DNA from: a virus
Virus record (IMG/VR): IMGVR_UViG_3300048925_000304
Location: 1-47,654 of that record
DNA: 47,654 bases
Direction: 5' to 3' (one strand)
In this document: in pieces, positions 1 through 47,654 of the stretch
Layout: each line of letters begins with the position of its first letter
Numbering within the stretch: position 1 is the stretch's first letter
Position numbers and translations under genes: made by a program
Notes under the pieces: generated by a model
Told to the model about the DNA's origin: nothing
The model's database searches: none
Seen by the model: only the letters and a program-made list of their open reading frames with translations

Positions 1-74
1 CGTTCATCCCGCAACTTCGCGGGCGATTGTCGCTCGACGCGGCTCCCGTCCTTCGCGAAGTTGCGGGATGAACG
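1..74. repeat. Fold-back inverted repeat at contig start
   Basis: Bases 1-21 are the exact reverse complement of 54-74, a perfect 21-bp inverted repeat with a 32-base loop. The right-hand copy of this region (47529 onward) is preceded by different sequence, which keeps the minus-strand gene open. Bases 1-17 are therefore most simply a chimeric or assembly fold-back. A hairpin telomere is an alternative, but no protelomerase-like gene was recognised. Confidence 0.75.
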
Positions 75-143
75 TGGTGTCGTTCACTGCGGCGCGCCCG
101 AAGCGGCTTTCCCGGATATGATGCGTTCGGCAGAACGCCTCGA
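18..143. repeat. Terminal direct repeat, left copy
   Basis: These 126 bases are identical to 47529-47654. Joining the ends through the repeat restores one uninterrupted 65-residue minus-strand gene, so the molecule is circular, circularly permuted or terminally redundant. The repeat length alone cannot separate a physical terminal repeat from an assembler overlap. Confidence 0.95.
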
Positions 144-165
144 TGTCGTTGAGAAGGTCGTCCAT
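18..165 (-). CDS. Small HTH-like DNA-binding protein (N-terminal part, spans contig join)
   Basis: First 49 codons of a 65-residue protein whose remainder lies at 47479-47654. It begins MDDLLNDIEAF and continues with SRFGRAAVNDTTFIPQLREGR, which reads like a compact helix-turn-helix (FGR...V.D..F...LREGREP). That pattern is common in small alphaproteobacterial and phage regulators. The chosen ATG at 165 lies 6 nt downstream of a -10-like box and has no Shine-Dalgarno. It is the first gene of the long leftward operon and diverges from the predicted repressor across two operators, a Cro-like position. Function is inferred from position and the weak HTH pattern. On this contig copy the frame is corrupted below base 18 by the terminal artefact. 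Confidence 0.6.
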
Positions 166-171
166 CCCGGA

Positions 172-201
172 CTTATGCGACGGATATATCCGTCGCGTCA
201 A
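172..201 (-). promoter_or_regulatory. Leftward promoter with operator in its spacer
   Basis: On the minus strand TTGACG (196-201) is followed 18 bp later by CATAAG (172-177). The palindrome at 179-194 fills the spacer almost exactly, as expected for a repressor-blocked promoter. The start codon at 165 follows the -10 box by 6 nt, so the transcript would be leaderless or nearly so. The same arrangement occurs at 1067-1096. Confidence 0.6.
179..194. promoter_or_regulatory. Operator palindrome 1
   Basis: Perfect 16-bp palindrome GACGGATATATCCGTC between the divergent HTH-like gene and the repressor. It is one of four related sites in the first 1.1 kb and sits inside the leftward promoter spacer. 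Confidence 0.75.
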
Positions 202-210
202 GATGTGGGT

Positions 211-226
211 GACGGATATATCCGTA
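211..226. promoter_or_regulatory. Operator palindrome 2
   Basis: GACGGATATATCCGTA, differing from the perfect site in the last base. It lies 16 bp from operator 1, about one and a half helical turns, and 30 bp upstream of the repressor start at 256. It overlaps TAAATT (224-229), a possible -10 for the repressor, so autoregulation is plausible. Confidence 0.7.
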
Positions 227-255
227 AATTGTCGCAGCCTATCTCGGTATGGGAT

Positions 256-705
256 ATGCTGGGTGTGGCAAATCAGGGATTCGACTTAGATCTAATCGTC
301 TCGGTGCTCGCGAATGCGACCGCACCAGGGGCATCCTTTTCGCAACGTTCGCTCGATGCGACTGCCAAGGTAACCCGCGGCACGGTTGGGGAAATTATTC
401 GGGGCAAGATTCGCAACCCGTCCACGCAGGTCCTATCGGCACTCGCGGGCGCGCTCGGCGGCGATCTTTCAATGTTCGGATTGGCAGAGGAGCGGGTGGA
501 CCCTCCTACTGAAGGCGAACTTGAAGCCGCGCTGTTGGACTTGCTCCCGGATATGCCTCGGGGAGGGCCGGACAAACGCGCGCGATTTCTTGCCGAAGGT
601 GTCGCACGCGTTCTGCGGCTTCCTCCAGCTCGGACAGCCATCGCTCTGGCGAGCCAACGGACCTCAAGCGAAGAAGCCGCTCCTCCTCCCGGGCCCACCA
701 GGTGA
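256..705 (+). CDS. Predicted phage repressor, XRE-like HTH
   Basis: Predicted 149-residue regulator. Residues ~30-65 (RSLDATAKVTRGTVGEIIRG ... VLSALAGALGGD) fit an XRE/C1-type helix-turn-helix: a turn helix, a recognition helix, then a conserved hydrophobic helix. The remainder (PTEGELEAALLDLLP ... RARFLAEGVARVLRLP) is helical and may mediate dimerisation. No LexA-type peptidase motif is evident, so SOS autocleavage is not supported. The frame is open back to 61, but the operators at 179-226 lie in that extension, so the ATG at 256 is preferred despite lacking a Shine-Dalgarno. It sits between two operator pairs. The C-terminal ~200 bases are also open on the other strand (506-790). Confidence 0.62.
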   Translation: MLGVANQGFDLDLIVSVLANATAPGASFSQRSLDATAKVTRGTVGEIIRGKIRNPSTQVLSALAGALGGDLSMFGLAEERVDPPTEGELEAALLDLLPDMPRGGPDKRARFLAEGVARVLRLPPARTAIALASQRTSSEEAAPPPGPTR

Positions 706-790
706 GCTTGATATTCGCGACAGCGCACGACCTCACGCAGTTGTAGCAACCAACTTCGCACGCAGGCGCGGACAAGATCGACTCGGACAT
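506..790 (-). CDS. Possible 94-residue protein antisense to repressor 3' end
   Basis: Begins MSESILSAPACEVGCYNC from an ATG with a good upstream GGAGAA. It has a Cys pair, then a charged, probably helical or coiled-coil stretch (WAREEERLLRLRSVG ... LEEAAERVRHLRQEI). Codon third positions are GC-rich over 590-790 and weaker below, so perhaps only the first two thirds evolved as coding sequence. It overlaps the repressor 3' end by 200 bases. Either both genes are real, the repressor is shorter, or this is a shadow with a fortuitous ribosome site. No family recognised. Confidence 0.35.
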   Translation of the reverse strand: MSESILSAPACEVGCYNCVRSCAVANIKLTWWAREEERLLRLRSVGSPERWLSELEEAAERVRHLRQEIARVCPALPEAYPGASPTARLQVRLQ

Positions 791-814
791 AATGTTCTCC
801 GTTCGTTCTCGTCT

Positions 815-828
815 TAGGAATTTTCCTA
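815..828. repeat. Short palindrome between divergent genes
   Basis: TAGGAATTTTCCTA: 6-bp arms around a 2-base centre, midway between the minus-strand start at 790 and the plus-strand start at 852. It could be a regulator site but is unlike the TGACGGA operators, and it is short enough to occur by chance. Confidence 0.3.
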
Positions 829-851
829 TTTGGCAAGGGGGATGATTCGAC

Positions 852-1037
852 ATGGATTTCGGCAAGGTTTTGCTGGCGGTTTGGAACGGCCCGTTCCACG
901 TCGGGCCGCTGGTACGTCCGGTTAGCGTTGGCGACGCCATAATGACTATCTGCCAAACTGCCTGGAGAGCGGCTGTTGTCGTGGCCGCGATCTTTATCTG
1001 CATCCTCGCGATTGTGGCGACCGTCGAACACTGGTGA
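852..1037 (+). CDS. Small single-pass membrane protein
   Basis: 61 residues. Residues ~36-57 (WRAAVVVAAIFICILAIVA) form one clear transmembrane segment after a short soluble N-terminus, with no cleavage site visible. The start is supported by AAGGGGG about 10 bases upstream. It lies between the repressor and the operator/promoter of the rightward operon, so it may be expressed in lysogeny. Small membrane proteins in this position are often superinfection-exclusion factors. That role is inference only, and no family is recognised. Confidence 0.6.
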   Translation: MDFGKVLLAVWNGPFHVGPLVRPVSVGDAIMTICQTAWRAAVVVAAIFICILAIVATVEHW

Positions 1038-1042
1038 AAAAA

Positions 1043-1060
1043 TGACGGATAATTCCGTCA
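1043..1060. promoter_or_regulatory. Operator palindrome 3
   Basis: TGACGGATAATTCCGTCA: 7-bp TGACGGA/TCCGTCA arms around TAAT. It lies 12 bp from operator 4 and just upstream of the -35 box of the rightward promoter. Confidence 0.75.
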
Positions 1061-1066
1061 AAGCTA

Positions 1067-1096
1067 TTGACTGACGGATATATCCGTCGTTATACC
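1067..1096 (+). promoter_or_regulatory. Rightward promoter of accessory/integration operon
   Basis: TTGACT (1067-1072), an 18-bp spacer, then TATACC (1091-1096). Operator 4 (1073-1088) fills the spacer, so repressor binding would exclude RNA polymerase. The first downstream gene, with GGAGG at 1121-1125, starts at 1131. The design matches the promoter at 172-201. Confidence 0.65.
1072..1089. promoter_or_regulatory. Operator palindrome 4
   Basis: TGACGGATATATCCGTCG, containing the same perfect 16-bp palindrome as operator 1, located between the -35 and -10 boxes of the rightward promoter. Confidence 0.75.
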
Positions 1097-1130
1097 ACCT
1101 CCAACGCCCACCCTGGGCTTGGAGGATGAG

Positions 1131-1706
1131 ATGGCGAACGTCGAGAAGTTCGAAGTCCGGAACCGCTGGACGAACAAGGTCCAGTTCACCGCTGAAATCA
1201 CCTGTGCGCCGGATGCTACGATCGGTGTGAAGCTCGGCCTGGCGATCCGCTGGGCTGCTCGTCGCGATAACGGTGCCGACCTGCGCGATGCCGACCTGAG
1301 CGGTGCCGTCCTGCGCGGTGCCGTCCTGCGCGATGCCGACCTGCGCGATGCCGTCCTGCGCGATGCCGTCCTGAGCGGTGCCGACCTGCGCGATGCCCCC
1401 AAGATCGAGAACATCCACCAGAAGGTCTATGCGGCGGCGTCGCAGCCCGGCGCTCTCGATATGGGCGATTGGCATCGCTGCGAGACGACCCATTGCCGCG
1501 CCGGGTGGGTCACGCACCTTGCAGGTGATGAGGGCCGCGCACTGGAAGATCGCATCGGGACCCCGGCTGCGGCGTCGCTGATTTATCTCGCCAGTGATCC
1601 CGCCATCGACCGCATCCCGGACTTCTACTGCTCCAACGAGACCGCGCTCGAAGACATGAAGCGCCTTGCCGATCTGGAGGCCGCGCGCACCACCCCCGCC
1701 GCCTGA
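1131..1706 (+). CDS. Pentapeptide-repeat protein
   Basis: 191 residues. Residues ~46-88 hold about eight A(D/V)LxG-type pentapeptides (GADLRDADLSGAVLRGAVLR...), the signature of a right-handed quadrilateral beta-helix. The rest is N-terminal beta-rich sequence and a C-terminal alpha/beta part with His/Cys residues (WHRCETTHCRAGW). Some family members mimic DNA (MfpA/Qnr bind gyrase), but the block here is short and that role is not shown. A start at 1119 is possible, but GGAGG at 1121-1125 fixes the ATG at 1131. It is the first gene behind the repressed rightward promoter. The coding repeats form a 15-bp-period tract prone to slippage. Confidence 0.8.
   Translation: MANVEKFEVRNRWTNKVQFTAEITCAPDATIGVKLGLAIRWAARRDNGADLRDADLSGAVLRGAVLRDADLRDAVLRDAVLSGADLRDAPKIENIHQKVYAAASQPGALDMGDWHRCETTHCRAGWVTHLAGDEGRALEDRIGTPAAASLIYLASDPAIDRIPDFYCSNETALEDMKRLADLEAARTTPAA
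1267..1395 (+). repeat. 15-bp tandem repeat tract encoding pentapeptides
   Basis: Tandem units of the type tgcgcgatgccgacc/gtcc repeat with a 15-bp period and few substitutions. The near identity at nucleotide level points to recent expansion or gene conversion rather than ancient repeats. Confidence 0.75.
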
Positions 1707-1709
1707 CCT

Positions 1710-1742
1710 CAGACCGTGCCGCATCCCCGGCGGCACGGTCTG
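1710..1742 (+). terminator. Strong intergenic hairpin, possible attenuator
   Basis: CAGACCGTGCCG (1710-1721) pairs perfectly with CGGCACGGTCTG (1731-1742) around a 9-base loop, directly after the pentapeptide gene. No U-run follows, so it is not a classical terminator. It may attenuate transcription or protect the upstream mRNA end. A similar hairpin occurs at 6299-6330. Confidence 0.55.
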
Positions 1743-1769
1743 GGGAATTCAGTTTCCTTGGAGATTGAG

Positions 1770-2060
1770 ATGGGACAGCATCCCCAGCTTCATAAGCGCT
1801 CAGCAACGGTCGAGTTCGACAAGACGTGGTTCGCGCGTCCGCTGGACTGGTCGCTGCGTATCGTTGGCCAGTCGCTCGGCGGCTACGGCTTCATCGACCA
1901 TTCCGCCCGCAGCATCCCGACGTCTCGGTACGGGACCCGCGCGGATGCCGAACGCGCCGCTGCGATCTGGATCGAGACGGGCCTGACCCCGGCGTACCAG
2001 ACCGACGAGCGAGTGGCTGAGGTGCGTGCGCAGGCTGCTGCTGTGAAGGTGGCGGCGTGA
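1770..2060 (+). CDS. Hypothetical phage protein
   Basis: 96 residues from an ATG preceded by TTGGAGATTGAG, almost the same leader as the pentapeptide gene. Tryptophan- and arginine-rich N-terminal half (WFARPLDWSLRIVG), then ERAAAIWIETGLTPAYQTDERVAEVRAQ. No family recognised. A frame extension to 1716 crosses the hairpin and is rejected. Confidence 0.65.
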   Translation: MGQHPQLHKRSATVEFDKTWFARPLDWSLRIVGQSLGGYGFIDHSARSIPTSRYGTRADAERAAAIWIETGLTPAYQTDERVAEVRAQAAAVKVAA

Positions 2061-2317
2061 TGGGCGCTCCTCATCATATTCGCAATCTGAAGCGAGCCGA
2101 TTTCATGGCGTGGCTTGAGAATGCGGGAGCATCCCTCGCTGAACCGACCAACCCCTTTGAGGTCGTGCGCTATCGCATGTGGTGCGAGGGCGACACTTCG
2201 AGGCCGTCAACGCACATCGTCTACAAGCGCAAAAACGACACGCTGACCTGGGCCGGACAATCGCGCACTCACTACGATCGCTTTCTCGCCGCCCGCGAGA
2301 CTGGCGGTGCTAAGTGA
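2060..2317 (+). CDS. Hypothetical phage protein
   Basis: 85 residues; its ATG shares one base with the upstream stop (TGATG), showing translational coupling. Contains ADFMAWLENAGASLAEPTNPFEVVRYR followed by beta-type sequence ending THYDRFLAARE. The compact single-domain pattern resembles small phage proteins of unknown function. Confidence 0.7.
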   Translation: MGAPHHIRNLKRADFMAWLENAGASLAEPTNPFEVVRYRMWCEGDTSRPSTHIVYKRKNDTLTWAGQSRTHYDRFLAARETGGAK

Positions 2318-2631
2318 GCGCGGGTCATACGCTGGGGCCGTGGCAATCCGAGGACATCGGGCCAAAATCTCGCCCTAACGAACGGCCTTGGGTGGGGCGC
2401 CTGAAAGAGGGGCACTATACGGCGCTTGCTTGCGGCGATACCCAAGGCGAGGCGATTGCCAACGCCCGCCTGATCGCCGCCGCGCCTTGCATGGCTCGCG
2501 ACCTTCAGAGCGCATGGGCAGTCTTGTCGCTGATCCTCGAAAACGGGTGGGTACCCGAACAACACCGCGCGCCTGTTGAGCAGTGCCGGGACAATGCTGC
2601 CGGAACGCTGGCCAAGGCTCGCGTCCAATGA
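2314..2631 (+). CDS. Small phage protein of the GPW...NARLIAAAP type
   Basis: 105 residues, GTG start overlapping the upstream stop. Opens with HTLGPWQ and carries ANARLIAAAPCMARDL, a motif frequent in small phage proteins encoded near recombination genes. Predicted helical C-terminus. Function unknown in the family as I know it. Confidence 0.7.
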   Translation: MSAGHTLGPWQSEDIGPKSRPNERPWVGRLKEGHYTALACGDTQGEAIANARLIAAAPCMARDLQSAWAVLSLILENGWVPEQHRAPVEQCRDNAAGTLAKARVQ

Positions 2632-2951
2632 CCGCGCTCTCCATCTCCGAGGTGCTTTCGCGCGCCGCTGATCTTCTGGCGAAGGACGGCGCGTGGAGCG
2701 GCGGCGGGTCCTATCATAGCGGTGGCGGCTGCCATTGTACCGCTTTGGCGATCGATCACGTTGCTGGCGATATTGGGAATCCTGACGGCGAGCGCGCGCG
2801 CAAGTTCTTCGCGAACTTCTTGGGCCTCGCTGGCGGCTTCGTGGAAACAACCGCGATCTACCGCTGGAACGACGACCCCGAGCGCACCCAAGCCGAGGTA
2901 GTCGCGAAGCTGCGGGAGGCCGCCGAGCTGGCACGGGAGCAGGGGCTTTGA
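2628..2951 (+). CDS. DUF6197-like protein
   Basis: 107 residues, ATG overlapping the upstream stop. Features typical of DUF6197: AADLLAKDGAW, then a Gly-rich, Cys/His-containing segment (GGCHCTALAI), then WNDDPERTQAEVVAKLREAAELA at the C-terminus. Members occur in phages and actinobacteria without known function. The family call is from memory of that pattern. Confidence 0.65.
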   Translation: MTALSISEVLSRAADLLAKDGAWSGGGSYHSGGGCHCTALAIDHVAGDIGNPDGERARKFFANFLGLAGGFVETTAIYRWNDDPERTQAEVVAKLREAAELAREQGL

Positions 2952-3268
2952 CCGCCCCGATCCCCGAGCCGCTGGTCGAGCGCATGGTGGCGTTGGTGCG
3001 AGGCATCCATGCATCCGGCAGTCTCTCCTACGCGAAGGAGGTCGAACACCTCTACATCGAGGCGTGCGAGATCGCAGCGACCCTGGCACCGGATATGGCC
3101 GCCATTCGCGAGATCTTTGCCGAGGAGTTTCCGGAGAGCTTGTCCGGCGCAGGGCCGGATCGTGCGCGCTTAATCGCCGCTGGGCAGAACGACGATTTCT
3201 GGGAAATGCGGGTTGCCCGTAAGGCATTCGAGGCCGGGCGATCCTTCGAGCGGAAGGCCGGCCAATGA
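2948..3268 (+). CDS. Hypothetical phage protein
   Basis: 106 residues from TTG overlapping the upstream stop (TTGA). Mostly helical: EPLVERMVALVRGIH ... HLYIEACEIAATLAPDM ... MRVARKAFEAGRSF. The rare TTG fits the overlapping-stop pattern of this operon. No family recognised. Confidence 0.65.
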   Translation: MTAPIPEPLVERMVALVRGIHASGSLSYAKEVEHLYIEACEIAATLAPDMAAIREIFAEEFPESLSGAGPDRARLIAAGQNDDFWEMRVARKAFEAGRSFERKAGQ

Positions 3269-3465
3269 CCGCCACCCGCCAAGCCCAGCAGGCCCGCCTG
3301 CTCGAAGCGCCCATGCCGGTGCGGTCGATCCTGAACGCAATGGACGCGCACCGGGAGCGGATGATCGCGATTCAGTCAGAAGCATATCCCGACCATTGGA
3401 GCGCCGCCGAGCGCCGCGAGATGGCGGAACAGCATCTTTTCGGAGGTTCGAATGAGCGAGGGTAA
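3265..3465 (+). CDS. Hypothetical small helical protein
   Basis: 66 residues, ATG overlapping the upstream stop. Helical and charged (QQARLLEAPMPVRSILNAMD ... WSAAERREMAEQHLF). Its last codons overlap the next gene's start at 3452. Function unknown. Confidence 0.6.
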   Translation: MTATRQAQQARLLEAPMPVRSILNAMDAHRERMIAIQSEAYPDHWSAAERREMAEQHLFGGSNERG

Positions 3466-3802
3466 TCTTCGGGCGTGCTCAGCACCCAACTCGTACGAGG
3501 GCAAGGTCTGCTCGTCGGTGAAGTGCGACAACGGACACGCGATCCACGTCTATGAGGGGTCGCTCGCCGAAGCCATAGCCGCCTGGAACACCCGCGCCGA
3601 CGACTGGCAGGATATCGCGACGGCGCCGAGGGATGGGACGAGGTTCGATGTATGGGTGCCAGCAGGCGGGGGCTATCGGGTAACCGAACTGCGCGCTACC
3701 TCTCAAGGAAGCCTGATCGACAAGCGCGGCTGCCTTGCTGATCTTCCGTGTTGGCCCACCCACTGGCGCCCGCTCCCCGCAGCTCCGCAGGTGTCGGCAT
3801 GA
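3452..3802 (+). CDS. Lar-like zinc-ribbon remnant fused to DUF551-like domain
   Basis: 116 residues. Residues ~8-50 resemble Lar-family (restriction-alleviation-like) zinc ribbons: cysteines at C9, C20 and C25, then the hallmark SLAEAIAAWNTRA. The ribbon looks degenerate, with too few CxxC pairs. Residues ~51-110 (WQDIATAPRDGTRFDVWV ... WPTHWRPLP) match the DUF551 pattern of a tryptophan near the start, PxDG and a terminal HWxPLP. Both families are common in phage accessory operons. GGAGG at 3441-3445 supports the start. Restriction alleviation cannot be claimed from the degenerate ribbon. Confidence 0.65.
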   Translation: MSEGNLRACSAPNSYEGKVCSSVKCDNGHAIHVYEGSLAEAIAAWNTRADDWQDIATAPRDGTRFDVWVPAGGGYRVTELRATSQGSLIDKRGCLADLPCWPTHWRPLPAAPQVSA

Positions 3803-4113
3803 GCGATATGCGCACTTTCGTGGTGGACGTGACCCAGCGGGTTACGATCAGGCTCGACGCCGCCAAGTTCGACGAGGAATTCGCCAAGGAATTCAATTCC
3901 TACATCACCGACTTCGGCCTGCCCAGCGATGTTCTCGACGACATGCTCGACAACCACGCTGAGCATCTTGCCCAGATGCAGGCGCGGGGCGTGGTTGAAC
4001 TCGATTCCTACTCGGGTGAGTTTGTAGAGGGTTACGGCCCTTCCAAGGAAATGGGCATCTCCGCAACCACGGACTGGACCGAGACTGAAATTGTCTCGCG
4101 AGACGCAGCATGA
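3799..4113 (+). CDS. Hypothetical phage protein
   Basis: 104 residues, ATG overlapping the upstream stop. Begins with a beta strand (MRTFVVDVTQRVTIRL), then helical acidic sequence (KFDEEFAKEFNSYITDFGL, DDMLDNHAEHLAQM). Resembles small phage proteins with a beta-alpha fold, but no family is recognised. Confidence 0.65.
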   Translation: MSDMRTFVVDVTQRVTIRLDAAKFDEEFAKEFNSYITDFGLPSDVLDDMLDNHAEHLAQMQARGVVELDSYSGEFVEGYGPSKEMGISATTDWTETEIVSRDAA

Positions 4114-4388
4114 CCACGCGCGAAGAGCTGCTTGGGCTGGCGGGGCGGGTGGATGCGGCCACACTCGCAGACAACTCGCTGGACGTTCTAGTCGAAATCG
4201 CCCTGTTTGAGCCAGCGAGCGATTACTCTGCTGTACGCGCCAATGCCGCCGGCACGAAGGTCATATACACCCGCGAGAGCGGCGTGGAATCGACATTCTG
4301 GGCCTTTGATTGGACCGCGAGCCAGAACAAGGTTTCGACCATCGCCGCCCTCCGCGCCCGCGCTGCGCAGATCGGGGGTGGGTCGTGA
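4110..4388 (+). CDS. Hypothetical phage protein
   Basis: 92 residues, ATG overlapping the upstream stop. Pattern LLGLAGRVDAATLADNSLDVLVEIAL, then SESTFW-like beta sequence and a helical C-terminus (VSTIAALRARAAQIG). This organisation recurs in phage proteins near recombination genes; function unknown. Confidence 0.65.
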   Translation: MTTREELLGLAGRVDAATLADNSLDVLVEIALFEPASDYSAVRANAAGTKVIYTRESGVESTFWAFDWTASQNKVSTIAALRARAAQIGGGS

Positions 4389-5062
4389 TCACCTATCACC
4401 GCGATGTCGAGCAGGGTTCGATCGAGTGGCACAATCTCCGTTGCGGCATCCTTACCGCGTCCGAGATGAAGCTCGTGATCACGCCGTCGCTGAACATCAG
4501 CAAGAACGACAAGGTCAAGACGCACTTCTATCATCTCGCGGCTCAGCGGGTGACCAAGTACGTCGATCCGCACTTCGAGAGCTACGACATGGAGCGTGGC
4601 AAGTTCGACGAGGAACATGCCCGTGCGAAGTACGCCGAGGAATATGGCGAGGTCGAAGAGTGCGGGATCGTCACGAACGATAAGCTCGGCTTTGTCATCG
4701 GCTATTCGCCGGACGGGCTGCCCATCGACGGGCTGCTTGAGATCAAGTCCAGGCTGCAGAAGCTGCAGATGCAGACGCTGGTCGAGTTCGTCGCAAAGGG
4801 CACGATCCCGCCTGATTTCCTGATCCAGTGCCAGACCGGCCTGTTCGTCGCGGATGATCGGGAATGGCTCGATTTCACGAGCTACAGCGGTGGCATGAAG
4901 ATGGCGACGGTGCGGTGTTACCCCGACCCGGTCATTCAGGAAGCCATCGGCAATGCCGCCTGCGATGCCGAGCGCCAGATCACTCAGATCCTCGAAACTT
5001 ACCAAGAGCTGGTCGCGTCCGACGCGCGGCTCGTCGATACGGAAAGGTTGATTTACCTATGA
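4385..5062 (+). CDS. YqaJ-type viral recombinase (lambda exonuclease fold)
   Basis: 225 residues from a GTG overlapping the upstream stop. It belongs to the YqaJ/lambda-exonuclease group, which degrades one strand of DNA ends for single-strand annealing. Visible motifs: QGSIEWHNLRCGILTASEM (residues ~10-28), MERGKFDEEHA (~69), and the nuclease core SPDGLPIDGLLEIKSR (~108-123) with metal-binding D110/D115, E119 and catalytic K121. QCQTGLFVADDREWLDF follows. Length is normal. The next gene starts inside its stop codon, as is typical of exonuclease/annealing pairs, so the two probably act together in recombination and repair. Confidence 0.88.
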   Translation: MITYHRDVEQGSIEWHNLRCGILTASEMKLVITPSLNISKNDKVKTHFYHLAAQRVTKYVDPHFESYDMERGKFDEEHARAKYAEEYGEVEECGIVTNDKLGFVIGYSPDGLPIDGLLEIKSRLQKLQMQTLVEFVAKGTIPPDFLIQCQTGLFVADDREWLDFTSYSGGMKMATVRCYPDPVIQEAIGNAACDAERQITQILETYQELVASDARLVDTERLIYL

Positions 5063-5766
5063 GCACTCTCGCAGAAGCGCTTGCGCCTCGGTCGGACCAG
5101 CTCAACGCTGACGACCTGATTGCAGGTCCGCGCGTACTCAAGATCACCAAGGCCCGCATCTCCAAGGAAGACCGCGCGACCAAGATCGTCCTCAACTTCG
5201 AGGGTGACAATGGGAAGCCGTGGAAGCCCTGCAAGACGATGGGCCGCGCGATGGTGATGGCGTGGGCAATCACCGCCGAAGAGCAGTTCGTCGGCAAGTC
5301 GGTGCGGGTCTATCGCGACCCTACCGTCCGATTTGGCGACCAAGGCGAAGTCGGTGGAATCCGCATCAGCCACATGTCGCACATCGACAAGCCGGTGAAC
5401 GTCAAGCTCACCGTGTCGCAGAGCAAGAAAGGCATGTTCACCTTCCACCCGCTGGTGACCGACGTTCCGAAGCAGGAAGCCGAAGACCGCGCCGCTGGCT
5501 GGGCTGCTGGTTTCATCCGGCACGTCTCGAAGGTGGACAGCCTCGATGCCCTGACCGCGTTCCAGGCTCAGCATCAGCCGCGGATCGACGACCTTCGCAC
5601 GAAGCGCCCCGAACTGGCGGATAAGGTAGCCGATGCCCTGACGCGCCGGGCCGATGAACTGTCGGGCAATGATTTCGACGACTTCCCCCTCACCGAATCC
5701 AACCCCACCGCCGCCGAGGGACGCCCGGACGAGGAGCGGGGCGAGACTTTGCAGGGAGGTGAGTGA
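5059..5766 (+). CDS. Probable recombination partner of YqaJ exonuclease
   Basis: 235 residues, ATG overlapping the exonuclease stop. N-terminal ~120 residues are beta-rich (GPRVLKITKARISKEDRATK, IVLNFEGDNGKPWKPCKTMG, SVRVYRDPTVRFGDQGEVGGI), suggesting an OB-like or annealing fold. The rest is helical with a disordered acidic tail (DDFPLTESNPTAAEG...), as in SSB-type proteins. I do not recognise RecT, ERF or Redbeta motifs. A single-strand-annealing or ssDNA-binding role is inferred from coupling to the exonuclease and from the acidic tail. Confidence 0.6.
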   Translation: MSTLAEALAPRSDQLNADDLIAGPRVLKITKARISKEDRATKIVLNFEGDNGKPWKPCKTMGRAMVMAWAITAEEQFVGKSVRVYRDPTVRFGDQGEVGGIRISHMSHIDKPVNVKLTVSQSKKGMFTFHPLVTDVPKQEAEDRAAGWAAGFIRHVSKVDSLDALTAFQAQHQPRIDDLRTKRPELADKVADALTRRADELSGNDFDDFPLTESNPTAAEGRPDEERGETLQGGE

Positions 5767-6266
5767 TGGGCTGCGATATCCACGCATACGTCGAGTACGC
5801 TGACTTCACCACGAACGATGGTGCGCCGTACTGGCGGAATTTAACCCGCAACGGCGGAAGCCGGAACTATGTGATGTTCGGCGTTCTGGCCGGGGTTGGG
5901 TATCCGGAGGCTCAATTGTTTGAGCCGAAAGGGATGCCGCAGGGCCGTCTCGGTTGGGACACCAGCGACGACGATTGGTGCTCGCTGGAACAGGCGGAGC
6001 GCTGGGTCGCGGGTGGCTACAGCGTCGGCGAGACAGACGACAATGGACGCCTGCGCCGAGTATCGGGCCCAGATTGGCACAGCCATAGCTGGCTGACGAC
6101 GGACGAGCTGGCAAAGGCGCTCGACCACTACGTCGCGTTCCTTCCGAAGGCCTACCCTAGCGAACCGCGAACTGTGCCTGTGGAATGGCAGGCGATGCTG
6201 GCTGCGATGCGCTGTTTCGAGGCGAACGGCAAACAGGCGCGGCTCGTCTTCTGGTTCGACAATTGA
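5766..6266 (+). CDS. MGCDIH-family phage protein
   Basis: 166 residues beginning MGCDIHAYVEY, the diagnostic start of a widespread phage/bacterial family of unknown function. Ends with FEANGKQARLVFWFDN. Conserved charged and aromatic positions (WRNLTRNGG, NYVMFGVLAGV, WHSHSWLT) suggest a globular, possibly metal-binding protein. GGGAGGTGAG precedes the ATG, which overlaps the upstream TGA by one base. Confidence 0.75.
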   Translation: MGCDIHAYVEYADFTTNDGAPYWRNLTRNGGSRNYVMFGVLAGVGYPEAQLFEPKGMPQGRLGWDTSDDDWCSLEQAERWVAGGYSVGETDDNGRLRRVSGPDWHSHSWLTTDELAKALDHYVAFLPKAYPSEPRTVPVEWQAMLAAMRCFEANGKQARLVFWFDN

Positions 6267-6298
6267 CCCAACAAGGCGCCGGCATCCCGCCGACGCCC

Positions 6299-6330
6299 GG
6301 GCCCGGCTGTGCCTCCCTCCAGCCGGGCCC
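6299..6330 (+). terminator. Strong intergenic hairpin
   Basis: GGGCCCGGCTG (6299-6309) pairs with CAGCCGGGCCC (6320-6330) around a 10-base loop. It lies between two operon genes, directly before the next ribosome site (AAGAGGAG), with no U-run. Architecture resembles 1710-1742, suggesting a shared attenuation or mRNA-processing role. Confidence 0.5.
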
Positions 6331-6347
6331 AAGAGGAGATGATGACG

Positions 6348-6602
6348 ATGTTTGTACGCAGCAAAACCCACCGCCAGCACGTCGCCCGCCTCGAAAGCGA
6401 GATCGCGGGGCTGATGCAGTCGCTGGAGAAGGAGAAGGCTCGGGCCGAGCGCATCGCAGGGCGACTTGAGGTTGCCGCCTGCGAACGCGACGAAGCTCGC
6501 GCCGAACTCGCCCCGCTCAAGGCGGCCCGCGATCGCGCCAATGCCAACCTGGTCGCTGCCAATGCGCGGCGTCGGGCTGGCGCGCAGAAGGAGCGGGCGT
6601 GA
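6348..6602 (+). CDS. Coiled-coil protein
   Basis: 84 residues, almost entirely a predicted coiled coil with heptad-like spacing (HVARLESEIAGLMQSLEKEK, ARAERIAGRLEVAACERDEA). Three in-frame ATGs lie at 6339, 6342 and 6348. AAGAGGAG at 6331-6338 gives the best spacing to 6348. No catalytic motif; probably a scaffold or oligomerising accessory protein. Confidence 0.6.
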   Translation: MFVRSKTHRQHVARLESEIAGLMQSLEKEKARAERIAGRLEVAACERDEARAELAPLKAARDRANANLVAANARRRAGAQKERA

Positions 6603-6832
6603 TGCGTCCGCCCAATCTCAAGGATCTGCAGAAGCAGGTCGATGACTTCAACGCTCGCTATCCAGTGGGCCAGCGGGTCAGCGTGCGCAAGGACGGCGGC
6701 GACGGCGTGGTCACAACCACCAGTTCGAAAGCCGAGGTGCTTAGCGGCCATTCAGCGGTGATCTGGCTGGACGGGATCAGCGGTTGCTACCTGCTCAGCC
6801 GCGTCACCCCGCTTCTGGACGAAGCGGCATGA
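6602..6832 (+). CDS. Hypothetical small protein, SH3-like
   Basis: 76 residues, ATG at the upstream stop (GTGATG). Helical start (LKDLQKQVDDFNARYP), then a likely small beta-barrel (VGQRVSVRKDGGDGVVTTTS ... SAVIWLDGISGCYLLSRVTPL), as in SH3/KOW-like phage proteins. Binding partner unknown. Confidence 0.65.
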   Translation: MRPPNLKDLQKQVDDFNARYPVGQRVSVRKDGGDGVVTTTSSKAEVLSGHSAVIWLDGISGCYLLSRVTPLLDEAA

Positions 6833-6993
6833 CTCCCCGCCTCATCAACACGCCGCCGCGCCTGTCGGACCTTCGGGGCGACGACCTGGCCCTTGCGTTG
6901 CGCGCTCGCCATGAGCGCCACCGCGAGGAATGGCTGCGCGATCGTCAACCGTCCGGGTTCTTTGCCCGGCTCATGGATTTGGTGCGCTCGTGA
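6829..6993 (+). CDS. Hypothetical small basic protein
   Basis: 54 residues, ATG overlapping the upstream stop. Arginine-rich helix (ALRARHERHREEWLRDR) and an amphipathic end (FFARLMDLVRS). No family recognised; supported by operon overlap at both ends. Confidence 0.55.
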   Translation: MTPRLINTPPRLSDLRGDDLALALRARHERHREEWLRDRQPSGFFARLMDLVRS

Positions 6994-7301
6994 CCCATCC
7001 CCAACCGCCCGTAGCCGTGGTGCAGTGCGATCGGGATGCCGCGGCAACTGTCGAGCGCGTTTCGAGCATCCGCCTCGATATTCGCAAGGGCCTTCGCGAT
7101 GATCATATTGCTGTCCAAGCCTTCGCCCGCCACCGTCTCGCAGAGCGCGAGCGGTGCGAGACGGTGGCTGATCGGGAGGCCGCAACTTGGCGTGCGAGCG
7201 TTGTTGGCGGCTCCGTCGGCTACGCCATGAACGCAGAGCGCGCAGCCACCTCCATCGACGGCATAGCCGTCGCCATCCGCACTGGAAGGGAGCCGGCATG
7301 A
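6990..7301 (+). CDS. Hypothetical phage protein
   Basis: 103 residues, GTG overlapping the upstream stop. Segments VQCDRDAAATVERVSSIRLD, IAVQAFARHRLAERERCE and ATWRASVVGGSVGYAMNAER look like a small alpha-helical protein. Function unknown. Confidence 0.6.
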   Translation: MTHPQPPVAVVQCDRDAAATVERVSSIRLDIRKGLRDDHIAVQAFARHRLAERERCETVADREAATWRASVVGGSVGYAMNAERAATSIDGIAVAIRTGREPA

Positions 7302-7438
7302 CGAGCGCCGCTATCAGGAAAATCGAGGCGGCCGACAAGCGTCGTGGCCGTGCGGTCAGGCACTTCAGCATGACCCGACGTGGGCGGATGTCTTGGGCTG
7401 ATTGGTTCTATCTCAATGTTTCGCGGAGGGCATCGTGA
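7298..7438 (+). CDS. Hypothetical 46-residue basic protein
   Basis: 46 residues, ATG overlapping the upstream stop and its own stop overlapping the next GTG. Strongly basic (RKIEAADKRRGRAVRHFSMT) with an aromatic end (WADWFYLNV). Perfect overlap on both sides is the main evidence. Confidence 0.55.
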   Translation: MTSAAIRKIEAADKRRGRAVRHFSMTRRGRMSWADWFYLNVSRRAS

Positions 7439-7698
7439 CCACCGACACCGACGCGCGGGGGCGGGGCTGGACGATCTCCATGGGAGATGGCTTCCAATTT
7501 GAGATCACGCGCCTGACTTCTTCCGTCCTGCGCCCATTCAGCAGCGATGCTGACCTGAACGGCCTTTTCCCCACCAAGCTCGAGGCCTGTGAGGAGATCA
7601 TCGCTAGTTTTGAGGCTACGCGCGCTGCCCTTGGCCGCCAGATCGCTCGGGCAAAGCGGATGCGCGCTCGCCTTATTGCACAGGAGTCCATCGCATGA
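7435..7698 (+). CDS. Hypothetical phage protein
   Basis: 87 residues, GTG overlapping the upstream stop. Beta-type N-terminus (GWTISMGDGFQFEITRL), then a basic helical tail (CEEIIASFEATRAALGRQIARAKRM). No family recognised. Confidence 0.6.
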   Translation: MTTDTDARGRGWTISMGDGFQFEITRLTSSVLRPFSSDADLNGLFPTKLEACEEIIASFEATRAALGRQIARAKRMRARLIAQESIA

Positions 7699-8918
7699 CC
7701 GATCTCGCACAGCAGGCGCGGGAGCGAAGCCCGTTCGACATCTACTCGGCGAGCTTCTTTCCTCGCGAGCATGCCCTTCACTGCTTCGCCTGCGGTGGCG
7801 CAATTGGCACGACAACGTGCAACTGCGCGTCCTACAATCTATCGCGTGATTTTCTCGCCAGCGCGCTCGAATGGGCCCGCCTTGATGCGCTCGCCTTCCG
7901 CGACGCGCAGCCGGAGGAGGGCGCGAAAGCCGACACCCGGCTCGACACAGCCGAGCATATTGGCTGGTGGTCGCACGGCGACAGCCATTTCTGGCAGTGG
8001 CTCGCGGATCAGCGCGTGAAGCCGTCCACTATCGACCTTTTGCAGCGCGGCATTGCCGCCCTCGCCAAGCCCCGTCCGGATCGCGACCCCGACGAATCCC
8101 TCCCCGGCCACTACCCGCTGCGGGAAGCGCTGATCATGGCGGCGCAACTCGTGCCCGGCGTTACGCGGACGGGTAGCGAGGCGGAAAGGATCGCCGACGC
8201 CGCGCTTCCGCTGTTCGAGGGCGAGGTGGTGGTCCGTCCGGATCGCGAGGCGGTGGCGCTGGCTGATCGCCTCGAAGACCTCGGGAAGCGGGCGACTAAG
8301 CGGCCATGGCGCCGCTTCACCAGCGTCCACGGCAACGATGTACTGGCGATCATGAAGGGTGACCGCCCTGACGAAGGACGCTGGCCGCAGATCGTGACAT
8401 GGGCAGGCTTCGACGGCACCGACGTGCCCAAGCGCTTCAACGTGCCGAACCTCGAACTGATGGTCGAGTTGGCCAATGCACTGCCGCAGATCGTCGCGGC
8501 ACTCAGGGCGCAATCCCTCCCCGCCGAACCCGTGCAGGAAATGCGGGAGGGGTGGAGCGACTTGCCGGATCGCTTTGAAGCCTGGTGGCTGGACTATCAG
8601 CACGGCGGCAGTGAACCTGCGGGCTACGGCGAGAAGAAGCAGATCGCGTTCGACGCCTTTTCTGCGGCCCAAGCCAAGCCCAGCGCTGCCATGCCCCCCA
8701 GCGACGGCGGGGCGCGGGAGGAGCGAGAACGGCTGCTCAAGGTGTTAAAATTCGCCCATGCGGAAGCAAAGACGGCGAACCATGTGATCAGTCTGAACCG
8801 TGACGGCCAGGGTCAGGGACGTATCCGCGTCGCCACGGCCATGCATCGCATCCAGCACCGTATTGAGGAATACCTAGTCGCCCTCGCCGAGCCGGAAGAA
8901 CGGGGAGAGGGGAAGTGA
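7695..8918 (+). CDS. Large multidomain accessory protein, Ead/Ea22-like segments
   Basis: 407 residues, the largest protein of unknown function in the rightward operon. Residues ~30-45 (CFACGGAIGTTTCNC) form a probable four-cysteine zinc site. The middle (ATKRPWRRFTSVHGNDVLAI ... NVPNLELMVELANALPQIVA) resembles Ead/Ea22-type phage proteins. The C-terminus carries helical repeats (REERERLLKVLKFAHAEAKT, HRIQHRIEEYLVALAEPEE). Several short segments look like separate small phage domains strung together. A role in host modulation is possible but unsupported. Confidence 0.65.
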   Translation: MTDLAQQARERSPFDIYSASFFPREHALHCFACGGAIGTTTCNCASYNLSRDFLASALEWARLDALAFRDAQPEEGAKADTRLDTAEHIGWWSHGDSHFWQWLADQRVKPSTIDLLQRGIAALAKPRPDRDPDESLPGHYPLREALIMAAQLVPGVTRTGSEAERIADAALPLFEGEVVVRPDREAVALADRLEDLGKRATKRPWRRFTSVHGNDVLAIMKGDRPDEGRWPQIVTWAGFDGTDVPKRFNVPNLELMVELANALPQIVAALRAQSLPAEPVQEMREGWSDLPDRFEAWWLDYQHGGSEPAGYGEKKQIAFDAFSAAQAKPSAAMPPSDGGAREERERLLKVLKFAHAEAKTANHVISLNRDGQGQGRIRVATAMHRIQHRIEEYLVALAEPEERGEGK

Positions 8919-9199
8919 GCAAGAGCAAGCGCGATACCTCCAACCTCCACAGTGAGGATGGAGAATGGTCCACCTGCGAGGCGTGCGGCAAGTTCACCCT
9001 GCCAGGTCATGTGGTCGTTCTCTACGACGATGTGGGCGCGGTCCATGTTGACTGCGATCATCCCTACAAGCTGCTCGCGCGGGCGCAGGTGGACGTCAAG
9101 CCGAAGCGCTACGCCACGGCCTATGTTCTCGCTGGCGATCCGATGATGCTCTACCGGGCATCGGCGCTCCTCAGGCAGTACAAGGGACGCGGGGCATGA
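8915..9199 (+). CDS. Small zinc-ribbon-like protein
   Basis: 94 residues, GTG overlapping the upstream stop. CEACGKFTLPGHVVVLYD followed by HVDCDHPY gives CxxC plus HxxC/H, a likely zinc site in the N-terminal half. C-terminal helix YRASALLRQYKGRG. DNA or RNA binding is possible; no family named. Confidence 0.6.
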   Translation: MSKSKRDTSNLHSEDGEWSTCEACGKFTLPGHVVVLYDDVGAVHVDCDHPYKLLARAQVDVKPKRYATAYVLAGDPMMLYRASALLRQYKGRGA

Positions 9200-9795
9200 C
9201 CCCCACCCACGTCCTCGTGCCCGTCGAGCCTGACACGCTCGCCCTATTGATCCGAGCCGCTCAATTTCTCGACGGCGCGGCAGGCATGGAACTCGAAATC
9301 GAGGGCGATAGCGCTCTTGAGATAGTCGAGGCTCTGCACGCTCAGATCGTAGAGGATAGTGATCGCTGCTTCCATGAGGACGTTGTGTTGCTCCTCGCTG
9401 CCGCCCCACGCGCGCCGGACGATGCGGATGCTCTCGTTGAGCGACTGCGCGCGGTGATCGAAATCGCACACCGGGACAGCAATCTCGTTGATAGCCAGTT
9501 CAGCGTGACGACCGAGGACTATCGCGCGACGGAAGCCGAAAGGGATGAAGCGCAGGCCGTTCTTGAGCTTGTGGCTACGCGCCTTTCTGCCGAGCAAATT
9601 GCGGAAAACGCAAATTGCCCCTCGGCTCGGGAGAAGGTGCTGGAGGAGCCTTTGGCCAAGGTTCGTGGCAGCCTGACCTGGATCATCGAACGGTGCGAAG
9701 CGCTCAGAATGAGCGCCGATGACTGGTTCGAGCTGTCTGAAATTGCTGCATCCGCAGCAGAAGCCAGCGCCCTGCTCGACGCGAAGGAGGGTTGA
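9196..9795 (+). CDS. Hypothetical phage protein
   Basis: 199 residues, ATG overlapping the upstream stop. Acidic and helical, with phage-like phrases (LALLIRAAQFLDGA, DDADALVERLRAVIEIAHRD, YRATEAERDEAQAVLELVAT). It resembles composite small phage proteins that share Ead-like helices. Function unknown. Confidence 0.6.
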   Translation: MTPTHVLVPVEPDTLALLIRAAQFLDGAAGMELEIEGDSALEIVEALHAQIVEDSDRCFHEDVVLLLAAAPRAPDDADALVERLRAVIEIAHRDSNLVDSQFSVTTEDYRATEAERDEAQAVLELVATRLSAEQIAENANCPSAREKVLEEPLAKVRGSLTWIIERCEALRMSADDWFELSEIAASAAEASALLDAKEG

Positions 9796-9797
9796 GG

Positions 9798-10049
9798 ATG
9801 ACGACCCCCGACGTGGCCGCGATTGCGCGCGGGCTGACGAAGGCGCAGCGGGCAACCTTGCTGGCGCTCAGTGAGCATCCTTGCCAGCTTGGATGCAGCG
9901 AGCCGTATGCCAAGCGCCTTGCCAAGGCCAACACGCGCCGCCCGGCGTTGGTTGATATGGAGTACCTTGGCACGATTCCATGGCCGTATTTCAGGCTGAA
10001 TGACGCCGGCCTAGCCGTCCGCGCCCACCTCGCTTCGGAAGGGGAGTAG
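9798..10049 (+). CDS. Winged-helix-like small protein
   Basis: 83 residues. LTKAQRATLLALSEHPCQLG followed by beta-type sequence and YFRLNDAGLAVRAHLA resembles the winged-helix layout of small phage proteins. The ATG at 9798 is set by GGAGG seven bases upstream; a TTG at 9792 is also in frame. It lies directly before the excisionase-like gene. Confidence 0.55.
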   Translation: MTTPDVAAIARGLTKAQRATLLALSEHPCQLGCSEPYAKRLAKANTRRPALVDMEYLGTIPWPYFRLNDAGLAVRAHLASEGE

Positions 10050-10050
10050 G

Positions 10051-10371
10051 GTGGGGGTGCTTCTCACAGCCGAACAGGCCGCCGCAAGGCTGGGCATGTG
10101 CGAGAGGACCTTGCGCAAGCTCCGTCAGCGTGGCGAAATCGCTTATATCGCGCTCACCGATCGCAAGTTCGCCTACACCGAGCAGGACTGCGACGACTAT
10201 CTCGCGGCACGTCGCCGCATCGAGGAACCATGCCAAAACCCATACCCGACAAGCGGTCGCCGTACTTCCAATACGACTTCCAGGTCAAAGGGCGCCGGTT
10301 TCATGGCTCAACGGGCTGCACGACGAAACGCGACGCGCAAACCTACATCGACAACTTCCGCCGTGAGATAA
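10051..10371 (+). CDS. Excisionase-like HTH_17 protein
   Basis: 106 residues from GTG. Residues 4-55 (LLTAEQAAARLGMCERTLRK ... FAYTEQDCDDYLAA) are a textbook excisionase/MerR-like winged helix (HTH_17): helix-turn-helix, a basic wing and a final helix. The frame runs 142 bases into the integrase, and residues ~60-106 are low-complexity Ser/Thr/Arg with no conserved look. Position immediately upstream of the integrase supports a role in directing excision (Xis), or in integrase control. Confidence 0.75.
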   Translation: MGVLLTAEQAAARLGMCERTLRKLRQRGEIAYIALTDRKFAYTEQDCDDYLAARRRIEEPCQNPYPTSGRRTSNTTSRSKGAGFMAQRAARRNATRKPTSTTSAVR

Positions 10372-11345
10372 TCCTCGGATCCGATAAGCTCCCGGGCATA
10401 TCGCTGGACGACGCCTGCCAGGCCTATTGGGCGGACAAGGGCCAGCACGAATCCTCCAGCGGCACGACCGACTACCAGCTCGGTCAGCTTTGCGAGGGCA
10501 TCGGCAAGAACCTGTTGCTGTCGGAGATCGGAATAGCCGACTTCCGCGCCTTCATCGCGAAGCGCCGCGGACAGGATCTTTCCAACGCCAGCATCAACCG
10601 TGAGTGGCAACTCGCGCGCCGAGTCTGGAAGCACGTTGAAGAAACCCACGCCGTCAGTGCGATCAAATGGGGGTCGCTGAAGCTGGACGAGCCCGCCGAG
10701 CGGGTGCGCGAACTGAAGGCAGAAGAAGAGGAGGCGCTGTTTGCGGCACTCCCGGACAGCCTCAAGCCTATCGTCGAGTTCGCCATCCTCAGCGGGCAGC
10801 GCAAGTCCGCCATCGTGGGGCTGCGCTGGGACAAGATCGATTGGCGAGCCGGCGAAGCGACGATCATCAACAAGGGTGGGCGCCCGCACACCTTCCCGCT
10901 GTCGCCGGCACTGGTGCAACTGATCCTCGAACAGCCCAAGGTCGATGACTGCCCGTTCGTCTTCACCTATGTCTGCGAGCGCCCATCACCTGCCAGGTCG
11001 GATCGGCCGCAGCGGCGCAAGGGTGTCCGCTATCCCTTCACCAAATATGGTTGGGCCCGGAAGTGGAAGAAGGCGCTGGAAGATGCCGGCGTGGAGGACT
11101 TTCGCTTCCATGATCTGCGCCACACCAGCGCGACTAGGATCATGCGGCGCACCGGCAACCTCAAGGCCGCCGGCAAGCTCCTCGGGCACACCGATATTCG
11201 CACGACGAGCCGCTATGCGCACGTCGGGATGGAAGATTTGCGGGCGCTTATGGCCGATACGGAATCACGGAATAGTACCGGACAGCGCTTGACCGGAAGT
11301 ACCAAAAAGCGCAGAATATCAACACGTCAGAAGGCTAAGGCGTAG
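10230..11345 (+). CDS. int: Tyrosine-recombinase integrase
   Basis: 371 residues. Catalyses site-specific integration and excision between attP and attB. An N-terminal arm-binding-type region (SPYFQYDFQVKGRRFHGSTG) and a SAM-like core-binding domain (~55-160) precede the catalytic domain. The pentad is complete: R191 (SGQRKSA), K215, H294 and R297 (FHDLRHTS), H320 (LLGHTDIRTTSRYAH) and nucleophile Y329. The ATG at 10230 lies within the excisionase-like frame, suggesting coupling. The stop at 11343-11345 abuts a tRNA 3' half, the expected int-attP arrangement of a temperate phage. Confidence 0.95.
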   Translation: MPKPIPDKRSPYFQYDFQVKGRRFHGSTGCTTKRDAQTYIDNFRREIILGSDKLPGISLDDACQAYWADKGQHESSSGTTDYQLGQLCEGIGKNLLLSEIGIADFRAFIAKRRGQDLSNASINREWQLARRVWKHVEETHAVSAIKWGSLKLDEPAERVRELKAEEEEALFAALPDSLKPIVEFAILSGQRKSAIVGLRWDKIDWRAGEATIINKGGRPHTFPLSPALVQLILEQPKVDDCPFVFTYVCERPSPARSDRPQRRKGVRYPFTKYGWARKWKKALEDAGVEDFRFHDLRHTSATRIMRRTGNLKAAGKLLGHTDIRTTSRYAHVGMEDLRALMADTESRNSTGQRLTGSTKKRRISTRQKAKA

Positions 11346-11394
<49 letters not shown>

Positions 11395-11489
11395 ACTTTC
11401 CTAAGTGTTTCCAATGCTTAGTTGATCGAGCAGCCAATCGTCCAAGCCGCTGAACCGGAACGAACCGGATACGAGCGGAGCGATTTGGA

Positions 11490-12287
11490 ATGACGAATCC
11501 CGGAATAGTCACGGACATCGATTCACGGTCCGTTCCGTCGCGCGTAGTTTGCCGCTTCTCATGTGGCGCTGCCTCGGCAGTCGCAACGAAGCTGGCCATT
11601 GCCAAGTACGGCGCCGAGCGCGTCGTGATCCATTACAGCGACACGCGCTCCGAACACCCGGATAACGAGCGGTTCCTCGTCGAGTGCGAGTCGTGGTTCG
11701 GCTTGCCAATCGAGAGGCTGCACTCCGAGCGCTATCACGACGTCTGGGATGTCTGGACCCGACGTCGGATGCTCGTCTCTGGTCAGCGAGGCTTTGCACC
11801 CTGCACCGAAGAACTGAAGCGAATGACTGCCGAGATGGCGCAGCGGCCCGGCGACATCATCATCATGGGCTATACCGTCGAGGAAGAGCATCGACTTGCT
11901 CGCGTCCGCATTCGAAATCCGGGCGAGACGATCGAGGCGCCGCTAGTTGATCGGCGTCTGGGGAAGTCGGACTGCTATGCCATCATCGAGCGCGCCGGCA
12001 TCGCCTTGCCAGCAATGTACGGCTTGGGGTTCAAGAATAACAACTGCCTTGGGTGCCCCCGCGGCGGTATGGGCTACTGGAACAACATTCGGCGCCACTT
12101 CCCGGACGTGTTCGCTCGCATGGCCGCGCTCGAGCGAGAGATCGGAATGGCGATCATCCCAGACGGGAAGGGCGGCAAGCGCGTCTTTCTGGATGAGCTG
12201 GACCCGAACCGCGGCGATCAAGCGACAGAGCCTGAAATTGAGTGCTCGATCATGTGCGCGTTAGCCGAGGAGGAGATGGGCGCATGA
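11490..12287 (+). CDS. Phage PAPS-reductase/DndC-like sulfurtransferase family protein
   Basis: 265 residues of the adenine-nucleotide alpha-hydrolase (PP-loop) superfamily. VVCRFSCGAASAVATKLA (~19-35) is a variant PP-loop. HYSDTRSEHPDNERFL (~48-63) matches the phosphosulfate-reductase pattern. C-terminal NNNCLGCPRGGMGYWNNI (~184-201) carries a CxxC typical of the phage-encoded subfamily, with FARMAALEREIG after it. Such enzymes are frequent in phages; their substrate is unknown, with DNA or tRNA thiolation and sulfur assimilation suggested. No Dnd partners lie nearby, so phosphorothioation is not supported. Confidence 0.8.
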   Translation: MTNPGIVTDIDSRSVPSRVVCRFSCGAASAVATKLAIAKYGAERVVIHYSDTRSEHPDNERFLVECESWFGLPIERLHSERYHDVWDVWTRRRMLVSGQRGFAPCTEELKRMTAEMAQRPGDIIIMGYTVEEEHRLARVRIRNPGETIEAPLVDRRLGKSDCYAIIERAGIALPAMYGLGFKNNNCLGCPRGGMGYWNNIRRHFPDVFARMAALEREIGMAIIPDGKGGKRVFLDELDPNRGDQATEPEIECSIMCALAEEEMGA

Positions 12288-12634
12288 AGCAGGTGGAAAC
12301 CACGACCTACCCGGTAACGATCTTTATCGCCGGAGATTACAGGACTGCCGAATTGGTAGCGCAGAGTTTCTGCGACGAGGCCGGCCTTTGCGTCACGGTG
12401 ACCCGATGCCGTTACACCTACACTGGCGGGTTTGAGGATGGGGTTTCAGTAGGCTTGATCAACTATCCCCGGTTTCCCAAGGGTCACTACGAAATATGGT
12501 GCCTCGCCGAAGCGCTGGCGTTCCAGTTGCTGAGGCATCTTGGCCAGCAATCTTACACCATCCAGGCGCCGGACAAGACCGTATGGTTCAGCAACCGCCC
12601 TGAGGACCAAAGCCCCCAAGGAGAACGCCGGTGA
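12284..12634 (+). CDS. Conserved phage protein (GLINYPRFP/TPDKTVWF type)
   Basis: 116 residues, ATG overlapping the upstream stop. Contains FIAGDYRTAELVAQSFCDEA, CRYTYTGGFEDGVSVGLINY and IQAPDKTVWFSNRPED, a pattern I recall in many phages and bacteria as a conserved protein of unknown function. Alpha/beta fold predicted. Confidence 0.7.
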   Translation: MKQVETTTYPVTIFIAGDYRTAELVAQSFCDEAGLCVTVTRCRYTYTGGFEDGVSVGLINYPRFPKGHYEIWCLAEALAFQLLRHLGQQSYTIQAPDKTVWFSNRPEDQSPQGERR

Positions 12635-12981
12635 CCGATCTGGTTGAGCAATGCCGCACTTGTGGCGGCGAGGGCTGGGTCTGCGAGAACCACCGTGACC
12701 GAGCATGGGAAGGCGGGTACGCCAAGTGCTGCGGCGGCGCTGGCCAACCATGTGGCTCCTGTAGCCTCGAGTTGGCCGCAGCAGGTTCCGTGGATCGCGC
12801 TTCGAAGCAAGCCGCCGCCACGATCGAGCGTCAGGCGGCGCTGTTGCGGGAGGCGAGGGAGGGCTTGGAGAGGATCGCTCTGGGCATGGTCGATGGCGAT
12901 CCTGACAGCCCGCATAGCATGTATATGAGGGCCCGCGAGCTAGCCCGCACCACCCTCGCCAAACTGGAGAACGCGGCATGA
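12631..12981 (+). CDS. Small zinc-binding phage protein
   Basis: 116 residues from a GTG overlapping the upstream stop. The N-terminal cysteine cluster (CRTCGGEGWVCENHRDRAW ... CCGGAGQPCGSC) is a recurring phage zinc motif. The C-terminal half is a helical coil (ASKQAAATIERQAALLREAR). Probably a structural zinc module; partner unknown. Confidence 0.65.
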   Translation: MTDLVEQCRTCGGEGWVCENHRDRAWEGGYAKCCGGAGQPCGSCSLELAAAGSVDRASKQAAATIERQAALLREAREGLERIALGMVDGDPDSPHSMYMRARELARTTLAKLENAA

Positions 12982-13157
12982 TCGGCACTTCAATTGTCGT
13001 GCTTTGGCTGTTGGCCGGCATGATCGGCGGCATACGCCTTCATCGACACAAGCCAATATTGCTCGACGCATGGCCCTTATGCGCAGCCCTTGGTCCGATT
13101 ACAATCATTGCTGCCTACTACGATCCGAAGCCGGAGAACGCGGATGAGCATGGTTGA
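12978..13157 (+). CDS. Small membrane protein
   Basis: 59 residues, ATG overlapping the upstream stop. Begins MIGTSIVVLWLLAGMIGGIR, a clear transmembrane helix, with a second hydrophobic stretch (CAALGPITIIAAYY) and a short charged tail. Its 3' end overlaps the next start at 13144. Supported by coupling and hydrophobicity only. Confidence 0.6.
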   Translation: MIGTSIVVLWLLAGMIGGIRLHRHKPILLDAWPLCAALGPITIIAAYYDPKPENADEHG

Positions 13158-13332
13158 GGATGCTGCGGCTGCCCTCTACGCCGATTGGGTCGCCGAGGAC
13201 ATTGGCAACGAGTATTGCTCGTGGGAGCAGTTGGGCGTCGACGCGCTGCTGATCGAGCTGAACCCGGAATATGTCGAGATCATCGAGCGGCGCCTCGGGC
13301 TCGGTGGTGATGTTGAGGACGAGGCGGCCTGA
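13144..13332 (+). CDS. Small protein ending in a DNA-methylase C-terminal motif
   Basis: 62 residues. GGAG upstream supports the ATG at 13144. The second half (LLIELNPEYVEIIERRLG) is strikingly like the C-terminus of N6-adenine/N4-cytosine methyltransferases (GIELNPEYVEIARRRL). The catalytic DPPY motif and SAM domain are absent. The N-terminal half (EDAAAALYADWVAEDIGNEY) looks unrelated. It is probably a recombinational remnant or fusion rather than an enzyme. Confidence 0.6.
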   Translation: MSMVEDAAAALYADWVAEDIGNEYCSWEQLGVDALLIELNPEYVEIIERRLGLGGDVEDEAA

Positions 13333-13368
13333 GCGGAACCCGACTCGCCCCCGGATCGTCGCGTCACC

Positions 13369-13608
13369 ATGGCCAGCGTTCCTACCCCCGACGAACTCCG
13401 CGACCTGCTCGCCACGCTGCTCGAAGGCGCCGCCGGCGGGACGCACGACAGCTGGCTCCGCGCGATCGGGCCGGTTGAGAATCTGCCGACCCACAAGAAC
13501 ATCCATTGCAACTGGCGGGTGCATCCAAAGGGCACTCCGGCCCAGCGGGCGGCGATTGAACGCGCAGTGGAGATCGTCAGGGAAGAGCATCCCTATGCGG
13601 CGCCGTGA
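13369..13608 (+). CDS. Hypothetical phage protein
   Basis: 79 residues from an ATG with a weak ribosome site. PTPDELRDLLATLLEGAAGG and HKNIHCNWRVHPKGTPAQRA, followed by a C-terminal helix (IERAVEIVREEHPY), suggest a small globular protein. No family recognised. Confidence 0.6.
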   Translation: MASVPTPDELRDLLATLLEGAAGGTHDSWLRAIGPVENLPTHKNIHCNWRVHPKGTPAQRAAIERAVEIVREEHPYAAP

Positions 13609-13667
13609 CTCGACTCCCGGCGGTTTCGCGAACATCAAGGGAACAACAGCGATTCGAGGAGGCCGAC

Positions 13668-14039
13668 ATGGCTAAAGCCCGCAAGGGACCGGCGCCCCGG
13701 TTTTACGTAAGCGACGCGCACAAGGAGGCGATGGCGGAGCAGGTGATCGCACAGACAGTGTTCTCGCTGGACCGGCTCGGCAGCGAGCCGGGCGCGCCCC
13801 TCGCCGATGACCTAATGGACATGTTCGGCCGCGCTTTTGCCGCCGCGCTGGCGGCGGACACCAATCTCAACACGCCGGCCAAGCTGCGAGACGGCGTAGA
13901 GGCGGTGGCGGTGCATGTCGTCGGGCACCTGAAGCGGTACGTCGAGGAGCAGCGCGAGACGGGCATCTCCACCCTCCAGCGCATGATCGCCGCGCACCCG
14001 ATCCCGGAAGAGATGAAGCGGGCCTGGAACGACAGCTGA
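13668..14039 (+). CDS. Hypothetical phage protein
   Basis: 123 residues. GAGGAGG about 5 bases upstream fixes the ATG at 13668; the GTG at 13605 is less likely. Basic N-terminus (AKARKGPAPRFYVSDAHKEA), then helices (DLMDMFGRAFAAALAADTNL, VEAVAVHVVGHLKRYVEEQR). Function unknown. Its stop shares a base with the SRAP start. Confidence 0.65.
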   Translation: MAKARKGPAPRFYVSDAHKEAMAEQVIAQTVFSLDRLGSEPGAPLADDLMDMFGRAFAAALAADTNLNTPAKLRDGVEAVAVHVVGHLKRYVEEQRETGISTLQRMIAAHPIPEEMKRAWNDS

Positions 14040-14674
14040 TGTGCAACCGCGCGCGAAACAAGGATGCCCCGGAGCCCGAGACCCTCTTCGAGCGGTTCGG
14101 CGCGAAGTGGCTCGCCGACAGGCCGATGGACAACCGGTTCAACCCGGCCGAGCTGACGCCGCGCAGTCGCGCCTACGTGGTGCGGGAGAACGATCGAGGC
14201 CGCGGCATCGACGTCATGAGCTGGGACGTGCTGGGCGGCCAGGCGAAGTGGCCGATGACGAATGTGCGCCAGCTCGGCCTAGCCCAATGGAAGCGCCTCG
14301 CCGCGGCGCCGGAGAACCGGTGCCTCGTGCCGCTGACCGAGTTCTGCGAGTGGACCCCGGAGCCGATCGACCTGGGCGACGGCAAGAAGCCGGTGAAGGG
14401 CGAGATGTGGTTCGAGGTGACGGATCAGCCCTTGTTCGCGGTCGCGGGCTTCTGGCAGGCCACGGCGGTGGGCAATGGCTTCACCATGGTGACCTGCGAC
14501 CCGAACGAGCTCGTCGCGCCGATCCATCCCAAGGCGATGATCACCGTGCTTGAGGTTGCGGATTGGGACCTCTGGCTGCGCGGCAGCTATGACGAGATCG
14601 TGCAGCTGCAGCGGCCCTATCCGGCGGATCGCATGGCAGTGCGGGGGCCGGTGTTTCCGACGCGCGGGCGCTAG
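14039..14674 (+). CDS. SRAP family protein (YedK/HMCES-like)
   Basis: 211 residues. SRAP proteins form a thiazolidine crosslink with abasic sites in single-stranded DNA through Cys2, shielding them from cleavage. All key positions are present: Met1-Cys2, N75 (MTNVR), E101 (PLTEFCEW) and H163 (PIHPKAM), spaced as in YedK. Many phages carry such genes. It is the last plus-strand gene and ends tail-to-tail with the lysis operon, their stops overlapping at 14671-14674. Likely a DNA-repair accessory for phage ssDNA intermediates. Confidence 0.9.
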   Translation: MCNRARNKDAPEPETLFERFGAKWLADRPMDNRFNPAELTPRSRAYVVRENDRGRGIDVMSWDVLGGQAKWPMTNVRQLGLAQWKRLAAAPENRCLVPLTEFCEWTPEPIDLGDGKKPVKGEMWFEVTDQPLFAVAGFWQATAVGNGFTMVTCDPNELVAPIHPKAMITVLEVADWDLWLRGSYDEIVQLQRPYPADRMAVRGPVFPTRGR

Positions 14675-15021
14675 GCGGCGCGATACCGTCGCTTCTTCTC
14701 GTCGTAGCCATGGTCTCTTGGCATGCCGACCGCATGTGCCATCGCGTTGGCGCATGCGTTGAGGGTCTGCCAACGCCCGAAGCCGTTCGCGGTGCTGATC
14801 CCTGCGGCGTCGCGTTCCGTCGCTTCCTGCCAGAATGAGACATAGGTGCGCGGGGAGTAGAACTCGCTTTTGCGGTCCGCGAGGAGGTGGAGGATGCCCA
14901 GCGCCAGGCGGAGGCTCGTCGACGCCGGGACGCGAGCGGTGTTGGACGCATCAAGGGCGTCTTCGATCACCATCAGGGCGTGGAAAATAATGCGCTCGCG
15001 TCTCGACATGACGCGGAACAT
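14671..15021 (-). CDS. Hypothetical protein at end of late operon
   Basis: 116 residues; a second ATG lies at 15009, and neither has a clear ribosome site. Helical N-terminus (RRERIIFHALMVIEDALD), then LRLALGILHLLADRKSEFYS, and a basic end (DHGYDEKKRRYRAA). Last gene of the leftward transcript, just after the lysis genes. No family recognised. Confidence 0.6.
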   Translation of the reverse strand: MFRVMSRRERIIFHALMVIEDALDASNTARVPASTSLRLALGILHLLADRKSEFYSPRTYVSFWQEATERDAAGISTANGFGRWQTLNACANAMAHAVGMPRDHGYDEKKRRYRAA

Positions 15022-15056
15022 CGCAGGAACATCCGAGTCGGTGCAAGGCCCGCGAT

Positions 15057-15293
15057 TCAGATGGTCGCGCAGCTCTCCACGATCGCGAGATCGGACTTCG
15101 CCACCGCGAGGGCAGCGGCGCGGACGTTCTCGTCCTTGATGCTGGCGGCGTTCCGGATCACCGCGTTCGCCGCAGCGGTGACCGCGACGGTGTGCGAGCA
15201 GACGAAGGCGCGGTGCCGCTCGACCGCGTTGGCGAGTTGCTTGTCGGTGCAGCCGGCGACGAGGGCGAGGCAGGCGAGGGCGAGGTACTTCAC
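15057..15293 (-). CDS. Small lipoprotein, spanin-like
   Basis: 78 residues from a GTG overlapping the upstream stop. KYLALACLALVAGC is a signal peptide with lipobox LVAGC (lipidation at C15). The mature part is helical (RAFVCSHTVAVTAAANAVIR). A lipoprotein in a lysis cassette suggests an outer-membrane spanin subunit (Rz1-like) for the last lysis step. Assignment rests on context and lipobox. Confidence 0.65.
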   Translation of the reverse strand: MKYLALACLALVAGCTDKQLANAVERHRAFVCSHTVAVTAAANAVIRNAASIKDENVRAAALAVAKSDLAIVESCATI

Positions 15294-15601
15294 TTCGGGT
15301 CTCCTTGGTTGCCGGCCAGTTGCTTGACGGTGTCGACCAGCTTCGTGGTGTTGGCCGAGCGCTGCTCGTCGCTGCGGTTCGCGGCGAAGAAGAAGGCCAT
15401 GGCCATGTTGAGGAACCCGGTGAGCGCGAGGGCCTGCAGGATCACCTTGAACAGCTCTATGTCCCAGAGCGTGCCGTTCTCCCGTGCCATCCGGAGCATG
15501 ATCCAGATCAGGGCGACGTTCATATAGGTGATGACCTGGCGCTCGCTGGGCCAGCCGGGGAGGCGATCGATGCAGCGATCGAGGAAAGCCCAGAAGGTCA
15601 T
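15290..15601 (-). CDS. Holin-like membrane protein
   Basis: 103 residues. Two hydrophobic stretches, VITYMNVALIWIMLRM (~23-38) and VILQALALTGFLNMAMAFFF (~53-72), precede a charged C-terminal helix (TTKLVDTVKQLAGNQ). It overlaps the endolysin stop upstream and the lipoprotein start downstream. Size and position suit a holin or antiholin; the specific class is not identifiable. Confidence 0.6.
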   Translation of the reverse strand: MTFWAFLDRCIDRLPGWPSERQVITYMNVALIWIMLRMARENGTLWDIELFKVILQALALTGFLNMAMAFFFAANRSDEQRSANTTKLVDTVKQLAGNQGDPK

Positions 15602-16179
15602 GCCCAGCCCCCGTCACGGAGCCCGCGCTCGAACCATTGGGCATAGTCTTCGACCAGGTCGGCCTTGTCCCGACCGTTGATGATGGTTCGGGCGTTCATG
15701 TACTGGACCCGGGTGGCGACGCCGCTGGCGGGCAGGACGGCGGCCAGCTTGACCCCGGTGAACCAACCCTCCTCCATGCCGCGGCGCATGATGAAGGCGG
15801 CGACGTCGGGGCGCATCGCAAGGTCGGGGTCGGCGAGCAACTGACCGCGCTGGATCAGCCCAGCCGCCGCGCACTCCGCATCGGCCTTGTCGTAATTGCC
15901 CTCCCAGGTGAGCTGGACATAGCCGCGCCCGTACCAGGGGAAGTAGCGCAGGTGGGTGCGGCGCCAGTCCTCGGACAGCCAATAGGCCTCGCGCACCGGC
16001 TGCATCGTCGCGTTGGTCTCGTGCCAGGCCGTGGCGAGCATATAGGCGGCATAGGCGAGTGGGGCGCCGGCGCAGGCGGCGAGAGCGGTGCCGAAGCCCT
16101 CGACCTGCGCCTGTTTCAGCGGGCCGCAGCGCTTGGGGTCGCGGATCGTGGTGAAGAATTGGGCGGGGGAGAAGGTCAC
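15598..16179 (-). CDS. Endolysin, GH19 chitinase/lysozyme-like
   Basis: 193 residues. It should hydrolyse the glycan strands of peptidoglycan at lysis. The catalytic region AWHETNATMQPVREAYWL (~51-68, general acid E54) and WYGRGYVQLTWEGNYDKA (~82-99) match GH19-type endolysins. No signal peptide, so release through a holin is expected. It overlaps the spanin-like gene upstream and the holin-like gene downstream by 4 bases each. Confidence 0.88.
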   Translation of the reverse strand: MTFSPAQFFTTIRDPKRCGPLKQAQVEGFGTALAACAGAPLAYAAYMLATAWHETNATMQPVREAYWLSEDWRRTHLRYFPWYGRGYVQLTWEGNYDKADAECAAAGLIQRGQLLADPDLAMRPDVAAFIMRRGMEEGWFTGVKLAAVLPASGVATRVQYMNARTIINGRDKADLVEDYAQWFERGLRDGGWA

Positions 16180-16556
16180 GTGGTCGGTCCCCTATGCTCG
16201 AGCCTATCCAGTGCGACCACGCCGGCCGCGCGCTTCTTGATCTCGCCCTCGGCGGCGGCGAGATATTCGAGTTGGGTGATCCGCGCGATCAGGCGACCCT
16301 CGCGTTCCTCGCAGGCGCGTTGACCCTTGATCGCGTCGTCCGCGCATTTCTCTGCGCGCTCGCATCGATCCACCAGGCGGGCGATCTCGTGCTGGAACCT
16401 GGCCCAGTCCTGATCCATCGCCGCCGCGGTGATCTGCCGAGCCTCCGCCGAGACCTTGGGCGTCAGGCGAAGATGGGTCAGGTACGAGCCGAACAGCCCG
16501 CCGCCCGCGATGGAGACCAGCACGGCGATGATGCCGCCGATGATCTGCGGGCTCAC
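16176..16556 (-). CDS. Membrane-anchored coiled-coil protein, Rz-like
   Basis: 126 residues from GTG. One N-terminal transmembrane helix (IIGGIIAVLVSIAGGGLFGS), then a long helical coiled coil (ARFQHEIARLVDRCERAEKC ... REGRLIARITQLEYLAAAEG). Topology and location immediately upstream of the endolysin fit an inner-membrane spanin (Rz). A signal-anchor holin is an alternative. Confidence 0.62.
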   Translation of the reverse strand: MSPQIIGGIIAVLVSIAGGGLFGSYLTHLRLTPKVSAEARQITAAAMDQDWARFQHEIARLVDRCERAEKCADDAIKGQRACEEREGRLIARITQLEYLAAAEGEIKKRAAGVVALDRLEHRGPTT

Positions 16557-16996
16557 GCGGGGCCACCGGGGTGCGGCACGCGCCGGTGCAGCAAGCTGTC
16601 GATGCTATCGTGCAACTGGCGGATCGTGGCGGAGACGGTCTCGCGGTCGAGCCCGAAGGGAAGGACGACGAGGCGGACCAGCGCGGTTATCAGGATCACC
16701 CACCAGGCGACGACTGGCTCGAGAAGGCCGGCCAGCCATGCGACATTGACCGCGGCGAGGGGAATGCTGAGCAGCCACGCTATCCCGGCGGGCGCGCTGG
16801 TCTGGTGCCTGCGCCCGAACCAGAGGATCGCGAGCTCGACGAGTAGGTCAGCGGCAGGCTCGGACACGCCCCAGGCCGCCCAGAGCCCGCGCCCCCCGAA
16901 CCACGCCAGCACGACGACGCGCGCCATGGCGTTGAACGGCGCGACGAACAGCGCGGTCAGCACGATCGCGACCTGGTAAAGCTCCCCCGGCGCCAC
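16553..16996 (-). CDS. Multi-pass membrane protein, putative holin
   Basis: 147 residues from GTG with about four hydrophobic segments (VAIVLTALFVAPFNAMARVV, LLVELAILWF, IAWLLSIPLAAVNVAWLAGL, VVAWWVILITALVRLVVLPF) and a soluble C-terminal tail. First gene of the lysis cassette; holin is the likeliest role, but no class signature is recognised. Confidence 0.6.
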   Translation of the reverse strand: MAPGELYQVAIVLTALFVAPFNAMARVVVLAWFGGRGLWAAWGVSEPAADLLVELAILWFGRRHQTSAPAGIAWLLSIPLAAVNVAWLAGLLEPVVAWWVILITALVRLVVLPFGLDRETVSATIRQLHDSIDSLLHRRVPHPGGPA

Positions 16997-16999
16997 GGC

Positions 17000-17116
17000 T
17001 CAGAACCCGGGCTTGGTGGGCGGAGGCGGGGGCGGCGCGGGGGTTGGGCTGGGGCTAGGCGTGGGCGCCGGCGCAGGCGGGTTGCCGGTCTGCTGGCCAT
17101 CGTCGAAGGGCGGCAC
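17000..17116 (-). CDS. Proline-rich 38-residue protein
   Basis: GTG start preceded by GAGGAG. PPFDDGQQTGNPPAPAPTPS followed by a poly-proline tract and TKPGF. It fills the gap between the tail-fibre stop and the lysis genes. Composition suggests a disordered linker or small virion peptide. Evidence is the ribosome site and position only. Confidence 0.45.
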   Translation of the reverse strand: MPPFDDGQQTGNPPAPAPTPSPSPTPAPPPPPPTKPGF

Positions 17117-17127
17117 TTCGGTTCTCC

Positions 17128-19539
17128 TCAGCTCAGGATGTCCTTGGGGTCATCGCCCAGCACCAGGACCGCGCGGCTTACACGCGTCACGCCCGCGCCC
17201 TCCGCGCCGCCGAGGATCTCAACGGTCAGCGTCGTCGCGCCGGCGGGCACCGGGAAATAATAGTAGAACAGGCGGTCAGCCTCCCAGCTGTGATAGGGCT
17301 GGTCGACCCAGCGGCCGTCACCGATGTTGACGCCGGCATTGTCGGTCATGAAGCGCACGCCGCCGGCCCAGACGTCCGAGCCAGTCGCGATGTCCTGCGA
17401 CACGGCGAGAACCACCGTCTTGCCCGCCAGCGCCGTCGCCGTGATGGTCTGCGCCAGGCCGCCATCGCTGGCGCTGATCCGGGCCTTCGTGCCTACCTTG
17501 GTCACGGTGCCGTCGCCGGTGAGCGTCCAGTTATCGGGTACGCCGGCGGTCCATGTCTCGAAGCTGCCATTGGCCAGCAGGTTCTCGCTGGGCAGGATGC
17601 GCCGGTGCCCGATCAGCGGCGGCGTCAGGAACAGGGTGGGCGAGAGCGCGTCATAAGCGTTCATTGCCGCGACGATGACATCGTACATCTTGCCGATGCC
17701 GGTCGGGTTCGACGGGTGGACGTGATCAGCCTCGTACCAGGCCGCCGGGCGGGAATCGCCGCCGGTGCCGGTGTCGAACACGGTATAGTAATCGGCAACG
17801 ACTGCGTCGGGATATTTGGTAGCGACGAATTCCACCGCCTTCTTCACCGGCTCGATCCGCTCGTCGCCGTCGACACCGTAGGGGTACGGCTTCACGAGCA
17901 TCAGCTTCGCGTTCGGGAAACGCCCGCGCAGCTGGTCGATCGCGTCGATATACTGCCCGGCCTTCAGCAGCCCGCGGTTCGTCGCGGCCTGGATGGTCAG
18001 GTCGCCGATGGCGAGGTTCTGGCCATGGTGGAAGATGGCCAAGTCCACCTTGGGAAGGCGTCCGATCGCGCGTTCGAAGCGCTCCGAGAAGAAATAGCCG
18101 GGCTGCGAGCCTGCGCTCGAGCAGTTGATGACGAAGGTGCGGCGGGTCTTGGTCGCGTCCGAGAGGCGCGTCATGCCTTGGAACGTGTCGCCCACGCGCG
18201 ACCAATCCTGGAGCAGGACGCAGTTCGCCGGGCGACGGGTCGGGAGGTCATCGTTGGCGAGCTTGTAGAACACCTCCTGGATGCGGTCCGGCACTTGGGA
18301 CACGTCGTCGCCGGTGCTGTCGCCTATGATCAGGATGACTTCGTCGTTCTCGGTGATCTCCGGACGGGTGCGGGCCTGCAGCCAGCGGACGAAGGCACCG
18401 CGGTCGCCTGCCTCGGTGCCAAGGACCGCGCCACCGTAGAAATCGAGGCTCGCGTCCGGATTGACCACGCCGATGCCGAGGGACTGGCTGCCGCCATTGA
18501 GGACGAGCGACATGGAAGCGACGGTGTTCCCGTTTGCCCAACCGGTGGCGATCGTGCCCGGCGCCGCGCCGCTCAGGACAGTCGTGTCCTCCGCGAAGCT
18601 GTCCATGACGCCCGTCGCGGCGATCTGGCCATGATAGACGCCGTCCGTGCCCGACGGGGCGAGGAAATCCGGGCAATAGGCGTCGGCGAGGGGCCGCACG
18701 AGGTCGGGCGAGATGCCGGTGGTCGAACTGTTGACGCGCGAGAGGCTGGTGCTGTTGATCTGGAACCGGGTGCCGGTGTTTTTCGCGAAGCCCATGATCG
18801 TTCGCCCGGTCGTGCCGGCATATTTGCCGGCGACGAACAGCGATGCAGGGATCGGCATGGTCACATTGGCCCGGCTGTAATAGCCTTGGCCATTGTTCAT
18901 GCGGACCACGCCGCGCCCATAGACCTCGACATAGCTGCCGCGCTTGGCGTTGTCGGCCTGGATCCAGTCATAATCCGAACTGCCGGCCAAGCACTTGATG
19001 CAGCCTACCGGGTCGCCGACCGCCGTGACCGGCACCGTGCCGGCAGCGTCCTGGTAGAGGTAACCGAGTTCTGGCTCCCACACCGCGCTGCGCGAGCTGC
19101 GCGCCGCCTCAAGCAGAACCGCCGCCTTGTCCGCGTCGAACGCCGCAAGCGCGTCGAGGAGCGCCGTCGTCGCGTTCTCGGTCGCGGTGACCACGTCATG
19201 GGTCAGCGCGTCGATGATGCCGTGGAGGATGCCGGTGAGCGTCCAGGAGCCCGATCCCGAGCCGCCGACCTTCACATAGAGGTCGTTGTTCGCGTCGGTG
19301 GTGTCGGCATAGACCAGGGCGACGGTGTTCGCGCCGTGTGCGAGGTCCGCGTCGAGCAGGGCGCGGGTCGATTTCGTCAGCGCGACATTGCCGAGCTGGA
19401 TCGCGGCAAGCGCCGACTCGATCATCGGACCGATCGCGCGGATCTCGGCCTTTTCCGGCTCATTGTCGCCCGACGACGGCACGCCGTCCAGGACATAGTT
19501 CCGGAACGCTGAAGCGAACTGAGCAGCAATCGAGCCCAT
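17128..19539 (-). CDS. Tail fibre protein with SGNH hydrolase domain
   Basis: 803 residues. The N-terminal ~150 residues are virion-attachment-like (MGSIAAQFASAFRNYVLDGV), then a beta-rich lectin-like region. An SGNH/GDSL esterase follows: block I IIGDSTGDD with nucleophile S408, a block III-like HHGQN, and the catalytic Asp/His region EADHVHPS (~605). The C-terminus (LLANGSFETWTAGVPDNWTL...) is a carbohydrate-binding-module-like jelly roll. SGNH domains in phage fibres usually de-O-acetylate host surface polysaccharide, so this is the likely receptor-binding and depolymerising fibre. It is last in the tail operon. Confidence 0.82.
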   Translation of the reverse strand: MGSIAAQFASAFRNYVLDGVPSSGDNEPEKAEIRAIGPMIESALAAIQLGNVALTKSTRALLDADLAHGANTVALVYADTTDANNDLYVKVGGSGSGSWTLTGILHGIIDALTHDVVTATENATTALLDALAAFDADKAAVLLEAARSSRSAVWEPELGYLYQDAAGTVPVTAVGDPVGCIKCLAGSSDYDWIQADNAKRGSYVEVYGRGVVRMNNGQGYYSRANVTMPIPASLFVAGKYAGTTGRTIMGFAKNTGTRFQINSTSLSRVNSSTTGISPDLVRPLADAYCPDFLAPSGTDGVYHGQIAATGVMDSFAEDTTVLSGAAPGTIATGWANGNTVASMSLVLNGGSQSLGIGVVNPDASLDFYGGAVLGTEAGDRGAFVRWLQARTRPEITENDEVILIIGDSTGDDVSQVPDRIQEVFYKLANDDLPTRRPANCVLLQDWSRVGDTFQGMTRLSDATKTRRTFVINCSSAGSQPGYFFSERFERAIGRLPKVDLAIFHHGQNLAIGDLTIQAATNRGLLKAGQYIDAIDQLRGRFPNAKLMLVKPYPYGVDGDERIEPVKKAVEFVATKYPDAVVADYYTVFDTGTGGDSRPAAWYEADHVHPSNPTGIGKMYDVIVAAMNAYDALSPTLFLTPPLIGHRRILPSENLLANGSFETWTAGVPDNWTLTGDGTVTKVGTKARISASDGGLAQTITATALAGKTVVLAVSQDIATGSDVWAGGVRFMTDNAGVNIGDGRWVDQPYHSWEADRLFYYYFPVPAGATTLTVEILGGAEGAGVTRVSRAVLVLGDDPKDILS

Positions 19540-20225
19540 CAGGCATACCCTCCCGGGCCGGGGAAATGTTCGATGAAGCGCGCGCCGGGGCTCTCCGCGA
19601 AGCCGAAGCTGGTCGGGGAGCGCATCTCACCATCGAGGCGCATCATGCAGGTGAGGGCGCCGAAGTTCAGCGACGCGCCGGCGGCAACTGCCTCGCGCAG
19701 CGGCGGGCGGAACGTGATCGTTCCTGCGTCCTCATCAACCTCGATCACCTCATAGAGGCGGTCCAGATAGGTCGTGTGGATCACGGTGAACCGCTCGCCG
19801 CCGCCCAGGTCCTCGGGTAGCAGGCTCGTGTCGATCGCCAACGTGGTCGCGCGCAGCGCCGCGTTTGCCGTGACCGTCGCGACCGCACCATCCTGTGCGT
19901 ATTCGGTGTCGTCGGAGAACGGCGTGCCGTCGCTATGCGGGACGGTCGTGATTTCCGAGCCGGGCTGATGCCGACAGTCGCAGATGCGGAGGCGGATCGG
20001 GTTGGCGCCGCCGTCGAGGTAACCGGAGAGCGCGCGCCACGCCTTGGCGACAGGCACATCGTCCAGATAGGGATCGGTGATCTGGCTGAACCAGCGCCCG
20101 CCACCGTCGGTTGCGACGACGTCTTCCTCGCCGTTGAGCGCGGTGCCGCCGGAGATCACCCGCTGTTCCAGGTCGACCTCGATCCCCTCGGGCGAGAAAT
20201 AGGCCATGTCCAGCAGCTTCGGCAT
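19539..20225 (-). CDS. Tail protein
   Basis: 228 residues. MPKLLDMAYFSPEGIEVDLE opens a beta-rich protein with CDCRHQPGSE and RLDGEMRSPTSFGFAE. It sits between two fibre-type genes, so a distal tail or fibre-connector role is inferred. There is no Shine-Dalgarno; the ATG lies 8 nt beyond the -10-like box of the late-promoter motif at 20234-20270. Confidence 0.65.
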   Translation of the reverse strand: MPKLLDMAYFSPEGIEVDLEQRVISGGTALNGEEDVVATDGGGRWFSQITDPYLDDVPVAKAWRALSGYLDGGANPIRLRICDCRHQPGSEITTVPHSDGTPFSDDTEYAQDGAVATVTANAALRATTLAIDTSLLPEDLGGGERFTVIHTTYLDRLYEVIEVDEDAGTITFRPPLREAVAAGASLNFGALTCMMRLDGEMRSPTSFGFAESPGARFIEHFPGPGGYA

Positions 20226-20233
20226 GCCCGGAC

Positions 20234-20270
20234 GCTATGGCGGGCTCCGCGCCTGAGTTACCTCCGTCAG
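20234..20270 (-). promoter_or_regulatory. Late-promoter motif, copy A
   Basis: Minus strand: CTGACGGAGGTAAC, 17 bp, CATAGC, then 8 nt to the ATG at 20225. The TGA inside the motif is the stop codon of the upstream gene. One of six copies. Confidence 0.68.
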
Positions 20271-20788
20271 GCGTAGAGCTGGATCGACAGGAAGGACCTG
20301 GCCGCGAGGATGTCGATCGACGTGTCGCCCGACACCTGCATGAAGCAGTCGAAATAGTCGCCGGCGACGCACGGCACCAGGCCCGAGGTCTGCGTCGAGC
20401 CCCAGTTCGTGCCGGCGTTGTAGCCCTGGGTCGCCGCGATGGCCGTCCCGTTCTTCCTGATCTGGATGATGGGGCTTAGCGCTGCGGTGACGTTCTGGAT
20501 GTAGATGCCGCACTCGACGCGGGCATAGACGAACCCGGACGGCACGATCATGCGCTGCGGCGTGGTCACCGTGCTGTGGATGCCGTCGGTGTCGAAATCC
20601 TCGGCATCCCATTGCACCGAGGCGCCCGTGGAGAAGTCCTTCAGGGTCTGGTCGGCCGAGAACTTCGCCCGGGCGCCGTGGATGTAGAGCTCGGCGAAGT
20701 TGTCGTTCACCTTGTCGAAGGCGTCACGCAGTGGATCGCCCGTTCCGTCGTTCGGGGCCGCGCCGATATTGATCGTCTGCCTGCTCAT
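20267..20788 (-). CDS. Tail fibre/tip protein, C1q-like
   Basis: 173 residues. TINIGAAPNDGTGDPLRDAF and KVNDNFAELY form the short N-terminal motif common at the start of phage fibre domains. The remaining ~120 residues form a beta-sandwich (VYARVECGIYIQNVTAALSP ... GDYFDCFMQVSGDTSIDI) like C1q/TNF-type knobs. Probably a receptor-contacting tail component. Confidence 0.65.
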   Translation of the reverse strand: MSRQTINIGAAPNDGTGDPLRDAFDKVNDNFAELYIHGARAKFSADQTLKDFSTGASVQWDAEDFDTDGIHSTVTTPQRMIVPSGFVYARVECGIYIQNVTAALSPIIQIRKNGTAIAATQGYNAGTNWGSTQTSGLVPCVAGDYFDCFMQVSGDTSIDILAARSFLSIQLYA

Positions 20789-20792
20789 CGTC

Positions 20793-22649
20793 TCATCCTT
20801 CGTCAGCGGTGTAGAGGACGCTGTCGGCGGTGATCAGCGTCAGGTCGGCGGTCACGTCGCCGGAGTAGAAGATCGCGGTATCGGACCAGTCCGAATGCCT
20901 GCCGTCTCCGGTGCCGTAGGAGGCCTGGATTTCGATCAGCTCACCAACCGGCACGATGTCGGTGACGATCTCAACCGAGGTGCCGGCGGGGATGTCACGG
21001 AACTCCAGCGCCCCGCTCCAGATGCTCTCGGCGGACAGGCGCCAGCGCAGGAACCAGGTCAGGTCCTCCCGGTCCTCGCTCGCGATCGTCACCTTGAGGC
21101 GCGAGCTGCCCGAAACCTCGATCGTCTCCAGGTCGGTGATCACCGGGGGATCGAGCGGATCGATCGTGGGGATTTCCCCGACGGGGGTGCCTGCGCCGTC
21201 CTCGGTGGCAGGGTCCCAGTCGTCGATGTCCGGCGTAGCGGCGACCCAGTCGAACCGGACGCCTCCGGTCTGCATGTCGCGCTCTGGCGAACTCACGATC
21301 TCCGCCGGGCCGTCATAGAAGACCGTGCCGGCCTCCTCGATCCTCAGCCAGATGAAGCGCTCGCCGATGATGTCGCGCCCGCCATAGGTGGTCGTGATCG
21401 TGCCGCGATGCGGCGCGTTCGCGCGGATCATCTTGCGCTTGGCCAGGCGGCGGCCCTGGGTCGGGGAGGGGATTTGCGCCTGCAGTGGAACGGTCACGGG
21501 CTCTCGGCCGCTCGCATCGATCGCGGCCTGATCCCGCCACGCCTGCGCGTCCGGCGTGGTGTATTCATGCTCCGCCGAGACATAGGTGATCGTCACCTCG
21601 TTGACGGCGTTCTCCGCTTCGACGTGACGCTGGAGGCTGTAATCGACGATCTGGTCCGGCCCGAGGCTCTTCGTCGGCTCGTAGTAGCGCCCTGAATAGA
21701 TGATCAGCTCGCCGCGGGTGTTCTCGCAGAACCACCCGTCGAAGGCGGCGAGGAAGGCGGCATTGATCGATGCCGGGGCCTCGTTCGCATTGTAGCCGAG
21801 CGAGAGGCGATAACGCGGCTCGGTCCCGCCGGCGGATAGTGCCTGTGCGGTGTCGCAATCGTCCAGCGCCGCGATCCACTTGTCGATCTGGGGCAGGATC
21901 TGGGTGTCGAAGTCGACGCCGCGCTGGGTCAGCTGGTAATGGAGGAACGCCGCGACAGGGTTCTCGCCCGGGTTGGGATCTCCGGGCGTGGCGGAATCAT
22001 AGCGCCAGGTCGTGCTGTCATTGGCGTCCTGCGCCTCGTCGCGCGGATCGAACACCAGCGACCATTCCCCGGCGATCGACATCTGAATGTCGTCGCCATT
22101 GGGATATGTCTCGAGGAACTTCTCGGTCTTGGTCAGCTGCTTGATCAGGTAGCCCGTGACGATCCCATCGCCTCGGTGATCGCTGGTCCAGATGCCGGGC
22201 AGGGCGGAGACGACAGCGGCGAACGCGGTCTCGGTGGGCAAGCCGAGATTGTAGCCGGCGAGCAGGCGGCCATCCTGATAGCGCTTGTCGCCCAGCGCCT
22301 GCACCACGCCGCCGACGATCGTCACCTTGTCGTCGTTGAGATAGACCTGGGTGACGGCGTGCATCTGGCCGTCCTGGAAGGCCCAGACGTCGACGGGGGT
22401 GCCATCCGACTTGTAGCTGTAGAGGAGCCAGTCGCCGAAGAGCCGGCCCTTGCCGTAATAGCGCTTGCGGGCCGGGACCGGCGACTTGCGTGACGATTCC
22501 GTCGTCTCGGGGCGGATCGCCGGGGTGGCATTGGCAAGCGCCTGCAATCCGAGGACACCCGCGGCGGCGACGACGAGGCCGACCGGGCCGAAGGGAGCGT
22601 ACCGGATGACGGAGGCTACGGCGCCGAGGATGTTGCCCAGCGTCTTCAC
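20793..22649 (-). CDS. Tail tip/host-specificity protein
   Basis: 618 residues from a GTG overlapping the upstream stop. A hydrophobic N-terminus (AAGVLGLQALANA) precedes KRYYGKGRLFGDWLLYSYKS, typical of tail-tip attachment proteins in the gene-J / GTA gp15 position. The middle is baseplate-like; ~520-600 (SRLKVTIASEDREDLTWFLR) is fibronectin-III-like. It lies after the tape measure and the NlpC/DUF6950-position gene, as in other siphophages, so it probably forms the tail hub or central fibre. Confidence 0.75.
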   Translation of the reverse strand: MKTLGNILGAVASVIRYAPFGPVGLVVAAAGVLGLQALANATPAIRPETTESSRKSPVPARKRYYGKGRLFGDWLLYSYKSDGTPVDVWAFQDGQMHAVTQVYLNDDKVTIVGGVVQALGDKRYQDGRLLAGYNLGLPTETAFAAVVSALPGIWTSDHRGDGIVTGYLIKQLTKTEKFLETYPNGDDIQMSIAGEWSLVFDPRDEAQDANDSTTWRYDSATPGDPNPGENPVAAFLHYQLTQRGVDFDTQILPQIDKWIAALDDCDTAQALSAGGTEPRYRLSLGYNANEAPASINAAFLAAFDGWFCENTRGELIIYSGRYYEPTKSLGPDQIVDYSLQRHVEAENAVNEVTITYVSAEHEYTTPDAQAWRDQAAIDASGREPVTVPLQAQIPSPTQGRRLAKRKMIRANAPHRGTITTTYGGRDIIGERFIWLRIEEAGTVFYDGPAEIVSSPERDMQTGGVRFDWVAATPDIDDWDPATEDGAGTPVGEIPTIDPLDPPVITDLETIEVSGSSRLKVTIASEDREDLTWFLRWRLSAESIWSGALEFRDIPAGTSVEIVTDIVPVGELIEIQASYGTGDGRHSDWSDTAIFYSGDVTADLTLITADSVLYTADEG

Positions 22650-23014
22650 GGACGCCACGCCTTCACGACAGCGGTCTCGGGGAGCCTGAGGAAGGTAAGC
22701 CCGCGATCCGCGCGCAGCGCCCAGCGCTCGCCGGTATAGATCGCGCCCGCTTCCATGCCGGCACGGCGGACCACGCCGATATCGCCGGCGCGCAGGTTGT
22801 CGGCGAAGGGCAGGGCGTCGCCGATCCCGCGCCACCACAGCCGCAGAAGCCCGCGCCGGGCGATGCGCTCGCACCGACGCGCGTCGGTGATCCAGCGCCA
22901 GTTCCGGGCGAAGTCGGGATGCCCGCGTGCGATGCACCAGTCCGCCGGGAAGGTGGAGCAGTTCCACGGCCCGGAAGCGGACAGTTCCCGCTCGAGGAAG
23001 TCGGCGAGGATCAT
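22646..23014 (-). CDS. DUF6950-like tail assembly protein
   Basis: 122 residues, ATG overlapping the upstream stop. LADFLERELSASGPWNCSTF followed by PADWCIARGHPDFAR fits the DUF6950 pattern (FL..E...W...DCxxF.ADW). This family replaces the NlpC/P60 tail peptidase in many alphaproteobacterial phages. The Cys (C19) is retained, but a full peptidase triad is not evident. Confidence 0.65.
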   Translation of the reverse strand: MILADFLERELSASGPWNCSTFPADWCIARGHPDFARNWRWITDARRCERIARRGLLRLWWRGIGDALPFADNLRAGDIGVVRRAGMEAGAIYTGERWALRADRGLTFLRLPETAVVKAWRP

Positions 23015-23571
23015 GCGCTCGGCCCGAACCGGCGGCGCGCGCCCTGGCTGAGAAGCGCGACATGGCTGCAGATCGTGTCGGTGGGCGAGCGACGGCGCTG
23101 GTCCTGGTCGGTGTAGTAGGCGGGCTGAGGATCGGACCGGAACGTGTCGGCGCTGCGGACCGAGAGCTTGATCGTGCGCTGCTTGCCGCTGTCTGTGCTG
23201 GTGCCGGCGACGACCATGATGTCGGCATGGCCGCGCCAGACCCATTCCGGTGCGCCGAGGTTCTGCCAATTGCTGTCGAGCGACTGCTCGCCGATCAGGA
23301 CGAGCGCATCCTTGACGCTCTCGGCATCCTCCATGGCGAGGCGCAAGGTCTGACCCGAGACACCGCCAAGGGTGAAGTCGAGCCGGTCAGCAGTGCCGTT
23401 GATCAGGGTGCGGAGCGCCGGGACATCGAGGAGAGCGCCGAGACCGAGGTACCGCGCGCCGGAGGGGTCGACGGCATCGGCGGTGACATCGAGATCGCCG
23501 TGACCGGACCAGAACCGCGCGATGGGGTCGGCGGCGAGCCGGAACAGGATCGATCGCCGATAGGTGGCCAT
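23011..23571 (-). CDS. Tail tip assembly protein
   Basis: 186 residues. MATYRRSILFRLAADPIARF ... ARYLGLGALLDVPALRTLIN ... CSHVALLSQGARRRFGPSA. Position directly after the tape measure suggests a distal tail or hub adaptor, comparable to the GTA gp12-gp13 position. No Shine-Dalgarno; the ATG is 8 nt past the -10-like box of late-promoter copy B. Confidence 0.62.
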   Translation of the reverse strand: MATYRRSILFRLAADPIARFWSGHGDLDVTADAVDPSGARYLGLGALLDVPALRTLINGTADRLDFTLGGVSGQTLRLAMEDAESVKDALVLIGEQSLDSNWQNLGAPEWVWRGHADIMVVAGTSTDSGKQRTIKLSVRSADTFRSDPQPAYYTDQDQRRRSPTDTICSHVALLSQGARRRFGPSA

Positions 23572-23579
23572 GGGGCATG

Positions 23580-23616
23580 GCTAGGGCGGCAGGGCGGCGC
23601 CGATTACCTCCGTCAG
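23580..23616 (-). promoter_or_regulatory. Late-promoter motif, copy B
   Basis: Minus strand: CTGACGGAGGTAAT, 17 bp, CCTAGC, then 8 nt to the ATG at 23571. The TGA of the motif is the tape-measure stop codon. Confidence 0.68.
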
Positions 23617-26339
23617 CGGTACGTGCCACGCCGCTGGAAGCCCGGACCGGATTCCAGCACGGCCTTGCGCGCGCCAGCGTCGGCGATGAGCGGCGCGGCC
23701 TGGGCGATGGACTCGCGGTTCCGGCGATCCACCTCGGCCATCAGTTCGCGCGTCGTGATCGCGTTCTTGAAGACGGTCTGCGGCGCGTGGATGATCGTGA
23801 CCCCGCCGCGCGGGGCCACGGCTGCGGTCTGGCCAAGGGGGATGATGGTGCCGCCCTGCGATCCCATGCGGAGAAGCTCCATGCCGCCCCGGTTCTCATT
23901 GACCCGTACTGTCTGGCCAGGGCCAACATAGCCACCGCTGGCACGCCCGAAGAGCTTCTTGATGAAGCCTCCCCCTCCGCCCGAACCGCCGGCGGCCGCC
24001 CCGAATAGCTCATCCGCCAGCGGCCCAATAATCTGGCGCTCAATACCGATCCGGATCAGTTCGCCGACGAGGTCCCCCAAAGCCCCCTTCAGGCCGAGAG
24101 CCTTCTTCGTTGCGTTGGTCAACTCGTCACTGAGCTTGCGGAGCCCGTCGACTTCGATGTCTTCGATCTGGTCGTTGATGTCGCGGAAGATCTCCCGCCG
24201 GTAGGCCTGGCCGGGGCTCTCGAACTGACGATCCAGGCCGGCACGCTCCGCATCCTGCTTCCTCGCCAGTGCTGCCCGGGCTGCGGTCGCGTCCGCAATC
24301 TCACCGGCGGCGATAGCGGTTTCGAGGCGGGAGGTTTCCTCCTGCTGGGATAGGTCGAGAATGCGCCGCTCAAGTGCGAGGCGGGTTCGGCGATCGTCAA
24401 CCAGCGCAGCCTCGGCCTCGAGCGCCTCGCGCTGCAGCTGGAGTGCGCGTTCGGCCTGGTCGCGCTGGGCCCGCTCCAATTCGCGATTGATGGTGATGCC
24501 CTGAGGGCTCGCACTCGTCAGGTTACCATTGGAATCGCGCCCATAGATCGCGTTGACCGCGGCGCGGAGGCGAGCCTTCTGGGCATCGCTGTAATCCTTG
24601 GCGGCGTTGATCTCGGCGATCCGGTTCTTGTATTCCAGCTCATAGAGCGCGCCCTGCAGTTCGGCGCGCTTTTCAGCATCGGTCGTAATATCGAGCTGCG
24701 CGCGAATCTGCTCTTCGCCAAGCTGACCGAGCTTGTCGGCTACCTCGGCTGCGATCTCTGCCGGGCTGCGCCCATGCCGACCCTTCTTCTTTTTGCCGTC
24801 GTCCGCGATGCTGCTGAGCGCGGATTCCGGTGCGGAAAGGTTAGCCTGCTGCTGGGCAAGCGCGGCCATCAACGTGCCGACAGCCTGCTCTTGCGCTCGG
24901 ATGCTCTCCTGAACCTGTTCGAAGCGCTGGTTGGCAGAGCGGTCTCTAGCGCTGCCCACGGTGCCGGTATTGAATGCGCCAGAGAGTGCGTCCTCCCGAT
25001 TCGCAGCAGCCTTTGCGCTTGCGTATTCGGCGGTGGCGAGGAGAAGCGAGGCCTGCGCGCTGGCCAGCTTTTGCTTGGTGTTCTCGAATTCGGCCTTGGC
25101 AGCTTTTAGCGCTTCAGCTCGAGCCTTGCCGTGCGCGTTCGCTAGTTTGTCGATCGCATCCGTCGCACGCTTGCTCGTGTCGCCAACGATCTCCTGCGCC
25201 TTGGCGTTGATCCGAGCCGCCTGCGCGGCCTCACCTGTCCGGGTCGTCAGAACACCGATACCGATCGCGAGGGCAGCAACCGCTATCCCAACCGGGCCAC
25301 CGAATGCGGCCAGAAGTGAGGTACCCGCCAACCGCGCCGCGACGCCAAGTGTCCCCAGCGCCGTCGTTACGCCAGCAGTTGCTGCGGCGGTCGCAATCGC
25401 GGCGACAGTGGAGGCGGCGAGACCGGCGACAAAGCGACCGAGGAGTATCGCCGCAACTACGGCTAGCGCGTCCACGATGGTATCAAGGTTGCCGGCGAGC
25501 AAATCCATTCCACCGGCGATGGCCTGCGTCACGCCGTTCGCTTCGGCAGATTGCCCGATATAGACGGTGAGAGCGTTGGTGAGCTTTGTGAAGGCACCGG
25601 AGAGCGTCAGAGTGGCCTCGGACGCCTGCTCTATAACCTGGGGGGCCCCCTTGAGGAGTGCGTCCACAAACTCCTTGGTGGTGACGTTCGACTTCTTCAC
25701 GTCTGCGGTGAGCTTGGCTACTGACCCAGCCCACTTATCCGAGCCAGAAGCTACCGCTTGCAGCAGCGGGCGCAGTGCGTCGATCAGGCTGTTGTATTCC
25801 TCGGCCTGGATCTTCGAGCCGCCTAGGGCTTGCGAAAGCTGGAGTAAGGCGCCGGAGGCGGATTCAGCGGTCGCGCCGGTTATCTTGAGTGCGGCGGCGG
25901 TCGCCTCCGTAATCGTGGCTTGCTGCTGTTGATTGAGCCCAAGCTCCTTGGCGGCCGCTGCGCTCCGACCATAGAGAGTGCCGATCGCCTCTAGCTCAAC
26001 GCCATATTTTTGCGCGATGCCGAACAGTCGCTCCTGCACCAAAGCGAGGCGCTCGCCCTCGATGCCCGCTACGCGCAACTGGTTCTGGAACCTCGTATAA
26101 CTGTCGATGATACCGGCAAGCTGCTGCGTGGAAATTGCTCCGGCCAGAGAGCCTGCGAGGCCCCGTAGGGTGCCGCTGATCCGCCCCGACGATGCCTTGA
26201 TCTGGCGCTCAAGGTCGAGAATTGCGCGCTCTTGACGTGCGAAGTTCGACGTAGCCAGCGCAGTCGAGTTCTTTAGCTCGACCTTATAGGCGTTCATCTG
26301 CGCGCGGATTTCGAGGATAACGGGATCGATCTCGGCCAC
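23613..26339 (-). CDS. Tape measure protein
   Basis: 908 residues. Sets tail length and probably helps DNA exit. N-terminal helical region (EIRAQMNAYKVELKNSTALA), a conserved tape-measure block (~60-230: YTRFQNQLRVAGIEGERLAL ... LSQALGGSKIQAEEYNSLID), Ala/Gly-rich hydrophobic segments (~270-370: LLGRFVAGLAASTVAAIATA), then long coiled coils (~380-760). The GTG at 26339 has GAGG upstream; an in-frame TTG at 26351 is the alternative. Plus-strand morons separate it from the chaperone gene. Late-promoter copy C lies upstream. Confidence 0.9.
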   Translation of the reverse strand: MAEIDPVILEIRAQMNAYKVELKNSTALATSNFARQERAILDLERQIKASSGRISGTLRGLAGSLAGAISTQQLAGIIDSYTRFQNQLRVAGIEGERLALVQERLFGIAQKYGVELEAIGTLYGRSAAAAKELGLNQQQQATITEATAAALKITGATAESASGALLQLSQALGGSKIQAEEYNSLIDALRPLLQAVASGSDKWAGSVAKLTADVKKSNVTTKEFVDALLKGAPQVIEQASEATLTLSGAFTKLTNALTVYIGQSAEANGVTQAIAGGMDLLAGNLDTIVDALAVVAAILLGRFVAGLAASTVAAIATAAATAGVTTALGTLGVAARLAGTSLLAAFGGPVGIAVAALAIGIGVLTTRTGEAAQAARINAKAQEIVGDTSKRATDAIDKLANAHGKARAEALKAAKAEFENTKQKLASAQASLLLATAEYASAKAAANREDALSGAFNTGTVGSARDRSANQRFEQVQESIRAQEQAVGTLMAALAQQQANLSAPESALSSIADDGKKKKGRHGRSPAEIAAEVADKLGQLGEEQIRAQLDITTDAEKRAELQGALYELEYKNRIAEINAAKDYSDAQKARLRAAVNAIYGRDSNGNLTSASPQGITINRELERAQRDQAERALQLQREALEAEAALVDDRRTRLALERRILDLSQQEETSRLETAIAAGEIADATAARAALARKQDAERAGLDRQFESPGQAYRREIFRDINDQIEDIEVDGLRKLSDELTNATKKALGLKGALGDLVGELIRIGIERQIIGPLADELFGAAAGGSGGGGGFIKKLFGRASGGYVGPGQTVRVNENRGGMELLRMGSQGGTIIPLGQTAAVAPRGGVTIIHAPQTVFKNAITTRELMAEVDRRNRESIAQAAPLIADAGARKAVLESGPGFQRRGTYR

Positions 26340-26366
26340 GGCGCGCCTCAAGGTTGCGCGCCGGGG

Positions 26367-26403
26367 ATAGCGTGTGGCAGCATGGCCTGATTACCTCCGT
26401 CAA
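26367..26403 (-). promoter_or_regulatory. Late-promoter motif, copy C
   Basis: Minus strand: TTGACGGAGGTAAT, 17 bp, CGCTAT, upstream of the tape measure. The TA is shifted one base from the other copies, and the leader is longer (27 nt to GTG 26339). On its far side lies the plus-strand moron pair. Confidence 0.6.
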
Positions 26404-26413
26404 AGGAAAGCCC

Positions 26414-26842
26414 GTGCTGCGTCGCCTGATCTTGCCGATCACAGTGCTTGCACTTACCCCGGGATGCGACCGAGGGCGCACGCAAGCCGAGGAGGCCGTA
26501 AAGCGCCTACTCATCGACCCCGGGTCAGCCCAATTCCGCGATGTGGTGTCATACCCCAATGGTGCCGCAGAGCGGTATTGCGGCGAGGTGAATGCCAAGA
26601 ACCGAATGGGCGGGTATGTCGGTTTCACCAAATTCTATGTCGACATGAATGGCCCCGTCGTTGTGCTGGACCCTGGCAAGGTCGAACTGACCGTGGATAG
26701 CGCCGGGTCGGTGCGTGCGTGGGCCGATGGCCAGAATTTCCAGGTGGCCTACACGGCCATGTGTTCCAACATGGGGACGATCCAAGCGGAGGATCTGGCC
26801 AGGCCTGCCTTCAATTTGGCGGAGCAGCCCGCTGGCAAGTGA
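26414..26842 (+). CDS. Moron: predicted lipoprotein
   Basis: 142 residues on the strand opposite to the tail operon. Begins MLRRLILPITVLALTPGC, a signal peptide with lipobox-like TPGC (lipidation near C18). The mature part has PGSAQFRDVVSYPNGAAERY and CGEVNAKNRMGGYVGFTKFY, like small secreted bacterial proteins of unknown role. AAAGGAAAG lies just upstream of the GTG. Such lysogeny-expressed envelope proteins often block superinfection; that is inference. Confidence 0.7.
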   Translation: MLRRLILPITVLALTPGCDRGRTQAEEAVKRLLIDPGSAQFRDVVSYPNGAAERYCGEVNAKNRMGGYVGFTKFYVDMNGPVVVLDPGKVELTVDSAGSVRAWADGQNFQVAYTAMCSNMGTIQAEDLARPAFNLAEQPAGK

Positions 26843-26872
26843 CACAACTAGGCGCATAACTGGAGCGATCGA

Positions 26873-27157
26873 GTGACCTTTATCAAGCAGATCAACGGAA
26901 GCGGCACCCTGGTCGTGGCAGGCGTCGAGTACGGGCCAGCTGATTATCTGCTCGATGCGTACCAGAATGCGAGGATGACGTGGGCAGATGGGGTCCTGAA
27001 TGCTGATCCAGCTGGGTTCGCGGTCGCTATGGACGGGATGTGCATGGCTTCGGTGCGGCTCGGTTCGGGAGCCATCGTCGAGTTCGCCATAACCCATTGG
27101 ACAACTGGCACCGACCAAGCGCAGGTGAAGGCATCAGGGTCGGTGCCAGGGCTTTAA
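26873..27157 (+). CDS. Moron: hypothetical protein
   Basis: 94 residues, GTG preceded by GGAG. FIKQINGSGTLVVAGVEYGP begins a small beta-type fold; MCMASVRLGSGAIVEFAITH follows. No family recognised. It ends tail-to-tail with the chaperone GT frame, stops overlapping at 27154-27157, and probably shares a transcript with the upstream lipoprotein. Confidence 0.6.
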   Translation: MTFIKQINGSGTLVVAGVEYGPADYLLDAYQNARMTWADGVLNADPAGFAVAMDGMCMASVRLGSGAIVEFAITHWTTGTDQAQVKASGSVPGL

Positions 27158-27788
27158 TTCGCCCGCGCGGCCTTGAACCGCTTCAGCCGGTCCATATCGG
27201 CGGGCGGTTTCCCTCCCTCAAGCGCGGAATTGTGGGCCTCGAGCGCCTCGCAATACTCGCCGAGCGATACGCGCTCCCAGTCCAGCCCGAGCTGACCGCA
27301 GTTGGCTAGGAGGACGCCTCGGGCGAATCCGTCAAGCTTTCGCCCGGCGCGGGTTCCTTTTTTTTTACGTCGATGCCGACGATCATCGCATTGAGCCCAG
27401 CCCAGGCGAGATATTGCCCCTCGATCAGGGGCCGATACGGATAGAGATAGTCATCGCAGAGCTGCGCCGCTCGCTGCGGCCCCACCGGCGTCTCGACGCC
27501 GGCGACGACGCCCGAATTCCCGGCGATCAGCAGCAACCTGACGGTGTGGTAGATGTCCATCGGCCGCGCGATTCCGCCGCCAAAGTATGCGGCTTGCCCA
27601 GCTTCCTCGTTGAAGCCGAGCCCGGCCTCGCATTCGGCATGGATCTGGTAGATGCTCTTGGGCGTCACATTGCCCTGGGCATCCTTGTGGCCGCAGGCGC
27701 GCTCCAGCTCCACGATCTGCTTCAGCGACAGCGCGCCCAGCTTGTAGGTGCCGTCGCCGAATTTGACGGGCTCCAGACTGGTCTGCAT
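27154..27788 (-). CDS. Tail assembly chaperone, -1 frameshift product (GT-like)
   Basis: A -1 shift at AAAAAAG (27357-27363) would carry ribosomes past the zero-frame TAG at 27306 into a frame open to TAA at 27154. The added ~70 residues (KLDGFARGVLLANCGQLGLD, ADMDRLKRFKAARAN) are coherent and include the conserved-looking WERVSLGEYCEALEAHN, so this frame is used. This is the lambda G/GT arrangement: the extended form recruits tape measure and major tail protein. Confidence 0.78.
27306..27788 (-). CDS. Tail assembly chaperone (G-like, GTA gp10-like)
   Basis: 160 residues, zero-frame product. LEPVKFGDGTYKLGALSLKQ and IVELERACGHKDAQGNVTP match tail chaperones of alphaproteobacterial phages. 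It precedes the tape-measure gene in transcription order. The ATG overlaps the upstream stop. It is the source frame for the -1 slippery sequence near its 3' end. Confidence 0.8.
   Translation of the reverse strand: MQTSLEPVKFGDGTYKLGALSLKQIVELERACGHKDAQGNVTPKSIYQIHAECEAGLGFNEEAGQAAYFGGGIARPMDIYHTVRLLLIAGNSGVVAGVETPVGPQRAAQLCDDYLYPYRPLIEGQYLAWAGLNAMIVGIDVKKKEPAPGESLTDSPEASS
27357..27366 (-). promoter_or_regulatory. Slippery site for -1 frameshifting
   Basis: Nine As followed by G on the minus strand. Read in the zero frame as GTA AAA AAA AAG, this contains A AAA AAG, the most efficient bacterial -1 heptamer. It is correctly phased for both chaperone frames. Confidence 0.8.
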
Positions 27789-28303
27789 CAGGCCGCCACG
27801 GTGCGGCCGACGATCACCACGTCGTACAGGACCGCCGAGCCAGCGCCGGAGTTCGCGACGTTGATCAGATCGCCAGTGCCCGCGGTGACAGGCCAGCCGG
27901 CCTGGGAAACGAACACCGCCCACTCGCCCGGCTTGATCGACACGCCGTCGCCGGCGGCGAGGAAGGGGCCGGTGAAACCGTTCGACGCCGCGGCCTTGAC
28001 CTGCAAGTTGTTGACGTTCGTGGAGCGCGCGCGGAAGAACAGCAGCACGATTTCGGCGGCGGCGATCGTCGCGCCGAAGGCATCGCTGAGCGAGCCCGCG
28101 AGATCGAGGTCGGCGTTTGCCGACGCGGCCAGCGACCGCCCCGCGTCCTGAAACAGGATATCCGCCTTGTTGGTCGCGTCGGTTCCAGCGACGAGCGTGA
28201 GCAACTCGTCGATCGACACCGACAGCTTGGGGGTGCCGACCTCGGTGCTGCCGACCTGGGTCAAATTTGCCGAGAAGCGGATATCGCCACGAACGCCAGC
28301 CAT
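27788..28303 (-). CDS. Tail-associated protein
   Basis: 171 residues. VRGDIRFSANLTQVGSTEVG ... KADILFQDAGRSLAASANAD ... GEWAVFVSQAGWPVTAGTG: a beta-rich structural type with small-residue bias. Between major tail protein and chaperone, so probably a minor tail or tail-decoration protein. No family recognised. Confidence 0.6.
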   Translation of the reverse strand: MAGVRGDIRFSANLTQVGSTEVGTPKLSVSIDELLTLVAGTDATNKADILFQDAGRSLAASANADLDLAGSLSDAFGATIAAAEIVLLFFRARSTNVNNLQVKAAASNGFTGPFLAAGDGVSIKPGEWAVFVSQAGWPVTAGTGDLINVANSGAGSAVLYDVVIVGRTVAA

Positions 28304-28305
28304 CG

Positions 28306-28752
28306 TCAGGCCTCCGGGGTCCAGGCGAGTTCGCCTTCGCCCTCGAGCGTGATCTCGCCGGTCGAGTCGCCTTCTCGGTCGGTCGAGATGTTGCGGGCAG
28401 TCATGACGGCCTGCCCGGCATAGGTGCCGAGCAGTTCACCGCCGTCGGTGCTGTCGTCGCGGAAGACGGGGATTTGATAGTTGACATGCTTGCCGAGGGC
28501 GGCGCGGAGGGTGGCGATCTGGTCCTTGTCGATCAGGCCAGAGCCGGTGACATCCCAGGCGGTGCCGAGAACGCGCGAGTAGCGCGCCGCGGGCTTGTTC
28601 GGCTTAGCGCAATCACGCTTGCGGCGCGTCTGGGTATCCGCGGTTTCGTTGATGCTCACCTGGGTAAGGTCGCAGATGACCGTGAACACTTCGGGGTCGG
28701 CGCCGTCGCCGATCTTGATCTGTGCGAAATCGAATTCGACCGGGACGGACAT
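28306..28752 (-). CDS. Major tail protein
   Basis: 148 residues. MSVPVEFDFAQIKIGDGADP ... FTVICDLTQVSINETADTQT ... GEITLEGEGELAWTPEA fits GTA/TP901-1-type major tail (tube) proteins: short, beta-rich, with the first strand then a long loop. Position between neck and chaperone genes is right. It has a proper ribosome site (GGAGCTAGAGG), unlike most genes behind the late motif. Confidence 0.75.
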   Translation of the reverse strand: MSVPVEFDFAQIKIGDGADPEVFTVICDLTQVSINETADTQTRRKRDCAKPNKPAARYSRVLGTAWDVTGSGLIDKDQIATLRAALGKHVNYQIPVFRDDSTDGGELLGTYAGQAVMTARNISTDREGDSTGEITLEGEGELAWTPEA

Positions 28753-28780
28753 GCCTCTAGCTCCGCTGTTTGGCGGGGAA

Positions 28781-28817
28781 GCTAGGGGTGGTCAGTGTCC
28801 CGGGTTACCTCCGTCAG
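28781..28817 (-). promoter_or_regulatory. Late-promoter motif, copy D
   Basis: Minus strand: CTGACGGAGGTAAC, 17 bp, CCTAGC, then 28 nt with a Shine-Dalgarno to the major tail protein ATG at 28752. The motif lies inside the 3' end of the preceding coding sequence, in a frame where its TGA is not the stop. Conservation is therefore not a by-product of stop codons. Confidence 0.68.
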
Positions 28818-29226
28818 GCTCCAATAGGGAAATTGCGACCGCCCCGATTTTTTTGCCTTCGCTTGCACCGCGATGGTTGCGATGTAGCCTAGCTAGTGCG
28901 AGCCCGTCATGGTCGTTATAGCGGACGACGACGGCATCAATTCTCGCTCGACGCAGCGGCATGAGTGCATAATTGACGACCCCCGAGGCGGACCCGGTCA
29001 CTTCCTCGGCGCGATGAATATTCCCGCTCTGGCGGTATGTCGTCACCCGATATCTACCGGCAGCATTCATCTTCGCGATCTCTATTACCTTGTCGATAAG
29101 GATGACCTCCGTGTCGTCCGGGTCGGAAAGGCGTCGCTCTTTAACACTATGGGCCAATATTAGGATGGCGGCCAGAATCAGAAAGACGATTGCTCCCCCG
29201 ATCGCATTTGCGGCCTCAAGACTCAT
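28792..29226 (-). CDS. Single-pass membrane protein
   Basis: 144 residues. N-terminal transmembrane helix (AIGGAIVFLILAAILILAHS), then a cytoplasmic alpha/beta part (VILIDKVIEIAKMNAAGRYR, GVVNYALMPLRRARIDAVVV). Unusual inside a neck-tail block, so possibly a same-strand moron. Its last codons contain late-promoter copy D. Confidence 0.55.
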   Translation of the reverse strand: MSLEAANAIGGAIVFLILAAILILAHSVKERRLSDPDDTEVILIDKVIEIAKMNAAGRYRVTTYRQSGNIHRAEEVTGSASGVVNYALMPLRRARIDAVVVRYNDHDGLALARLHRNHRGASEGKKIGAVAISLLEPDGGNPGH

Positions 29227-29440
29227 CGGGAACTAGGCGCATATGCTTCCGCCGCCGCTCCGCTTCCCACTCGGACTGGGTCGGGGCGAGTGCCTGGAGA
29301 TAGGTCATACGGCACGCGTGGGCCTCGCCGGATTCGCTGACTGCTTCAAGCTGCTCGGCGATCGTGTCGATATCGTCCGCGCTCAGCGTGCCGATGCGCA
29401 CCAGATGCTCGAGCAGCGCGAGAGTGAGGGGGGATGGCAC
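29216..29440 (-). CDS. Hypothetical small protein
   Basis: 74 residues from GTG; helical (LTLALLEHLVRIGTLSADDI, CRMTYLQALAPTQSEWEAER). Overlaps the membrane-protein start by 11 bases. Function unknown. Confidence 0.55.
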   Translation of the reverse strand: MPSPLTLALLEHLVRIGTLSADDIDTIAEQLEAVSESGEAHACRMTYLQALAPTQSEWEAERRRKHMRLVPDES

Positions 29441-29464
29441 ATCGACATCATGCCACAGCCCGCG

Positions 29465-29905
29465 TCACCCCGCCATAAGGCGCGCGCGGAATTCGATATT
29501 AGCCTCCAACGCGTCCTGCTCCCCATCCACCATACGGCGGATATCGTTGATCAGGACCAGCTTGGCGTTGCCGCCCGGGATGGGCAGGCGGGCGCGGTAC
29601 AGGCTATCGACGATAACGGACACGCAACGGCCCATGTGGTCGCGAGCAGTCTCTAGCACCGTGCCGGCGCCGTCCTGTCGTGCATCCGCTCGGACAAAGA
29701 TGGTGAAGCGGATATCGCGCCGCCTCCGATGCCCAGTCAGGGGCGCAGCAATAGAGGTGCCGGGTTTCGCAAAAGGCTTCGGCGGCGAGGGTGGCGCACC
29801 GTCATACGTATAAAGCTGCGCTGCGGGAATCACTGCCGTGACCGCTGCATCAGCCTTCAGATGCGTCAGGGCTGCCTTCTCCAACGCGACGACGGGATCG
29901 ACCAC
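29465..29905 (-). CDS. DUF3168-like tail terminator/completion protein
   Basis: 146 residues, GTG preceded by GGAG. DPVVALEKAALTHLKADAAV ... PGTSIAAPLTGHRRRRDIRF ... NIEFRARL follows the DUF3168 pattern of small tail-completion proteins. Position between HK97-gp10-type and major tail genes agrees. Confidence 0.7.
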   Translation of the reverse strand: MVDPVVALEKAALTHLKADAAVTAVIPAAQLYTYDGAPPSPPKPFAKPGTSIAAPLTGHRRRRDIRFTIFVRADARQDGAGTVLETARDHMGRCVSVIVDSLYRARLPIPGGNAKLVLINDIRRMVDGEQDALEANIEFRARLMAG

Positions 29906-30050
29906 CAGCTTTCTCCTTCAAGGAGCCCGCCGCGCGGGCGCCCGCTTCAACCTCATCTGCAACAGAATAGGATCTGCCCGCCCGATAGAACGTCGATGTC
30001 AGCGGGCCCACCGGATGTGAGTAATTCCGCACGAACGTGACGGTTTTCAT
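29850..30050 (-). CDS. Hypothetical small basic protein
   Basis: 66 residues; GGAGG upstream fixes the ATG at 30050. VTFVRNYSHPVGPLTSTFYR, then a basic, Ser/Gly-rich tail. It overlaps the next gene by 56 bases, an unusually long overlap here. No family recognised. Confidence 0.5.
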   Translation of the reverse strand: MKTVTFVRNYSHPVGPLTSTFYRAGRSYSVADEVEAGARAAGSLKEKAGGRSRRRVGEGSPDASEG

Positions 30051-30054
30051 GGTG

Positions 30055-30477
30055 TCATCCTCCATCACTGCTCCGGCTGCGTCGCACCGCGACCTTGACC
30101 GCCTGCACGACAAGATCACGCGCCTGTCCAATCATCTTGTCGCGAGCTGGGCGGAGGTAAGGCCGGGCAGCAACATTGCCCCAGTCGAATTCGATCATTG
30201 CGTGATCGGACCTGCTCTCTACGGCCGCAACAAGCGGCGCACGCTGCACCGTCTCGATCCGATTAGCCAGGTCATGCGTGTCCGCGTTCGGCGGCTCACC
30301 CGGCTTGGAAGGAATGTGTCCCTTGCCGCTGACGGCGCCAGCGGTAATGCTGATCTGAGCCTCAACCGCGATCGATTCTGCCGCGGCGAACACTGCCTTG
30401 CCGACGAGCAAGATCGGTCCGGCGCCGCTGAGCTTTCGCAGGCGCGCGAGGTGCGCCTTGTGGCCGCGCATTCCCAT
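30055..30477 (-). CDS. HK97 gp10-like neck protein
   Basis: 140 residues. KAVFAAAESIAVEAQISITA ... SGKGHIPSKPGEPPNADTHD ... IEFDWGNVAARPYLRPARDK: the PG.PPN.dTG-like motif and the PY.RPA end are typical of HK97 gp10 proteins, which act at the head-tail joint. Confidence 0.75.
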   Translation of the reverse strand: MGMRGHKAHLARLRKLSGAGPILLVGKAVFAAAESIAVEAQISITAGAVSGKGHIPSKPGEPPNADTHDLANRIETVQRAPLVAAVESRSDHAMIEFDWGNVAARPYLRPARDKMIGQARDLVVQAVKVAVRRSRSSDGG

Positions 30478-30881
30478 CAGGCCCGCCGACCCCGCCCATC
30501 ATAGGCAAACCCCATCACGTCCTTGGCATCGCTCTGAATCGACCAGGAGCCCTGATGCGGACCGCTCAGCACCTCGACGGTCGCCGCGGTGTCGACGGCG
30601 CGCCCGAGGCCGGGAGCGAGGATCAGCATGCGGACGTCCTTGTCCGTGTACCCCGCCTCGAGCCGCATCGCCTCGGTGCAGAGGTCGATCTGGACCGAGC
30701 AGTCATATTCCTCGGGCGTGCCGGGGGTGACGATGCTGCCGCCATCGTCCAGCACCGGCGTCCCGGGCCAGCGCAGCTTGCCGGGCCGGTACGGGCTGAT
30801 GCCCACCGGCAGCGCGGTCGCGATCTGGGCAAAGGCGGCTGCAAGATCAGCCACGGCATCCGACCAGGCGCGGCATGCCAT
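30477..30881 (-). CDS. Head-tail joining protein
   Basis: 134 residues. AVADLAAAFAQIATALPVGI ... VLDDGGSIVTPGTPEEYDCS ... GLGRAVDTAATVEVLSGPHQ ends with WSIQSDAKDVMGFAYDGRGR. Located between the DUF4054-like and gp10-like genes, the usual place of a head-closure (stopper) protein. A GTG at 30854 is an alternative start. Confidence 0.6.
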   Translation of the reverse strand: MACRAWSDAVADLAAAFAQIATALPVGISPYRPGKLRWPGTPVLDDGGSIVTPGTPEEYDCSVQIDLCTEAMRLEAGYTDKDVRMLILAPGLGRAVDTAATVEVLSGPHQGSWSIQSDAKDVMGFAYDGRGRRA

Positions 30882-31242
30882 TGTTGCGGCGCAGGAACCC
30901 CTTGAACTCGGCGCCATAGCGGGTCGAGGACCATTCCCCGTCGCCGGCCCGGCGCACCGTCTCAGCATCAAAGCTTACCGACATGGACGCGGACTTGAAG
31001 TCGGTGACGCCCATCGCGCCCAGCTCACCGACCGCGCCGCCGCCGCTCGTGCCCAGGCCCTCGAGCTTTAGCCGATGCGCCGCATAGGCGAGGATCGCGG
31101 GCTGATAGTCGCTCTCGACCCAGCTCGTCGTCACAGTGCGCAGCGCGTCGGTGATCCAGTATTCGATCCGCGGCGTCGGGGCCGTGGCGAACTCCGGATA
31201 GCGATCGGTCAGGTCCGAGGCGGAGGGGGTGGTGTAGGGCAT
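30847..31242 (-). CDS. DUF4054-like head-tail connector
   Basis: 131 residues. LTDRYPEFATAPTPRIEYWI ... YQPAILAYAAHRLKLEGLGT ... STRYGAEFKGFLRRNNGMPR matches DUF4054, the helical adaptor (gp6/gp15-like) beneath the portal. First gene after a minus-strand hairpin terminator. Confidence 0.75.
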   Translation of the reverse strand: MPYTTPSASDLTDRYPEFATAPTPRIEYWITDALRTVTTSWVESDYQPAILAYAAHRLKLEGLGTSGGGAVGELGAMGVTDFKSASMSVSFDAETVRRAGDGEWSSTRYGAEFKGFLRRNNGMPRLVGCRG

Positions 31243-31253
31243 GGTTCCTCACG

Positions 31254-31285
31254 AAAAGGGCCGCCGCTCCGAAGAACAGCGGCCC
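31254..31285 (-). terminator. Hairpin terminator between head and neck genes
   Basis: On the minus strand GGGCCGC ... GCGGCCC (31258-31285) forms a 7-bp GC stem followed by TTTT. It would partly terminate transcription after the capsid genes, lowering expression of neck genes. Confidence 0.55.
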
Positions 31286-31306
31286 ATTGCTCCCCTATCG
31301 AAGGGC

Positions 31307-31774
31307 TCAGGTGGTAGCCTGGGCCTTGGCGACGTCGCGATCGAAGTCGGGCGCCGCGGCCTTGATATCGTCGCGCGAAACATCGCCACCCACGATCGCC
31401 TTGACCGCATCGACCTTCGGCTCGCCAGCCTGGGTCCAGTGATCGTCGTTCTTCGGGTCGAGCAACGCGAGTGCTGCGTTCACGACCGGGGGCGAGCGCT
31501 TCAGCGCGGCGAGCTCGTCCTGGACCAGTGCGAGCATGGTCTCGGCTTCGTCGGCGCGTTTGGTCAGCGCATCGATGTGTTCGGCAGTATCGGCGCTGGT
31601 GCCAGTAGCCGGTGCGGACGGGATCCCGACACCATCGAACGCGAACCACTCGCCCGGCTTCTCGCCCTTGGCCAGGTCGACCGGCTTGGTCTCGCCGGCC
31701 TCGAGCATCACGAGCTTGCCTTTGGCATCGTGGATGCCCTTGGGGCCCGAGGTAATGTTGGTGACTTCGGTCAT
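31307..31774 (-). CDS. Head-associated hypothetical protein
   Basis: 155 residues. Begins TEVTNITSGPKGIHDAKGKL ... VMLEAGETKPVDLAKGEKPG, a pattern seen in small proteins encoded after capsid genes, then a helical middle (AEHIDALTKRADEAETMLAL) and an acidic tail. Possible head-fibre or accessory virion protein. Confidence 0.6.
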   Translation of the reverse strand: MTEVTNITSGPKGIHDAKGKLVMLEAGETKPVDLAKGEKPGEWFAFDGVGIPSAPATGTSADTAEHIDALTKRADEAETMLALVQDELAALKRSPPVVNAALALLDPKNDDHWTQAGEPKVDAVKAIVGGDVSRDDIKAAAPDFDRDVAKAQATT

Positions 31775-31784
31775 CTCGGGCTCC

Positions 31785-32888
31785 TCAGAAGCTGTCGCGG
31801 TACACGATCGCCTTGGGCAACCGGACCTCGGTGCCGCCGACGTTCATGATGCCACCGACCTCGTAGACCATGCTGCCCTTCTGGAAGGCAGGCAGGAACT
31901 GGTGAGCACCGGGCAGGTGGAAGCGCACCACCTCGCGGCTGTTGTCGTAGAACACCATGCGCTTGGTATTGCCGGTGCCGGCGGTCTCCAGCGCCCGGGT
32001 TGCCTTGATCGTCAGGGGCTTACCGGTGAGTGCGGTATAGGCGTTCTTCTGGCGGATGAAGTCGAGCAGGGTGTCGTTCGTGTCGCCGAGGCGGCGCGAC
32101 GCGAGTTCCTGGTAGGTGCTGGTCGGCATCAGCCAGGTATTGGCGAGATGCGTCTCGCCCGTGCCGGTGTGGACCGCCGTGATGCCGCTGTTGATGTCAC
32201 GCAGGACCTGGGCATCGGTCTTGTCGGCGAACAGTCGCGACGAGCCCGTTCCGTCGTTGGCGACCTGCGCCGACGGGGCCGAGCCATTGTTGATCAGGCC
32301 GGTCCAGCCCTTCTCCGACGTCGCTGCGCCCGGGGTCCGTCCGGTCATCGCGATCGCCCAGAGGAAGGCCTGCGCGATCTGGTCGGCGGCCATCGCCTTG
32401 TCGCTGGTGAGCGACCGGCCGAGCTTGGCGGCGCGCTGCAGCTCCTGCGTCGACCATTCATAGCCGATGCCGGCCAGGTGGAACGCGTGGCTGTGCTGGT
32501 TCCGCAGCGTATCGGCATAGGGCATGTCGAACGCCTTGCCGCTCAGGAACTCGGCCTTGCCGACCTGGTCCATGCTGTAGAAGACCGTACCGACGTCCCA
32601 CATGTCGCCGCTGGTGTCGACGGTCATAAGGGTGGCGAAGTCGAAGCTCGGATACTTCCGCATATAGACCTCGGTCTCGATGCGGTAGAGCTGCGGCTGG
32701 AGGAAAGCATAGCCGACCTGCGCGTCCTGGAAGAACGAGTCGGTGCGATCCGCGAACGTCGCGGCGAGGCGAGCGTCGGACGCCTGCCAGTTCCGGATCG
32801 CGGCCTGGCGCTGCGCCTCGGGAGCGGCGTGGAAAGCGGCGGCATCCTGGAACATGCCGCCGGTCGCGTCTGCGAAATTCATGAACAT
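31785..32888 (-). CDS. Major capsid protein, DUF2184 family
   Basis: 367 residues. Forms the icosahedral shell. TDSFFQDAQVGYAFLQPQLY ... RNQHSHAFHLAGIGYEWSTQ ... QAFLWAIAMTGRTPGAATSE ... DINSGITAVHTGTGETHLAN ... VRFHLPGAHQFLPAFQKGSM fit the DUF2184 branch of HK97-fold capsid proteins. AAGGAGG on the minus strand precedes the ATG at 32888. The decoration protein lies upstream and the DUF2213 protease/scaffold before it. Confidence 0.88.
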   Translation of the reverse strand: MFMNFADATGGMFQDAAAFHAAPEAQRQAAIRNWQASDARLAATFADRTDSFFQDAQVGYAFLQPQLYRIETEVYMRKYPSFDFATLMTVDTSGDMWDVGTVFYSMDQVGKAEFLSGKAFDMPYADTLRNQHSHAFHLAGIGYEWSTQELQRAAKLGRSLTSDKAMAADQIAQAFLWAIAMTGRTPGAATSEKGWTGLINNGSAPSAQVANDGTGSSRLFADKTDAQVLRDINSGITAVHTGTGETHLANTWLMPTSTYQELASRRLGDTNDTLLDFIRQKNAYTALTGKPLTIKATRALETAGTGNTKRMVFYDNSREVVRFHLPGAHQFLPAFQKGSMVYEVGGIMNVGGTEVRLPKAIVYRDSF

Positions 32889-32901
32889 CTGCCCGCCCTC
32901 C

Positions 32902-33624
32902 TTAGCGCTTCACGACGCGGATGAAGTCACCATCCACGCCCGTGGTGTCGATCTTCCAGCCCCCGGTCGGGCGACCGCTGCTGGCTACGATATTGCCGTC
33001 CGTGTCGATGAATGCGTCGGCGCCGTCCGACACCGAACCGCCGGCCTCGAGGATGATCGGCCCGCGCGGCATGATCGCCACGTTGTCGTACTGCTGGTAC
33101 TTATCGACGGTCTGGCCGGTCAGCAGGCCAAGGCACGAATGGGCGATGGTGAAGCCCAGGAACTCGTTGCCGGTGACGTCGATGTAGAAGGTGTCGCCGA
33201 TCGTCGCGGTGCCACCGTTCGTGACCGTGAACGACGTGATGCCGGGAACGGTGGTGATCGCCGTGCCGACGACACCGTGCGCGACGACGACGCCGTCCGG
33301 ATCGGTGACCAGCAGCGCGCCCGTCGACGACGTGGCGAGCTGGGTGATCGTGTACCGGCCGATCTTCGCTCCTGCGCCGACGGTGGGCGACGCAGTGATC
33401 GTCGAGGTACCCACATTTCCGGCGGCGGCGCTGCCCGCACCGGCGAGCGTCTGGGTCGCCGTGCAGCCATGGTCACCGGCGCCACGGTAAGCGGCGACGC
33501 CGAATCCGATGCCCGCGGAGTCCTCGATCGTGCGCGAGATGCGGTTCTGCAGCTCGCCGCTGGGCACGAAGCCCTTGTAGCCGATCGCGAAGTTGTCGGT
33601 GTAGGTGGTCTGAACTTCAGCCAT
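32902..33624 (-). CDS. Capsid decoration/structural cement-like protein
   Basis: 240 residues. N-terminus AEVQTTYTDNFAIGYKGFVP ... IEDSAGIGFGVAAYRGAGDH, then beta-rich Gly/Ala/Thr repeats and an end GGWKIDTTGVDGDFIRVVKR. This layout, just before the major capsid gene, fits a head decoration protein; family not certain. Confidence 0.65.
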   Translation of the reverse strand: MAEVQTTYTDNFAIGYKGFVPSGELQNRISRTIEDSAGIGFGVAAYRGAGDHGCTATQTLAGAGSAAAGNVGTSTITASPTVGAGAKIGRYTITQLATSSTGALLVTDPDGVVVAHGVVGTAITTVPGITSFTVTNGGTATIGDTFYIDVTGNEFLGFTIAHSCLGLLTGQTVDKYQQYDNVAIMPRGPIILEAGGSVSDGADAFIDTDGNIVASSGRPTGGWKIDTTGVDGDFIRVVKR

Positions 33625-33635
33625 GGTTCGGCTCC

Positions 33636-34739
33636 TCAGCTAGCGTAGCGCGCGTCGCGCGCGGCGTTGCGGACATCGACTGCGTCATTCGCGATCACAC
33701 GCGCATCGCCCAGCGGCTGCACCCCGTGCTGCGACGGCTTCATGTCCTTGGTCGCGACGGCGAACGAGGCGGCGATCTGCTCGTCGTTCCAGTCCTTGGC
33801 GCTGTCGCCCATCACCTTGGCGACGACGGCCTTCATGATCGCGCTCTCGTCCATGGCGTCGGTGACGGTGACACCGAGCGCCTTGGCCTTATCGCAGACC
33901 TGGGCATAGCCCTTGGCAGCGTCGAGGAGCTGGGCCGGGGTCGGCTTGGCGTCCTTGAGCTGCTGGTTCTCGGTCTTGAGGCCCGCGATCTCGATGTCCT
34001 TGGCCGCGAGCGAGGTCTTGAGGGTGGTGACTTCGCCGGTGGCGGCGTCGCGCGCAGCGACGAGGGTCTTGATCGTGGCCTCCGCCGTATCGGCGTTGGA
34101 CACGTCGACGGTCAGCCCGTCGATCAGCATGGTCTTCACGGGCTTCTCCATCTTCAGGGAATCGAGGAATGCTTGGGGGGCGGCTTCACAGGGCGCCGCA
34201 TCGGCGATCCGGCATTCGGAACCGGCGCGGCCATGGTCTACAAGGGCGACGTGATTGCCGCTGATCCGGGTCTGGCGCGCCTGGCACACCGTGCCGTCGG
34301 CGGCCTTGAAGTCGCCGAACTCGAGGTTCGCGTCGTAGCCGTTGCTCAGCTCGCGCTTGCCGGCATCGACCTTGGCGATGGCGTCGGCATCGGTCAGCAG
34401 CAGGTCGAAGGCGAGGTAATCGCCGTCCCGGAGCGCGCCCATGATCGTGCCCCGGGCATGGTCGCGCCAGTTGGCGGAGGTGACCGGCTTGCTCGGGTGG
34501 TTGTCGGTGATCGGCTTGCCGATGAAGCTTTGCGCCGAGGTCGCGTCGAATACCGTGTTCTCGTCGCGCAGCACGTTGACGATCGCGGTGTCGCGCAGGC
34601 CGTGCTTGTTCTCGGGATCTACCTCGCTGCCACCGTACTGGTACACGCCGGTGCGGGCAGCCTTGGCGCGCACAGCAAGGAAGCCATCCTTGGTGCGGCG
34701 GGGCGCGTCGAGCGTCAGGCGGTCAGCCATGAAAGTCAT
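33636..34739 (-). CDS. DUF2213 prohead protease-scaffold protein
   Basis: 367 residues. Residues ~1-190 match DUF2213 (EVDPENKHGLRDTAIVNVLR ... FIGKPITDNHPSKPVTSANW ... RISGNHVALVDHGRAGSECR), regarded as a capsid maturation protease. Residues ~200-290 are a coiled coil (LAAKDIEIAGLKTENQQLKD) suited to scaffolding. Protease and scaffold are thus fused; an internal start near MEKPVKTMLIDG could yield scaffold alone but lacks a ribosome site. No Shine-Dalgarno at 34739; the start lies 10 nt past late-promoter copy E. A second ATG follows at 34727. Confidence 0.8.
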   Translation of the reverse strand: MTFMADRLTLDAPRRTKDGFLAVRAKAARTGVYQYGGSEVDPENKHGLRDTAIVNVLRDENTVFDATSAQSFIGKPITDNHPSKPVTSANWRDHARGTIMGALRDGDYLAFDLLLTDADAIAKVDAGKRELSNGYDANLEFGDFKAADGTVCQARQTRISGNHVALVDHGRAGSECRIADAAPCEAAPQAFLDSLKMEKPVKTMLIDGLTVDVSNADTAEATIKTLVAARDAATGEVTTLKTSLAAKDIEIAGLKTENQQLKDAKPTPAQLLDAAKGYAQVCDKAKALGVTVTDAMDESAIMKAVVAKVMGDSAKDWNDEQIAASFAVATKDMKPSQHGVQPLGDARVIANDAVDVRNAARDARYAS

Positions 34740-34749
34740 GGCTGCACGG

Positions 34750-34786
34750 GATATTAGGGCTGGCTAGTGGAGGTTACCTCCGTCAG
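34750..34786 (-). promoter_or_regulatory. Late-promoter motif, copy E
   Basis: Minus strand: CTGACGGAGGTAAC, 17 bp, AATATC, then 10 nt to the ATG at 34739. It lies 6 bp after the stop of the preceding gene and would drive the protease-capsid block. Confidence 0.68.
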
Positions 34787-34792
34787 AACGGA

Positions 34793-35026
34793 TCACAGGT
34801 CGCCGCCATACCTCACATAGAGGACGGCCTTGGGAGCTACATCAGGCCTTTCCTCTAGGTCATCGCCTGGGAGTCGCGGCCAATGGCGCACGCCGACCAC
34901 CCTATATATCTCCCAATCGCGCGCGAGGACCATCACCTCGGTGCCGATTGCAGGAACTGCGGCAAGCTCAAGATCGGCAACATGGCGATCATCAATTTCG
35001 GCATACAGCGAGCACCGGACTGTCAT
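34793..35026 (-). CDS. Hypothetical small beta-type protein
   Basis: 77 residues. RCSLYAEIDDRHVADLELAA ... VMVLARDWEIYRVVGVRHWP ... APKAVLYVRYGGDL: mostly strands. One of three coupled small genes between the F-like head protein and the protease; function unknown. Confidence 0.6.
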   Translation of the reverse strand: MTVRCSLYAEIDDRHVADLELAAVPAIGTEVMVLARDWEIYRVVGVRHWPRLPGDDLEERPDVAPKAVLYVRYGGDL

Positions 35027-35304
35027 TCTGCTTCCCGCAGCATCGCGTCGACCACAGTTTGCCAGATATCGAGCGCGTCGGCGACCGGAATGCCCTTGTC
35101 GAGAACGGCGCCCATGGCGTCAGAGCCGGGGGCACGGATAGCGGTTAGGACTGCGCGGACCTTCGGAACATAGGCGCTCCAGAGCGGCGGTGCCGGCACT
35201 GGCTCCATTGTTACGCTCGTCTGGAACCCGGCGCGGTGGGGCGTGTCCGGATCGTAGCCATCCATCTCGCACAGCGCCCGCGCGGCCCGTTCGATGGGGG
35301 TCAT
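35023..35304 (-). CDS. Hypothetical small helical protein
   Basis: 93 residues, overlapping both neighbours. TPIERAARALCEMDGYDPDT ... PKVRAVLTAIRAPGSDAMGA ... DALDIWQTVVDAMLREAE. The opening resembles small phage proteins of the IERAARAL..xDG type; role unknown. Confidence 0.65.
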   Translation of the reverse strand: MTPIERAARALCEMDGYDPDTPHRAGFQTSVTMEPVPAPPLWSAYVPKVRAVLTAIRAPGSDAMGAVLDKGIPVADALDIWQTVVDAMLREAE

Positions 35305-35588
35305 GCTAGCGCCAAGACGAGGGATTCCCCGTCGACATGGTCAACACGGTAGGTCTCATTGCCTGCGCCATCCCACGACAGAATAAACGTCTTGCCGATC
35401 GCATCCGCAGGGGCGTCTCCGAGTTCGTTGGGCCAGCGGGCCATCCTGATCGTCGGTGGGGTCGGGCGCATTAGTGCGGCGGCGCGCCGCATTGCGCGAT
35501 CGATGTTCGGCGCAGCCACGAACTCCACGTCGATCGAAACTTCGTGCTGTGGTGGTGCCTGATAGCTCGCTATCGTGTCATCAGCCAT
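35301..35588 (-). CDS. Hypothetical protein
   Basis: 95 residues; GGAGG upstream sets the ATG at 35588. VSIDVEFVAAPNIDRAMRRA, then a beta-type C-terminal half (KTFILSWDGAGNETYRVDHV). First of the three-gene insert. No family recognised. Confidence 0.6.
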   Translation of the reverse strand: MADDTIASYQAPPQHEVSIDVEFVAAPNIDRAMRRAAALMRPTPPTIRMARWPNELGDAPADAIGKTFILSWDGAGNETYRVDHVDGESLVLALA

Positions 35589-35885
35589 TCGATCCTCCGT
35601 TGATCGTGTGGTCAGGGCCGGACGCGGTAGCCGCCGCGTTCGGCTCGTTGCTGCGGCACTGCCCATGGTCCGGGATCATAGGCATTCCTGAAAGGCCACT
35701 TGCCCGCCTGCATCGCAGCCCCGGAGGCCCCTCTGCCGCGTTTTTGACAGGTGCCGCAGCCCGCGAATCATACCACCGCGGCGACTCGTGACCAAGCGCA
35801 AAGCGCTATTTCTCGCCGGTGCCTGTGCGTCTCTGCGCCAATCGTGGGTTGAACATGAAACAAGGGCCCTGGAAGGAGAACGATC
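35589..35885. other. Non-coding gap
   Basis: About 300 bases without a convincing gene on either strand, between the small-gene insert and the candidate moron at 35886. No copy of the late motif or the operator is present. It probably holds the promoter of the plus-strand candidate, but no clear -35/-10 pair stands out. Confidence 0.4.
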
Positions 35886-36740
35886 ATGGTTCCGGTTTGC
35901 TATTTCGTCGTGAGAGTCGCGGATGCCGGCCTCTTTGTCGTCTGTCGCAGCCACTGGGAGGGGAATATGCTGCGCACTCGCGATGTGCACGCTTTCCGCT
36001 CGTCTCGCGCTGCAATCGCCGAAAAGATGCGGCTAATCCAGCACCAGAACAGCCTGGCCCCTGCAACCGCAGTAAGGAAGCTGCCCCGGCCTGTCCTCTG
36101 GGGGCGGAAGCACCTCCTCACCATTGGCAGTCGCGCCGGCGCCGGCCTCGCTGTCCGCATAGAACTTCCCGTCGCGGGCGATATGCTCGGCGCGCCCATG
36201 CTTCTTGTGCGACCAGCGCCATTTCCACAGGCTGATACCGGCTTCCCGCCGGCGCTCCTCTGCGAGCGACGACGTGATCTTGCTGAGCTGGTCAGCGGCG
36301 ATGCGCATGGATCGATCGCGCGCCATGCCGACGGCGCCGCGGATTTCGGCCGCTACCTCGCGGACAGGCTTGCGCTGGGTCAGGCCTGTGAAGACGGCGT
36401 TGCTGATGCGCTGGCGGGCCTGGGCGGAGACATCGCGGACCAGCGAGGTGTTCCACTCAAGGTATTGCTCGAGCGTCGCCCGGACATCCTCGGGGCCGAT
36501 GAGGGTCTGCAGGTCGACCCCGGTCGCGGCCAGGACGGCGCCGCGCCACTTTTCCCGCTGCCAGCGCTCAACCCGGACGGTCCAGTCGCGGAGCGAGGCG
36601 TCAATCAGGATGAACAGGCGTTCGAGGTCGGAGGTCGCAGCATCGAGCCGAGCTTGCAGGTCGGCGGGGCTATCGGTGGTGAGCGACGACAGCGTCCGCT
36701 CATACTCGGCGATGATCGCGTCGGTGCGCGAGGCCCATAG
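35886..36740 (+). CDS. Possible chimeric or truncated moron on the plus strand
   Basis: The ATG at 35886 has an excellent AAGGAG upstream, and the first ~55 codons read like a real protein (MVPVCYFVVRVADAGLFVVC, HAFRSSRAAIAEKMRLIQHQ). Beyond ~36035 the frame stays open only as the antisense of the F-like head gene, so the nominal 284 residues cannot be trusted. Best explanation: a moron whose 3' end was lost or fused at a recombination joint. Alternatively it is a shadow frame with a chance ribosome site. Confidence 0.3.
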   Translation: MVPVCYFVVRVADAGLFVVCRSHWEGNMLRTRDVHAFRSSRAAIAEKMRLIQHQNSLAPATAVRKLPRPVLWGRKHLLTIGSRAGAGLAVRIELPVAGDMLGAPMLLVRPAPFPQADTGFPPALLCERRRDLAELVSGDAHGSIARHADGAADFGRYLADRLALGQACEDGVADALAGLGGDIADQRGVPLKVLLERRPDILGADEGLQVDPGRGQDGAAPLFPLPALNPDGPVAERGVNQDEQAFEVGGRSIEPSLQVGGAIGGERRQRPLILGDDRVGARGP

Positions 36741-36878
36741 CTCCACCACCGGCTTGTACGCGGCGGCATAGAGGTCGCTCGCCAGCGTGGCAGGCGGCAC
36801 GATGTCGCGGACGACGATCTCGCGCCGTCGGATGCCGGGATTGGCGCGGCGGGTGAGGGCGGCGAGGTCGTAGCGCAC
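36033..36878 (-). CDS. Mu F-like minor head protein
   Basis: 281 residues from GTG. The C-terminal half carries the Phage_Mu_F signature: TGLTQRKPVREVAAEIRGAV ... RIAADQLSKITSSLAEERRR ... WSHKKHGRAEHIARDGKFY ... PGQLPYCGCRGQAVLVLD. The N-terminal half is helical. Such proteins sit at the portal and assist head assembly and ejection. Order terminase, portal, F-like, protease, capsid is standard. Confidence 0.85.
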   Translation of the reverse strand: MRYDLAALTRRANPGIRRREIVVRDIVPPATLASDLYAAAYKPVVELWASRTDAIIAEYERTLSSLTTDSPADLQARLDAATSDLERLFILIDASLRDWTVRVERWQREKWRGAVLAATGVDLQTLIGPEDVRATLEQYLEWNTSLVRDVSAQARQRISNAVFTGLTQRKPVREVAAEIRGAVGMARDRSMRIAADQLSKITSSLAEERRREAGISLWKWRWSHKKHGRAEHIARDGKFYADSEAGAGATANGEEVLPPPEDRPGQLPYCGCRGQAVLVLD

Positions 36879-36881
36879 GGC

Positions 36882-37064
36882 TCAGCCGAAGCAGAGGCGC
36901 GGCGTGATGATTACCATATCGTCGAGGCGCTCTTCGTCCATCCAGACCAAGGAGAGGCCAGCGAGGTTCTCCTCGACCTGGTCGGGACGCAACAGACGGG
37001 CTTCACGCGACAGGTTCTCGGTGTTGACGACGATCGCCAGCGAAATCTCTACGGGCGGGCTCAT
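36882..37064 (-). CDS. Hypothetical small protein between portal and head protein
   Basis: 60 residues, ATG overlapping the portal stop. PPVEISLAIVVNTENLSREA ... LSLVWMDEERLDDMVIITPR suggests a small alpha/beta protein. No family recognised. Confidence 0.55.
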   Translation of the reverse strand: MSPPVEISLAIVVNTENLSREARLLRPDQVEENLAGLSLVWMDEERLDDMVIITPRLCFG

Positions 37065-38980
37065 TCCTCCACGACCCCGCTCTTCCAATCAAGGTTCAGC
37101 GGCTCGAACAGCTCGGGCCCGAACACGAGTGCGCCCTGGAATGGCTGGATCGCCTCGACATCGACGTCAGCCGGCACGCTGTACGAGAGCGTCACATGCG
37201 GCTGATATTCGTCATAGTCGTGCGAGCCGCCAGCCTCGATCATGTCGCGGTGGCGCCAGTCCAGATCGGGACAGGCAAAGCGCAGCACGACGGCGTTCTC
37301 GCCGAGCCGCTCGATCGAGCGCGGGCCGCCGGGGCGCACGGTGATCTGGCCCTTCTCGTCCTCGCGCCAATCCCGGCCCATCTTCATCGGGTCTACGGGC
37401 TGTCGCGAATACAGGACGGTGACGTGCATATCGTCAGCAGGCAGGGTGGATTCGAAGCCGTTTGCCTTGGCCCATGCGATCAGCGCGGACGCGTTCAGCA
37501 GTTTGCGTTGCACATAGGTCGGGCGCGGCGTCGCGTCCGTCATCCACGTCGCTGCATCGTTCGCGGCACGGCGGGCGGGAGGGCCTGAGGAACCGTTCCC
37601 GCCGCCGGCAGATGTTGGATCACCTCCTTCCGCTCCGTTGCCGGATTGCAATCCGCTTGGGTCAGTGCCGTCGTCCTCACCTTGGGCAAGGCCAAAGCGC
37701 TCTTCCTCGCTCAGCTTGGCGAGCGCTTCAGAGAGGCCGGGCAGATAGCCCTTCTCTTCGAGCAGGTTTTGCACGGCACGGGCCAACGCCTCATGCGGGA
37801 CGATGCCCGAGTTGATCAGGTTGTTGATCGCCTCCGTGAGGGTCTTGAAGGTGTCGGCGACTTCCTTCTCGGTCGGGGTATCGAGTGGCGCCCACACCCA
37901 CCAGACCTTCGAAGGGTCAGCAACACCAGCGCTGCGGATCAGAATCGGATCCAGCTGCTCAAGGCAGGGCTGTGTCTCCAGCTTCTGACCAGACGCTACC
38001 GAGCGGTTCCAATTATCCGTATCATGCTGACCGGTGGCGTTCATGCCGGCGGGCGAGCGGCCCATGAGGCGGGTGAAGGGGATATCGGCGACCGCAGCAA
38101 CCCGTTGGTCGAACGCGTCCATGACGGCGGGGATGCCGTTCCATGTGATCTGGTAGTCGGTGATCGTTTCGCCAGAGTCCCCATCGCGGCCGCTGGAACG
38201 AAACAGCGTCGCGTTGAGCGAATTTTCCCCCTCCGCGATCACCGCCACACGCTTGGACAGTGTCTCCATGTCCATTTGGTCCAGATCGGGGATGCCGAAG
38301 CGCAGGAGCTTCGCCTTCTTCACAAGGGCGGCGAACCACGCTTGGGTCTCGTCCGAGCGCCGTACCTCGGTGAACACCCGCAGAAGCCGGGAATCGCCCC
38401 AGAATGCCTCTTCCGTCGCGACAGCGCCGCCCATGGGGATCGGGTCGCCGCGGAAGCAGATGACGCGTGACGGGTGGATATCACGATTGGCAGTGGTGCC
38501 GCCGCTCAACTGGAACATGCGCGGGGTGCCGTAGAGCGGGTCAGCCAGGTCGGTGACCCAATCCTTGCCGCTGATCTGCCAGCGGGACACGACGTTGATC
38601 GCGACCAGGCCGCCCTTGGCGATCGTCTCGGGCTTGAGCGGTTCGGCGTGGTTGCCTGCGGTGATGAGGATAAGCGCGCCGCCGCCCATGCCGCGCAGCT
38701 GCTCGGCGAAGCGGAACTTCGCCTGCACCTGAAGGCGCTTTTCCTCGGCCTCGATGAGTTCGATCTGCTCCTTGTCAGCCTGCCAGTCGCGCCACTCGCG
38801 GACGCGATCGTCCGCCGGGATGGCGATGACCTTACGGAGCATGCCGGAAGACATGTAGGCGGCAAGGGCGAGCTGGTGACCAAAGATGCCGAGAGAGGCG
38901 GCTTGCGGGGCTCTGCCGATGCCGAGGTGGGCACCGATCCCTTGAAGCGCGGCGCGCAGGTTGTCGGTGATGAACGCCAT
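37061..38980 (-). CDS. DUF1073 portal protein with C-terminal Acb1-like 2H phosphoesterase domain
   Basis: 639 residues. Residues ~1-430 are a DUF1073-type portal (IPADDRVREWRDWQADKEQI ... GDSRLLRVFTEVRRSDETQA ... MGRSPAGMNATGQHDTDNWN), the dodecameric DNA channel. After a Gly/Ser/Asp-rich linker (~435-475), residues ~485-639 form a separate domain with two HxT motifs, H519-V-T521 (DDMHVTVLYS) and H595-V-T597 (YQPHVTLSYS). This is the 2H phosphoesterase hallmark and resembles phage anti-CBASS nuclease Acb1, which cleaves cyclic oligonucleotide signals. Activity is inferred. No Shine-Dalgarno; the ATG is 9 nt past late-promoter copy F. Confidence 0.85.
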   Translation of the reverse strand: MAFITDNLRAALQGIGAHLGIGRAPQAASLGIFGHQLALAAYMSSGMLRKVIAIPADDRVREWRDWQADKEQIELIEAEEKRLQVQAKFRFAEQLRGMGGGALILITAGNHAEPLKPETIAKGGLVAINVVSRWQISGKDWVTDLADPLYGTPRMFQLSGGTTANRDIHPSRVICFRGDPIPMGGAVATEEAFWGDSRLLRVFTEVRRSDETQAWFAALVKKAKLLRFGIPDLDQMDMETLSKRVAVIAEGENSLNATLFRSSGRDGDSGETITDYQITWNGIPAVMDAFDQRVAAVADIPFTRLMGRSPAGMNATGQHDTDNWNRSVASGQKLETQPCLEQLDPILIRSAGVADPSKVWWVWAPLDTPTEKEVADTFKTLTEAINNLINSGIVPHEALARAVQNLLEEKGYLPGLSEALAKLSEEERFGLAQGEDDGTDPSGLQSGNGAEGGDPTSAGGGNGSSGPPARRAANDAATWMTDATPRPTYVQRKLLNASALIAWAKANGFESTLPADDMHVTVLYSRQPVDPMKMGRDWREDEKGQITVRPGGPRSIERLGENAVVLRFACPDLDWRHRDMIEAGGSHDYDEYQPHVTLSYSVPADVDVEAIQPFQGALVFGPELFEPLNLDWKSGVVEE

Positions 38981-38989
38981 GGGGGCTGG

Positions 38990-39026
38990 CGTATGGCGTG
39001 GGCTTCGCGCAGGTTACCTCCGTCAG
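38990..39026 (-). promoter_or_regulatory. Late-promoter motif, copy F
   Basis: Minus strand: CTGACGGAGGTAAC, 17 bp, CATACG, then 9 nt to the portal ATG at 38980. A plus-strand moron begins 14 bp beyond the other end of the motif. Confidence 0.68.
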
Positions 39027-39039
39027 GGGAGGGGGCTCA

Positions 39040-39630
39040 ATGGAGATTCGGATAGGGCAGCACGCTGAGCCGCTTTGGCTGGGCTTAGACATAAGTGTGT
39101 GGCTCAATGCAGCCAGCATAATAATCGGCGCCGTCGTCGCCCTACTCGTTGCAGGCTATTTAAGCCCCAAGCTCGCGGCGAAATCTGCAAAGCGCGATCA
39201 GCAAGAACGACTGTTGCGCGTGTTGATATCCACGCGTCAGACAGTAGCGAACCCCGATTATCAGGCTGTCATCAATCTCATACCGATCGACTTTAAGGGC
39301 GTGAGAGACATATTATCGGCAAGAGAAGCATATCTCCAATGCGTGAGAATCCCACTTCCTGAAGGCGACGAATTAATCCACGCCAGAATCGCCGAACAGT
39401 TTAGCTTGCAAGGCGTGTTAATACACACGATTGCGTCCCACCTCGGCTACGCCATTAGCGAGTCTGACTTGGACGCCAGCTCCTACTACCTTTCGCAGGG
39501 GTTTGTGGACAGGCAGGATATCGAGGTTCTGGCCCAGCGTGCCTGGCCGCGCATTGCTGACGCCCTCGAGAGGCAAAATGTCCTCACGGAAATCGCTGTG
39601 GGCGTCCGACAGGGGTCGGCCGAAAACTAA
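39040..39630 (+). CDS. Moron: DUF6680-like membrane protein
   Basis: 196 residues on the strand opposite to portal and terminase. One N-terminal transmembrane helix (~19-41: ISVWLNAASIIIGAVVALLV), then a cytoplasmic domain with LLRVLISTRQTVANPDYQAV and INLIPIDFKGVRDILSAREA resembling DUF6680 (membrane-anchored, often near defence or mobile genes). Its base composition is visibly more AT-rich than its neighbours, suggesting separate acquisition. AGGGGAGGGGG precedes the ATG. It ends tail-to-tail with the terminase. A lysogenic exclusion role is plausible but inferred. Confidence 0.72.
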   Translation: MEIRIGQHAEPLWLGLDISVWLNAASIIIGAVVALLVAGYLSPKLAAKSAKRDQQERLLRVLISTRQTVANPDYQAVINLIPIDFKGVRDILSAREAYLQCVRIPLPEGDELIHARIAEQFSLQGVLIHTIASHLGYAISESDLDASSYYLSQGFVDRQDIEVLAQRAWPRIADALERQNVLTEIAVGVRQGSAEN

Positions 39631-41102
39631 GTCAACGCACCAATGTTGTAGCGCGAGGCTCCGAGGGCGAGTTCGTTCACGGCATCCGCAAAGGCGTCGA
39701 CCTGATCGTCGTGCATTGCCGCGGGGAACATGCAAACCTCGTCCAAGAAGGGCTCGATCCAGGCATCGCGGTCAGGGTCGCCGGTGCGAAGGATCTTGAC
39801 GTTGCCCACCTCGGCTTGTGCGGCGGCGGGCATGGCGCGGGTCGCCTTGTCACCCGTTGGGCGCTCCGTCTTGACCGGGTATCCTGCCAGATCCTTCACG
39901 AAGGTCTCTGCTTGGTCCTTGCCTGCCTGGCCGGGATCCTGCGGGAGCCGGATTACTGTCCCCTTCGGATCCGTTTGAGCCCGATGGCGCACCGCCCCTT
40001 TAACTTCCATCGGCGAACCCCTTAGCCGATCGACGCCCTCGATGAGGAACATGCCATCATCACCACGCGACAATAGCAAACCAGCTGTCCAGTCTGGGTT
40101 GTTCGAGGTCATTTTCTTTGTAGCCGCCAAGTCCCATGCCCGGACATACCGCCGGCGCCCGGCAGGAATGGCGCCGATCACGTCGAACCATTGCCGCTTG
40201 AACAAGCCGCCTTCGCGGGGGGCCGGGCGCTGCTGAAGCTGTCCGGCGGTGGCATATGGGCCCAACGACCGCTCCAGCTCCTGCACGGCTTTCTCGGAGA
40301 ACCGGCTAGGGAACATCAGCGCGCCATCGCTACGGTCCTCTCCACGCCATGTGATGCCATTGCGCCCTTGCTCGTACCGCATCGGGATCACCAGATGGTC
40401 ATAGCCCAGGTCGGAAGCTACGGCGCTGATATCGCGCTCATGAAGCCGCTGCATGATGATGACGATCGCCGAATCGTCATTGTTCACGCGCGACGGCAGC
40501 GCTTCCCGGAAGGTGAGAATGTCCGCGTCGAGCTTCACCACGCTGTTTGCGTCGTCGACGCTGTGCGGATCGTCGAGGATCACCCGGTCGCCGCGTGAAC
40601 CGGTCATGCTCGTGAACGCCATAGCCTCTCGGAAGCCAGTATCCGCGTTCTCGAACTTCCCCTTGGCGTTCTGATCGCTCGTCAGGGTCACAGGCCACAG
40701 CCGCTGGTACCAAGTCGATTGGATCAGGCGGCGGCACTTCATGTTGTCCCGGAGCGCCAGCTTCTCCATGTGTGCTGTGGCGAGGAAGCGCTTGCTTGGC
40801 ATGCCGCGCGGGCCCCATTCCCATGCAGGCCAGATGACCCCAGTCAAGAGCGACTTCATGCTACCCGGTGGGACGTTCATCAGCACTCGCCGGCGCTCGC
40901 CGTGCGTAACGCTCTCAAGCCACTCGCAGATCACGTCGAGCGGCCAATCCCATTTCAGGTCGGTCGCAGGCTCGAGGACCGGCCATGCCTGACGCGCGAA
41001 CGCCGCCAAGCTGTCCGCGCAAACCTCCCGCTCGAGGTCATCCGCCAGCTCTTCCTCGAGCTGGGCTATCTCGGCATCAATGCGGGCGAGCGATGCGTTC
41101 AC
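39627..41102 (-). CDS. terL: Terminase large subunit
   Basis: 491 residues from GTG. Packaging motor: N-terminal ATPase with Walker A-like VPPGSMKS (77-84) and Walker B VILDD (174-178). The C-terminal RNase-H-like nuclease has acidic residues in YVRAWDLAAT (~318) and MHDDQVDAFADAV (~469-481). Length and motifs fit an intact terminase. It overlaps the small subunit by 26 bases. Packaging mode cannot be decided from this sequence. Confidence 0.93.
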   Translation of the reverse strand: MNASLARIDAEIAQLEEELADDLEREVCADSLAAFARQAWPVLEPATDLKWDWPLDVICEWLESVTHGERRRVLMNVPPGSMKSLLTGVIWPAWEWGPRGMPSKRFLATAHMEKLALRDNMKCRRLIQSTWYQRLWPVTLTSDQNAKGKFENADTGFREAMAFTSMTGSRGDRVILDDPHSVDDANSVVKLDADILTFREALPSRVNNDDSAIVIIMQRLHERDISAVASDLGYDHLVIPMRYEQGRNGITWRGEDRSDGALMFPSRFSEKAVQELERSLGPYATAGQLQQRPAPREGGLFKRQWFDVIGAIPAGRRRYVRAWDLAATKKMTSNNPDWTAGLLLSRGDDGMFLIEGVDRLRGSPMEVKGAVRHRAQTDPKGTVIRLPQDPGQAGKDQAETFVKDLAGYPVKTERPTGDKATRAMPAAAQAEVGNVKILRTGDPDRDAWIEPFLDEVCMFPAAMHDDQVDAFADAVNELALGASRYNIGALT

Positions 41103-41493
41103 GTTCGGCCTTCAAGTGGGCGAGACGGGCAGCCCGCTCCTCGGGGGTCCGCTTCACGGTCTCTACGGTGTCGACCACAAGGCCGTTCAGCTTGGCTGCA
41201 TCCATCAGCGCGGCGCGCGCCACCGACAATCCCGGTGCCTCCGCCAGTTTTTCACCCTTATCTGCGATAGTTAGCAGCCGAGTGGTGATGCTGGCTACGG
41301 TCAATTCCGTCCGTTCCGCGCTCGCGGCGCGGTACCGGTTGACCGCCGCGTGAATGTCAGCATTGGTCAACAGCCGGGATCCCTGCTGTTTCGCCGTCTC
41401 CGGACTATACCCCGCCCTGATCGCCGCCTGTGTCGCGTTCAGGTCGATCAGATACTCCTCGACGAACCGCTGCTGTTTCGCGGTCAGGCTCAC
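41077..41493 (-). CDS. terS: Terminase small subunit (Terminase_2)
   Basis: 138 residues. LTAKQQRFVEEYLIDLNATQ followed by AAIRAGYSPETAKQQGSRLL is the classical Terminase_2 N-terminal DNA-binding helix-turn-helix. The rest is the helical oligomerisation region and a basic tail (RAARLAHLKAERERIARPH). Recognises the packaging site and delivers DNA to the large subunit. Confidence 0.92.
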   Translation of the reverse strand: MSLTAKQQRFVEEYLIDLNATQAAIRAGYSPETAKQQGSRLLTNADIHAAVNRYRAASAERTELTVASITTRLLTIADKGEKLAEAPGLSVARAALMDAAKLNGLVVDTVETVKRTPEERAARLAHLKAERERIARPH

Positions 41494-41807
41494 TTCCCAT
41501 CCTCCATCAATTCGGCGTCGAAGAAACTCGGCTTCTCCAGCACCCGCAACCGCCGTCCGAGGATGTAGTTCTTCGCCGCACTCGATCGGCGAGCAGGGTG
41601 AAGCACACCCCCGGTGATCGCGGCTCGTTCAGCACGAAGCTCGTCGCCGCCAGATTCCTCGACCCACCTCCGGATGACCCGCCAGTTGGTGCGGTAATGC
41701 TCCTCGATCTCCTTCGACTGGCCCATGCGCAGGAAGACCTCGCGGAAATCCGACGGGCAGGCGCGGTACGGCCTCACCAGACCAGTGTCCGACTTCCGCT
41801 GAAGCAT
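41490..41807 (-). CDS. Putative HTH protein upstream of terminase
   Basis: 105 residues; GGGAGGGGG supports the ATG at 41807. PSDFREVFLRMGQSKEIEEH, then YRTNWRVIRRWVEESGGDEL reads as a helix-turn-helix (NWRVIRRWV recognition helix). A DNA-binding packaging or transcription accessory is plausible; a late activator is an untested possibility. Confidence 0.6.
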   Translation of the reverse strand: MLQRKSDTGLVRPYRACPSDFREVFLRMGQSKEIEEHYRTNWRVIRRWVEESGGDELRAERAAITGGVLHPARRSSAAKNYILGRRLRVLEKPSFFDAELMEDGK

Positions 41808-42079
41808 CACCCCCTCCCGCCCGGATTGCGCTGGATGCGGGCAACGATGCGCTCGGCCATTTCGACCGGCGTCGGGCAATGTCGATCCGGATCAAGGTTC
41901 GTGCAGAAGCGGTATTCACCATCGCCGCCGGTCAGGACGTCGAGCAACTGGACAGCATCGGAGAACCCATCACGCATGCCGATGTTGAAACCATCAAGGC
42001 CCTCGTCATGGGTGTCGGTATCGGCCTCACGTTCCAGTTCAGCCCAGCGCTTGGCGATCAGTTCAACAATCTCACTCAT
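41807..42079 (-). CDS. Hypothetical phage protein
   Basis: 90 residues; TTGGAGCGTGGG supports the ATG at 42079. Acidic helical start (SEIVELIAKRWAELEREADT) and Cys/His-containing FCTNLDPDRHCPTPVEMAER. Unknown function; overlaps the next start by one base. Confidence 0.6.
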   Translation of the reverse strand: MSEIVELIAKRWAELEREADTDTHDEGLDGFNIGMRDGFSDAVQLLDVLTGGDGEYRFCTNLDPDRHCPTPVEMAERIVARIQRNPGGRG

Positions 42080-42112
42080 CCCACGCTCCAATCCATACCG
42101 GGTGATGGGGGT

Positions 42113-42478
42113 TCAGGGCGTCCAGACGAACTTGCCGTCCGTTACCCCGCTCCAGCGGTGATCGAGCCAGGAGGAACCCCGGGCGTCCGTTAGCCTCTCG
42201 AACTCGGCGAACACCTCGTGGAGCGCGTCGGGGCCTTCCAGAGCCAGCAAGGCCTCCCCGACGCACCATGCGGCGTAGCGAAGTCCTCCACTCGCCGAAG
42301 AAACCGAATCGAGCCTGCTCGCGATGGGCTGGCTCATCATCTCCTCGAACGGGACGACAGGCAGCGGGCCGCCCTTGCGGGTCGGCTGCATCTTGCGCTC
42401 GATCTCCTCCAGTTTCAGCGTTCGCCGGTAGAGTGCAGCCAGACGGCGCGCGATGATTTCCCGTGCTGCTGTTTCCAT
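42113..42478 (-). CDS. Hypothetical phage protein
   Basis: 121 residues; GAGGAG 8 bases upstream favours the ATG at 42478 over 42484. ETAAREIIARRLAALYRRTL ... PVVPFEEMMSQPIASRLDSV ... DALHEVFAEFERLTDARGSS. Helical. First gene after the iteron region; function unknown. Confidence 0.6.
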   Translation of the reverse strand: METAAREIIARRLAALYRRTLKLEEIERKMQPTRKGGPLPVVPFEEMMSQPIASRLDSVSSASGGLRYAAWCVGEALLALEGPDALHEVFAEFERLTDARGSSWLDHRWSGVTDGKFVWTP

Positions 42479-42522
42479 GAACATTCTCCTCAACCGCCGC
42501 GCCGGCCCAACGGCGGCGGCGG

Positions 42523-42542
42523 TATATATCTTTAGATATATA
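42523..42542. repeat. AT-rich palindrome beside iterons
   Basis: TATATATC-TTTA-GATATATA: 8-bp perfect arms in otherwise GC-rich DNA, 16 bp from the first iteron. It could be the DNA-unwinding element of an origin, or an operator for the downstream operon. Confidence 0.6.
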
Positions 42543-42557
42543 GGGCTTCCGCCCCGC

Positions 42558-42723
42558 ACACTTCCGCAGATGATTGCAGTCACTTCCGCACGCAATATCA
42601 AGCACTTGGAAGAAAGTGCGGAAGTAGTGCGGAAGCTCGTCGTCGTCACTTCCGCAAACACTTCCGCAGAGCGATTTCAATGACTTAGCTGAAGTAGGCA
42701 TGCGCCACTTCCGCACTTCCGCA
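42558..42723. repeat. Iteron cluster, eight CACTTCCGCA repeats (candidate origin)
   Basis: The 10-mer CACTTCCGCA occurs in direct orientation near 42559, 42581, 42647, 42659, 42706 and 42714, and inverted (TGCGGAAGTG type) near 42615 and 42626. Copies match in 9-10 bases. The 250-base interval has no credible gene. It lies directly after the RepA-like ATPase and beside an AT-rich palindrome, the arrangement of iteron-controlled phage or plasmid origins. Confidence 0.75.
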
Positions 42724-42727
42724 AGGC

Positions 42728-44011
42728 TCAATTCGGCCATTTCAGCACCCTGATACCCATCTGTTTCGTGTGTGAATTATACTCTTCAACGCACAGGATT
42801 TCGGATGCGAACCATGCCGAAATCTGCGTGCGGACATGCTGCTTGGAGATGCGGAACTGGTACTGCAGCCAGTTGCCAATGTACCTATCAGGTGAATTTG
42901 CAGCGGCGCTGAAGGGGCGTCCCTGAACCCATCTGGCATCGATTTCGCGGAGTGCCTGACGTGCTTGGGCATCCGTAAGACCGCCTTTCGCTGGGGCCGC
43001 CACACGACCGATTTCAGTCGCGTCCACGAGCAGCCCGCTCTCCGAGCGGATATAGGTGTGGATCTCAAGGTCGTGCTCGTCGTTCGCCTTGACCACGGCC
43101 CCATGGACGACCCGCTTGCGCCTGAACTCGACATTCGCGGCAACGCAGATGCGCTCCGCCTCCTCGTCGGCTGTGTTCCAGAGCGCGTAGGTAGCGCGAG
43201 CGCCGTCCACGAGCGCCGTAGAGCCACGAATGGCCTCCCTGGCTTCGTCGGCGGTCGTGATGTGAGACGATCCGTCCTTACGCATGTGGTGGCAGCATAG
43301 GATCGTGGCGCCGGTCTTGGCGCATATCTCGGCGAAGGCTGACCACATGAACTGTCCGGCTGCGGGGTCCTTGGTGATGTCCGCCGTGACGAAAGCCTGA
43401 AGCGGGTCGATGATGACGAGGCGCAGATTGGGGATTTGCTCGAGCTGCTTCACCAGTGCGTCGAACTTCGCCGTCTTCATGAAATCGCCGGGCCCACCAG
43501 CAATGAGCGGCATCGGCCCACCAACCTCGGGAAGTGGCACGATGAATGCCCGCCCCCTCGCTTGCTCGCGGCGATCTCCGGTGTCTATGCGGGCGAGGCG
43601 CCGGTGCACGCTGGGCTGGTTGTCCTCGGCGTTGAGGACGACGACAGAGCCCTTGGCGAGGACATTCCCACCCAGCACGCGACGAGGCTCTCCGTCCAGC
43701 ACCGCCGCGGCGATTTCGAGTGCGATATCGATAGCGATGAAGCTCTTTCCGACGCCGCCCATCGACGCGAGCAGGGCGGGGACGGCCTGGGGGATCGTTC
43801 CTTCGCACATCCACTCAATCGGCGGGGCTTCGCCGGCATAGCGATCGGTGGACCAATCGAGGATGTTGAAGCCCAGTTCGCTCCCGACCTCGGCTGTTTC
43901 CAAGGACGGAGGACTATCATCCGGAATCAGCGCCGCACGCTCCTCATCCAGATAATCAGGCGCACGCTCGCGGAACGGCACGACATTGTCTTCTTCGTGG
44001 CGCGTCGCCAT
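42728..44011 (-). CDS. RepA-like AAA ATPase/replicative helicase
   Basis: 427 residues. AAA_25/RecA-fold ATPase of the RSF1010 RepA/KaiC-like group: Walker A SMGGVGKS (83-90), Walker B LVIID (198-202) followed by PLQAF, and sensor-like ILCCHHMRKDGSS. The C-terminal ~100 residues look like a winged helix (SKQHVRTQISAWFASEILCV). Probably the phage DNA-unwinding motor loaded at the adjacent iterons. The ATG at 44011 has GATGAGGAA; an ATG at 44029 is also in frame. Confidence 0.85.
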   Translation of the reverse strand: MATRHEEDNVVPFRERAPDYLDEERAALIPDDSPPSLETAEVGSELGFNILDWSTDRYAGEAPPIEWMCEGTIPQAVPALLASMGGVGKSFIAIDIALEIAAAVLDGEPRRVLGGNVLAKGSVVVLNAEDNQPSVHRRLARIDTGDRREQARGRAFIVPLPEVGGPMPLIAGGPGDFMKTAKFDALVKQLEQIPNLRLVIIDPLQAFVTADITKDPAAGQFMWSAFAEICAKTGATILCCHHMRKDGSSHITTADEAREAIRGSTALVDGARATYALWNTADEEAERICVAANVEFRRKRVVHGAVVKANDEHDLEIHTYIRSESGLLVDATEIGRVAAPAKGGLTDAQARQALREIDARWVQGRPFSAAANSPDRYIGNWLQYQFRISKQHVRTQISAWFASEILCVEEYNSHTKQMGIRVLKWPN

Positions 44012-44015
44012 TTCC

Positions 44016-44339
44016 TCATCCCGCTCCATGCTCACCGAACACCTTCTCCAGCTCGCGCGCACCGGTGCCGAGGCGAACAAGCGCGAGCCGCACGATGTCG
44101 AGTTGCTCCGCAGCGAGCCCACTGAATGCAGCTCGAGCCGCGACCAGTTCGATCACCTCCAGCACCAGCACGGCGGGTTCGCTGGCGACCTGCATGCGGT
44201 CTCGGGCAAGGTCGCGCAGCAGCAGCAGGCCGGCGCGCTGCCGGTTCTCTTCCTCGCTCAGGCCAGGACGGAACGTGGCGACGGTCGGGAGATAGCGCTC
44301 CCATGCGTAGCCAGCGGAGATATTGGCCGGCGCGTTCAT
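44016..44339 (-). CDS. Hypothetical protein in replication operon
   Basis: 107 residues. Helical: NRQRAGLLLLRDLARDRMQV ... LEVIELVAARAAFSGLAAEQ ... LVRLGTGARELEKVFGEHGA. Overlaps the VRR-NUC stop by 4 bases. A helicase loader or accessory is possible by position only. Confidence 0.6.
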   Translation of the reverse strand: MNAPANISAGYAWERYLPTVATFRPGLSEEENRQRAGLLLLRDLARDRMQVASEPAVLVLEVIELVAARAAFSGLAAEQLDIVRLALVRLGTGARELEKVFGEHGAG

Positions 44340-44782
44340 CCCCTGATCCCCACAACAGGCGCCCCGGCGTCAGCCAGGTGCTGCAACAGCGTCTCGGCGG
44401 TGCGATACACACCGACACGGAAGCCCATGCGGTGCAGGCGGTTCAGCGTTTCGATCTGCGACCGGCTCGGCATGCGGGTGCCATCCTTGAACTCGGGCAG
44501 GAAGACGCCGTGGTTCCAGAACACGCCGAGGTCGGGGAATCCCGCGACCATACCCTCCGAGGCCTTGCGCAGACGCTCCCAGTCCGATCCCTTCATCCCG
44601 TTGGGGATCGCCGCAACGAAGCAGTTGTAGCAGTGCCGGCGCATGTGATTGACGAACCGGCGCTGGCGATCGTACTCGGATGCGGGGTCTCGGTCCTTCG
44701 GTTCGATGAAAAACAACGGCTTCTCGTCCAGCGGCGCCTCAAGCGCTGCCCAGAAGTCGTCCGCGGAGGTGAGGGCGGTCAT
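44336..44782 (-). CDS. VRR-NUC domain nuclease
   Basis: 148 residues. The VRR-NUC (PD-(D/E)XK) core is complete: GMVAGFPDLGVF (~77-88, Asp84), LPEFKDG (~95-101, E97 and K99) and SQIETLNRLHRMGFRVGVYR (~108-127, Gln109). Phage members act as stand-alone Holliday-junction or structure-specific nucleases. Basic N-terminus (YDRQRRFVNHMRRHC) may bind DNA. Supports replication or recombination. Confidence 0.85.
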   Translation of the reverse strand: MTALTSADDFWAALEAPLDEKPLFFIEPKDRDPASEYDRQRRFVNHMRRHCYNCFVAAIPNGMKGSDWERLRKASEGMVAGFPDLGVFWNHGVFLPEFKDGTRMPSRSQIETLNRLHRMGFRVGVYRTAETLLQHLADAGAPVVGIRG

Positions 44783-45009
44783 GCTCGCGCACCCCGCAGC
44801 ATCTCCTGGAACCGCTGTTCCGGCGTCATCGCAGCACGACGGCGCGCTTCCTTCAGTTCGGCCTCGATCACTATCGGCTTGAGGCGTGAGTACCGGCGAT
44901 GCAATTCCTCGACCGTCAGCACGTCGAGGCGTCGCGAGACCCGCAGTTCCTGTTGGAGGTCTGCGAGTGTTGACGCCAGCGTCCGCTGCTTGTTGCCGTA
45001 GTGCTTCAT
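44779..45009 (-). CDS. Hypothetical small helical protein
   Basis: 76 residues. MKHYGNKQRTLASTLADLQQ ... LTVEELHRRYSRLKPIVIEA ... MTPEQRFQEMLRGARA: charged helices. Overlaps the VRR-NUC start. Function unknown. Confidence 0.55.
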   Translation of the reverse strand: MKHYGNKQRTLASTLADLQQELRVSRRLDVLTVEELHRRYSRLKPIVIEAELKEARRRAAMTPEQRFQEMLRGARA

Positions 45010-45011
45010 GG

Positions 45012-45296
45012 TCAGCCGAGCGACCCCCGGCATCCGCCAGCGGCTTCGACGGCATCCTCGATGTCGTAGTTCCGGGCCTTGATCGCTGCCTCAGCTTCAC
45101 GAGCTGCATTCGTGTTCGCGCTCGTCTTGCCGGCGGGCAACCAGAGCTTGGATGCGCGCTTCGACGCCTCCACAACTTCCGCCGGGGGCTTCCCTTTGGT
45201 GGCCACGGCCTTCTGCGCGGCCCGATAGACATCTTCACCGCCGATCGGTCGCGCCGCCATCTCGAAAAGCTCGTCACGCGTCGGAATTGCAGTCAT
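45012..45296 (-). CDS. Hypothetical small protein
   Basis: 94 residues. TRDELFEMAARPIGGEDVYR ... AEVVEASKRASKLWLPAGKT ... ARNYDIEDAVEAAGGCRGSL. Helical. The ATG at 45296 overlaps the upstream stop. Function unknown. Confidence 0.55.
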   Translation of the reverse strand: MTAIPTRDELFEMAARPIGGEDVYRAAQKAVATKGKPPAEVVEASKRASKLWLPAGKTSANTNAAREAEAAIKARNYDIEDAVEAAGGCRGSLG

Positions 45297-45475
45297 CACT
45301 TCCTCCGTGCCTTCTCGTTGGAAATCAGTTCCGCGATGATCTTCCCGGGCACGACTTCTCGTGCGGGCCAGCGCTGGAAATCGTGCGGATGGATGGCCGC
45401 GAGCCGGTCAGTAGGCATCCCGCGAAGGAGGCGGCCGATCAGGCCCATGCCGGGATATGGGTTAGGAGCTGCCAT
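45296..45475 (-). CDS. Hypothetical small protein
   Basis: 59 residues, preceded by GGGAGCG. PGMGLIGRLLRGMPTDRLAA ... HDFQRWPAREVVPGKIIAEL. Operon overlap on both sides is the main support. Confidence 0.5.
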   Translation of the reverse strand: MAAPNPYPGMGLIGRLLRGMPTDRLAAIHPHDFQRWPAREVVPGKIIAELISNEKARRK

Positions 45476-45807
45476 CACCGCTCCCCCAGCTTCGCGCAGA
45501 TCGCGGTGAGGTCAGCCATGACGGCGGGGTCGTGTAGGCGCGCGTGGATTTCGCGCTCGGCGTGCATGACGGTGGTGTGGTGCCGACTGCCCATGTACTG
45601 CGCGATCTGCGGATAGGTGCGACGGACCACGCGGCGGGCGATGTACATTGCCATCATCCTGGGCCGCGCGAATTTGCGGCGTTGGGCGCGCGCGAGTAGC
45701 TCAGCCTCGGTCAATCCGTAGTGCGCAGCGGTTGCGGCACGGATGGCGGCGATGGTGACGTGGGCCGGCGCCTGGACGCCCCGCTCGGCTCGGTCGCGCG
45801 GGGTCAT
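45475..45807 (-). CDS. DnaA domain-IV-like DNA-binding protein
   Basis: 110 residues consisting almost only of the DnaA C-terminal DNA-binding domain: VTIAAIRAATAAHYGLTEAE, then RKFARPRMMAMYIARRVVRR and the signature GSRHHTTVMHAEREI (73-87), where cellular DnaA has GxRDHTTVxHA. It lacks the AAA ATPase and DnaB-interaction domains. It may bind the phage origin or compete with host DnaA at boxes, like a DnaA-mimicking regulator. It is cotranscribed with the RepA-like ATPase and VRR-NUC genes. Confidence 0.85.
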   Translation of the reverse strand: MTPRDRAERGVQAPAHVTIAAIRAATAAHYGLTEAELLARAQRRKFARPRMMAMYIARRVVRRTYPQIAQYMGSRHHTTVMHAEREIHARLHDPAVMADLTAICAKLGER

Positions 45808-46100
45808 TGGACGCGCTCCCGGCTCTTGGCGGCGCGCTTGATCCGCTCGATCATCGCAGCGTCGGTGCGGTCAGTGATCTTGCGGAAGCGGTATGCATCC
45901 CAATGTGCGACGTTGCCTTTCGTTGCTGCTATTTCCACGAAGGAGCGAGGGAAGGCCCAACCTAAAGGAATGGCGCGCTGGAATGACAGCACGGTAAACA
46001 CATCACCTAGTTGAAGGCTGATTCCCTTCGGCTCGTGCCACGCGGCTGGTCTTGCATCGACGACCTCGACCACGTCGCCGGGCTTAAACGGGGCGCTCAC
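45804..46100 (-). CDS. Hypothetical SH3-like protein
   Basis: 98 residues from a GTG overlapping the upstream stop. KPGDVVEVVDARPAAWHEPK ... GISLQLGDVFTVLSFQRAIP looks like a small KOW/SH3 barrel, followed by a basic helical tail (MIERIKRAAKSRERVQ). Possible nucleic-acid binding; not identified. Confidence 0.6.
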   Translation of the reverse strand: MSAPFKPGDVVEVVDARPAAWHEPKGISLQLGDVFTVLSFQRAIPLGWAFPRSFVEIAATKGNVAHWDAYRFRKITDRTDAAMIERIKRAAKSRERVQ

Positions 46101-46573
46101 TTTACCATCCTCGGCTTGCGGATAGAGGCGCAGCGTTCGAGCCAATCGCCCGAAGCCTTGTTGATGGCGCGCATCACGTCCTCGCCTTCGAGGTATTCGG
46201 AGTGGACGATTGCGCGACCGCCGGGGCTTTCCGGATGCGTCGCGCCGTTGATGATGACGAGTGCGCGCGCCAGCAGTAGGTTCAGGTCATCCAGATCGGC
46301 ACTGGCTTCCTTGGAAACGATACGCACCCCGAGCCGGTCGCAGACCTCATTCAGCACGTCGCCATCGATGCCGAATGCATCCACGATGCTGTCGAAGCCC
46401 GGCATCGATCCGCCGATATGCTTGTCGAGCGCCGCGGTGGTGACATCCAATTCCTCGGCGAATGGACCCTTGCCGTAGCGCGCGATGCAGCGCTGCCAGC
46501 CCACCATGAGGTTGTCGTGCAACTCGGCTCGCGAAATCTTGCTGCAATTGCGAACGATAGTTTGGCGGGTCAT
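46097..46573 (-). CDS. Putative phage regulator, HTH-like
   Basis: 158 residues; GGAG 10 bases upstream of the ATG. Residues ~30-60 (CIARYGKGPFAEELDVTTAA, LDKHIGG) resemble an HTH similar to CII-type regulators in rhizobial and sphingomonad prophages. Then LNEVCDRLGVRIVSKEASAD, which fits the same group. A transcriptional activator role (lysis-lysogeny or replication control) is inferred. Confidence 0.6.
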   Translation of the reverse strand: MTRQTIVRNCSKISRAELHDNLMVGWQRCIARYGKGPFAEELDVTTAALDKHIGGSMPGFDSIVDAFGIDGDVLNEVCDRLGVRIVSKEASADLDDLNLLLARALVIINGATHPESPGGRAIVHSEYLEGEDVMRAINKASGDWLERCASIRKPRMVK

Positions 46574-46575
46574 CT

Positions 46576-46733
46576 CTATTGCTCCGCGTCATGGATAGGA
46601 AAGCACCCGCCCCCGACGCCCAGCCAATCGGCGCTGTCATCGCGCGCGTTGTAGCGGCGCTGGAGCCACATGCGCCCCCCCCAAGCAGCAGCGCGCCGGG
46701 CAAGAGGAAGGCGAGGGCGGCGAGGAGGATCAT
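46576..46733 (-). pseudogene. Small membrane protein split by an 8-G tract
   Basis: ATG 46733 overlaps the methyltransferase stop and opens MILLAALAFLLPGALLLGGG, a transmembrane helix. At the run of eight Gs (46675-46682 on plus as Cs) the frame becomes an antisense-looking one. With one more G it continues as RMWLQRRYNARDDSADWLGV and ends at TAG 46576-46578, just before the next gene. So a ~53-residue protein is restored by -1 slippage, a G-tract length change or a sequencing correction. Confidence 0.55.
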
Positions 46734-47482
46734 GCTGCCTCCGAGGGGCGGGTATGAGCCGCCAGTATCGCGTTGCCGATCAACTCGGGGAATTGCGGCT
46801 TTACCGCGTTGGCGAGCGCGGTAAGTCCGTCCACCCTGCCGGGAACCCCATCATCCAGGTGACGAAGCTTCTCAGCTGTCGCACGCCAACCATCCCGCCA
46901 GTGGCCCGATACAGCTCGGTCCTGTTCACGCCGGAACTGCGCTTCCCCGAGCAACAGCGGGGCGTTGGAAGCGGGCTGTCCAACGATCCAGGCGCGATCG
47001 CGTCGGTCTGGCGAGCCAAGGGCGCTAGACGGTATGCAATGCCATTCCGCGTCATACCCGAGCGCGGCCATATCCCCGAGAACCTTGCCCATCCCTCGCC
47101 CGAGCAAGGCTCCCACGTTCTCCAGCAGGACGTAGAGTGGTCGAACCACGCGAATGGCTCGCACCACTTCGCTCCAAAGGCCGGACCGGTTGCCGGACAT
47201 GCCGGCGCCGAGCCCCGCATAACTGAGGTCTTGGCAGGGAAATCCAGCGCTAATGACATCTGCATCCGGGAATTCCGTTCGGGAAACATCGCCAAGGTTC
47301 GGCATGCCGGGCCAATGGCGCGCGAGAACCCGGCAAGCGTGGGGGGCTACTTCAGAAAACGCGACCGTCTTGAACCCGCCGGTCCGCTCAAGCCCCAGCG
47401 AGAACCCGCCGACCCCGGAGAACAGGTCGAGAAGGCGGAATGGTTCCCGCCCCTCCCGCCCCGGGTTGGTGGGGCCCGTCAT
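46730..47482 (-). CDS. C5 cytosine DNA methyltransferase
   Basis: 250 residues. Transfers a methyl group from SAM to cytosine C5. Motif I DLFSGVGGFSLGLE (19-32), motif IV GFPCQDLSYAG with catalytic C83, motif VI ENV (121-123), motif VIII GSPDRRDRAWIVG (~156-168) and motif X LTALANAVKPQFPELIGNAI. The region between VIII and X is short, so the target-recognition domain is minimal. No restriction endonuclease lies nearby; protection of phage DNA from host restriction is likely. ATG overlaps the HTH-like gene stop. Confidence 0.9.
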   Translation of the reverse strand: MTGPTNPGREGREPFRLLDLFSGVGGFSLGLERTGGFKTVAFSEVAPHACRVLARHWPGMPNLGDVSRTEFPDADVISAGFPCQDLSYAGLGAGMSGNRSGLWSEVVRAIRVVRPLYVLLENVGALLGRGMGKVLGDMAALGYDAEWHCIPSSALGSPDRRDRAWIVGQPASNAPLLLGEAQFRREQDRAVSGHWRDGWRATAEKLRHLDDGVPGRVDGLTALANAVKPQFPELIGNAILAAHTRPSEAA

Positions 47483-47654
47483 GCTGCGGCCTGGGTGGCG
47501 GGGCGATACGTCGCCATGAAGTGGCGGACGCGGGCGATTGTCGCTCGACGCGGCTCCCGTCCTTCGCGAAGTTGCGGGATGAACGTGGTGTCGTTCACTG
47601 CGGCGCGCCCGAAGCGGCTTTCCCGGATATGATGCGTTCGGCAGAACGCCTCGA
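47479..47654 (-). CDS. Small HTH-like protein (C-terminal part at contig end)
   Basis: Remainder of the 65-residue protein that starts at 165 in the left copy. Here the frame runs intact to REPRRATIARVRHFMATYRP and a TGA overlapping the methyltransferase start. The gene is therefore complete only when the two ends are joined, and it heads the leftward operon with the methyltransferase second. Confidence 0.65.
   Translation of the reverse strand, partial: EAFCRTHHIRESRFGRAAVNDTTFIPQLREGREPRRATIARVRHFMATYRPATQAAA
47529..47654. repeat. Terminal direct repeat, right copy
   Basis: Exact copy of bases 18-143. Sequence before 47529 differs from bases 1-17 and is the version that keeps the junction-spanning gene open. 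Confidence 0.95.

Follow-up and report, generated by a model that had tools for sequence, protein, structure and literature searches.

The window, that is the whole stretch of 47,654 nucleotides of viral DNA that was analyzed, contains six exact copies of the 12-mer TGACGGAGGTAA on its minus strand and none on its plus strand (Table 1). PHROG matches assign the genes downstream of the six copies to the portal, the head maturation protease, the major tail protein, the tape measure, and two tail proteins. Each copy thus precedes a structural gene, on one strand only, as stated in a first-pass annotation made from the sequence alone. A pyrimidine (C or T) flanks every copy on both sides, which agrees with the same annotation, as does the fixed distance to a downstream TA. 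This dinucleotide occupies positions +21/+22 after the 12-mer (a 20-base gap) in five of the six copies and lies one base further on, at +22/+23, in the copy at 26391.

From base composition, ∼0.003 copies of TGACGGAGGTAA would be expected by chance on both strands. With up to two mismatches, the window holds 11 matches versus 1.8 ± 1.4 in shuffled sequences, and no shuffle gave 11. Expectation and shuffles together rule out a chance origin of the six copies, an element that unguided k-mer counting did not recover. Coding does not account for the conservation either, because two copies overlap stop codons and one lies inside an open reading frame in another frame. In the copies at 20258 and 23604, the TGA doubles as the stop codon of the preceding gene; the copy at 28805 lies within the 3′ end of the open reading frame 29226–28792, and the earlier remark that this copy is embedded in coding sequence of a different frame is therefore correct.

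Table 1. Late promoter features and the candidate regulator gene in the window; start points are predicted.
Feature	Position	Strand	Basis
Late promoter element 1, portal gene	39014..39025	-	exact TGACGGAGGTAA; portal by PHROG
-10 box 1, TACGCC, TA at +21/+22	38988..38993	-	sequence
Promoter 1 start point (predicted); ATG at 38980, leaderless or nearly so	38981	-	
Late promoter element 2, head maturation protease gene	34774..34785	-	exact match; PHROG
-10 box 2, TATCCC; predicted start point 34741, ATG at 34739	34748..34753	-	sequence
Late promoter element 3, major tail protein gene	28805..28816	-	exact match; PHROG
-10 box 3, TAGCTT	28779..28784	-	sequence
Promoter 3 start point (predicted); ATG at 28752, Shine-Dalgarno in between	28772	-	
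Late promoter element 4, tape measure gene, spacer one base longer	26391..26402	-	exact match; PHROG
-10 box 4, TATCCC, TA at +22/+23; predicted start point ∼26357	26364..26369	-	sequence
Late promoter element 5, tail gene 23571-23011; TGA is the tape measure stop	23604..23615	-	exact match; PHROG
-10 box 5, TAGCCA; predicted start point 23571, the A of ATG	23578..23583	-	sequence
Late promoter element 6, tail gene 20225-19539; TGA is the stop of ORF 20788-20267	20258..20269	-	exact match; PHROG
-10 box 6, TAGCGT; predicted start point 20225, the A of ATG	20232..20237	-	sequence
Candidate regulator A1, small helix-turn-helix protein directly upstream of terS	41490..41807	-	co-occurrence; HTH-like model

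Several other features of the window were recorded alongside. Three plus-strand genes (38998–39630, 26354–26842, and 26873–27157) lie within the virion cluster and adjoin late promoters; the first matches DUF6680. The C-terminal domain of the portal protein (37061–38980, minus strand; residues 487–633) matches phrog_755, which is annotated as RNA ligase. Elsewhere, 1119–1706 (plus strand) encodes a pentapeptide-repeat protein, with 15-bp spaced repeats at ∼1274–1390, and 14039–14674 (plus strand), in the early arm, encodes a protein of the SRAP family (SOS response associated peptidase).

Relatives were collected from viral and bacterial collections as loci with related capsid or portal proteins. 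In many of them TGACGGCGGTAA is present several times, without exception on the strand of the virion genes. A first pattern scan with the GGAGG form yielded mainly single, chance-like matches. Searching viral contigs for the pattern TGACGGCGGTAA-N20-TA, with no use of protein homology, gave at least 120 stretches, and among the matches listed 27 have two or more copies. When the entire records behind these matches and a few more were searched, the copies were confined to one strand in every record. In 28 phage sequences, which come from related phages so that the counts are not independent, TGACGG[C/A]GGTAA (class 1) is found 156 times on the virion-gene strand and 0 times on the opposite strand. 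Its core reads GGCGG in 148 of the 156 copies and GGAGG, the form of the window, in 8.

Downstream of the element, A occupies position +22 in 141 of 155 distinct copies (background 0.19), whereas T at +21 (−12; 62%) and T at +26 (−7; 39%, in the 28 sequences) are only moderately conserved. Taking A22 as −11 defines a −10 box TAnnnT, places the element at −44 to −33, and sets the expected start of transcription at offset 33. The spacing seen in the window is thus conserved in related phages, and, judged by strand bias and spacing, the element is very probably a conserved late-promoter element.

The copies with a called downstream gene were grouped by their distance to the start codon, with starts in the relatives called mechanically. 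At 70 copies the start codon lies at offset 31–36 (mode 33–34, which accounts for 59 of the 70); 66 of these lack a Shine-Dalgarno sequence, and 63 keep A22. Where the start codon lies ∼20 nucleotides further on (offset ≥45), a Shine-Dalgarno sequence is present in 36 of 38 cases, and A22 is again kept in 36 of 38. The split between Shine-Dalgarno presence and leader length has a Fisher probability of 1e-21. A22 is also found in 35 of the 39 copies without a called start in range and in 8 of the 9 copies that fall between the two groups. The element thus keeps a constant distance to the −10 box but a variable one to the start codon. Major tail protein genes, including that of the window, are the typical long-leader case.

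In these data, genes have or lack a Shine-Dalgarno sequence according to the leader length expected from the promoter model. Because start codons at the expected transcript start lack a Shine-Dalgarno sequence and those ∼20 nucleotides downstream possess one, most virion mRNAs are predicted to be leaderless. The same split and the placement of the start codons lend indirect support to a predicted transcript start ∼7 nucleotides past the −10 box. For the tape measure gene of the window, GTG 26339 is the more likely start than TTG 26351, since in G215 the equivalent GTG, preceded by GAGG, is the start of the homologue, and the leader split points the same way.

Phages with related virion genes that do not carry the class 1 motif possess another 12-mer at the same promoters and in the same register. 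In G010, whose portal is 70% identical to that of the window and which is the one full genome of class 2, this 12-mer is NRACGACGGTAAWCC, with A22 in six of seven and T26 in all seven copies. Class 3 comprises G011–G014 and L128 with TRSCGTCCGTAGM, where conservation of the −10 box is weaker (A22 in 13 and T26 in 14 of 22 copies); L158, L159, and L132 have the same box. Class 4 consists of a single genome, that of phage Yong-M3-232, where several promoters have boxes of the form [AG]CGG[CAG]GGGAA, read by eye, with TA after N20. In-register alignment brings classes 1–3 under the common pattern TRNCGNCNGTAR, with positions that differ by class, and the fourth version is more diverged. At least three, and probably four, sequence versions would thus share one register. 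No such element was seen at the inspected gene starts of two Rhizobium phages, of phiPSA1, and of Yong-M2-251.

A fifth version suggested by L149 and G342 was rejected as an assembly artefact: at the portal promoter (oriented 5812–5860), a run of N together with a sequence duplication imitates a new motif, and the true adjacent site belongs to class 3. Yong-M3-232 (L419, accession OM868076) is recorded as a Synechococcus phage from Synechococcus PCC 7002, and its virion genes, late-promoter layout, and A1 protein are those of sphingomonad phages; a contaminating alphaproteobacterium may have been its true host. A prophage in G016, with host genes around it, likewise belongs to class 3, and the family of this host is that of the class 1 hosts. 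The presence of classes 1 and 3 within one host family speaks for a specificity set by the phage rather than by the host lineage.

In the 5.5-Mb genome of Rhizorhabdus histidinilytica that carries the prophage L157, six of seven copies lie within 11 kb of the prophage and on one strand. Among 200 Sphingomonadaceae genomes, two have clusters of six copies on one strand, and the remaining single matches are about as frequent as those of a reversed control pattern. No chromosomal regulon is visible beyond this control in the 200 genomes, indicating that host chromosomes do not use the element, prophages apart.

The sole non-structural family found throughout the promoter-bearing phages is that of A1. 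Every phage of classes 1–4 with this region in its record has it, and it was not found in the four relatives without the promoters. Fifteen loci were found via A1 alone, and 13 of them have class 1 elements on the same strand; in L427 and L436, A1 stands in other surroundings without the element. Pfam, NCBIfam, and PHROG gave no family match for A1. Its AlphaFold2 model, of medium confidence (mean pLDDT 69.5), has a core of helices resembling a helix-turn-helix, and a fold search with this model against the PDB gave no significant match. Among class 1 phages the putative recognition helix is highly diverse, and the helix of G216, a class 1 phage, is similar to the one in G012 of class 3. Because the helix does not follow the motif class, A1 was rejected as the only determinant of specificity and is treated as a candidate reader only. 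It is the best candidate for the regulator, a tentative assignment that we hold to be more probably wrong than right. Several weak matches to the A1 helix-turn-helix domain stand in tandem within single proteins of G238 (oriented 12786–13487) and G225 (oriented 10794–11519).

Other candidates fared less well. No regulator emerged when gene families confined to a single motif class were sought. The CII-like early gene 46573–46097 was dismissed as reader because its helix is too variable and the profile drifted to general helix-turn-helix proteins. The DnaA domain-IV protein 45807–45475, a possible counterpart of the DnaA-like GafA N terminus, was discarded as universal reader because it is found in only 3 of 13 phages. 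This minus-strand gene encodes little beyond the DnaA DNA-binding domain (Bac_DnaA_C, E 7.7e-20).

The six copies are, with high probability, late promoters of a temperate tailed phage, each combining a box that is probably read by a phage-specified regulator with a sigma-70-type −10 box. In each promoter, the 12-bp TGACGG[C/A]GGTAA would cover about −44 to −33 and be separated by a 20-bp spacer from a −10 box TAnnnT with a nearly invariant A at −11. The phage-specified regulator most likely binds the 12-bp element and stands in for −35 recognition, and the sigma-70 RNA polymerase of the host would thereby be recruited to six distinct start sites spread over the head and tail genes. Four of the six predicted start points lie 0–2 nucleotides from the start codon and would give leaderless mRNAs; for the major tail and tape measure genes, the start point would lie ∼18–20 nucleotides before the start codon, leaving space for a Shine-Dalgarno sequence. 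We infer the use of sigma-70, the start points, the late timing, and the phage origin of the regulator; the element itself, with its strand, spacing, −10 box, and conservation, is seen directly in the sequences. It is possible, although we would not call it probable, that this regulator builds a multi-promoter, mostly leaderless late regulon and that its DNA specificity changed in register at least two to three times among related phages.

The first-pass annotation had compared the promoters with ECF-type or activator-dependent ones rather than with those of sigma-70. An activator-dependent promoter is the better supported of the two, because the −10 box looks like that of sigma-70 promoters and because most of the −35 element is replaced by the 12-mer, which lies at about −44 to −33. 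The ECF type is less likely. Reading by an alternative sigma factor, ECF-type or other, from either phage or host would account for the length of the element and the rigid spacing, and GGTAAC followed after ∼19–20 bases by TA has an ECF-promoter-like geometry. However, no match to Sigma70_r4_2, the only sigma model run, lies above the cut-off in 22 phages, which argues against a phage sigma factor; the −10 side reads as the sigma-70-like TAnnnT, and a host regulon was not seen. We therefore regard recognition by such a factor as improbable. Slightly less so, but still unlikely, is a host transcription factor that the phages exploit, with the versions mirroring host lineages. No link between the motif and a phage gene was found, and class 1 sites are identical even where the A1 and early genes of the phages differ strongly, as this explanation would have it. 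Against it stand the 200 Sphingomonadaceae genomes, where sites beyond the reversed-pattern control are confined to two prophage clusters, and the occurrence of both class 1 and class 3 prophages in this family.

The copies might also mark boundaries or serve recombination, packaging, or antitermination instead of transcription initiation. They do lie at module borders, and in class 1 phages a gene with the element stands more often behind an opposite-strand gene than other genes do (25/125 versus 47/480, p = 0.003). The fixed distance to a −10-like box and the split between leader length and Shine-Dalgarno presence would be unexpected for sites of this kind, which makes such a function very improbable. 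A translation signal, in the form of a Shine-Dalgarno sequence or similar, is suggested by the GGAGG in the window's version, as GGAGGTAA looks like a strong Shine-Dalgarno sequence. This reading was rejected, and we give it almost no weight: it is contradicted by the GGCGG core that prevails in the relatives, by start codons that lie at least 32 nucleotides off in nearly all cases, and by a spacing that is fixed relative to the −10 A rather than the start codon.

Late promoters of the proposed kind, with a phage-specific box and a sigma-70-type −10 box, have parallels in known systems. In temperate phages such as P2/P4 and Mu, one activator (Ogr-Delta or C, respectively) turns on several late promoters of one phage, and a joint activation of several late promoters per phage is what we propose here. 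In contrast to these systems, motif and position differ, the units are more numerous and smaller, and no relative of Ogr or C was identified. Late regulators of the RinA/ArpU type are small DNA-binding proteins encoded next to terS. The A1 gene resembles them in encoding a small, predicted DNA-binding protein beside terS, but A1 has no match among Pfam, NCBIfam, or PHROG families, and only co-occurrence connects it with the element.

At the middle promoters of T4, sigma appropriation relies on the MotA box together with AsiA (PMC7403470). The promoters described here are similar in that a phage box replaces the −35 element before a sigma-70 −10 box and would steer the host polymerase to phage genes. 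They differ in their 12-mer, in its position at about −44 to −33, in serving virion genes, and in being mostly leaderless by prediction; no relative of MotA or AsiA was identified in the present phages. In alphaproteobacteria, gene transfer agents are controlled by GafA or by GafYZ together with IHF (PMC9638019, PMC11150451). Shared features are alphaproteobacterial phage-like virion genes and, by prediction for the present phages, their activation at sigma-70 promoters with a weak −35 element. The Gaf layout is otherwise different, with one promoter for one long cluster, a GafY site near −120, a GafZ palindrome between −35 and −10, and a start codon 251 nucleotides downstream of the start point (PMC9638019, PMC11150451). 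GafZ-type control was rejected for the present phages, since DUF6456 is found in 0 of 22, whereas the control genome, Caulobacter, matches. The element thus resembles a layout of the T4 middle type, and these comparisons assign it to no named system. The first-pass annotation knew of no description of the element, and a literature search on the motif string and related terms returned none from a body of texts that leaves out most subscription papers and all preprints.

Beyond the first-pass annotation, the comparison adds at least three, probably four, in-register versions and transcripts that are predicted to be mostly leaderless. In a common group of alphaproteobacterial temperate phages whose late control we did not find described, the promoters would define a late regulon. 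The promoter model yields exact predictions of transcript starts and corrections of gene starts. It also suggests that expression of virion genes can rely largely on leaderless mRNAs and be divided among several units, an arrangement in which individual genes, even ones on the opposite strand, may be inserted without breaking one long operon. The in-register versions would provide a natural set for studying how a phage regulator shifts its DNA specificity.
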